DNA from: Panorpa germanica
Taxonomy: Eukaryota > Arthropoda > Insecta > Mecoptera > Panorpidae
Assembly: GCA_963678705.1 (NCBI GenBank)
Contig: OY783214.1
Coordinates: 1,488,001-1,552,000, forward strand
Length of the DNA: 64,000 bases
Direction of reading: 5' to 3'
Positions 1 through 64,000 of the stretch are shown piece after piece. The notes under the pieces are model-generated. The model ran no database searches. It was given only the letters and a program-made list of their open reading frames with translations, and was not told the origin of the DNA. Numbering within the stretch: position 1 is the first letter of the stretch; every line of letters begins with the position of its first letter. The position numbers were made by a program, and so were the translations under genes.

Positions 1-2
1 GC

Positions 3-131
3 TTAGAGCCCAATGGTATTGATCGCTGTAAGATGGATTTTGTAACACCAGCTATATTTGAAGAGATTAAAAATCGGCTTTCAAATGTCCAGTATGAAGT
101 TGATAGCTTCAAACTATGTTGTATTCAGAAA
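3..131 (+). CDS. Possible 3'-terminal exon of an unrecognised plus-strand gene (partial)
   Basis: From the left edge one plus-strand frame stays open for 42 codons and ends at a TGA. The peptide starts LEPNGIDRCKMDFVTPAIFE and ends KLCCIQK. Its mixed composition, with both charged and hydrophobic residues, is unlike the low-complexity AT-rich sequence that follows. I do not recognise the family. An AATAAA at 457-462 could be the polyadenylation signal of this transcript. The gene would be convergent with the ABCA-type gene whose stop lies at 1426. It could also be a chance open frame or the tail of a mobile element, since only 43 codons are visible. Confidence 0.35.
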
Positions 132-1425
132 TGACCCGATGCTTGTATATTTGAAGCAATGGGTTACAGTCACACCATTCAAATTTAAGTTAGTTTATAG
201 ATTATTACTGCCTAATGAGAAATAGTAATTATAAGTATGTATAATATGCTTGATTAACATTTAAACTGTACTGTAAACTAAGTTAATTACTATACCGTAC
301 TTTCGCCAGTGTTGTGATTTTATTACCACTTAATAATAATACAATTATTTGGTAACTTCTATTAAATACGAGTATATAATTTATAAATATTATTTATTAG
401 GTATTTTATACCCAAAATTTAATCTCTACTAATTTGTTATTAAATATGTAATTATAAATAAAGTGTATGCTTTTGAACTGCAAATAGTTGTTACACGAGG
501 CGTCTGCCTATGAGAATAACTCTTCTATACTTCTTGCAGCGTTGTGATTTTAATAACTTGAACTTAAAATTACTTAATTATTACTGTTAATAAAATAATA
601 ATAATAATTACTATTATACCAACTAATATTCAACATTCTTTTTCTATATAATTTTTTGTATTCTTATTTTATCTATTACTTCACTTTACTTTATAACTAC
701 ACTCTTTGAATCTCACATCTCAATACCATAATATTTCATAACAAATTATTAGTTAACCTACGACACAACGAAATCAATATTGCAAAATAATAGAATTATT
801 TACAAAAGCATCATGAATATAGAAAACGCATAAACAAAATGGTTAATATTCTATATGTGAGAGCTAATTTTGAAACAATAGAGATTGTATTGGTCTTCTT
901 AATTGTAAAACTTCTTCTAACAATCTAATATTAAATCTAATAAAATTGTAACAATCTTCTAAAAAATACTGTGTTGTATGAAAGGTGCGTATTGTTTGTT
1001 CCTAATATCCGAGTGTACCATTGGCTACTATTGTCATTAGTAAACTAAGTTAAATAGTGAAACCAGAGGTTTGGTCAGAAATCAAACTCTTAAACCAATC
1101 GAAATACATATCAAAGAGACTGCCAAAAGAAGTAATTTATTTATTATAGATGTATAATCGTAAAACAATAATATAATCATACTACGATATGAGAATAAAA
1201 CTTTTAGTTTCTTGATTTACGTTTTCTTTTACAAATTGTTAAGAATTATTTTATATTACTATATTAGTTTGTCCAATAACCTTATTTCTTGGCATTAATT
1301 CTTCACAGAATAGATATTTATTTCTTAGCAAACGCAAATCAGAAAGTTATACAAGTAAATACCAATATTTTATTGAATATTCTGAAAGTAAAATAAATCA
1401 GTAACAATATTTAATACTCAAATCT
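132..1425. other. AT-rich intergenic stretch between two convergent 3' ends
   Basis: I see no coding frame of note and no recognisable mobile element here. It probably holds the 3' UTR of the plus-strand exon at 3-131 (AATAAA at 457-462) and, on the other strand, the 3' UTR of the ABCA-type gene ending at 1426. Confidence 0.4.
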
Positions 1426-1755
1426 TTATAGTATCAAGCATGTAGATCTCATTGGTGGCCGTTGAGTTACTAGGCTTTGAGCTTGATATTGAAATTTTGT
1501 AACGACTTTCTTCCTCTTTAATGTTGATTCTGTTGCAGCTTCCATTTGTTTTCGGCGAACTCTGACCGCTTTCCTTGTACTTGCAACATCAATGCGCTCG
1601 CGGAAATTCAAATAGTGAAAGAAATTTTCGTACAAGCTTATCTCGGCTACGTTGTATTCTTCAATTATATCATGTTCGTCTTTTAATTGTTCCAGGTGGG
1701 TGAACAACACGGTAAGTTTTAGATTGGGATCTCTAATGTGGTAATACAGCGTATC
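1426..1755 (-). CDS. ABCA-type terminal exon: C-terminal regulatory domain and tail
   Basis: The acceptor TTACCAG ends at 1756 and the exon runs 109 codons to a TAA. It begins [20 protein letters not shown] and continues [20 protein letters not shown] and LYENFF. This matches the conserved C-terminal pattern of ABCA proteins (a YHI strand, then a helix, then a YSVxxxSLExVF-like motif). A basic tail of about 50 residues follows, with RVRRKQ and LKRKK, ending CLIL. The tail is longer than I would expect and could include a membrane- or partner-binding signal. Confidence 0.85.
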   Translation of the reverse strand, partial: DTLYYHIRDPNLKLTVLFTHLEQLKDEHDIIEEYNVAEISLYENFFHYLNFRERIDVASTRKAVRVRRKQMEAATESTLKRKKVVTKFQYQAQSLVTQRPPMRSTCLIL

Positions 1756-2616
1756 CTGGTAAGAAAAATAAATATGTATATATATATATGCTAATGAGTG
1801 TATAACGTAGAACAGAAATACTAGTGAGCAGTGCTTATCGTACAAACTCGGCAGAAGCTGCCCAGGTAATAAGCGGAATAGTATATCTGCCACTACTGGT
1901 GAAAGAGCGAAAAAGTGTCTACCTGGAAAGAGAAGAAAAATGCTAGAAAGTAAGAAAGGAAATTAAAAAGAAATGGCCGGATGAATGGGAGAAGGATATC
2001 GGTAAGGCGGTGTGGAAAAAAAGGTTATTACGCAACATTGGTACGCGGGTAAATCGAAAATACGTAGACATTAATTATTTTATAACACAATTTCTCGAGG
2101 GACATGGATGCTTTGGGAGTTTCATGAAGTAAAAAGAGAGTTTCTTCTTAAAAAGAGAGAGTACGACATGTATTGGTACTGCATACATGTTGATACACCA
2201 AAACACCGATATCCGATGATATCACCAAAACACCGTGGCCGATGGGCGATAGAAAGTGCAGACATGTGGACGATAACGAGAACCACATTGACCGTAGATA
2301 ATATTGTTAATATTACGGAGGAAGAGGAAGAGGATTGGAATGCGGTTCGGGTCTTACTCGCGAAAATTCTGAAAACCAAAGAAGTAGACGTCAAAACAAC
2401 ACCGTAATCGAAATTCGAGTAACAAGATCTAGTTAAAAGGAATGCTATGCGGTACCAGACTGTTGTCTGGAAGAAGAGAGAGGGTGATTTAGTTGGTAAG
2501 CACTGTTCCAGTAAGGGTAAACTTATTACTACCTGGCTGGCTGTCAGGAGACAGCCTTATGAAAGATTTCTCCTCCTCACCACAAGAAATTTTAAATATG
2601 TATATATATACATATT

Positions 2617-2702
<86 letters not shown>

Positions 2703-3475
2703 GGTTGAAAATAAACCTATCCTGGTTGACGTTTCCAAGTGTGGGTCTACCTTACACCTTAGTGGGTGTTAGCTAGAATACCAGCTGTGCTTTAAGCAGT
2801 TTTGATGTTACATAAATCCTAAATGGGGGCTCACATTTACAATATAGTTTATTAAAGAATAGTTAACACATAACTTTTGTTTAATAATAGTTCATTTAAT
2901 TATTTCTCAAAGAAAAATAATTATATTACAAAAATGTTAATATATCAAAAATAGTTCACAATAACATTATCACTAGATTATATGCAATGCTTAGGTTTGA
3001 AGACCTTTCAATGATTTCATATCACAAAGTAATGCGTAGTATAAATAGTACATAGTTTACATTCACAACGTTTTATAATGATAAACACAACCTAACATTT
3101 AACACTATACTTTTATGCACAAACTACACTATTTACGTCTAAACAATAACAAATATTACACCTAGCAATATTGTTAAACGGATTATAATTCTCAATGCTA
3201 TTAACAGCTAGTTGTTACAACATTTCCTGAATTTTCCAATGACCGCCATACAAACTGTGTATGTCTACGTATCGCCATTTTAACAATCATCTGCCGCGCT
3301 AACCATGCATCATCAGCATATCATAGCAAGTTAGAGAGGTTCACAAGTAGTTTCAAAACAGCGCTAGTAACATTTAAATATTTCTTAATATTAGCAAAGT
3401 TCCTAACCTATTTTATAGAGTTCTTTATAATTATTATTTCTTACAAACTAATTGTAATCCTAAATTATATCCCAC

Positions 3476-3536
<61 letters not shown>

Positions 3537-6500
3537 TTTAGATTTAATGTTAATTGTGTGTGCCTTTCGGCTTTACAATCTACGGTATTCTATTTCTTAA
3601 TACATTTCATTCCTATCTTAACAATTCAGCCTTAAAACTAAACTTGCTAATTTTATTTAAAACTAATTATTTTCCTAAAACTAAACTTAATTTATTTATT
3701 AAAACTAAAAACTTATTTTAGACTTTTAGTACTTCTAAACAGTGCTTTCTGCTTCTTCTTCTCTTGACCCTCTCTCTTCATGTTCCCCATGCAAACTAGA
3801 TAACGAGCTAGCCCAGACAACTGGATTTTATATATGGACGACGGTCACTTCGCAGACAATTAAATTTACATTATTCTAGACCGTTTTATCTCCAAACGTA
3901 CTTTCTGCTTCTTCTTCTCTTGACCCTCTTCCTTCATTTTCCCTAGTCTTCCTTCTGTACTGGTCTATTCCCTAGTCTATTTTTCTGGGCTGAAGTTTAC
4001 CTGTTTCCTCGCTACTTCTTTCTTTCTCCTGCTTCCCTTCATTGCCTCTTTTAGTATTTCCTTTCTCTTTCCTAAAGTCAATTCCTTCCAGTACCAATAT
4101 TAGACGACCCTCTCATACTCCAGTATCAGGGATTCTGCCAATTCATTATTCTCCACCAGCTTCATTATTCTCCTGTTCTTCCTTTCCTTCTTACTATTTC
4201 CGCCATCCACCTCTTTCCTTCACTGCCTCCCTTTAGTAGCTGACCAATATTCCTTTCGCTCGCTACTTTTTCCTTACACTCAAACTTAATGTGCTCTAGT
4301 GTTTCGTCCTCCGCTCCGCACATTCTACACTTTCTTTCCTCACTCTTTTCCCAGTATCTGTTTCCTTTTTCCTCATTTCCCAATCTAAACCTTGCTGTTC
4401 TTCTTATGTGTTTTATGTCTTTTTCTATAAGGTACTGAGGCACATTATTTTCCCATAACCTTTTGTATCTTTTATTGTAGTTACTTTTTTCTATTTTTCC
4501 CATTCTCTCCTGCTGTTGTATCTCCTTATCCCTTCTCCTTAGCTCCTCTTCCACACTTGCGCCACCTTCTCTTCTCCTCTCTGCCTCCTCGATCGCCATT
4601 CCATTCCTTTCAAAGTACTCCTTTCTCTTTTTTGGACCCCCTCCCCCCCATTCTTTATGCTATCCTCCCTTATTTTCTTTAAAATTTTGCTTTCCGCTCT
4701 GTTCAATTTCTCCTCGTATTTTACTGCTCTTTCTCCTGTTTTAATTCGTATCTTATCCCTTTTTAACTCCTGCATCACCATGTATCCTAGCGTGCACCTG
4801 TCCAGCCCTAGTACCCATTTCATATATCTCACCTGTATTCTTTCCAACTTTTCTTGTTCCTTCCACCCCCAAACCTCTGCTCCATACAACATCATACTGG
4901 CTATCAGTCTATCAAATATCCATATTCTCTTTTGTATGTCCCCCCCAAATGCCTTTTCCCCTAGTCCCATACCCGTCGCATTGCTTGCTCTGCCTTCTTT
5001 GCTACTTCCCTTATCTGAGCCTTTTCTCCATTGTTCCTTTTAAAAGTGTAGCCCAGATATTTAAATTCTTCTACTTCCTCTATGTCCTTTGTCTTATATT
5101 TCCACCTATTATGTCTTCTTTTTTCTCCCCCTTTTTTAAATACCATAATTTTTGTCTTTTCCACATTTAACTCTATTCCTTTCCTGTTTATATATCTCCC
5201 TAGACGATGTGCCATCTCCTGCAGCTCTCCTTCCCTTTTTGCCAACAGGACTATATCGTCAGCGTATGCTAAAGTCCATATCTTGTAGTGTCTTCCTATT
5301 AGCACCTTTCCGTCTTGTCCTCTTTCCATTACCCCCTCCAAGTCTGGTGTATATATCGCAAATAAAATGGGGCTCAGAGGACAACCTTGCCTCAACCCCT
5401 TGTCTCTCCAGAATTCTTCTGATTCTTCACCCCCAACTCTTATTCTCATTCTTGTTTCTTTGTAAATTTCTTTAATACGTTCCACTATATCCTCATCTAT
5501 TTTTTTCTCTCTCATGTACTTCCACAATTTCTGTCTGTTGACCATATCAAACGCCACCTTAAGGTCGATGAACATTGCATAAATCTGTCCTCCTTTTTCC
5601 CTTAGCTCTTTTTCAACTACATGGTTCAATGCGTATATATTGTCTAAAGTCCCTCGTCCCTTTCTAAAGCCTGCTTGTGTCTCGGGAAGTATTTCTTTTA
5701 CTTTTACTTTTATCCTGTACCCTGTGTGATACCCCTGTAATTTTTGGCTTCATGCCTATTTCCCTTTTTATATATCGGCGTTATTACCCCTTCTCTCCAG
5801 CTGTCTGGCAGGTTTCCTCCTTTCCATATCTTGTTCATCGCTGTCAGTAATCCTTTCTCTATCCTTTCTTGCCCAGCTTTCCACTCCTCGTTCTTTAGTC
5901 CATCTCTACCTGGTGCTTTCTTTTCCTTGAGTTTTTGAATCTGTGTTTTTACTTCCTGTAGTTCTATTTCGTTTACTTTCTCCTTCTCTTTTATCCCCTT
6001 CTTTGTCTTCTCGTTTCTTTTCTTTCCTTCTAGTACTCCCATAAAGTGTTTTGTCCACTCTTCCATTTTTATTTCCTTGCTTGGCTCTTTCCTTCGCTTT
6101 TTCTCCCTATTTATGTAATCCCATACCTGCCTCTCCGTTGTTATCTCTCTAATTTCTTTTTCTATTCCTATTTTGAACTTATTCTTTTTATCTTTTATCT
6201 TCTCTTTATATTCTCTCTGCTTCCTCTTGAAGTCTTCTTTACTTAATTCTCCTTTCTTCCATCTCTTTAGTTCCCTTTTTACCTCTTTTTTTCCATTCTT
6301 TACACTCTTTATCCCACCATTTGTTTTCTCTTGTTCTATCAGATATTCTCCACCTTTTACCTCGGGTTGCTTCCTTCATCCTCTCTTCAATTTCCTTCAT
6401 CTCCTCCGTTTCTCCTTCTTCCTCGTATCTCCGTTCCAATTCCTCTATAAACTTCTTCCTTCCTTCCTCCGTCCAATCGCTGCCCTCTTTCCATTCGTTT

Positions 6501-8164
6501 CCCTTTCTTACACCTCTCCTCGCCTCCAACTCCACCCCAAGCGGTAGGTGATCCGAGTCCACCCTTTTTTCCACTTTCATTCTTTATACCTTCTGTCCTC
6601 CTCCCAGCGTTGTCACCACGTAGTGGATTACTGTATCCCCTCTGCTTCCCACATAGGTATATTCTCCTTCTTCATCTCCTTCCTTGTTCCCATTTAGTAC
6701 TATCCATCCTTGTTGTTCTAGCATTTCCATTAGTTCTTTTCCCTCGGCGTTTATTGTTTTGTCTTTCGTTGTTCTTTTCTTTTTTCTGTTCCCCCATATT
6801 TCGTCCACCTCTCCCAACTCCTCAATTCTCGCGTTAAAATCCCATCCAATTAATAAGTTTTCTTTTATATTACCTTTACTGTATATTGTTACTATTTCCC
6901 ATGTCTCTTCTTCCAGTTTTATCGTCCTCCTTACTGCTGTTTCTTTTCTGTCTGGTACCTCTTCCTCTTTTAGCTCCCTACGTACACCCATTATATTTCC
7001 ACCTCTTGCTCTCCATTTCTTATGCTCTCTAACAGCACCTTGGCACACCCAGCTGTAGTTTTTCGGTAGTTTGTCTTCCCATTCTTTGCTTTCCTGCCAT
7101 GTTTCTACCATCCCAATCACATCCCAACCTTTGATGTATCTCCAGAAATCCTTATCTTTTCTTTTTATACCCGCCACGTTCCAGAAACCTATCTTTATCC
7201 TCTTTTTTATTTCTCTTCTTTCCTCTCTCCCCCTGTTACCACTTTCTTTACTTTAACCCAACTCCTTCACCATTTTTTCGAAATTCCCCCTTTTCCAGTT
7301 TTTTGTTTTATTCGTTCCATATATACTGCGTTCCTTCACACCATACTTTCTTGTAACCGACCTTCACATCCTTTTTCCCCTCCTCTCTTTTCTTTTTTGC
7401 CCACTGCCTCAGTTGCCACTGCACTTCTCTCCCTTTATATGTTAAGTCCTCTTCTATCTACACATCCCACCGTGAACGCTTAAGTTATTTTTACTTCTTC
7501 CTTCAATTCTTTTAGTATCTATTCTTCCACTTCTTTTCTCAGTTCCGCGCCCATTTTGCTTGTTTTTACACCCCTTATTACTATATTCTCCCTCTTCTCG
7601 CGCTTCCTGGCTATTTCCTGTCCTTTTTCCAGCTCCTCCACCTTTTCTCTAACTTCTTTCTCTGTTTCTTCCTTTTTCTTTTCTTCTTCTTTCCTTTCTT
7701 CTTTTTCCTCTTCCTTCTCTTTTTCCAACCTCCTCATCAGATCTTCCCTTTCCTTGCGCGATTCTTCGATGAATGTCTTGAATTCTTCTTCCATCTATTT
7801 TAATCTCTCCCTCATTTCCTTCATTTCTTCTTGCATTTCTTTTTCTGTTTGTATCATCGTTTTGATTTTTTCCTCTGTTCCGTCCTCCTTCTTCTCATCC
7901 TGCTCCCTCCTCGTCTTCATTCCCCCCGGCATTATTTTTTTTCTCACCACGTCACCTATTGTTATTTGTTCAATTCTTTTTTTTTGTTATTTTATGTAAA
8001 TAACTTCTTATGAAACTATTTCTTTGCACTAGAAATAACAAATCCCACAACAAAAAAACCGAACCTTTTGTTTTTTACTGAACAATAGCAACAAGTATTT
8101 TTTTCACAATTTTAAATCTGCAAGCGATTTTCGGAACCCGTCCTCACTGCAGCACGATCAAACT

Positions 8165-8243
<79 letters not shown>

Positions 8244-11200
8244 CTACATACAACTTAGCGGCGAGTGTGCGTTGCAAATATCCTCTTCAGCTTCTAATGT
8301 CAAAGGATACAAGTTTGTATGGGCGTAATAGCGAGGGATGAGCGAAATCTGGGCTCCGGAACCTTCTCTGACGCGAAAGGTATAAATTTTTAGGTGCGAA
8401 CGGGGAATAAAGGTAGGAAGTATGATTTCTTCTACATACGTGTCGCATCACGCCTGCGACTAGGGTTCTTTTTAATTATAGAGCGGAGAAATGTTTATCA
8501 CTATTCTGTCGTTGTAACTTAATAAATAAAGAATAGTCACACTATTTACAGACTTAATTTATTAACACAAAAAACAATTTACAACTATTTACAATTTCAA
8601 TTGAGTACTTTATTGCACTTGTTCCGGTTGACTGTTTATTACTAACTGACTCACTGTCGCGGCCAGAACTACGACGCGGTCCTCTGGTCCCTTTTATACC
8701 ATAGAGTGACGTAGCAGAATACTCGAAATCCGTGATTTTCCGGAATAATTTTATGAAGTGGCCTTTAGAAGTGCGCAGGATAAATATTTCCAGAAACCAC
8801 GCGTGAATAAAATATGCGTGATATGCATTTCTTTACAAATTGTTTATCTTTTAACATTCAAAAACTACGCGTAATAAAATCTTATAAACCTAAATAAACA
8901 ACCTTGTTTATCATATCGCCGAGATATTTGTACAGGGGTATGTAACCTTTTCTGCTAATTCCGGATAATATTTCACAACTATAATATTTCTATGCTCAGA
9001 TGCCCTCTTATTTGCAACAATATATATATAAATAAATAAATATATATGTGGGGTTATTTTTTAAGATAGATTAATTTTAAGTTAAGTTATATTTAGTTTT
9101 AAGAAATAGCAATAAGAAAACTGTAACATAGGTTAAGATCTTGGATAAGAACGGGGGTTATATTTAAATGTGTAAATAAACCAGAGACAGACACTAAAAA
9201 CCGTTCAATGGTTAATGCTTAGCCGTTCACTTTTGATGTCGAGCGTACGTCTCAGAGAACGTGGCATATGCAACTGTTCGCTAACTTTTGAACGTGGTGC
9301 GACATGTTTTGGGCGAGGCAGAATATAAAGATTGTTTTATGTGTACAGAGAGTTTTATAAAGCAAATGGCGATAGAAATATGTAAAGATTATGTATGGTC
9401 GTTATTGAGTGTTTTATAATTAAGTTAACTTTATTACGGTGTAATAATTGTTATTTTGATCATTGTTTTTGTTAGAGTTAGGCAGCAATATTAATGTTTT
9501 AGTACTAAGGTGTATTTTCATTGAAATTATTGTGCTGATAACTATAGACAATTACAACTGCGTATTATGTATTGAGACGTAAAACATTGTGAAAAGACAT
9601 TTTAATCTAGTGTATTTTGTTGTGAATATAATTAAGATTGATTAACTTTATTTAGATATAAGTTTATGACTTTGATAAGTGATTAAACAAACTATTAATA
9701 ACCAAATTAAGTGTTTACTCATTTTAAAAGAAACTATATTGTTGTATTGTACATCAACCTTAGGCTGATGTTAATTGTAACTTATAATTGTGGGAAAATA
9801 CCTACAAATTGGGGGCTCAACCGGGATGTGTGCAGAGTCAAAACCTACAGATTATGATCTCAACAGATGGTTAGAGATAATGTCTACAAATTGTGAGCTA
9901 TCAATAGTGATTGAATAGTTATAGGCAGCATAATAGAATCGCAACACGTGGTTGTTAATTCTAACCTGCAAAGCGGAGTCTGTACCGAGATGGGAATGGA
10001 TTCAAAAACTACTAATGTAGATTAAAAACCTACAATTTTGGGGGCTCAACCGGGATATCCGTGGATGGTTAGGGGGTCCACCTACAAATTGGGGGCTCAG
10101 AACCGGGATAAGGGCGAAACCAAGTATATTTAGTCAAAAATATATTTAACCTTAGAACCAGACTAATTGATCAGAACCGGGATAAGAGCGAAACCAAGTA
10201 TATTTAGTCAAAAATATATTTAACCTTAGAACCAGACTAATTGATCAGAACCGGGTTAAGGGCGAAACCAAGTATATTTAGTCAAAAATATATTTAACCT
10301 TAGATCCAGACTTATTGATCAGCGGAATCAAGAGGAAAACTGAAAATTATAACCATGACACAAGAATTGGACAATTTGTCAGTGGCAGAGCTACGACAAG
10401 AACTCAATTTTGTTGGACTCAGTCAGCGTGGGAATCGTGCAGAATTATTGTCAAGAATGAACTCATTCAATAGCCGTGTCGGTGAACAGAATAGGTCTGT
10501 AAACAATGAAACAGTCAATAAAACTAATTATACATTTTTAGATTTAGAATTGGCTTTACCTAAATATGATGGGCTTAAAAATGTCAGATTGTGGATTAAA
10601 CAATTTGATGATTTCTGTGACCAGGCAGAAATAGATACAAAATACAGATATTTGTATGCCAGGAGATTGTTGACTGATACCGCAAAACAATTTGTTAATT
10701 TCGAAACCAGGATAATAAATTGGGATACATTTAAATCGTATTTGATTGATGAATTTGATACGAGTTTGAATAGCGCACAGGTTCACAAAATGCTTCAACA
10801 AAGGGTGAAGAAGCCAGCTGAAAGTATCCGTCAATATGTGTATGATATTTTAGATATAGCTAGACAAGCAGACGTCGAAGAAGCAGCTATTATGGATTAT
10901 ATCATAGCAGGAATTCGCGACAGTGCAGCCAACAAGGTAATACTTTATGGAGCTGAGAATATTGGACAACTTAGACGTAAGCTGGAACAATATGAAAAAA
11001 TGAAAATGGATACCCAGGACTATGATAGGAGATCTAGGTCAGGTACCAAAACTAAAATCGAGACAACAGGTGAGAAGATTAAATGTTTTAATTGTGGTTC
11101 GATGTCACACTCATCTAAGGTGTGTCCCGATAAAGACAAGGGTTATAAATGTTTTAATTGTGGTAATTATGGACATATTAGCCGAAATTGTAATACTAAA

Positions 11201-14200
11201 ATAAAAACTGTTAAAGCGGAACATAATGTTATGAAAGTTGAAATGATAAAATCAATTTGTGTTAATAACGGGAGTAATGTAAATGCTTTAATAGACACTG
11301 GCAGTGATTTGTCAGCAGTGCGGGAAGATTATTTTAAAACATTAAAGAATGTTAAATTATATGACTCTGAAATAACAATACGTGGTTTATCAAACTCAAG
11401 AGTAAATTCTATAGGTAGAATTGAATTGGACATTGAAATTGATTCAGAACCTTACGTGGGTTATTTTGAGGTGTTGCCATCTCATGCAATGCATATGAAC
11501 ATGGTGATAGGATTGGACATTATAGCTAAAGCTAAAGTAGTTATTGATAAAACCGGGGTTACATTTCATAAACTTTATAGCGATAAAGATGTAGATGAAA
11601 GTGAGGTTAAACAATTAATGACAATGAAAATAGACTATGGTGATAAAGAAAGTGAATTAGATTTATCTCATATAAACGATAAAAATGTTGTTAATAAAAT
11701 ACACGAGTTGGTGAACAACTACAAACCAAAAGAGTATTATAACTCTGAAATTCAAATGACAATTACGTTGAAAAATGATACTCCTATATTTTCTAGATCG
11801 CTTAAACTACCACCTGCAGATCGACTAGTTGTTGAGGAGCAGCGGGGTGAAGGGTCAGAAAAGGATGTCATACAGGCAGCCCAGGAAATGATCGACCTAG
11901 GTTGTGCCGTGAAACAAGGCAATGTTCGTCCCTCTAAGGATAAGGTAAACGCAGCTAAGCATTTTCCGAAGCCGAAGAAGACGCAACACGCAAAGAATTA
12001 TACCAGGGAGTGTATAATAGAAAATGAATTGAAGATTGGAGTTAAAATGAAAACCAATCAAGACACTGTTCGTTCCTCGAAGGATAAGGATGAAGCCATT
12101 AAGCATTTTCCGAAGCCGAAGGAGAGGGTACAAGCAGCAGAAATACAAAATGAGTTTGTAGAAAAACGCAAGAAGCTGAGAGAAGAGGATAAAGGAATTA
12201 TTCTAGAAATTCAGCAAGAAAACAGGACTAGCTACAGTAGAAGGTGTAAGACAACAAGCAAAAAGTATAAACATATTCTCGTTAAAGTAAATGCTTTTAC
12301 AAAGTTTGTTTGGTTGTTACCTACTAAAGCAACAGGAGCTAAAGCTAAAACCAAAGGCCCATACAAAATAACGAGAATTAAAGGAAATGATCGTTATGAC
12401 GTGGAGGAAGCAGGAGAGTATAAAGGGCCAGACAGGACTTCTACATCTGCAGACAAGATGACATCAAGGGGCAAGAATGATGTAGCAACTGAGGACAGTT
12501 ACTAGTCAGGAATGGGCCGAGATGTGGGGTTATTTTTTAAGATAGATTAATTTTAAGTTAAGTTATATTTAGTTTTAAGAAATAGCAATAAGAAAACTGT
12601 AACATAGGTTAAGATCTTAGATAAGAACGGGGGTTATATTTAAATGTGTAAATAAACCAGAGACAGACACTAAAAACCGTTCAATGGTTAATGCTTAGCC
12701 GTTCACTTTTGATGTCGAGCGTACGTCTCAGAGAACGTGGCATATGCAACTGTTCGCTAACTTTTGAACGTGGTGCGACATGTTTTGGGCGAGGCAGAAT
12801 ATAAAGATTGTTTTATGTGTACAGAGAGTTTTATAAAGCAAATGGCGATAGAAATATGTAAAGATTATGTATGGTCGTTATTGAGTGTTTTATAATTAAG
12901 TTAACTTTATTACGGTGTAATAATTGTTATTTTGATCATTGTTTTTGTTAGAGTTAGGCGGCAATATTAATGTTTTAGTACTAAGGTGTATTTTCATTAA
13001 AATTATTGTGCTGATAACTATAGACAATTACAACTGCGTATTATGTATTGAGACGTAAAACATTGTGAAAAGACATTTTAATCTAGTGTATTTTGTTGTG
13101 AATATAATTAAGATTGATTAACTTTATTTAGATATAAGTTTATGACTTTGATAAGTGATTAAACAAACTATTAATAACCAAATTAAGTGTTTACTCATTT
13201 TAAAAGAAACTATATTGTTGTATTGTACATCAACCTTAGGCTGATGTTAATTGTAACTTATAATTGTGGGAAAATACCTACATATATATATATATACAGG
13301 GTGTCTCAAAATTCAACGATAAGCCGGCACCAGAAGGTGGTCCTGCTCATGACTACACAAGAAAAAAAAAAAAAAATTTTTATCTCATTTTGTTTAGGAA
13401 TTAGAAAAAAAATAATTTTTTTTCGAAAATTGAAACACCTTAAGATGTTTTTAACTACCATGACCACAATTTTTCAAATATTTCTGAATTTTTTTTTGTA
13501 TCGGCAACCTAAATAGCACTGCTATCCATCACAACCATTAAAACTCCCAGAATGCTAGTAGTTTCCTTCCTACACGCACTTGCAAGTTTGTAAGCTTTGG
13601 TGTCAGAAGCTGTAGAAAATAGCTGCACCTCGTCAAATTTGTAAATTTGATATTAGTACTTGTTTTTAATATGATATTCAAATATTACACAATCCAAAAT
13701 TTAAGCTTTCTCCAATGTTTCTTACTGGTCTCCTAATTTTCTCAGCGTCCCTTTTATAAAATTTGGAATATATATGCAAAATACACATGCAAAATTTCAC
13801 CTTTCTCTCTTTTACGAATAAAAGGTTATACAGCAAAAAACAGCCTAACTTTTTTTTAGTTTTTCCAAAATTGCCGGTTTCCTGGAAATTCAGAGAAAAA
13901 TCCAGGGACGCCAAAAACCTTAGAATTTTTTTCTCTACGAAATAGGAAATTTTTAGAAACTTTAAGCAACTAAACAAATAAGAATATAAACATATAAAAA
14001 TGTAAGAATACTAGAGTTTACCCCGTCGCAAGCGACGACTGTCTTTTGTATTTGAATTGAATTACATTTCAAATTCTAATTCCATCTTTAAATTAAAATA
14101 TTTAATTTAACTCGTTCTATATTAATTTTATTTATAAAAACAAATAAATTTTCAATATAAACTGACTAAAAAAATATATATATTTTAACAAAATAAAAAC

Positions 14201-17200
14201 TATTTTCAATATATTCGTCATTTGACCAACTTTTTTTCAAAATTTGGTACCAAAGTTAGCTGATATACAAAATTTTAACTTTCCTAAACAATTTTTACCC
14301 CCGGCAAAATCCGTCCCCGTGCTCCCAAATAAAATTTTTTAATTTGAAATTATTTTTTTTAATATGATGTTTAACTATTATATAATCTAAAATTTTAGTT
14401 TTCTTTAAAGTTTCTTACCGGGCCCCTTAATATTCTCTGCGCCCCTTTATTATAATTTCGAATTTATAAATTTTGAAATATGTTCATAATTAAGAACATA
14501 ATACATGCAGAATTTCATTTGTCTAAACGAATACAAAGTTATATGGCAAAAAGGGTTCATTGTTTTTTCCAGCTTTTTCAATATAACGGTTTTCTAAGAA
14601 ATTGAATGAAAAATCCAAGGACGCCAAAAATTTTACAATTCTTTTATCTACGAAATAGGCAATTTTTAAAAACATTGATGAAGCCGTTTTCCAGCTACCA
14701 TACAAAATTCTCTACCAAACATATAAGAATATAAGATCATAACAGTTTACATCGAGTCTTCTTGGTGAGCGCACGTATTTACAATAAACAAAACAATAAA
14801 ATAAATAGTGATCTTTTTTTTTGCAAATTATAATATTTTTTTTTTCGTGATTTTTTTTTTTTTAAATTATAATTTATATTATTATTAAGTGTTATTAATT
14901 AGAAGTGAAGTAACTTCTATTTAATTATCACTGGTTAATTAACAATATGGATATGGAGGTTGAACCTCCCGATAAAAATCCGATCAATAAAAACAACTCT
15001 GTGACTAACAAAACAATTCCTACAGATAAAACATCCAGTGATATAACAGAAAACTTAAATAACAATAGTGACAATGTTAAAAAAATATTTAATAATTTAT
15101 ACAACACAGAAACAAAATATGACTCGTATAAAGTAATGATAGTTAAAAATAATAGTGATGGAAATACATTTTTTAGTTCTCTTAAATTAGCAGAAATAAT
15201 ATGTAAAATTAGCAATAAATCTAATATAATAGAAATTAAAAAAGTGGGAAGAAATAGAGTAATCGTTCAATGTGATAATGCAGTACTAGCTAACGAAATT
15301 ACCAAATCAACATTGCTGAAAAACAATGGGTATGAAGCGTTTATCCCATTTTACTGGTGCACAAAAGTTGCTATTATAAAAGGTGTTGATATTGAATATT
15401 CGGAAGATACAATTTTAAATAATATAGAGTGTCCACCTTTTAAAGTAACGAGAGTGCAAAGGTTAAATCGAAAACTAAGAGTTGACGGAGCTATTAAATA
15501 TGAACCCAGTACAACAGTGAAATTATTCTTTGAAGGACTTGCTATTCCTGCTTATGTTTACATGTGGAGAGTGAGACGAGCATGTGAAACATTTGTACAA
15601 CAGACGATACAATGTTATAATTGTTTTAAATTTGGACATGCAGCCACAAAATGTAGAGCAAAAGTAGCAAAATGTAAATTCTGCGGAAGTGAAGATCATT
15701 TACGTACTGCATGCACATCTCCTAATCCGACATGCATAAATTGTAAACTTAACCACGAGGCTACAGACAATGAATGTCCTGAAAAAAAAAGACAAATCAA
15801 GATAAAAGATCTCATGGCCCAACACAATCTCAGTTTTTATGAAGCAAAATTAGAATTAACAGAAAAAAATACAGACTATTTATACTCAGTAAGAACTCAA
15901 AACTCTTTTGAAGCTCTAAACTACAATGAGACTTTTCCCAATATCACTAATAAATACAATAGTATCAACATAATTCCAACATACAAACCAAACCCTTTAA
16001 CCAGAAGAACTAATACCAGAGTGAATAAATCAAATACAGGTAACTCGTTACAAAGATCTTACAGTCAACCACAACCTACGACATCCACTAAAGAACCAAT
16101 TCCAAAAAGAAGAAGAGAAGAAAAGAAACCTAACAATGAAGAAAGCGACACATACCTTAAGATAACTAATCAAGGAAAAAACAGAAAGCAAATCAACCAA
16201 GAGACACCTGATATTACAATGGAAAACAATGATAATGATACCTGCTATACATCAATATATAATAAAAATAATGATGACAAAATTAAAAATACAAACAAAG
16301 ACCCAAATATTACATCCCAATCCCTTAGAAGCTACAAGAAACAAATATCTAGTGTACAATGGTCAAACTCGTAAGAAAACATCGATATATAAATTAAGTT
16401 TATTTTTTAAAAATCTATTCACATCACTAAACCTAATCGTTTAATAAATTTACTAAAATATTAAATCAACAATAATTATATAAACGGAGAGAAAATAAAA
16501 TAAAATAAAATATATAAATAAATCTAACAACAAGACCAAGGACAGATATAAAAATTAATCATTAATTAAAACAGTTAAAATGATAAATTTTATTCAATGG
16601 AATTGCAGAGGAGTCAGATATATTAAAGAGGAACTACAACATATGTTACAGAAGCATAACATACATATATGCATACTATCAGAAACGTTTTTAACAAAAA
16701 ATATCAATTTCAACATCAAAGGTTATTTTATTGAAAGAGAAGATAGGATACAGAATACAAACTATAATCCCCACGGGGGTGTTGCTATCTTGATTCATAA
16801 ATCTATAAAATATAAAAGAGTAATGCTAAATAACCCATTTAATTCGGTCGAAATAGTTGGAATAATTTTAACACATAACGAAACTGATGTAATATGTATT
16901 TTATCAATCTATGCTAAACCGAATCATAAACTATCTAATTCTAATTGGTCACAGATAAAACAACAAATAGATGTTCCTGTTATACTTGCTGGAGATTTTA
17001 ACGCGACTAATCTTGTTTGGGATATAAATTGTCCAGGTAGTCAGTATGAAGGTAACGAATTGTTAGATTTCATAGAAAACGAAAATCTAAATATTATCAA
17101 CGATGATAAACCAACTAGAGTAAGCAATCTCAGTACAAGGGACAGTATATTGGATCTCACATTGGTATCAATGACTTTAACACAACAAATTACTTCGTGG

Positions 17201-20200
17201 CAAGTTCTTGCAGATAGCTTAGGTAGTGATCACTACCCAATTTTTTTCTGTTTGAATGACTATAATAAAGACCGTTACCGTACATCTGAATATTTAACGA
17301 GGAGAAATTTCCGAAAAGCAGATTGGGAGAAATATAGCCTTGAAATAGAAAGCAGAATTTCAAACCTTAGCACAAATGGAATCACAAGTAATCCCCAAGA
17401 TGTTGAAAACAAATACAACCAATTTAGAGATGTTATTAATAATTCGGCAGACATACATATCCCATCTACCAGATTGTATAATATAACTCCTAATAAAATA
17501 AAACCGTCTTGGTGGGACACTGAGTGCAATAAAATGATAGCTCAAAGAAAATTAGCACTAACTATTTTTAATAAAAACATGACAATGGCGAATTATTTAA
17601 ATTATAAAAAACATCAAGCTAAAACCAGACGATATTTTAGAGCCAGAAAAAAAATAGAATGGCAAAATTTCTGCGAGAATTTAAACCCAAACACAACAAC
17701 CAACATTGTCTGGAATAATATAAGAAAAATTAACAATAAAAGCTATAGTACTAAAAGGATAAGTGATAATGAAAATTTAATAGAAGAATTCATTAAAAAA
17801 AAATTTCCACAGAACAACAATTTAAATATTACTACCACCACCATCGTAAAAGATAATTTTCTAGATAATAACATAAATAAAAATGAAGTAAAATTCGCGT
17901 TAAATCATAATAAAAACAGTAGCACAGGATTTGATAGAATAAATTACAAAATGATACAAAACTTACCTGACAATGCAATAAATCATCTTACACAAATATA
18001 CAATCTGTCATTAAACACTGCTGATATACCATTAGACTGGAAAAAACATATCGTTGTTCCTATATTAAAAACAGGAAAAGATCCAAACAAAGAAGAATCA
18101 TTCAGACCAATTACTTTACTATCATGTATGGGCAAAACTATGGAATCCATCATCAAAAACAGACTGGAGTGGTATCTCGAACATCATAAAAGATTACCTG
18201 AGTTACAATTTGCGTTTAGAAAAACAAGAAGTACACAGCATAACTTAAACATATTGAATATCGATATTCAAAGAACATACAGTAAAAATCATTATATGAT
18301 AGCTGCTTTCATTGACATTGAAGCTGCTTATGACAATGTTAATCTAAAAATATTAAAAGAAAAAGTAGAAAACATAGGTATATCTTCCAAAATATCCAAC
18401 TGGATTATAAACTACTTCCAAAATAGAGAAATAACAGTTAGATACAATAATAAGTTAACTGGTCCTATACTATGTAATCACGGAATTCCACAAGGCTCAA
18501 TATTATCTCCATTATTATTCAACATATACACAGAAAAGTTAACAACATTATCAGATAACAACACAACAGTACTGATGTATGCAGATGACATGGTTATTTA
18601 TAGTATGGGTCATACACAAGATATAGCTCAAAACAGATTACAATCGAAATTAAGAAAACTAGATATTTTATTAAAGGAAATCAAATTAAATATATCGTCA
18701 GAAAAAAGTAAAATAGTTATATTTACAAGGCATAGAATAAACTGCAGTCCAAAAATAACCTTCAGAAATAAAAATATAACTGTTACTTCAAATACCAAAT
18801 TTCTGGGTATATTCTTTGATACGAAAAGCACTTGGGCGAAAGAAATTGCACATATTATTAACAAATGTCAAAAAGGCTTAAATTTGATGCGATGTATAGC
18901 AGGATACAAATGGGGCGCACACCCAACAACCTTAATAAAAATATATAAAGCTATTGTTAGACCGCATATTGACTATTCTAGTACTATGATCTGCACCGCA
19001 AATAACTCAAGATTAAAAAAAATTGAAATTATACAAAACAAATGTTTAAGAATAATATTAGGTGCAATGGTTTCAACACCAATCCAAATCCTCAACTATC
19101 AAACTAATATTCCTCCGGTAAATATCAGAATACAACAAATATCAGACAGTTTCTTTTGTAAAAACAGACATAACTCATGTGGCCCCTTAAATACAAGATT
19201 ATCTAAACTATATGTTCTTTATAATAAACCATATTGGACAACTCATAAAAAACCGGCACTTTTAACTAGTTTTGATAGATATAATAACTTGAACTTAGAG
19301 GTACACAACATTATACCTTTTTTCAAATTTCCATTAGAAATAAGCATGACAACAATACATACAGAAATAAATTTGTTCAAGAAGAATGACAGTAAGGAAA
19401 TAACTTATCAAAAATATATGGAATATATAACAAAAGATGATATAAACTGGAGTATATGGTTTACCGATGGTTCATTCGAAAAAAACACTAGGACTGGAGG
19501 AATTGGCATTTTCAATTATAATACAGATCAACAGTACAAATACAAACTTAACAACATCACAAATTCTTATAATACAGAAATAACAGCAATTATGAAATTA
19601 CTAGAAATAATACAAAAAACTGACAATAAAAATATATTAATCTTCACAGATTCTCGTAGTGTTTGTGTATCTTTAAATAACAATAAATTCAAAAACAATA
19701 ATAATAACAAAATATGTTCAATTAAAGAATATCTTTTAAAAATGGAAAAAAATGATATCAATGTTAAACTTATTTGGATTCCTGGACATGTAGGCATAAA
19801 AGGAAACGAAATGGCTGACAAACTGGCCAAAGAAGCTTGTGTAGATGGGGAAATAATCGAAATAAATTGGTCAATAAATGATTCCAAAAAAATAATTAAA
19901 GAAAATTGTATGGCAGAATGGCAGAATATATATAATGAGAAAAGTCAAAGTACTGGAAAATTTTTTTTTGCAGCGAATCAAAAAATTCCAACAACCACAT
20001 GGTTTAATAAAAATCATTCACGGAGATATATTTCAACAAATTGTCGAATGAAATCTGGGCATTCTAGATGTCCAGCTCATCTATACAAAATAAATATAAA
20101 AGACACACCAAATTGTAGATGTGGAGAAGAAGGGTCTTTGGACCATATAATTCTAGGGTGTCATCTTTTAACATCAAAAATTGATAGACTTTTAAATGAT

Positions 20201-23200
20201 TTATGTAATGTAACACAGTTCCCAGTCAATATGTCCTGTTTAATGACAAGTGAAGCAACGGCGGAAATATTAACAAACTTTGTGATAGAAAATAATATAG
20301 AAGTGTAATTTAAGTTAAAATATTTTATTTAGTATGTATTTAATTTTAAGTTTAATTTTTTAAAAAAGAATCAATTTGTTTTGTATTTATTAGAACAATT
20401 ATAATTTATATGTAAATTTTTATATAATTTTACAAATAAAAGCAATGGCAAGAAGGCTGAATAAGCCAAAGCCTAAATAAATAAAAAAAAAAAAAAAAAA
20501 AAATAAGATCATAAGAAACAAATATAAGATCATAAGAAAAAGAATATAAGATCATAAGAATAAAAATATAAGATCATAAATACGCACCTGGAACATTATA
20601 ATATAGGATAAACAAACAGTTGGAACATTATAATATAGGATAGTAAATATGCTTACTGAGGTCTGGTACATCAACCGGGCCAGTACTCGAGAGGTAAAGT
20701 CATCCTTTAGGGAATTAATTGCGCTGGAATAAAGAAAAAAGAGCTTTAGAAAATTTTAGGAACAGTTATTGTTAAGGAGAATTAACCTCATACAAATTTG
20801 AACTAAACCTAATAATATATTCCAATGGAGGGTTATAACATATTAATACGTGTATATTATTAATGGTATATATTACTTTAAAAAACAATATTAATGCATA
20901 CTTTTCCCTTTCTCGCAGCAGCGCTGTTTTGAGTTTGATTATAGTCTCATTTCCAAAACCAAAACGTTGTCTGAGTGAATTGTAGGACGCTAAGCACTGA
21001 AGCTGTCCCTTGTACAAAATTGCCGTCTTAGTACAGATGCTTGAAATGTTATCGACATTCTTGCTGAAAAGTTATCAAAGTCATTTATTACAATCCATTT
21101 CCACATAGAATACACGCTTTCAAGGATAAGCATCAACTGATCTGTATTCCGATCAGATCTTCCCCGCTTTACTTTCCTTAATAAATCCAATGCGATTGAT
21201 GATAGCCAACAATGCAACTAAGTGCCATTTTTAAAAACGTAACACACATACACAATACATAACGGTAAGTGCCACAGATTCATACAACACTCAGCATTGG
21301 TTTTATCATATCCAACGTTGTCGACGGGAGAAAAGACATACGCACGATCGTTACGGCTCTACTGTGGTAAGAGCTGTGATCCTATATCGAAATAACGTCA
21401 TTGATATGTATGGGAATAGTTGCCCTTCGAATTCGAATTGTATTTTTATGACCACAGATACATAAATTCGTAGAGCGCGTGTGTTCGCCTTGTCCCTCCA
21501 CCTTCATTCGATAAATGCAAAATGTTTGATGTCAATCGGGAGACCTGTTCATTACCTTAAAAGCACAATCATACATCGGTATAAGTAGTACCGGTTAAGA
21601 TTTTTTTTTGCATATTTTAACAGTTTTTTTTACGTAAAACTGACAGCCATGCAAATGACTTTAAAATTGTTAAATTTAATATTTATAAGTGTCTTAGGCT
21701 AATATTTTAAATGAATACTCTTAAGTTATAATTTGAAAGCCAAAAGAAAACAAAGCATAATCCATTATTATAACATAAATAACATATAAGGGGAATAAAA
21801 GTTTGTATTTGACATAGAAAATGTAGATTGTCTCCCAAACATAACCCAATACAATAATGAAATTAAACACATAGCTTAATGACATCATAGCTAATAGAAT
21901 AAAACAAAATTTAAAATAATGCAAAACATTTTTTTTTATTTCTCTATTTACTTCTAATTTATTTTACTATTCTTTTACAAGTTTCCTATGGGGAAAATTT
22001 ATTTGAAAAGGGCTGTTTAGAAATTGCAATATAATAATTTCTTCTTCTACTATCGTTTCTAAGGGGTACGGTTTAAACATTTACTGCAGATGATTAGCAA
22101 ACATCGCAGCTTTTTGTTCGTCATTCCTTGCCCATTTATTTTTATCATCTTTAATTGGTATATTTGTGGCTCTTTAAGCCTCCTCGTAGCTTTCCATGGC
22201 GAGTACACTGTAGGTTTAGATGGTGTTAAATTTTCAAGGTATTCTTGAATACCTTGATTATTGTGTTTTACTGTCAATTGCTTCAAGTCTTTTATTGCTC
22301 TATTTTGTTTACTTTTATTACTAGGTAATTTACATAGTTGCCATTGTTAACGTGAATGTCTTTTCTCCATTATTTTCCCCTTAATGAGAAGGGGTACATC
22401 ATTCTCCTTCCCTTGGATAGCTTTATGCGTGCAAATAGCAAACCATGCTGCTTCATGGATGCTTCTGATAAGGCGTTCTACTGCTATTTCAATTTCCAGT
22501 TTAGTTTTTAGTGTTATATTTAACGAAATTGACTCATCTAGGTTTGACCTCAAAAGAAACTAGTTATTTTGATTATTGTGCAAGGATGGCCCAGTGTCTC
22601 TACTGCGTATTTCCTTGTATACAGTAATAATTACCAAATCCAAGCAGGATTCCGCTGTACACTCTTTCAAGTGATACCAAAGTCGATCACATCCGGAATT
22701 TTTTTCTGGTCAGAAGGCCAGTAAGTTGGTCCGTAAGTTGAATGTGATCTTAGATTTTTAGTACTCATTGCTTTCACTAGTTCTTTACCCTTGAGATTAC
22801 TTTTTCTCTAGCCCCATGTTGGGTGCTTGTCGTTATAGTCACCCACTGTCACAAATTTGTTACCCAGTGTTTTTAAAAGGTCACTTACTGTTTCTTCTTG
22901 TAGTTGTGTTTTGATTGACAATAAATTGCTGAAATTGTTACTGGGCTAACTTTATTTCATATTTCAATAGAAATATTGGTGGCCTGTAAATAATCCATTG
23001 CAAACTTCTCCCTTTCATGATTTGCAATACTATCTTTTATTATCATTGCAGTTCCACCATGTGCTCACCATCTGGATGTCTAGTGTGATATATTTTAAAT
23101 TTTGGAAAATTAATGTAATGCCGTTCAGTGAAAAGTGGGTCTGATACCATAATGATATCTATGGCTTGGTTAATTAAAAAAGTTTTTATTTCCCGAGACT

Positions 23201-26200
23201 TGATGTAAACCGATTGCTTTCCAAATAGATATATTATACTTTTGCTGTTTATAATTTTGTTGTTGAACTTCTATTAAGCCAATTTACTAACTACGATGGC
23301 AAGTGGGTTAGACATCGTCCCCTTCTGTTCCATGAGTCTGGCAAGCATTTCTTCAAGCTTACCTATATTGTTGTCTGATTGGGTGCTTGTTGGTATTATT
23401 TGATCGTTAAGAGCTCGGGCATATGATACTCCAGTTCCTATTTCGCTTTCCAGAGTGAGTTGAGCTTGAGTTTGAATGCTTTTCTTTTCATGTAGTGTGG
23501 GCCAATTTTTCTGTTGCTATTGATTGTGAACTTCACATCCTCTGTAGTTTGCAGGATGATTTCCCCCACAATTAGCGCATTTGAATTGGTTGTCTCTTAT
23601 TTTTTGTTGCTCAGCACATTTAACGCATTGTGCTTTGCGACACTAGGCTTTAGTATGCCCAAATGCCTGGCATCTTGTACATTAGTGAATTTCTCTTTTA
23701 GTACGTGGTGCTTCATATTTTACAATATTGTAATCAAGTTTTTCTAGGTTGTAAACTTCTTTGTTGTTCACTCTAGTTTTTAGATCTACATAAAACATAG
23801 GTAGAGGTGCCTTGGTTACTCTGTGTTTTATGTTATGAATGTTCACTGCCTCGTGGCCAAGACCCAATGGCGCTGATTTTTGCGCTTCTACCTACGTTCC
23901 GTGGTGTAGGCCTCTTAATACAAACCTAAATGTTTTTTTACTTTTTGGTCTGAAGGTGTGGTATTGAGTAGTCTTATCCAAGTCCTTTATAAGTGTTTTA
24001 AAGTATTCGGCCTCAAAAACTTGAACTTTAACTCTATCAAAGCTAGTGGACTTGACTTGCAATTTCTTGCATCAATGTATGGATGAGTTGAATCACTACT
24101 ATCTAATATATTGTTACGGCTGGTGGTTTGGGTATAATGGTTGTATTGTTTGATTCATTGGTAACTTCCTCGTTTGTGGTTTCTATGTTTTCTCGTTCCC
24201 TTTTTTGTCTGATATTCAAAACTGTTATTTGTTTCTATTGGTTTATTCAGCCAATAGTCGGCTAGTTTGGACTTCTTAAACGGCACCGACACTTCTGGAC
24301 TTTCTAGACCTTTCTTGTGTTGGACGGTCGTCCAACGGTTGGATGGAGATTGTACAATTTGAGGTATTGTCTGGTATGGTGTCCATTTTATAAGAGATTT
24401 TTGTTTTAATAGTACTGTAAGCTGTCGTATTTTGCGGCGGACTTCTGATCACCATTTTAATAATTTTTGGTCCACAATTGATTCAGATTTTAATTTTATT
24501 AATTTATTTATTTTATTCTCAATACAATACACTATTATTATCAGGTCAATGATTGTGCACTGCATTGTTTATAGGAATTTACTTTTTTCATAGTTTGAGG
24601 AGAAATCCCCATGATTATTTACTATAACTTATGAATTATACTCGTATTCCAGTTTAAATACAAATTTAATTTTCTTACGATAATTTATATAGGCTCGTAA
24701 ATAAATAAATGTCCAACTGCTACTCGTCCTATTCATTTCAAACACTTCTTTTATAAATATAATAACGAACAATAGCTAAAAGCAAATATATAAAATAAAT
24801 TATAGAATATTTGAAAACGAAATAGAAAGAACGTTGCTTTAAGAACAAGCAAATAAGAAGACAGAATATAAATGAAATATAACAACCTTCCAAAGTTCAC
24901 TAACTAACACTCATTTCTAGCCCATGACTGGGAGTTGTAGTGCTTATAAAAAGTGTAGATTATCTCCCAAACTTAACCCAATATAATAATGAAACTAAAC
25001 ACATAGCTGAATGACATCATAACCAATAGAATTAAACAATATTTAAAACAAGACAGAATATTAGTTAAAAGTAACAACCTTCCAAAGTTCACTAAATAAA
25101 ACTCGTTTATAGCCCTTGACTGGAAGCTATAGTGCCTACAGAAAATGCAGATTATCTTCGTAGATTATTGACTTATGCTTGGGAGATAATAATGGGGACT
25201 TTTGGCTAACTTCTGCGACGTTTTTAATTAGTATATGTGTTACGCTTTATAACTAACGAAATTACGGAGACCAAATTGGTCTCCGTAAATTGGAATTGGA
25301 GACCAAACAACAATTGACACAGTTACAGAACATTGAAGTGATGGACGTTGTATAAAGAGGTATCCCGTAAGTACCTGGTACTTATGGAAAAGATAGACAT
25401 AGTCCAAGACAAGCCGGAATATCAAAATGTTTCCGCATTTTAATAGTAATACAATTTTTTATTCCAGAGACTGATTGGTCTGACATAAGTTAAAGTAAAA
25501 GATTTTAATATAACGTTTGATTTTTGTATCTAGAAAAGTTAAAAGAGTTAAAACACTTTACGGAGTCGGACACAGAACACCCTGCATGTGCCGGTAACAA
25601 AATCGTATACGGTATGTTAGAATAATTTTCCAAATTTAAAATTTTCCAGTAACGCCGGGAATTGAGACAGTAAAAGACAGAAATAATAAATAAAGAAAAT
25701 TGAAACTTTATATATTGAGACAACAATTATGCTTATTTTCTAATAATTGGTACACAAAAATTATTATTCAGTAGACCGCGAATATTTCGGGACAACGTCG
25801 CAACAGAAGATGAGATAAAAAATAATAAAAGTGGGCCCTTTATAGATGGTCATTAAAGACAAACAATAGAAAACTACAAATTTCCAGACATATTAAATAT
25901 ATAGAGATAAAAGGCTATTATTTAGAATATATGTTCTTAGATACATACAAAATAGATACCCGTGCTAAGATTTGACAAATATGTTCAATAGTGGCGATAT
26001 GTGAGGAGCAATAATGTTAAAATATAAATACAAAGCTGAAATTTAATATGGAGATATAAATTGACATGTTAATAATGAAAACATAAAAAAGTACAAATCA
26101 GCGATAAACCGAATATAAGAATATAAAGGTACAACGAGATTATTTTACATGTAGAGTATTAAATAGAAACAAAATAGTTCTCTATATGTTAGATATTAAA

Positions 26201-29200
26201 ATTATATCCAGTAGTAGAATTGGTTTGATATTCTTGCATTTGTAAGTAGAGTGCTACGAAATCGGACGGAAGGGAGGAGTAAAGGGGAGTTAGTCAATAA
26301 CGCTAAATACCAAATAATATGTCATAATTGCTAAACAAAATTTACCTTAGTAGCGGCACGAGTTTGGGGAAGTGAGGCAAGGACTGCTTTGCAATAGTAC
26401 TAAGTACTAAAATTTGACAATTTTACATCAGTTGCTAGGGTAAATGGGGGGTAATATTATTTGGTAAATATAAATATAAAAATTGGAATTAATTTGCTTT
26501 AACGGTGGAAGAGAAGACGCTAAGTACCGGTGGTTTTCGAACTAGTAACGATAGAGAATATGGGCTCTGGCAGGTTGCCACGCTGCAGAATATGTGCCGT
26601 GGTGCTGTAAGTATAGGCGGCGGTGCAGAGGAATTGAATCGAAAGTGCTAGAACGAGATCGATAAAGGCTAGAGCGGAGGTGCTGGGGTAAGGGGAACAA
26701 TTATTTAAAAGTAATGTAGTTATAAGAATGAAATTAAGTATGTAGTTTAACAATAATGTATTCATTTTGAAAATCGAAAGTGGAATCACAGGATTTTTTT
26801 TATTAAAGCGCTGGAGCGAGGGTGCTTAGGTAAAATGTGCTCTAAAGACCGACGGTGTTCATGGTAGAAGTGATACAGTGCTGCTAATCGTGTGCCGCGG
26901 TAGAGTTATTAAATTGAAATTGCGGGTATGAAAAAGCTTTTAAGAGGTGGTTAGTCGGAGCACGGGCAGGGCAAGTACAGTGCTTATTTAGAGTAAATGG
27001 TAGGTTTAGTGCCAATTAGATAAAAATATATTTAAAACAATATTATTATTATTAATTGTTTATTGTTCGCCTTTCGGCTTTACAATCTACATTCTTAAAT
27101 ACATTTCATATACTTCAACTTACAATTAAATTTTACATTATTCTAAACCTTTTTATTTCCAAAAGTACTTTCTGCTTCTTCTTCTCTTGACCCTCTTCAT
27201 TTATTTTCCCTAGTCTTCCTTCTGTACTGGTCAATTCCCTAGTCTATTTTTCTGGGCTGAAGTTTAACTGTTTCCTCGCTACTTCTTTCTTTCTCCTGCT
27301 TCCTGTTCCTTGTGCCACCCAGCCACCAGCTTATTTATTCTCCTGTTTTTCCTTTCCTTCTTACTATTTCTGCCATCCACCTCTTTCCTTCACTGCCTCC
27401 CTTTAATAGCTGGCCAATATTCCTTTCGCTCGCTACTTTTTCCTTACACTCAAACTTAATGTGCTCCAGTGTTTCGTCCTCCGCTCCACACATTCTACAC
27501 TTTCTTTCCTCACTCTTTTCCCAGTATCTGTTTCTTTTTTCCTCATTTCCCAATCTAAACCTTGCTGTTCTTCTTATGTGTTTTATGTCTTTTTCTATAA
27601 GGTACTGAGGTACATTATTTTCCCATAACCTCTTATATCTTTTATTGTAGTTACTTTTTTCTATTTTTCCCATTCTCTCCTGCTGTTGTGTCTCCTTATC
27701 CCTTCTCCTTAGCTCCTCTTCCACACTTGCGCCACCTTCTCTTCTCCTCTCTGCCTCCTCGATCGCCATTCTATTCCTTTCAAAGTACTCCTTTCTCTTT
27801 TTTGGACCTCCTCCCCCCCCCATTCTTTATGTTATCCTCTCTTATTTTCTTTAAAATTTTGCTTTCCGCTCTGTTCAATTTCTCCCCGTATTTTACTGCT
27901 CTTTCCCCTGTTTTAATTCGTATCTTATCTCTTTTTAGCTCCTCCATCACCATGTATCCTGGCGTGCATTTAAAACAATATAAATTTAAGCGAAAATTAC
28001 TTAAAACTAATATTTTGCAATAAGATCAAATCAACACCTTACTCAAATTTAATGACAAGTATTATATTCTTACACGTCGTTCTTACACTAAAAAAAATAT
28101 TTTTACTTTTTGCTCTATGTCTTTTAATTTATAAAAGATTAAAAGTTGAAATTTGGGATGTGTATTATGGTGTTCAATGCTAACACGTTTTGATAATTAG
28201 AAATTAAAAAATTAGAAATGGATGTGGAGAAAATTAAAGGGCTTAAAGGGCCGTAGGTTTTTTATTTTTTTACGGTTTAACAGTAATAGAGCAAAAAGTG
28301 TCCCGTTGTTTTTTTTTTGCTTTTTAAAAATCACGGATTTTGCGGGAATTCAGGAACACATATGAGAACGTCAAAAGTCTTAGAATTTTTTCCTCTACGA
28401 AATAAGAAATTTTTTAAAATATTTGCTGCTGTTTTAAAGCCACCAAACAAAATTCAGTACCAGATATATAAACATATAAACAAGTCAGATACACCTGAAA
28501 AATTATAATACTGGACCAGACCTTTGCGTCGTCGCTAACCGATGTGTATACAATATTTGTGATTTGCAGTTTGATCTAGCAGTTAGAGCGCATTGTTACG
28601 CACAGATACTGGCATTTATAAACAAAGAAATAAATTAAAATATATATTTTATTTTTTTCTCGTTTCAAGAATACCGATTTAGTTTGTTTTATTTTTCATA
28701 TTGATAAAATGAATTTAATATTATTTTTTAGTGATGATGATGTGAGCCCTGGAGTGGGCATTATAGTGAACCTCAACATAACAATACAATAGCTATGGCT
28801 AATATTGGTGTTACATTGAATGTTAACAAATACAATACCAACAATAATTATAGCACCGATAAGGTCATGGCATATAGCATCACAACAGGGTCAAGAAAAT
28901 TTTTTTCGCTCACTAAATGTAGCAGAAATAATTTGCGCAATAACGGACAAAAGTAATATCACAAAAATGAAAAAGGTATGAAAAAATAGGGCCATTTTAC
29001 AATGTTTAACAGCAGAAATCGCAAATAAGATTGTAACTGATCCGATTTTAAAGCAAAATAAATTTTAAGCATACATTCCCTACTTCTGGACCTCAAAAAC
29101 GGAAATTATAAAACAAGTTGATTTAGATTACACCGATGAAATATTAATAAATAACATCGAAATTAACAATTTTTAAATAAATAAAATCCAAAGACTTAAC

Positions 29201-32200
29201 AGGTAAGTAATTACGGATAATTGTATTAAGTAAAACTATTAAAACTGAAACTGTTTTTCGAAGGAATGAATTTACCTGAATATGTTTATTTATGGGGAGT
29301 TCGCCGAGCTGTTGAACCATACATCCAATTAACTGTACAATGCTACAAGTGTCTAAAGTATGGCCATACCTCTACCAAATGCCGTTCTCAAAGATCTAAA
29401 TGTACAACTGCCAGGTGCACAAATTGTAGCGGTAACCTCTAAGCGGAGGAGCTATCTTGGTGGAATGACTCATGTTCAAATGCTGTTAAAATGAAAAAAT
29501 CGGCTTTTGACGAATAAAAACGTCGCAAAACTTTAGAACTTTTTGTCGAATTCAAAATATTAAGAGCAATACTACAAAAAACCAAGAAGGAAGCAACAAA
29601 ACAATTATATGAACAATTTGTATATTCCATAAATTCACAAATAAGTATGAATCAAGTATGGATCAAAATAAAACCTATAAAAGGAAACCAGCGAAAATTC
29701 AATATCTCTGCTCATGTCATCAAACATAATTTCTTCACAACAAGAAGTAGTATATTTATTATGTAACATATTTAACTTCAGCAGTTATAAATATCCAAAA
29801 CATTTTCAACAACACATGGCAGGAGAAACCTGTATAGATATAAACTTATTATCTGACAATAGTGAAACATTTAATACTTTAATTACTTTAGATGAACTAG
29901 AATCTGCACTCCATAATTGTTAACTATCTAGTCCAGGTTGACAATATTCACAACTACTTCATAAAAAAGTAGCTGCTGAAAAAAAAAATCATCCTAAATA
30001 TTGTTCAATCATGAATCAGCCTTTTGGTAGCGTTGTGGTTAGTATAACTATCTACAAAACCTAAGGTCGTGCAATCGAATCCATCGTACTCTTCGACATC
30101 AAGGATTCTTCACATAACAAGAACAACGTGAAATATCGGGAAAAGTCTAACCACAAGTGGGGAAAATGCCCTAACCGGCATGCCGCCGGGTAGAGGTGAA
30201 ATATAATAGTCTCCACGACCACAAAATAAAAATTGACACAAAAATAAAAAATGAAAATGGAGAAGAAGTAGTTAAAAATTACGGAACAAGGGCCCGGAAC
30301 CCCAGAACCGGTACGTGGCGGAAGTGCTCGAGCGAGTTCGCTTAGGAACCAGGCCGAATCGTCAGTTCTTTCTACTGGAACAACAACAATAGGGAATGGT
30401 AACCTATTCAGAAAAAAAAAAATAAAATGAATAGGACACCACCCAAACAAAATCCATCTCGATACGAGAAAACAAAGAAGATACAGGATTCGCAACAATT
30501 GTTTGCAAACAATAATCCTCAATCACAACAAGGTAAGATTGAAATAACACAAAGTCGGCTCCAAACAGAAAATAGTAGAATAGTAGCCTACAAGTTGCAA
30601 TGCAAATAAAGATATGCAGGGAACAATTTATATGTTTGTAAAAAAGAATTTCTGACATAAAATATGTCATGAACACTTCTGATACAAACAATCCTTAAGA
30701 AAATGTTACGGAAACTAATTACAAAACAGATGAAGAAGAACTAACCAGAGAAACAGAATGGATAGTTCAGAAAAACAATACCAGGAAGAGTAAAAAGCGA
30801 ATACTTCGCCTTATGTGTCACCGCAACAGCCATCATCTAGGATAACCATCATTAGTACACCTATTAAAAGAAAACCACATGCGCCTCCACGGATAACGGT
30901 CGAAATGTGTAACTACAACAGTATTTATAACATATTGAGAAACGAAAATGTGACATTCACAGCTGACTACTAAATAGTGGATAAATTTAATTCAATGTAC
31001 CTGAGAAAAAACAATACAAAGCTCTTTCTCAGGTATTGGATAATATGAAACTAAACTGGCTTACTTACAAAAATAAACAGACGCGTCCAATAAGAGTGAT
31101 GGCACGCGGACTACACCCTGATTGCGCGGCACAATCTATTATCCTAAAGAAAAAAAATTAAACGTAGTAGATGCTGTAAATGTACTACAAGAAACCTTTA
31201 TCGCTTCTTATGTTCACATTTGACAATACAGAAGACATAAACGCAATTATAAAGATTGTACAAATTCTGCGGATGAGAATGGAAACAATAATCAACACTA
31301 GTACCTCAGCAAAAACGATGCCAAAGATTTGAACACACACATAAATTCTGCAAAAACAACCTAGATGTGTAAATGTGAGGGTGCTCATCTAACAGCAGAA
31401 TGTAGAAAAGAGAAAGAGGAACTGCCAAAATGCAGAAACTGTAACGAAAATCATGCAGCAAGTTACAGAGGATGCATTGTGGCAGTAGAAATACAAAACA
31501 TAAGATGTACAATAAAGATCAATATACAAAGGAATAACAAACCAGCTTTAAGCAAAGGAACAATTGGAAAAAGTTTAAATAAAACATAAAATAATAGTTC
31601 ACTTGTAACAGTCGAGAATTCGTTTGTTCAAGCAGCAACAAGAAACACTATACATGCAATAGAAAAACCAACCCCACCAGATTTTATTACGTAGACATTG
31701 CAAGTAAATAATTCTGGAAAAAATGACCTAACCCGAAAAGAAGATGGATACTATCAGAGCAGATAGAATATAAACCAGCGTTAAAAATTCTGTAAAATTT
31801 CCAAATCAAAATAAGACGATAATACATTAAAAATAACAGCATGGAATGCGGATAGACTGAAAAATCATTTGTCCAAGCATAAATTATTTCTGGACGAGCA
31901 AAAATTTGATATATGTTTACTATCGGAAACAAATAAACAGAATATAAAGCCAGAGGAGGAACCGCAGTAATAATTCGTAACCAGATATCCCATTACGAAG
32001 AAAGTAAGTATAAAACTAAGGAAATTCAAGCAACAGCTATTAAAATATGTAGCAACCGCTACAAAATTACAATAACTGCAATATACTGCCCCCAAGGCAT
32101 AATATAAAGTAAGCAGAATTTCTTCAACTTCCACAAACACTGGGTGAACGGTTTATAATTGGTGGAGATTTCAACGCCAAAAACATCTCAAGAAGGTCAA

Positions 32201-35200
32201 TAATAACTACAACGAAAGGCAAAGAATTGCTAAAAGCAATAAAAGAATATCAGTGTGACTCAGAATCTACTGGTAAACCAACATACTGGATAGCCGATAC
32301 AAAGAAAAGGTCTGACTTGATTGACTTTTTCATACTAGGAAAGTTCTCAACTAATTATATAAACATTGAAGATAATGTGGACCCGTTTTCTGATCATACA
32401 CCTATTACGGTTATACTCAGTGAAAAAATTATCAAAAAGCAACAGTCTCTCATGTTAGCTAACAAATGGACAGACTGGGATAAATTTAAAACTGAATTAA
32501 ATAAAGTGATAACACTGAATGGCACTTTAAGTACAAATAGATGACAAAGCAGAGAAACTAGTGACTGATAATTAACCGAAAAACCAAGAAAAACAAAGGG
32601 TAATTGTTATCCTATAAAAATTTGGGGCTTAAAGAAAAACGCAAAGCACATAGAAAGTGGCAGAAATCAAGAAACACTCAAGATAAAACTGATTTTAACA
32701 AATTCAATAAACAATTAACAAACGAAGTTTAGGAAATCAAGCCTAATAAATCTTAGAATGAGTGAACTCACCGACGATAAGGATACAGATTATTCACTCT
32801 GGAAAGTTACAGGGAATATGAAAAAATTATATGAAATATAATGAGAATATATATGAAAGATAAAAAGAATATGAAAGAGAAGATGGCAGCTAGGCAAAAG
32901 ATAATGTGGAAAAAGCACAGCTATTTGCGGAACATCTGGAAGATACATTTCAGCCCCACGCAAGTCATGTGCAAGAGAATATGGAGCAGTTTGCAAATAA
33001 TAACGAAGAATTTATTAAAAAGATAACTCCAAAGAAAATTAAAATAGAAATTAAGGCAAACATAAAAATAAATAAATCAGCAGGTTTCGACTTGATTACT
33101 GGTGAAATACTAAAGGAACAACGAAAAGGTATAATCAAGCTAACGCACTTGTTTAATACTGTGTTACTTAAGATATGTTTCTTATTACTAAAAAGTCGCC
33201 GAAGTAATTATGCTAGCTAAACCAGAAAAACCGTCAAACAAGAAAGCATGCAGACAAATTTCGTTGCTTCCAATTATCGGTAAACTATTTGAAAAGTTGC
33301 TGTTAAAACGTTTAAAACGATTTAAAAGTAAACATTCTACCACCGATCAGGTACATCGAATTACCAACGTTATAGAAAAAATTCTTAAAGAAATTAAAAT
33401 ATATTCTACTGTATTCCTTGATGTCTCTTGATAGCGTTCGACAGAGTATGCCATAAAGGCCTAGAATACAAACTGAACAAAATGTTACCTAGACAATATA
33501 GCGAAGTACTAAAGTCATATATAGAAAATAGGCTGTTCAGAGTCAAATTAAAACATAAATTTTTAAGTATTTAAAATATAAACGCTAGAGTTCCACAAGG
33601 AAGTGTACTAGGCCCTATCCTGTATACACTATACACCTGTGATATTACAAGAAACAGTGATACTATAATGGCAACGTTTGCAGATGTTACCGATATAATG
33701 GCGATAGCTAATAATATGCAAGAAGCAATAAAAAAAATGCAATAAGCCATAAACAACGTAAGTGAATGATCAAGGAAATGGAGGATTACATTAAACGAAA
33801 CGAAATAGGTGCATGTTAATTTCACCAACAAACTTATTACATTCCGGTACTAATAAATGACCAAGCTATTCCGTATGCGATTACAGCAGGGTATCTAGGA
33901 ATGACATTAGATGCTTAACTTCGTTGAAAGGCTCACGTAAAGAAAAAGAGAGACGAACTGGGAGTAAGATATAAGAGTACTGGCTAATGGAACGCAAATC
34001 CATATTATCCATACATAACAAACACATGCTGTATAAGCAAATATTAAAACCAGTTTGGACAGATGGAATTCAGCTGTGGCTGTACTAAGAAATGAAACAC
34101 CATATGCATTTAAACTTTCCATAATAAAGTTCTGAGAAACATAGTGAATAGTACATAGGGATCTTAAAGTAACTACAGTAGCTGAAGAAATAAAGAAAAT
34201 AGCAAGAAAGCACGAGCAACGTACCCAACACTATGTCAACGTGGAAGCGCTTCTTCTGTCGCGCACGGATAGGCCTACAAGAAGACTAAAGAGAACCAAG
34301 CCATCCGAGCTAGTATGATGACCGATAAAAAAGAGTATTAACAATTGTTAATACTCTGACTTGAAAAATATTACCTTTATTAAAAAATTAACTAGAAAAA
34401 ATGTTATTAGATAGTTTATATAAACTAGTTATAACAATGAAAAGAACCCCCTTTTAGTTTGGTAAAGATGTAAATCATTCTTTAAGGGGTTACATGGGTT
34501 TCGTGTGTTCAAAATTTTTTTTTTGCTAATTAATTTCTACAACATCTCAAGAATATTATACTAAATTTTCAAGTCGATCCGAATAATAGTTTCGGAGATA
34601 CAGCCTTTGGAAGGTGTGCTCTCCAAGTCAGTTTTATTGTTACTCAAAAGTTTAAACGCGTTTTTCTGGGAACCGTGTTTTCAAAGTCGGTTGTCAAATT
34701 TTCTCGAAAACTACTTAACCGATCTTGATGAAATTTTACACAGGTGTTCGAGATACAATTTACTCGTGCTTGAACAAAGGATTATTTTTTTTCAATTACA
34801 ACTATTTTAAAAAAAACAAAATGTCAAGCAAATTTGACCGAAATTTCATTTTTTTGGAAAAATGTCTGCCAAAATTCCAATTTTTACTTTTTTTTTCTTT
34901 CCTTCGTTCAAGCACGAGTTTATGGTCTTAACTAAAACACTTATTTTTGTTTTTTCATTTTTAATGATCCTGTCAGGAGTTATGCTGACAACGCGTACGC
35001 CTTTTTTTCGAGGGGTCACCGGAATTTTTTTTTTTTTTAAATTTCAGAAATTATTCTTTAAATATGTATCTATAAGACAGAAAAAAGTTTGAATTAAATA
35101 AATAATTTTTTACATAGAAAAAAAAATATTGAAAATAGTCCTTTTTTTACCAGATGAAACCCATGTAACCCCTTAAAATCCGGTGTAACGATGTTCTGGG

Positions 35201-38200
35201 TATGTTTAATGCACTGAAACGCTTACGAGGAGACTGGGTAGGCGTTTTACAAACTGACTGTGTCACTACGTTGGTGCTTTTTCCGTCGGTGAAGTCCTTG
35301 GTCGGCCTGACTGTTGTTTATCCAACCTTGAACCAGTCTCCTCGAACTTAATATCCCAGTTCTTTATCGTTTGAACACTTGGAGCGTCGTTAAAATAGCG
35401 TAAATTATGATGTTTTCGAAATTTACACCCTGCAATAAAGGCCGAATCAATAGCTAATCTACATTGTCGCTCCCGCGTACTTTGCATTAAATTCCATATT
35501 TACATTTCAAAGGATTTATGAGCCACCAAGTATAAACGGTGTACTACTTTGACAACTATGTACGTTATAATAGGTAGATGATACTTGTTTTGTTTATTTT
35601 TAGAAAGTTTGAGGCTTTGAATTTTGTATTTGGTTTATTGCATATTTAAGGTTAACAAAATATTAAAAAGGACCATTCGTGAAAGAGGATTTGTGGTACG
35701 CAACAATCCTAGAAAGGAGTGTATTTGTTACAATGCATACATAATACCGATTGAAATGCTATATATGTATATACCTTAAAACCGTTTTATCATTGAATAA
35801 CGCAGGTTATGTTATGGAAATGTAAAAGAAATTTCAGAGTATAGTTCAAATAGATAAAGATACTGCTACTTTACTGCTACTGGTATATTTCAAATAGATA
35901 AAGTATATGTTATACTGCAAAAGCTACTTGAGCAACAAATTTCCCACTAGTCTAAAGTTAAATCTGTGCAAGTATTTGCTATAACACGTAGCCTATGTTT
36001 TACTACAATAGCCGCATAAGTCACAATTTTCAAATCAAACAGAAACTGGATCCAAAAAGCAAATCAGGAAGCACTCAAGACTGAAATTAAACTCTAAATA
36101 ATTTTATGCCTGATTAAATTCTGACTACACCTTTAAACATTCAAGTTAATAAATAAATTCAACTTAAATAAATATGCTATTGACTACATACATACAAAAA
36201 CCAGACAAAAGTATTCTGTTCTGAAAGTTAAAATAACAGCCAAGACCAAAATGCATATTAAACAAGCACTTTTATTGACTCTGATTCTTGGTACATTGCT
36301 ATTGGTGAGATTTGAATTTTGTGAATAGGAAAAATTCTTAAATACACTGTTCCCAACGCTCCCATATATTAGATGAAAAACCAATTAGACAATCAGTACA
36401 TATACAGGCAAAAATAAATATATCAAATAAAACAAACACAATCCGAATACACATACTTAACCTAGAATATAATATAACTAGAGATTACCCCCGTCACAAA
36501 GCCGTCTTTTTTGTGTGTATGTTATGAATCCAACAAAATAATTTGTAAATTCAAAAAAAATTTAATTCTACTTTCAAATTGAAATATTTAACTCGTTCAA
36601 TAAAAAAAATACTTTAATTTTGGACTAACATTTTTATAAATAAATTTTTTATGACATTTCTAAGTTGAAAGTTTATAAAATGATGCTATTATTTGATAGG
36701 TGGTATAATTACCTTTCATTTCCGTATGACCTTTCGATTTAGAGAAATCGATAATTTTTGGCAGAGTGATCTAAAATGAAAATTAAATTTAAAATGGCCG
36801 CCATTTCTACAGGAGGGGAGATAGACCCCCCTATATTTATATTTTTGTCGATAAAATGACGTGTATAATACACCCTTAAAGCAACGGTAGTCGGACACAA
36901 GACACCCTATATAAAATTTTAACTTTCTAGTCCTATTTTTACGATCGGTAATAACCGCACCCGTGCCCCCAAATAAAATTTTGGAATTTTGAATTTTTTT
37001 TTCTTAATAACATATTTCATTATTATGTAATCCAAAATTTGAATTAATCTAAAGCTTCCTACCGCGCCGTCTAATTTTCGCAACGCCCACTTTTCGAATT
37101 TTTCAATTTCTATTTCATCGTAATACACATACCAAATTTCAACTTTCGATCTATTATGAAATAATAATTATAGAGCAAAAAATAAGAATTTTTCTTTTAT
37201 TTTTTCCAAAATTACGGGTTTCCAGGAAACTCAGGGGAACACTCGAGGACGAAAGAAGTTTGAGAATTTTTTTCTCTAGGAAATAGATAAATTTCATAAA
37301 GATGCATAAAGCCGTTTTCGAGCCACCATACGAATCTATGAACATAGAAGAATATAAGAAAACAAACATACAGTTGAAACATTATAGTATAGCGTAAACA
37401 AATAAAAATATAAACTTTCACTTGGATCATTAAAATATATAATAGACATTATGTCACACTAACAGAAAAAAGCAACGCCTTTAACAACTAAAAAAAACTA
37501 AAAAAAATATTTTCAACCAAATATTTAAACAAATATTCAGAATCTTACAAATAAGTCACGAAAAATTCTATGCCAACATAGGTTTTATTCTTAAGGTTTT
37601 AGATCTTTTTTCCCAGAAGACCAGCTACAACGAATGTCCAAGAAGTTAAAAAAAGATTAGCTGAAACAAGAAGAAAGAAAATTTCTTCCGCGTCGCGCTC
37701 CTGACTTAACGCACACAATAAAGTATATGCTTAGAAAAATAAAAAAGACTGTTCTGAACAAAAATAGAAACAAATTTCTAAAATAACTTTAAAAACATTT
37801 ACTAATACCATCCTTCCACCTTAGGTATCTTTATACCAAAAATAAAAGTAATAAATTCCAAAAGTTGACAAAAGTCAACAGCAAATCTATCGGAAATAGC
37901 CTAACGGCAATACCCGATGCTACCATTGTCCAGTCCATTCCAGGTTCAATTGGATTGTTAACTTACCTACCAGTAGTCAGGATGATACTTTGACCTGATT
38001 TTTTTATGCTTTCAATTAATAGATAAACTGATTCCCTGTCATTTTCTTCCACTAAAGTTATTGGATCATCTAGAAGAATAAGAGTGGGACATTTTATGAA
38101 GGCGACAGCAAGATTCAATTTTCGTAGGTCACTTGTTAACATATTCTGAATTAATTCATGTTGTACGTTCCGTAAACCTATATAAAAATTAAAAAGTATT

Positions 38201-41200
38201 TTAACTCACAAACTCTGACGGTTTAAAGACATAGCTGTCTAGAAATTTTAAACAAGAGTTTATAATCTGATACTAACTAAAATAGGTAAACCAGAATTCT
38301 ATTTCTTTCGTTAAAGTTTCTCCACTGTAACCACGTAATTTGGCAAAATACAACAGACTTTCGTATGCTGTCATATTATCACTAAGTGCTGAGTTATAAG
38401 GGCAATATCCAATATTTGACATGTAGAATGATCGGTTCTTGTCGATAGCTTGCTTGTACATGTACATATTTCCTTGACTTGGAGGAACAAGTCCAGCTAG
38501 TATCCGTAGAATCAATGACTTTCCAGAATTCGTTGCACCACAGATAACGATAGATTCTCCAGACTGTAAATTTAGTGGTTATAAATTGTAACTACATGTA
38601 TATTGAAATAAAACTAAACATACCGTTACTGTTAAGTCGATGCATTGAAGAATGACGTTTGAGTCAAAGATCTTCGTCATGTTGTACACGAAATAGTTGA
38701 ATTTAGTCACTCTTGATGATGCTGAAACAATTTATTGAGATATTTTTTGTTTGTAATCTTAATAATAGTATGTCGCACATTACTTTACAATAAAATACGA
38801 ATCTACACGATGAAAAATTTTAGGCCTATCGTAATCCTATAGTAAAGGGATCTTTACTCATTTTTTCATCCTAAATACAGTAAAGTAAACCTCGTCTCTT
38901 CCTAAAGATTATTATATGACCCTTCCCTGGTCCTAAACTCTGTAAACCTTTTTTAAACCTAATATGGTCTAAAGCAATGTCTTAATACCTGCTATGGGTG
39001 TACGAAATGGATTCTATTGTTAAGGGATGAATATGAAATATTGAGTTAGAGAGATATTCAGCCTCTTGCGCACTCTAGTCTTATATCTCTATGGTTATAC
39101 CATTACCAAATATCGAATTCGGTTAAAAGCAAACAACAACAAGAATTACAAAGAACAGCAAACTAGTATTGCGGACTTTAAATTAATTCTAATAATGAAC
39201 CAGTATAAAAGTAATTTGATTTAAATAAAAATTAAAAGTGTGATTTTGAATTAAAGTAAATAAACATTCTTTTAAAATAAATTTAAATTTTTTTTGTTAA
39301 CTTAGCCGACGCAGAAGTTTACTTATATACGTGAACAAATAATAACAAATCTACCATACAAAGAAACTACAACACCAGGGCTTGAAAACAAGTCGTAAAG
39401 AAATGTGATTATCAATTGTATATCGTGAGCGGTCAAAGGTTAAAGCAATTATAATATTGACACTAATTGAGTAAGTAAAGCTTACCAAAATTGACAGCTA
39501 CTACGAACTTAATGCATTGTCAAAGTAATAAAATTGAACCAGTTAAAACTAGCTAAAAGTAATGTAGGACTAGGAGCGCGTTTCACTAAGCAATCAAAAC
39601 GATCACGGTCGCCAAGTTTGTACGGCAGAATAATCGTTTTGATCGTTGTGAACGCTTAGTGGAACGCGCCCCTAGTATACACTTAATAAACTTTATGTTC
39701 TAGTATACAAGTACTAAACTTCACTCACTTTCATTGACAACTATTAAAAGAAAAAAAATTTATATGAAAATAAATTAAACAAACAGCAAAGCTTCTAGAC
39801 AAAATCTTATACAAGAATCTTACAGTCCGTTTGCGGCACCGGTGACTTTGGCATACAAAAAAAAAAGTAGACAAGAAATTAAGATAACGTATTGATTTAA
39901 TAGATCTAAATAAAATAGTGGTACCTCAAGCTCAACCATTTCTATTGATCGATGGCCTAGTGACAAGAAAATCAACATACTTTACAACACTGGACATCAA
40001 TTTGGAATTGTGATCAGAAAGAAAACTGCCTTCGTAACGTAAGAAGCGTTACCTTTTGGCATAAAGACATCACCAGCTATTTTTCAAAGGGTACTACGTT
40101 ACATTTTAAGAAAGTGTAGGATTAATGATTTTAACAAGTAAACAACATAGATGACATCCTAATATTTTCTAGGACTTTTCCTGAGCACTATAATTATCTA
40201 TCACAATTGTCCAAAGCTATAAAAAGGCAGGGTTTTCTAAAATTCACAAAATGTATATTTGCTTGAGACTCAGTGAGATATCTCGGTCATGTAATACATA
40301 ATAATATAGTACGACCAATAAGAGATAATTTAGTTCCAATAAACGATTTCCCAATATTAAAAACTTAGAAAAATATTAGACATTATCTATGGTAAGATAA
40401 CTTCTACCTAAAAATGCGGTATTTTTAGAACCCCGTCATAATTTACTTAAAAAAGTCAGAAATTTATTTAGTCTGCAGATTGTCATAAATAATTTGAAAA
40501 CATAATAAACTTATTGTACTCATAACCAGTCTAAGAAATATTTGATCAGAGTTTACAAATAAACATTCACACAGAAGCATCTTTGAAAAGTATTGCGACA
40601 GTGTTAAAACAAATACAATCAAATGGAAAAGATAACCCAGTGGCATACTTCTCAAAAAAATTAGATCAAGAACAAAAAAAGGCAGTGTATTGAGAATGTC
40701 TATTAGCTATTAAAGAAGCAATAAGATACTGGAAATACTAGATAATAAGTTGATCGCTTACAGTATATTCTGACCTAATTACTATAAAAAATGAAACGAG
40801 AGAATAGAATAAATATGGTCTAATGTCACATTTAGGTACAGTTAGAAGACAATGTGGCACAAAGTCTCCAATCTAAAACAATACGATAAGAGCTGGCTGG
40901 CTGAACAAGAACTCAAGAATTGGAAGAACGCGTTGAACTCGTCTAAAAGATGGAAAGCAACTAGCAGGACCCCAGTTAGCACATCTTGTAATACGGTTAC
41001 GAAAACCAGTATTATCAAGCCATTCTTATACGATGGAACAATCTCATGGCAAGAATATGAGGTTTAATTTACAGTCATAGCGGAATTTAATGGTTGGAGT
41101 GACAGAGATTGTGCAGGCCAGTTAGCGGCTATGTTGCGGGGCTCAGCAATTGTTGCTTTCTAAAACATGAAAACAGACGAGCGGCGAAGCTACACGGCCC

Positions 41201-44200
41201 TAAAAGCAATGTTAGGCTAGCAATGTGGCAAAGAAAGTTTCGCACCTTTATTCTGTGCGTATCTTGTAAACAGGAGAAAAGCTCCGAAAGAAAGGCTAGC
41301 GGACCTAGCTACTTATATCGAAAAGTTGGCGAATCGTGCTGCAGGCAGAGCTCTCGGAGAAGCACTATGAAATTTGGAGGTTCAATATTTTGGTAAAGCG
41401 GTACGGGGGCGCAGAATAAAAGAGGCCATATTAATAAAGGGCGCCGTTTCTGCATCTCCCTCTCATTCCACCCCTACTATAAACGATGTGCTTAGGCGAT
41501 TGGCAGACCTTGAGGATCGAAACAAGAACCGTTACAATCCAGGAATATTACAAGAGGTCGGCGATCGTCTCCCAACAGGGGAAGAAACTCAACTGCGAAT
41601 GGCACAACCTCGGAAAGACGACCCTCGACATCAGCTGCCCCTATGTTCTCACACACGTTCAGTTGATTCGCCAACGCATTGGGATGGTTGATTAGTCTAT
41701 CACTATATTTTGTACTGGATTTAAATATTTCATCTTTGATGGATGCTATTGGAATGTCTTTCAGGATGACTTCGTTAGTGACGTAGTATGGTGCATCTGT
41801 AATAAGTCGAAGTACTTTATTTTGGAACGGCTGGGTTATGGGTATATTGGGACCAATTATCCAATATTGCTATTATCCTGATTTTAAGACAAAGCTGCTT
41901 TCTGCATAGACGGAAGAGTTCCGGAAAGCTAACCTATGGTCTATGGCGATTAATAGTAGTACTACGAGAACACATGCTGCAGCTACAAGTCAAGAAGTTA
42001 GCCATTCCATAGATAGGTTGCGGACACGATTATTTAACATGGGTAAATATAGAGCATCTACTAAAATACATGTTCTATGACTTGAAGCTTAACGGTCAGG
42101 TCTATATCCCAAAACCAGTAACTACCGTTCCCGTAAAATGCTTGATGCGGTTGAAGGCTAAAACCGGAGAAACTCAAGTAACAATGAATAACGATCTAGT
42201 CAGGCTATAGTCCTCGCGTAAAAAAATATTGATCTATGTGGAAGTGTCTAGAACTTCACAAAGGAAGGCTATATCGCTTGTGGTAGACGACAGTCCAGCA
42301 ATTCGACAACTGATAGTGCCCAAAAAGTTAGTCCCGGATATACTGAAGCAGGTAAACGATAGTTTCTCAAGTGGACATTTCGGAGTGTCTTAAACTCTAG
42401 AGAAGATACGGCAAAGATATTACTGGCCGCAGTACGGAATTTCAGTGGAACGTTATTCTCGAAATTGTTATACTTGTACGGCCAGTAAAGTACCTATACT
42501 GTAGGACCACCTTTCGAAAGAGTTAGAGTGGACATTTAAGGATCATTACCACAGAGCCAAACCGGCAATAATTACGTGTTAATCGTGGTCGATTACTTCA
42601 CCAAATGACCTGAAATACTTCTTATCCCGAATTAAGAAGCGATTACAAGAGTCTTTGTGCAAGAAGCAGTATCCCGTTATGGAGTTCCCCTAGAGCTACA
42701 TTCGGATCAAGAAGAAATTTTAATGCCGCCGTATTTCAGTAGATATCGAAGCTTCTGGGGACGCATAAAACTCGGACTACACTATTGAATCCACAGTCAA
42801 GCGGCATGGTTGAGAGACTAAATCGATCAATACCTGTCGAAATTCGTCAATGGGAATCAGGTCCATTGGGACGAGATGACACTTCTTTTACTATTGGCCT
42901 ATCGGTCAGCAAGGCACAAAGCAACACGGCTGTATAGGTTTGCTATCCTAAGAAAAATATAGGATAAAGCACTACGCTACAAGCCAAATGGGAAGGACCG
43001 TATTTGATATCGGCTGTCATTTCGGACGTAATCTTTAAGGTACAGTGCTATTTTGTGCTATTAAATAAAGTCTGTAAATAGTGTAAATTCGTTTTTTTGT
43101 GACAAATCCTTATTTTATAAGTTACAACGCCTCAAAATAGTGAAGATAGTTATTCCGTTCGGTAATTAAAAAGAACCCAAGTCGCAGCCGTGATACGGGA
43201 CATATATAGAAGGTTCCAAATTTATCCTTCCTTCCTTATTCCTCGCTCTCACCTACAACTTTATACCTTAGGCGTCATAGAAGGTTTCAAAGCCCAGACT
43301 TCTTTTATACCCCTTTCACACTCTTACAAGTTTGTATCCTTTGTTGTTAGAAGCTGAAGAGGATAGTTGCTACGCACACATGCCGCTAAATTGTGCAGTT
43401 GCAACTAAATTAATGAAACAAACTTATTTCGTCTCTGTTTTCAATTACGTTCTTGACAAATTTTGGTAAATAATATTTGGAGCCCATGAGTTTTGACACT
43501 TTTTAAAATGGAACTTTATTTTCAGAACCTATGGTCCTTCAAACCTTTTCTACAAAAAAATGTTAACTTACTACTTTGTTTGTTAATAACTTACAGTTTA
43601 TTTCTTTTTGGATGGTTTCTTTCTCATAATCAATTTCCGGATCCACGTTGAGATTAGATGCCAAATCAATATCTTTTTCAAACAGCATAATGTGCAACCT
43701 GTTTAGGATATTTAATTCGTTGCATGCAATCAACGTCTAAAATTTTAAGAACACTGTTAGTAGCAGAACATACAATTTCAAAACCATTTTATGTCTTAAC
43801 CGTTTTAATAATGTATTAATATTATCCCGCTAAGCACAGTTACTTGCATTTGGGGTTCATCTAATATAGGAACCTTACGAGTTACATGAAACTTATTTTA
43901 AGGGTAATTACTTGGGTTAAATGACTTGACTTTTCATAGTTTAGTCATTTTAAATCTGAACAAAACAGCAAAAAGGTAATTTAATGTATAAGACGTAGAT
44001 TCTTCTTTCTTTAGAGTTAGATGTGTCACATATACTACCTGGACTGACGGATCTATTTTCACCAAATTTTTGCAGTTTCTTTTATATTTTATTCAGACTT
44101 TACAAAATGTTATATTTTCTCTTTTCAAGAAAGATATATAATATAATAGTTTACAAAAGATTCTGATTTTATTTCATTTGTCTCCGTTCGTATTACTTCG

Positions 44201-47200
44201 GGTCTGGTCACTTATTTCTGACGACATAATTTAGTTAATTGTAATAAGTTGAGTTAATAGTATTAACAATTGTAAAATAACGTTATTATTTGTTATGTTA
44301 GGTAGACCGTTACGAAGATTATAAAGTCTTAAGAAGACCTTGAATTGAATTAAAAAGTATCAATAGAAAAACCTTTTTTTAATAAACATTATTCGATTTC
44401 GCTTATGTGTGTTAGTAAATATTACATGTTTTGTTTTTAGCGGGATTTGATTAAATTATGATAGCATACCGTAAAGACGATTATATGTCCAATTAGAGCT
44501 GCTAACATATGAAGACTATTTGGAAACCGTAGAATCAAGTAGAAAGCACTGCAGCCTCCAGTAAGACATCCAGATTCTGAAATATAAAAAAAATTAATAT
44601 TAATAAATAAATTTTCAGAAAATTGAAAAATAAATAAAGTAATATTATGAGATCATTTTTAAAATGGAAAATAGTGTTGTCATATCAGTTGTCTTTGACT
44701 TCTGATTTTAATTGTAGTCTGATTTCATTTCGACTGGGTCCATAATCCAAAAATTAGATGTTGATTATTCAGATGTATTATTTTTTTAAATATCTGGTTT
44801 AAAAGACATTCTATACTCTTCAAACAATAGCTTTTTTTATTATTTATCAATTAGCAACTTTTATTACTATATTTCATAACAAACAATACTAGGGACCATC
44901 TATTCACATCCTCATAATTTCCTCCTAATTTTTAGGTTTGTTTTTACATTAATTTTATATTTGTCACTGTTTTTCAAAAGCTTTATTCTTCCAGTAAATG
45001 GTTGATCAAGCATTTTCTTATTTCTTTGGCAAGGGTCTGTATCTGGAATTATCAAGGATGCTTTATTTTGAAAACGTTGAATTACTTATATGTTTGTCTT
45101 CTTTGTGCATCCCCATTCATTATAGACCAGGGTCGATAATTTTAGAAACGAAAAAAAATTAAAGTAGGATAAAACCTATTGGAAAAGGAAGGGAATACCA
45201 CTAAAATGAAAGGAAAAATAAATTACGGTCGATCTGTGGTTGGGAAGGGGTAGGAGGTGAGTTTTTAAGGGTAAAAATCGGTAAATCTCGATTTCCGGCA
45301 AAACTACAAGTCCTATCGAAAAAAGTTAAATGGCAAAGTTGTAGAAAATAAAAAGATCTACAACTTTTGTATCTATACTTTTTCTCCAAAACCTCAAAAT
45401 TTATGTGAAAAATCCAAAAAACCGCATTTTTGATTTTTTATTTTTATCTTTTACAAGAAATTTTTCTTTTCATTATATTTGGTGAAAACTTATCTCTTTA
45501 TGTCCCAAATACACTTAAGATTTAAAATATTAATTTTTTCACCCTATTTTGACTCGATATCGAAAAAGCACCCTAATTTTCAATCGAAAATTCTCACGTC
45601 AAAATATCTTATTTTTCAAAAAAGTCGGTGGGCTTTTTGTTCGTTGAAATCTCTATTTTCTGATGGTGTAAAAAAAAAATATACATTACTATGGAAAATT
45701 TTTTTAGAAAATGCAAAAAATCGAAAAATACTAAAATTCGAATTTTTTTTTTAATCTTCAAGACCATCACCGTCTTCGTCTCCAACATTATTTTCGGTCT
45801 GCATTGGTTCTTCATCCGCAATTTCATCTGAATCATTAACTTCCTCGTAGATTTTTTTCTCCACATTGGCGCATTGTTCAGAACCATGACAATTTGAGCA
45901 TAAATTTGTGCATTTTAAACCATGTTTTCGGCAGCCACATTTTAAAGTATTACATCCAGTTTCACAGCTGCAGCAAATAGTTTTCAGCAATTTTTCCGGA
46001 ATTAATTCTATTTCTGTAAATTTGGGCATAATTCCATGTTGATGTTGCTTCCAGCCCCAATCTGTTGCTGTCAATTCATTACCCAGCCACGTTTGAAGCT
46101 AATAATATGCCCTGTAACAATGTTGTTCTGCTGCACCTTCTGTGGGTGGGAGATTTGCCAATATGAAAGATGATTTAATTTTTGCAATTGATATTTTAGA
46201 AATCTTAATTGATTCAGTGTTATATTATCCTTTTTACATTTATAAATAGATTTAATTAATTTTAATCCATATTTTTTTATATCTTCTTTTAAATCTCTTT
46301 TTTTAAAAATTGACAAATTTGACAAATTTTGATTGTCTAATAATGAATTTACGATAGTTTTCTTTCCTTTTCCGGCAAATCCAGATGTTCTGTCGCAACC
46401 AGAAAAACAATGCAGAAATACAACGATGTTTTTGACGGATTCACATTTGAAACTATTAGACGTGAAAAAAAGATCTTTTATATTATTAACTTTGTTAACT
46501 TATTTAGCTGTTAATTATAGTTGCGGCTTGTTAATCGATTTGCAATTTTTTGTTTATTAATCTAACATGGAACCTAACGTTTTTCGAGTAATTAAAGTAA
46601 AAATTTTAATGAATACCTCAAAATTGTACATAAAGATTAAAAAAAAAATTTCGAATTTTAGTATTTTTCGTTTTTTTGCATTTTCTGAAAAATTTTTCCA
46701 TAGTAATGTATATTTTTTTTTACACCATCAGAAAATAGAGATTTCAACGAACAAAAAGCCCACCGACTTTTTTTAAAAATCAGATATTATGACGTGAGAA
46801 TTTTCGATTGAAAATTAGGGTGCTTTTTCGATATCGAGTCAAAATAGGGTAAACAAATTAATATTTTAAATCTTCAAAATTCCAGTGTGTTTGGGACATA
46901 AAGAGGTAAGTTTTCACCAAATATCATGAAAAAAAAAATTTTTTTGTAAAAGATAAAATAAAGAATCAAAAATGTGGTTTTCTGGATTTTTTACATGAAT
47001 TTTGAGGTTATGGAGAAAAAATGTTAATACAAAAGTTGTAGATCTTTTTATTATCTATAACTTTGTTATTTAACTTTTTTCGATAGGACTTGTAGTTTTG
47101 CCGGAAATCGAGATTTACCGATTTTTACCCTTAAAAACTCACCCCCTACCCCTTCCCAACCGCAGATCGACCGTAATTTATTTTTCCTTTCATTTTAGTA

Positions 47201-50180
47201 GTATTCCCTTTCTTTTCCAATAGGTTTCATTCTACTTTAATTTTTTCTCGTTTTTAATTATTTTTGACGGCTTCGACCCTGGTCTATTACTGTTTTAGTG
47301 GTTTAATTCTTTATAACTTCTTACTTCTTTTACTTCTGAAGGCAAACCAATGCTTGTGAATGAGATTATCACTTAAAATATGTCGATTATTCTCATTAGA
47401 AGTAATTTCTAAATTCTTATTTATTTTTCATTTTTTTTAAATTTTAATTTTTATACTTTATACAAACTATTTTAATGATTTAAACTATTCATCTAAAAAA
47501 TCCTTTTAACCAATTCTAAACCATTATTTCGCAGCGCCGCCTAATTTAAATTTAATCTGTAAATTAGGAAATCAGCTCTTAAGGATGTATGAGCAAGAAA
47601 ATAATTTTCGATTTAAGGGCTCAAAATTTTTGTACGTGTAGATTCCTGGTCAATGAATTTACTGTTAAAATTTCAGGGTAGGTAACCGTTCATATTTTAA
47701 AGAAATTAATTGTTGAAAATTGACATAATTAACATTGGTCTTATGGGGAAATGGGTACAAGTGATCATAAATCAATAAATATGAGTATGTTCTGTATTAC
47801 GTAGCATAAAAAAAAACTATGCATTAGAAAGGTGAATATTGGCGTCACACGTCAATATTTTAAAAATACTATGTAACCGTTCATCCTGGAAAGATAATTA
47901 GAAATGAAATTCAAATTATGATATTTAAAAAAATATTTTTCGCCACATTTGACACTTGGCAACGTTGCACTGCTATAATAAGCGTCACAGCACGGCAGCG
48001 GCGAAAACGGTACATACAAATTTAAATATAACCTCATTCAGAGCTGTCAAAATAAATATTACGTGATAGTAACAGCAAAAATTAAATACAAAAATTAAGA
48101 AAATAGCATATATATAGAATTAAAATATTTATTAACACTTTAATAATTTAATAGCATAACACATTTTAACAAAAATTTATTTTTGTTAATTTTATGAAGG
48201 ATAAAAATCCTTATGCAGCCAAGTTAATAGACACAGTGTCAACTTTAGCAGATTGTACAAATTATTTTCCTCCATTAGTTGTAAGATCATTAACAGCAGA
48301 CGCACTCGGTGGTATTCCTCTTGTCGGTAAAATGTAAACATTATATTCTGAGTAGTTGTATTTTGCTGCAATCTGAATTGTTTCACTGGCTTTTCCAAAA
48401 CCAGTGGTTTCTAAATCAAAGAACACAAGTGCTGCTGCATTATTAATCGCAATTGAACTTTTAAATCCCAATGTCTAATCCAGTCTGCGACTGATAACAA
48501 AATGTAATCAAATGTAGCATGATTCAAATCAGACCATTTTATAATATGATGATCAGCTTCTCTCCGTAATCTAGCAATGCTACTTGAATCATCTTCTCCA
48601 ATTAACACCACAATTTTTACACGTTCAACTGTAAAGTCTTTATACTGTCTTTATAACTGCGTACAAGCATCTCAACAGTCATGTCTGACTCCATGGCCTT
48701 CGAACTCCCACTGAAATTTTCACGGTAGTCATGATCATTTTTATCATGTCCTTTCACATCTCATGCATTGTTTATTTCTCGTACTATATGCAACAACGTA
48801 GAATGACCTAAGAAAAACCAATTGTAATAATTCGAAATATTAAATTTAACAAATTTTTAATCTTAAATATTCATTACCAGTTAAACTATTATACGTTCTT
48901 CCTGCTTCCTTTTTTGCCACCCAGCATCTATACTCAATATGAACACTACTGTATCCTCCTTTGAAATAACTTTAGGTGATTTTGAACTATATTTTAAGGA
49001 AAAAAATGCTATATTAGTAATAATATAAGTCATTTCTTAGTTTATAATAATGTTAATGAATCGTAATACCTTTGATGAGCTATTGGGAAACTTCTTTCTA
49101 TTGTCATGCAATTCCGGCAACTTATTCGAGCAATAGCCATCCCTACACAAATCAAATCGATTCATATCGATTGTTGGAACATTCATATCGTTATCAACTG
49201 TTGGAATATTGAGGCAAACTAGAATATTGTTTAAATGAGTTATTCTAATCCCACCGGTTAGAGTTGTTAGAAAATAATAGTCATAATTAAAGAATAGAAA
49301 AGAAAATAAATTGAATATTACTATCTTCTTTTTATAGAAATATTTACCCATAGCAGTTTCTCCATTAATAACACATTTAGCAGCGGTGGTTTGTTGTGAT
49401 GTTTGAATCTCGGACATTTTTTTACATCTTCTGACATATTCTTTTTTTACAAATCGCAAAGACAGGGCATCAGTACACGAATCACTATTTTAGCGCTATT
49501 TTATTGATGTCAATAATTCGTCGGCCTTCAATAATTGATCCTAAAATGTTAAACTGCATATTGAGGTTTTATGAAAGATTCAATGCGTATGTTTGATGAT
49601 TGTGAAAGTACCAAACATCCGACAATGTCTAAAAAAAATTGTAAACAATTTACATGTATACATGAATAATATAAAATATAATATTAAATACAATCATTAT
49701 ACATACCGTAGTTCCACACACATATTAAATGAATTATTATCTATTTCTGGTGGTCGTTCTTTACAAAATAATCCTTTCTTGTCAAGCTTTTGAGGTATAT
49801 CCATTTTTAAATGTCAAAAATTTAAATTTATTCAAATGTCACTTGAAAAAAGTAAACAAAATTTAAGCTGTGTTGCCAAATGTAAAATCACGTCACGTGA
49901 TAATTTTCTTCCCTTCTCCCCGCAAATGCTCATACCTATCCCCACCCTTCAAAATTCAGTATTAGGCCACACCTTCGCTCATACATCCTTAAAATACTAA
50001 AGTTAATAATTATCAAATCGAGCAATAAAATACAATTTATTATCCATATGGATTAATTAACCTTACTTATCGGTCCGATGTAAGACAGTTTTGCGTTCAA
50101 TGCAAAGCGGACAAGTTATATCTTAATATATAATCTTATAATCTTAATCTTAATAATCTTATCTTAATCTTAATCTTATC

Positions 50181-50213
<33 letters not shown>

Positions 50214-53200
50214 TATAAAAGAAAGACGGGTTTGTTACAACACTTATAACTCGAGATCTGCTGAACCAATATTCATGGTTATTGATTCGTTGGATTTGTC
50301 TCCGCCCCGAATAGCATAATACATCTTAAAAACAATGAAAATATATAAAACAAAGACGGGTTTGTTACAACACTTATAACTCGAGATCTGCTGAACCAAT
50401 ATTCATGGTTATTGATTCGTTGGATTTGTCTCCGCCCCGAATAGCATAATACATCTTAAAAACAATGAAAACTCGATATGTGTAATGAATACTTAATCAT
50501 TTCAATAAATGCTGATTTCATGTCAAACATTTGTTGTCCAATCCAGTCAAATACTGTAACAACTATTCATGTGTGCGTTCAGAAATTTATTTTTTGTAAA
50601 ATGTGTCGAAAGTTCAGGTACTGTTATATTTGTTTGTTTTAGACATTAATTTGTGTAAATTATTTATTAATTATTTAATTTTTAATTTCAGAAAATAATA
50701 CCTAAGATTTATTGTACAGGTTAACAAAAGTGTAAATGTCTTTTTATAGGTTATCTATAACTATAATTTTTCTTGATAAGCTATTCATATGTAGTGGTTA
50801 TATACTCTTTGAGCTATTGACTATGTCTCGAAAGTGGTTTTTTGTGGTTTTATGCGAGTGCACCTTCAGTATTAATATTAATAACAATGCCGCGTCCTAG
50901 AAGATCTAATCTTTCCCAGCGGAGCCGTAATGCAATTAGGCAACGGAATATCGCGAGTCAATTATCTGATGAAGAACGAGAAATTGCTCAAGAAATTCCG
51001 ATCTTGAGGTGAATGAGGAGATGCATAACCAGATTTTGCTCTTGATCGAAGATATGTGTTACCTCATGTGCGGCAGTTTGTAAGTTAGGTTAGGAATGCC
51101 AGCGCCAGATCGCGGAATGAATGACGCATTTAATAGAGAATTGGAACGTGAACGTGAATATGATCAACATGAACTAATCCAATCAGTCCAAACGAATGTA
51201 CCTCTGTTGAATCCTAAGCAGAGGGAAGTCTATGATACACTGATTAATGCAATTGATGATGGAAATGGCGGCTTATTTTTTTTGGATGCCCCCGGTGGAA
51301 CTGTGAAGACATTCCTCATGTCATTGATTTTGGCCACTGTACGTGCGAGATCCGAAATTGCGGTAGCAATTTCTTCTTCTGGAATAGCGGCCACATTGTT
51401 AGACGGATGCTGTACGGCTCACTCAGCGTTAAAATTGCCATTAAACCTTCAAACTACTGAACAACCGACATGTAACATTTCGAAACACTCCGCAATGGCC
51501 AAAGTTTTAGTAGCATCAAAAATCAACATATGGGACGAATGCACAATGGCACAAGCACTAGACCGAACATTAAAAGATCTGCGCAATGACTCGAGATGTT
51601 TTGGCCAATGATTTTATTATCTGGCGATTTCCGACAAACACTACCAGTCATTCCAAGATCTACTGCTGCCGACGAAATAAACGCTTGCCTCAAAGCATCA
51701 AATCTGTGGCGATATGTAAAGAAACTTCAACTGTTTGTAAATATGAGAGTTGCATTGTTGAACGATCTATCTGCTGATGATTTCTCGAAGCAATTGCTGA
51801 CTATCGGTAATGGCCGTGTTCCTGTTGACAAATCGAGCGGTTTGATTTAATTTCCTCCAAATGTTTGCAATTTTGTATCATCAAAAGACGAGCTTATCAA
51901 CAAAGTATTCCCGGATATCATTGCTAACCACAAAAATACTAAATGGTTAAGTGAGCGAGCAATTTTGGCCGCTAAAAATAAAGATGTAGATGACCTCAAT
52001 TTTATAATTCAAAATCAAATCGTAGGTACTCTGTATTCATTCAAATCTATCGACTGTGTAACAAACGAAGAAGAAGCCAGTAATTATCCAAGTGAATTTT
52101 TAAACTCCTTGGATGTGCCTGGTTTACCACCGCACAATTTAAAACTTAAGGTTGGCTCGGTAGTCATCATGCTTAGAAATTTAAACCAACCAAAACTGTG
52201 CAATGGAACGCGTTTGGTCATAAAAAAACTGATGAGCAATGTGATTCACGCGTCCATACCTAAAGGAAAATTTAAAGATGAGGAAGTTCTTATTCCAAGG
52301 ATTCCGATGATCCCAATGGATATGCCATTTGAGTTTAAACGAATTCAATTCCCGATTCGTCTTGCCTTCGCCATGACGATCAACAACTCACAGGGCCAAT
52401 CCTTTACTATTTGTGGCCTCAATCTAGAAAAAGGATGTTTTTCTCATGGTCAATTGTACGTGGCATGCTCACGTGTCGGCAAACCATCCGCTTTATTTGT
52501 TCTTGCGCCTGACCAAAAAACAAAGAATGTCGTTTACCACAAGGTGCTTGAATGAAAATCCCATTATTGAATTAATCCGAGTGTATTCCAATCTGCACAA
52601 CATAGTTTTCAATCATTTTTTTCTGACATGAGTTTGAATTACTTAATTATTATTATTTTTTTAATTTTTATTCTCATTCTGTATGTTTTCATCATCATTC
52701 ATCATAATAAAATACTTTTATGTTTCTATCTATATTAATAAATATTATTTTGTATCATTGTATTACGTTCATCAAAGCCTAAATTAGTTCAGCTAAAAGG
52801 TACCACGACATTAAAAATAATGATAGTGCGGAATTTAATTCTATGCGAAGCACATTGGATATGGAAAATTAAGGTATATTACTTACATAATTAAAAAAAC
52901 AAATACCCATATTTTAAACAATAAAAAAATATAATTATACAAAAAAAGAAATCTTAAAATTACATCTAAAAAAAGGTTACAAAAAAATCGTAAATTTATT
53001 AGGCCTCTCAGAGAAGGTGGAAGTGTTAAAAGTTTATAGTTTTACTTTCTGTTGCAGTTATTGTTTTGTGTTATAGAGTTTCGAAATAGGAATTTTTTCT
53101 TCCCCATTGGGTTTTTGCGTTTTTATACTCTTTTGCAATCCTTCATTTACGCATTTCTGTTTTTGCTGATTTCTTTTCTTATATTTTATTTATAACAAAC

Positions 53201-56200
53201 AGAGCTTGACTTCTAAAAGTCAAATATTTATTTAGTCTAATATCACTTTAATCTATTTTTAATGATATTTATTTTATTACAAACTAATTTATTTAAACTA
53301 TAAACTTTCTTCTGACTTTACCTTTAGTCCACTTATCTTTGAACTCAACGACTTTGGATTATTACAAATGTGTGTCTCGCTGAGACACATGTCTAGACCA
53401 TTGCCTTAAATATATTAGTGGCTTGAACTTTTTTAGTGCAATTGGATATCGCCTCGTGATATTTGATAATGTTTCTTAATAATATTGTGGACCTTCCATG
53501 TGATATTTCATCTTGACGAGATAAAATATATACTTTGTTAAACAAAAATAGCTTTTTTTTTGTTACGTGTGTTTCCAAAATTGATAATATTTTCACTTGG
53601 TGTGTGTCTATAAATTTTTTTACCACCTCAATGGTATATTGTGACAGGCCTTTAGCGTTCGATAAAACTATTCTTAGAGTGTTAAATTTTGCAACATTTT
53701 GGCATTTTTATTAATTCATGCTTGTCGTTTGGTTCAATTTTAGTTTGAATAGGATTTATATCTGAGGGTGGTTCTTATGGCTGCTCCGTATATTTGAATG
53801 GACGCAACTAATCGTCTCTTATAGTGCTATCTGTTATAGTCAAAGTTACGATAGATCGGCGATGAATCATACTTTTAAAGGTTCAGCTGCATAAAGCTAC
53901 GACACATTAAAAAGCATTGTCTCATTCTTATTACTATTATATATATGGGAGTGAAAAGGATAAAGAAAAACCACCAGTTGTCTGCTATGTTAAGTATAGA
54001 CTGATGTATAAACGTATGTCTGTGTTTATTTTGTAAACAAATTTAAATTTGTCAAATTTATTTATTGTAATAGAACGAACTGTCAAATTTATTATCAAAT
54101 ATTATAATATTATAAGCATATAAGGTGCGGAAATATTTAGATCTTTGAAAAGAAAAGCATTGCGATATTTTGAAAATGATGGACCAACATTATTGTCGTT
54201 GACATTTATAATATTGGTAAAGTTTTACATAAATATTGGATTATTATTAAAATATTACTTAATAGAACTACAATTCCGGATTGGCTTGAACCCCAATTAA
54301 TCTGGATAATTGAAGTCCTACAGTCCAAACATTTTCTGTACGTGTAGAGGACAACAGAAGCACTTTAGTATAAGAGAAAAATCAGTGTGAGTGTCAAAAA
54401 GCGTGTAGTTGATGCTGGTTTTGGAGTACCCATTTCACCACAGAAAACACGTAATCGTGGCAAATCTCAATCGGAGGATGATGATGAATTTGTTAAAGAT
54501 GCCGTAAATAGCGATTAATTTATGAGAAGAATTTCAATGTAAGAATATATTTAGATGTATGCACTTAAAAAATATTCTGAAATATTAATTATTTGCAAAC
54601 TAATTTCAGTAAAGAATGCGTCACTAATATTTTCAACAAAATGTCAGATATTGGATTACCGTGTTATGAATGCAGAGTTGTCCAAGAAATGGCTTAAAGA
54701 ACATCTTATTCTCAATTTACAAGAGCCATTTTTAATGATCATGGATAACGCAACTTACATTTCAAATGATATTGGAACCTCTACCTAACACAACATGGAA
54801 AAAAACGAATTGCTTATTTATCTTAAAAAAAAAAATATCTCAACCACACCAGAAATGCTAAAAACCGAACTTTCGTTTCTTACTAAAGAAAAACGTTTAT
54901 AAAAAGTAACTGAAATTCACCGCCTCACAAAGAAACATGGTCACAAAGTACACGTCTTTCACCTTATCACTGCAATTTCAATGCTATTGACTTAGTACAG
55001 GCCAACTGTAAAGAATTTTATATCAAAAGCATTGACATAGATAAACTGAAAAATTAAAATGTTTTATCCATGTGGCAAGAATCGTTAAACAGTGTGGATG
55101 CAGCATATTGTACAAATTGCATAAAGACTGTGGAAAACAAGATGTTGCAATGCTGATATATTGTAAAGGAGCACGACCGAAGATTTCTTTCTTATACAGA
55201 TAGCCACCTCACACATGTGAACTACACCGCTGCCTCCTATGTTTTATTATTATAAGTTCATAATCAATTCAATTGTGATAACAATCTACCAAGGGACTAA
55301 ATACGAAGACACAGCAGTCTTACGTAAGCATAATTGCTTTGAGCTATTGTGCCATCATTAATAATTGTGCATATTATATTATAAACAATTATATAAAGAG
55401 ACATAAATAAAGAATTAACTTTTACTCAGTTATTTGTTATTTACAAAAATAACATGCATAGAAAATATTTCAATATGTATAAATATTAATTAATAAATAA
55501 GAAGTGCATAACAACTAAATCTTTAATAAGTTAATTTAGTAAAAAATAGTTAATTTCAATATAAATAATTTCTAAACATATTCGTACAAATAGTTTTTTT
55601 TAAATTATTTCACAATAGCTCTCATAGATGACGCTGCTATAAAATATATTTTGCTGTATAATAAGGGAAATACGTTCATCAAATCTTATTCAATTTTTCA
55701 ATGACATATACCCCGTCTTGCATCTATCCAAGCAGATAATTCATTTTACATTCCTCTCGACAGGAGACTAATAAACAACAAAACTATTCTTCATATATCC
55801 TCTCCTTTAGTTTTTTGACAATTTCCTTATTTGAGCCTCCTATTTGCGGATTTTTTAATACGAGTATATAATCTATGTACTTGAATTATTTTTCTTCCTT
55901 AATCTCCTTTTTTTTAAAGTTCCATGTTTTCTTTTTCTTTAATTTATAGATTAAAATAGAGATGTTGTATTTACCTTTTTGAAATCAACTTGACCTTCCG
56001 GTATCAAACCCATTTTATTCATATAATTTAGTATGATTTTTGCTAAATAAAGAGTTATATCGTTTCAACTTTAGTCCTGAATTAACAATTTAGTTAGTTA
56101 TTTTATCTCACACTCATAGCAGCAGTGTAATTCGTATCGAAGTTTTCAACACGTATTCCGGGATTCAAAATTTGGATGTACTCGTATATGTTATACAGTG

Positions 56201-59200
56201 GTAACATTATAAGAAAAAAATTGACCTGAATCAATAAACATATACCGCGTAATTAAGAAAAAACCGTGTATTACGAGTACTTAGTCAAACATCTAATTTC
56301 CTTAAACAATTACGAAATAAAATTTCTTCTGCAACTTACCACAGCAATCATACTCCATTGTCGTATTAAACACAGCATACTTGCAGTCCACGACAGGTCT
56401 CAGTGTTTCACAATCACCATACAGAGCTTGTTGTTGTTGTAGTTGTAACATGCTCAAACAAAGAATATATATGGGAGACATGTGCCAAAGTAAATGATAA
56501 TAATAAAAACTAGTTGTAGTCAAGTCTTCTGTTTCATACTTGTGCGTATTAATGTAGTCATCCCAGAAATACACCACTGCACAATCACCTATAATAAAAT
56601 TTGGCTTTCATGTTATGTTAATGTTTTAAATTAAAAATATATTATTCAAAGGTAAAGTATTATACACATTTAAGGTAAACGACTTATCTAACCGTTTAAG
56701 GCGATCCTACCGTGCAACAAATTTAAAAATATTTTATTTGATAAATTGTTTCTATAATACGTCTTAAATACATAAAATACACATGTGAAAAATAAGAAAG
56801 TCATCACATTATGTTGACACGATTCCGGTAAAGTAGAGAGTAGTCTGCAGGTGGAGACCATCGCCGAAAAAGTAAAAAGATATGCTGCCAAACAACATGC
56901 CATTGCACTGTCATCCGAATGACGAGATACTCCAACTGTTTGTGAACCAAACGTTAACTGGAAAGCTTAAGGCGAAGAAACCATTGGAGCTTCAATGACA
57001 ATCGTAATAGTAATGTAAAAATTAAAGTATTAATATTGTAAATTTAGGAGTGGTAAGAGAGGGAAGTAAAGATATATGCTATTTCTTAAACAATTGCTGG
57101 TTGGTATGTATTTATTTTATAAATAAAATCAGTTCCCATTTTTAAATACGGGTAAACTACTATTTTTATATCTAAGCATATTTCGAAATATTAATTTAGA
57201 TAGTAAATTAAACAATAAATTTTACGTAAATATTGAAAGAAATTAACGAAGAAATTCGATTTTTTTATAAATTCAATAATTATATTTCAAATTTTAATGT
57301 GTAAGAAGCTAACATATCGCAAGGTGACGGTTGTTAATTATCTTTTATTTAAGTTTTATAAATAAATTCAAAGTTCCATTTATAAATTAAAATATTTTAC
57401 TTGAATATTTAAGGCGGCTAACACAATAAGCGATACATGTCTTACCGCTATTTTACGGGCTAATCTCGCACACGGTATCTGCATGCTGACGGCATTTTAT
57501 GCCATTATATGTCAGAAAGTCAGATTGGTAACATGTCATCTTGTGATTCAAGTGATGAACATATTATTCTAATATATAATTATTTAAGAACAAAACGAAG
57601 AGAAAGGAAATAATGGATTCACCCCTATATATTTTTTTTTTATTATATTATTATATACGATTATATATTATTTTTATTTTATTTATTTATCTTCAGCTTT
57701 CCATTAAAAGTTTATTTGAATACTCCGGCAAATTATAATTATATATTATAAGATTTATCTCTAATTCTTTCAATAGTTTTAACTCAGCCATCTTGTACAA
57801 AAACAAATATCAAATGACAAATGTCAAAACAAATCAGTTTGCACAATGCAGTTTAAAAACTTTGAACGCGTTTTTCAAGAAACTTTGTTTTTTAAATCTC
57901 TGTCCACTATAATTAAAAAATTACTTTATGGATATTGATGAAATTTTTACAGCTTATTAAAAGCATTAAAAACTTATTTTTATTTAAAGGTATTCATTTA
58001 TGTTGAAAATTTTGATACTTTTTTAACATGCTTTTGCTTTTTACTTGCAAATGCTTTTTTATTCGCAAATATGAGTAAACTGTCAAACACTATTTTCGGA
58101 ATTAACAATTTAATTCGTTTCAGTTGTCAATTCGTCAAGTATGGCTCTCTATCTTTTTAAAATACCCGTTTACAAGGAGATGAATTATTATCCTAATGCA
58201 ATTTCTTAGTTTTCTTGGTTAATTATCCTCCTCTATCAAAACGCACTCGCCATCCAGATCCGTGGCGATCTGCTTCCAAATGCACACGGAATGAATCTAA
58301 TTCTTCTACTGGATGTCACTATTTTGAGAACTATTTTGCCTTTACCTAATATTCTTCTTATAAAATTTCATCATTTATCTCTCCCCGCCTCAAAATTACA
58401 CTTCAGAAAATGTTGTATTATTTTGGTTATTAATATTTCATTGTAAATTTAAATTTCAGCTTTGCATCTAGAACTGAAGTAAAATTATAAATTGCAGCGA
58501 TCCATTTTATTCGGATCCAAAAATACATATATAAATTATAGCTCTTTCTCTATTTATTCGATACTTCTTGTTCTTGAGTACCAGTCCCCGCCGCTATAGC
58601 AATTTTGGTGTTTTTTCAGGGTGGCCACAATCCTGGCAAACCTTGAAATGCGGGAATTATCAGGGAATTTAATGCAACCGCAAAATATCATGGAAATATC
58701 AGTAAATTTCAAAAAGTATCAAGAAATTTGATCTTTTATTTATAGCATATTATAGTTCACTTAAAATTCAAAATTCATGAAAACCGGAACTCAGATATAT
58801 AATAAATACAAAGGTTTGCTCTCATGTTAAAGTATGCTAGTGCAAAACTACTCCAATACCTCCTACTGTACTTTTCAAGTTTGAATTGGCGTGCTATCGT
58901 TGTCACGAGATTTGTGTGTTGGTATGTATTGTGACACACACATGTAAAGAACCCAGGTCTCTGAGCACTAGCTGCTTAAATAAATCGCTATAGGCCTGTC
59001 TCAGTATGGGACCGTATTTAAGCGAATTTCTGCCGGACGTATACGGGCTACTACGCTTTACCTATCCGAACCATGTAAATGTAATGAGATCGCTCTGGAG
59101 CTCTCAGACTGCACGCTACAAAGCAGTCCGAATACGGGCGGCACTACCTCGCACATTAGAAGCGTATAAAGGCGAATTTTAACCAAGTGTTACCACTACT

Positions 59201-60463: not shown

Positions 60464-60749
60464 CTGAAAAAAACAACAAAGTTACAGTTTATTTAACACA
60501 AGAATGTAATATCGCATATATGTTTTTCCGCATAAAGTTTTAATAGGACTTCTACAAAGGCATATCATAATTGTCAGGCCGAATACTGTACTTTATGATA
60601 GAAGTAAATAATTCACAATACACTGTAAAAGAGTTAAAACTGAGTAGACAATTTATATATTGTACATATATTTTTTAATAAATAGCCGCTATGTTTTACA
60701 TTCAATCTCATAATTCCGAATTAAATTTCATAAATTCTAATTAAACTTT

Positions 60750-61690
60750 AAGATAATAATATCTATTTCTTTTTCTCCTTTCGACACATTCTCTGTCCTC
60801 TTCTTCTTTATTTCTTTATTCTAAACTCCATGTTTCTTCCTCTCTCTTTTTCTTTCCTCTCCGTTATCTTCTTTCTTCTCTTGCTACTCTCAACAACTCC
60901 TCTATACTTTTTCTTTAAAAAACTAAACATTCTCCATATCTGCTCTACCGTACATCTCCTACCTTGCTTGTCCCATATCAGCAGTTATTTTCGTTACGTA
61001 CTTATTCTCTTTTCTGCACCACCCTACTGCTACTCTCTCTTTTCCTCTACATTTTTGTTCTTTTTACTTCCGCCATCCATCTATTCCTTTTGATGCATCA
61101 TCTCATTACCTACTCTTTATTATATTTACTCTGTCTTTTTTTATTTATTTCTATCTTGCACATTCTGCACCCCTTATTTTTTTTTTATTTTCTCAATATA
61201 TGTTGCCTTTCTCCCCATTTTCCATTCTAAATCTTGCAGTTCTCCTTACATATATTTCCTTTTTTCAACCTATATATTCTGGTACCCCCCTCTTCCATGC
61301 CGTCTTACTGATATCTCTTAGTATATTTGCTTTTATCAATTTTTGTCATACTTTCTTGTTGTTGAATCTCTCTGTCTCTGTTTCTAAAGTTTCTTCTTCT
61401 CTTTGCCTCTTCTGCCACTATTCCATTCCTTTCATAAAATTCCTAACTTTCGTTCAATCCTCCCTTCCACCCTCTTTTTCAACTTATTGCCGTATCTTCC
61501 TTAAAATCTCACACTCTGTCTTACTCATTTTGTTTTCGACTCTTACAGCTCTTCTCGCTGCTTCTTATTTTGTCTTTTTTCACTTTTTTAATTACTGTAT
61601 ACCCCATTGTGCATTTATCTAACCTCTTCTTTATATCAGCCGCAAACAACTTTTTACCTGCCTGCACTCCTCACTTTTCTAACAGCTAAT
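60750..61690 (-). mobile_element. L1/Tx1-like LINE remnant, C-terminal part, strongly decayed
   Basis: The plus strand is pyrimidine-rich like 4000-8000. On the minus strand scattered matches to the LINE at 3535-8168 are visible: KCTMGYTVIKK (compare [11 protein letters not shown]), EFYERNGIVAEEAKRRR (compare [17 protein letters not shown]), REIQQQESMTKIDKS. No frame is long enough to work. Confidence 0.7.
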
Positions 61691-61831
61691 TTCGCAATTG
61701 TGATTGCAGTTTTAAAATGGCTTTAAAATATAATGAGTAAGTCATATGTTAGCTATATTTGTTCTGTATGATCTGTGGTCTATTCTTGTTTAACGTTACC
61801 CTGTCGGTTAAATAATTGTGCGATACATTAA

Positions 61832-62352
61832 TGTGGTTCTATCTTACACCTTAGTGGGTGTTAGCTAGATTACCAGCTGTGGTTTTTAGCAGTTTTAATG
61901 TTATATAAATCCTGAGTTGAGCCCCCATTTACAATATAGTTTATTAAAGAATAGTTAACAATAACTAATATTACACCTAGCAATATAGTTAAACTGATTA
62001 TAATTCTCAATGCCATTAACAACTAGTTAACACAACATTTCCTGAATTTACCAATGACGCCATACAAACTGTGTATGTATACGACTATCAGCCATTTTAC
62101 AATCATTTGCCGCGCTAAACATGTGCCGTCAGCATACGATAGCTAGCGAACCTGGTCTCTTAGACGTTCTCTGTACACGCTGTAAGCGAACTGTCAAATG
62201 AACGGCTTAGAGGGGTCCACAAGTCGTTTCAACGCTAGTAACATTTAAATATTTCTTAATATTAGCAAAGTTCCTAACCTATTTTTATAGAGTTCTTTAT
62301 AATCATTATTTCTTACAAACTAATTATGTCTAATCCTAAATTATTTCCCACA
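61832..62352 (-). mobile_element. Solo LTR with TTAA target duplication
   Basis: 521 bp, TGTGG...CCCACA, clearly the same family as 2740-3476. TTAA lies immediately outside both ends, the left copy ending at 61831 and the right starting at 62353, consistent with a 4-bp duplication. No internal region is attached. Confidence 0.8.
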
Positions 62353-62399
62353 TTAATATGTTATTGTATGTGTTGAGCACGCTGAATGTGATCATTTAA

Positions 62400-63190
62400 T
62401 CATATTATTATAAATTCTTATCATTCAGTGATGTGTGAAAAATATGGCTGCTGTTTTGGTTATGTTGAATTTTAGTTTACATTTAAAGTAAGTTTTTTAG
62501 TTCGTTCATGGATTTTGGTAGTCTCCTGTTGATAGTGATGTCTAGTTTAGCTGAAAAGGAAGTGTAAGTTTGATGAGGCAAATAAGTAGTTTCTGCCTTT
62601 AGAATATTATTGATGTAATAATTTTGTAGTAATAAGCTGTGTAAGGAGTCTTGGGGAATTATTGCACGTATTTCTCTTATAAAATATTTCCGCTTTAAGT
62701 AAGTAATGGTTTTAAGTCTGTGGTGTTGTAGAAATTTTTTAGTAATGCTGTGTCAAGTGTACTTGATGGTGTGATGTTTCTGTTAAGTGAGTAGAGCGAA
62801 AAATTATTGAGTTAGTTTTATCATGAAGTCGTGTATTTAATTGTTTCCGCTGGTAAGGAATATGGCAGCTGTATTTGTTTTGCTTATTTTTAGATTCTAT
62901 TTGATGTAATAGTCTTTCAGGTCATCTAGGGCTAATGAATATCTACTGGTTGAGTCATGTGTCATCAGCGAATAATGTTAAGTGAATATTGTCTGCTTTT
63001 GGAAAATCAATGATGAAGCAGTTGAATAATGACAGACTAAGAAAAGAGCCATGTGGAACTTCTGCTAGTATATTCAGAGATTTGACTTTTTCAAATACAT
63101 CAAATGCAACTGTTCTGTATGTAAATACCTCTATTAAAATAGTATTTTATATTTTACTTAAAACTTTAATAAACGTATTTTCTATTTGGA
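62400..63190 (-). mobile_element. Jockey/CR1-type LINE, RT fragment, decayed
   Basis: The minus strand reads YRTVAFDVFEKVKSLNI, LAEVPHGSFLSLSLFNCFII (compare VPQGSVLSPLLFN) and LTLFADDTWL (about 62965-62935), the RT catalytic block with FADD intact. The frames then degrade. Confidence 0.7.
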
Positions 63191-63271
63191 AAATTGTAAA
63201 TATTTTTTTTTTTTTTTTTTATTTATTTTAGTTGATAGTGTTAAACAATGAATATAATAATCAGTTTTGCG

Positions 63272-64000
63272 AGTTTACATCGAGTCTTCTTGGTGAGCGC
63301 ACGTGTTTACAACAAACAAAACAATAAAATAAATAGTGATCTTTTTTTTTGCAAATTATAATATTTTTTTTTCGTGATAAATTAATATCTAAATTATAAT
63401 TTATATTTTATATTATTATTAAGTGATATTACTAAGAAGTGAAGTAACTTCTATTTAATTATCACTGGTTAATTACCAATATGGATATGGAGGTTGAACC
63501 TCCCGACAAAAATCCGAACAATAAAAACAACTCTGTGACTAACAAATCATTTCCTACAGATAAAACATCCAGTGATATAACAGAAAATTTAAATAACAAT
63601 AGTGACAATGTTAAAAAAATATATAATAATTTATACAACACAGAAACAAAATATGACTCGTATAAAGTAATGATAGTTAAAAATAATAGTGATGGAAATA
63701 CATTTTTTAGTTCTCTTAAATTAGCAGAAATAATTTGTAAAATTAGCAATAAATCTAATATAATAGAAATTAAAAAAGTAGGAAGAAATAGAGTAATCGT
63801 TCAATGTGCTAATGCAATACTAGCTAACGAAATTACTAAATCAACATTGCTGAAAAACAATGGGTATGAAGCGTTTATCCCATTTTACTGGTGCACAAAA
63901 GTAGCTATTATAAAAGGTGTTGATATAGAATATACGGAAGAAACAATTTTAAATAATATAGAGTGTCCACCTTTTAAAGTAACAAGAGTGCAAAGGCTAA
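63272..64000 (+). mobile_element. Second I-type LINE, 5' end only (runs off the window)
   Basis: From AGTTTACATCGAGTCTTC onward the sequence follows the element at 14743 closely through the 5' UTR and into ORF1. It includes the T-runs and has only scattered substitutions and small length differences in the UTR. Confidence 0.93.
63481..64000 (+). CDS. I-type LINE ORF1, second copy (N-terminal 173 codons, cut by window end)
   Basis: Begins [20 protein letters not shown] and stays open to the edge. It differs from the ORF1 at 14947 at roughly a dozen residues over 173 (for example DKNPNN for DKNPIN, NKSFPTD for NKTIPTD). The role is as for that ORF1: RNA binding in the retrotransposition particle. 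The zinc knuckles would lie just beyond the window. Confidence 0.93.
   Translation, partial: MDMEVEPPDKNPNNKNNSVTNKSFPTDKTSSDITENLNNNSDNVKKIYNNLYNTETKYDSYKVMIVKNNSDGNTFFSSLKLAEIICKISNKSNIIEIKKVGRNRVIVQCANAILANEITKSTLLKNNGYEAFIPFYWCTKVAIIKGVDIEYTEETILNNIECPPFKVTRVQRL

Follow-up and report, generated by a model that had tools for sequence, protein, structure and literature searches.

The ten exons placed in the window, the 64,000-base stretch of DNA analysed here (C11:1488001-1552000), are probably the 3' part of an ABCA gene that spans at least 208 kb and belongs to a set of four recently arisen sisters; its product would have lost its ATPase and been kept for another role. A probability of about 0.77 is assigned to this reading, taken jointly for the extent of the gene, its four amplified sisters and the dead ATPase. 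If true, it would provide a conserved ABC 'pseudoenzyme' in a subfamily best known for ATP-driven lipid transport, and the same genome would offer four young copies and an older, compact relative for comparison. The family also illustrates that four sisters can come to differ widely in intron length without damage to exons or splice sites; annotation easily misses or splits genes of this kind.

Exon structure of the window gene

All ten exons lie on the minus strand, from 60463 down to 1426 (Table 1), and measure, from 5' to 3', 123, 249, 107, 142, 98, 286, 211, 162, 67 and 330 bases. The introns between them, in the same order, are 3752, 11763, 733, 4873, 60, 100, 16903, 178 and 18901 bases long, in agreement with the sizes of 18.9, 16.9, 11.8 and 4.9 kb given for four of them in the sequence-only reading. 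That reading had also proposed ten exons with nine in-phase junctions, and the proposal stands: every intron is of the GT-AG type (9/9), phase is kept throughout (9/9), and the joined exons yield 591 codons followed by TAA. The first exon joins in phase 1 to an exon outside the window (79299-79084, encoding TM8), which itself ends in phase 1 before GTAAAT. Two of the middle exons, 44576-44470 and 43736-43595, were pointed to by a compact homologous gene on another contig, C16, and candidate middle exons at 56225-56108, 56042-55975 and ~50540 were ruled out by phase failure. The last six exons recur with identical bounds in three other copies of the gene, and the donor of exon 38278..38563, GTTAGT, is identical in all four. 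A possible polyadenylation signal lies 52 bases beyond the stop. Searches for RNA genes gave no Rfam match at gathering score and no tRNA with ARAGORN.

Table 1. Location of exons, mobile-element remnants and gene copies. Locations are in window coordinates unless a contig is named; C16 denotes the compact relative.
Feature	Location	Strand	Basis or remark
Possible polyadenylation signal, AATAAA	1369..1374	-	sequence only
Last exon: R2 region and tail, stop TAA	1426..1755	-	in-phase join, ABCA3 match
LINE-type fragment, last intron	4961..7252	-	reverse transcriptase 4961-5749; weak sub-cut-off endonuclease 6584-7252
LTR-type element, last intron	9046..13282	+	terminal repeats and one ORF
LINE with two long ORFs, last intron	14914..20308	+	second ORF domains
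R2 regulatory region exon	20657..20723	-	in-phase join, sister copies
NBD2 end exon	20902..21063	-	in-phase join, ABCA3 match
Endonuclease ORF	32113-32544	+	Pfam
NBD2 exon: altered signature TSDLRKLN, LLDDP not LDEP, LTTG for switch His	37967..38177	-	alignment
NBD2 exon with GATNSGKS and altered Q-loop (YCPY)	38278..38563	-	join and alignment
NBD2 start exon	38624..38721	-	100% identical in 3 sister copies
TMD2-NBD2 linker exon	43595..43736	-	C16 homologue: same exon, AG/GT bounds
Last TM helix region exon	44470..44576	-	C16 homologue: same exon, AG/GT bounds
PIF1-helicase ORFs, 11.8 kb intron	51084..52555	+	Pfam
TMD2 exon	56340..56588	-	in-phase join; C16 homologue E 1e-8
TMD2 helices exon (first in window)	60341..60463	-	C16 homologue 46% identical, E 4e-8
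TM8 exon	79.3 kb (79299-79084)	-	C16 guide
TM7 exon	115.8 kb	-	C16 guide
R1 exon	124.0 kb	-	C16 guide, tblastn
NBD1 exons	163.0 to 129.0 kb	-	C16 guide, tblastn
TM6 exon	182.0 kb	-	C16 guide
TM5 exon	190.0 kb	-	C16 guide
TM3-4 exon	190.7 kb	-	C16 guide
TM2 exon	210.2 kb	-	C16 guide
Sister P1	C11:1149114-1356687	-	208 kb, outermost matches
Window gene	C11:1489426-1698233	-	209 kb, outermost matches
Sister P2	C11:1936927-2100205	-	163 kb, outermost matches
Sister P3	C11:2211709-2454633	+	243 kb, outermost matches
Compact relative	C16:3642914-3666519	-	24 kb, outermost matches

Identification as an ABCA gene

When the NBD2+R2 protein, a query of 384 residues that includes one extra residue at one junction, was compared with solved proteins, ABCA3 was the top match (E 5.8e-57) and, with ABCA4, ABCA1 and ABCA7, made up the best matches among the best 60 of 275 sequences at E<=0.001. 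The TMD1-NBD1-R1 protein assembled from exons upstream of the window matches ABCA3 in one stretch, chain residues 315-861, at E 6e-69. ABCA3, ABCA1, ABCA4 and ABCA7 occupy the first 13 rows in both comparisons, of the best 60 of 275 in the one and of all 48 in the other. TMD2 alone returned 11 PDB sequences at E<=1, all of them ABCA1, ABCA4 or ABCA7, and because even the best is weak (ABCA1, E 0.0018), the transmembrane part is taken to have diverged.

In Pfam, the ABC_tran profile was found at 1.3e-17 with the one-residue-longer NBD2+R2 query and at 4.3e-17 with the corrected join. Once exon 79299-79084 was added to the corrected join, ABC_tran scored 63.4 bits in NBD2 (cut-off 25) and ABC2_membrane_3 scored 33.4 bits in TMD2 (cut-off 31.6), which makes the Pfam check proposed earlier positive. 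The first two TMD exons of the window gave no ABC match in a query that ended in a misplaced short piece. All scores of the TMD1-NBD1-R1 protein fall below their cut-offs, namely R1_ABCA1 (23.6 bits; 27), ABC_tran (21.8; 25) and ABC2_membrane_3 (10; 31.6). The ABC_tran cut-off is thus passed by NBD2 but not by NBD1, although NBD1 aligns with the NBD1 of ABCA3 and ABCA4 despite its low score. These matches confirm that the window gene is ABCA-type, and the suggestion that its joined exons read as an ABCA C-terminal half is upheld.

Extension beyond the window

The flanks examined extend 160 kb upstream of the window and 20 kb downstream of it. Patterns for canonical NBD motifs returned nothing convincing upstream because NBD1 is degenerate. 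A tblastn search with the NBD1 and NBD2 sequences of ABCA3 located exons of NBD1 and R1 at ~160.3, 131.3, 129.2 and 124.0 kb, on the strand of the window exons, and the compact relative, in a 40 kb stretch of C16, served as a guide for placing the upstream exons. Twelve consecutive exons from 190739 to 123656 keep phase at 11 of 11 junctions, have GT-AG introns throughout and encode 555 codons without a stop. In-phase joining leaves out three intervals: 210 to 190.7 kb (TM2 to TM3-4), 123.7 to 115.8 kb, and 115.6 to 79.3 kb (ECD2). Between its outermost matches the window gene is traced over 208.8 kb, from 1426 to 210,233. Exons for each part of the ABCA layout TMD1-NBD1-R1-TMD2-NBD2-R2 occur in order on one strand, with the first exons and parts of ECD2 outside the chain; a short candidate extracellular-domain exon at ~221.6 kb is common to the window copy, P1 and the C16 gene. 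The sequence-only reading had recognised a single ABCA-type gene spread over 59 kb. One gene it appears to be, but the span was too small, those 59 kb being probably the 3' part of a much larger gene, itself one of four.

Sister copies and the compact relative

The genome assembly searched comprises 464 Mb in 249 contigs, of which the contig carrying the window, C11, is 17 Mb long. A search with the NBD2+R2 protein (71 matches, E<=1) recovered four sets of near-identical exons on C11, at 67-100% identity per exon match, and a single set on C16, at 62-81% identity plus a short match of 46% at E 0.41. A query made of N-terminal exons found the same four C11 loci (53 matches scored); the TM2 exon of P2 is absent from those matches, and among these 53 best candidates the first two C16 exons have no C11 match at E<=0.1. 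There are thus four colinear sister genes, traced over 163-243 kb each, inside 1.3 Mb of one contig. Their introns differ greatly, the last one measuring 18.9 kb in the window gene against about 6 kb in P1, 1.1 kb in P2 and 17.5 kb in P3. In P1-P3, six NBD2/R2 exons are intact in frame, length and AG/GT bounds (18/18), as are six TMD/NBD1 exons (18/18). Upstream of the compact C16 gene are two long ORFs that look C2H2 zinc-finger-like by eye (positions 1949-3004 and 11197-12765 of the 40 kb stretch, read in gene orientation).

Degenerate ATP sites

The degeneracy of both NBDs did not figure in the earlier reading and emerged from the alignment with ABCA3 by which the ATP motifs were scored. 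NBD1 has ASDECLQT for GHNGAGKT, YFKP for LDEP and LATD for LTTH, and is without SGG; both Walker A and Walker B are lost. NBD2 retains Walker A (GATNSGKS) and the Walker B Asp, and has YCPY for YCPQ, TSD for SGG, LLDDP for FLDEP and LTTG for ITSH, so that NBD2 is left without the Q-loop Gln, SGG signature, D-loop Asp and switch His, and has Asp in place of the catalytic Glu. The C16 gene shows the same losses where it is aligned, the end of its NBD1 lying outside the motif alignment: SNDECLST and FYKP in NBD1, and GATNSGKT, KSD, LLDDP and no His in NBD2. Because the degenerate motifs are common to this distant gene, their loss is old, and the frames have remained open since.

In an ABC protein each composite site combines the Walker A/B motifs of one NBD with the signature motif contributed by its partner. 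Scored for Walker A, Q, signature, Walker B Glu and switch His, neither site is complete in the window gene, and on that ground the protein is taken to be a non-hydrolysing, ABCA-fold membrane protein, the loss of ATPase activity being read from motifs.

Other ABCA genes and known systems

Several other ABCA genes are present in the genome. Two lie tail to tail at C10:11300629-11308093, and their NBD2 keeps Walker A and DEP while SGG and the switch His are absent. A gene on C12 (C12:4818500-4826500, minus strand) consists of two long open frames of 717 and 831 codons, which differ in frame and overlap by ~50 bases; it apparently lacks the many introns seen in the others, its NBD1 is near-canonical and its NBD2 degenerate. 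Three ABCA-like loci stand in tandem at C8:9309982-9360738, ~21 kb apart. In a small NBD tree of 11 rows, of which two are long branches, the C11 and C16 genes form a supported clade (100/98), with the C10 pair next to it (95/94), and the window gene pairs with P1 (92/84). Erosion of NBD2 looks the older event and that of NBD1 the newer, the C10 evidence bearing on NBD2 only.

Human ABCA3, ABCA1, ABCA4 and ABCA7 share the TMD-NBD-R-TMD-NBD-R arrangement, with continuous matches over TMD1-NBD1-R1 and NBD2-R2, whereas both NBDs of the window gene are without several catalytic motifs, and its NBD1 without Walker A/B. In ABC proteins with one degenerate ATP site the other composite site hydrolyses ATP; in the window gene, by contrast, neither is complete. 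The likeness to such proteins, of which MRP1 is an example (PMC9898250), is that loss of catalytic residues in one site is tolerated. Drosophila Eato, likewise an insect full ABCA, is reported to carry the A-loop, Walker A, Q, signature, Walker B, D and H motifs in both of its NBDs (PMC5844305).

PMC4652872 and PMC6131251 describe insect ABCA genes as many-exon, with 31 putative exons in PgABCA2, and earlier gene predictions as often inaccurate or split; the former reports that automatic annotation splits other insect ABCA genes. The lepidopteran ABCA1/ABCA2 genes are tail to tail according to the same papers, like the C10 pair; the C11 and C16 genes form a separate clade. PMC4652872 gives mRpS7 as a neighbour of the lepidopteran pair; it was not found beside the C10 pair, the three S7 matches lying on C8 and C17 and none on C10, so this synteny does not place the genome in Lepidoptera, though its genome and element types give the impression of an insect. 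In the portions of the literature covered, no description of degenerate or giant insect ABCA genes was recognised, which does not prove that none exists.

Selection and competing explanations

Nei-Gojobori estimates were made for the six pairs among the window gene, P1, P2 and P3. For NBD2+R2, dN/dS is 0.11-0.29, and over 12 exons (765 codons) it is 0.23-0.46. By part, it is 0.28-0.75 for the NBD1 exons, 0.28-0.60 for the TMD exons, 0.07-0.36 for NBD2 (exons A-C) and 0.10-0.24 for R2 and tail (last three exons). Constraint on NBD1 and TMD is thus weak in some pairs, and the stronger constraint on NBD2 and R2/tail fits a retained NBD2 role. Two disjoint pairs, window gene/P1 and P2/P3, together hold 60.5 synonymous and 57.5 nonsynonymous changes, for which neutrality is rejected at 2.7e-12, or at 1.8e-6 assuming that 30% of changes are synonymous. 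Because dS over the 12 exons is 0.054-0.103, the copies are young. Divergence between the window gene and P1 is uneven, with dS of 0.008 in the NBD2 exons (38721-37967) and 0.095 in the last exons, which may reflect gene conversion.

These values bear on the view that the four loci are a pseudogene family on its way out, whose ATP sites decayed unselected and whose introns filled with transposons for the same reason. The degeneracy of both NBDs and the heavy transposon load agree with such decay, as do the dN/dS values of up to 0.75 (NBD1) and 0.60 (TMD) in single pairs, and the NBD1 Walker A exon was found in none of the three sisters within the sister stretches examined. However, none of the 36 sister exons compared has a stop, a frameshift or a broken splice site, dN/dS is below 1 in all six pairs, and the motif losses shared with the C16 gene are old, with the reading frames still open. 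Because the sister exons are intact and dN/dS is low, drifting pseudogenes are unlikely; neither broken frames nor relaxed selection was found in the sister-exon comparison. No better placed is a working ATP-driven ABCA lipid transporter with unusual motifs: NBD2 retains GxxxxGKS and the Walker B Asp, and the C10 pair, without SGG and His, indicates that the lineage tolerates such departures in NBD2, but the absence of Walker A/B from NBD1, the loss of both signatures and the incompleteness of both composite sites make it improbable.

Slightly less probable again is that the set of four copies arose in part through misassembly, with haplotypes placed side by side. All copies lie on one 17 Mb contig, the window gene and P1 pair in the tree, and P2/P3 show the lowest dS (0.054), yet the dS range over 12 exons is high for alleles, intron sizes differ by many kb and P3 is on the other strand. 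That several separate genes or pseudogenes, two at the least, happen to lie in line and supply these exons is very improbable. Introns as long as 26 kb, filled with other elements, and three joins upstream of the window outside the in-phase stretches might suggest it, but the compact C16 gene has its exons in matching order, strand and phase, and three sister copies repeat the order; together with dN/dS this also contradicts the two ABCA-like pseudogenes considered beforehand.

The reading of one large, ATPase-dead ABCA gene with three sisters is therefore preferred, and the following course of events can be envisaged. An ABCA gene would have been amplified recently to four sisters on one contig, and transposons would have enlarged the introns, to different sizes in each copy, with exons, splice sites and frame kept. 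The protein would still fold as an ABCA, NBD2 would bind at most one nucleotide with no ATP-hydrolysis cycle, and the product might act as a non-pumping membrane protein, such as a receptor, lipid binder or regulatory partner. The fuller proposal, that an ABCA transporter turned into an ATPase-dead 'pseudo-transporter' family, amplified four-fold at ~160-240 kb each, held under purifying selection and given a non-pumping role, for instance in reception, in lipid sensing or in regulating a true ABCA partner, is tentative, somewhat short of even odds.

Transposon load and repeats

Of the 64,000 window bases, 25,007 are copied elsewhere (80+ bases, 75%+), with 353 exon bases among them, in a search space of 244 kb of the window-gene locus and 40 kb around the C16 relative. 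Ten ORFs were scanned with Pfam for transposon domains, three of them without a match, and about four or five protein-coding types can be named from these ten, which does not confirm the 'at least eight families' originally counted; the description of the introns as transposon-loaded was borne out by LINE, LTR-type and PIF1-helicase ORFs. The last of these, in the 11.8 kb intron, may be Helitron-like. The second ORF of the LINE with two long ORFs (16559-20308, plus strand) carries endonuclease, reverse transcriptase and RNase H, and the first ORF of this LINE starts again, by eye, at 63448-64000. Beside the LINE-type fragment, a further ORF (4165-4659) recurs in nearly the same form at 27335-27826, also by eye.

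The LTR-type element is bounded by two 761-base direct terminal repeats that are 99.6% alike, which suggests a recent arrival. Its ORF (10319-12505, plus strand) has a zinc knuckle and SAP over cut-off, with gag and protease below it, and no reverse transcriptase of this element was found among the scanned ORFs. A 74-base tandem repeat lies within the element at 10097-10322, and elsewhere in the window a 130-base unit at 50210-50471 is repeated twice with a 99% match.
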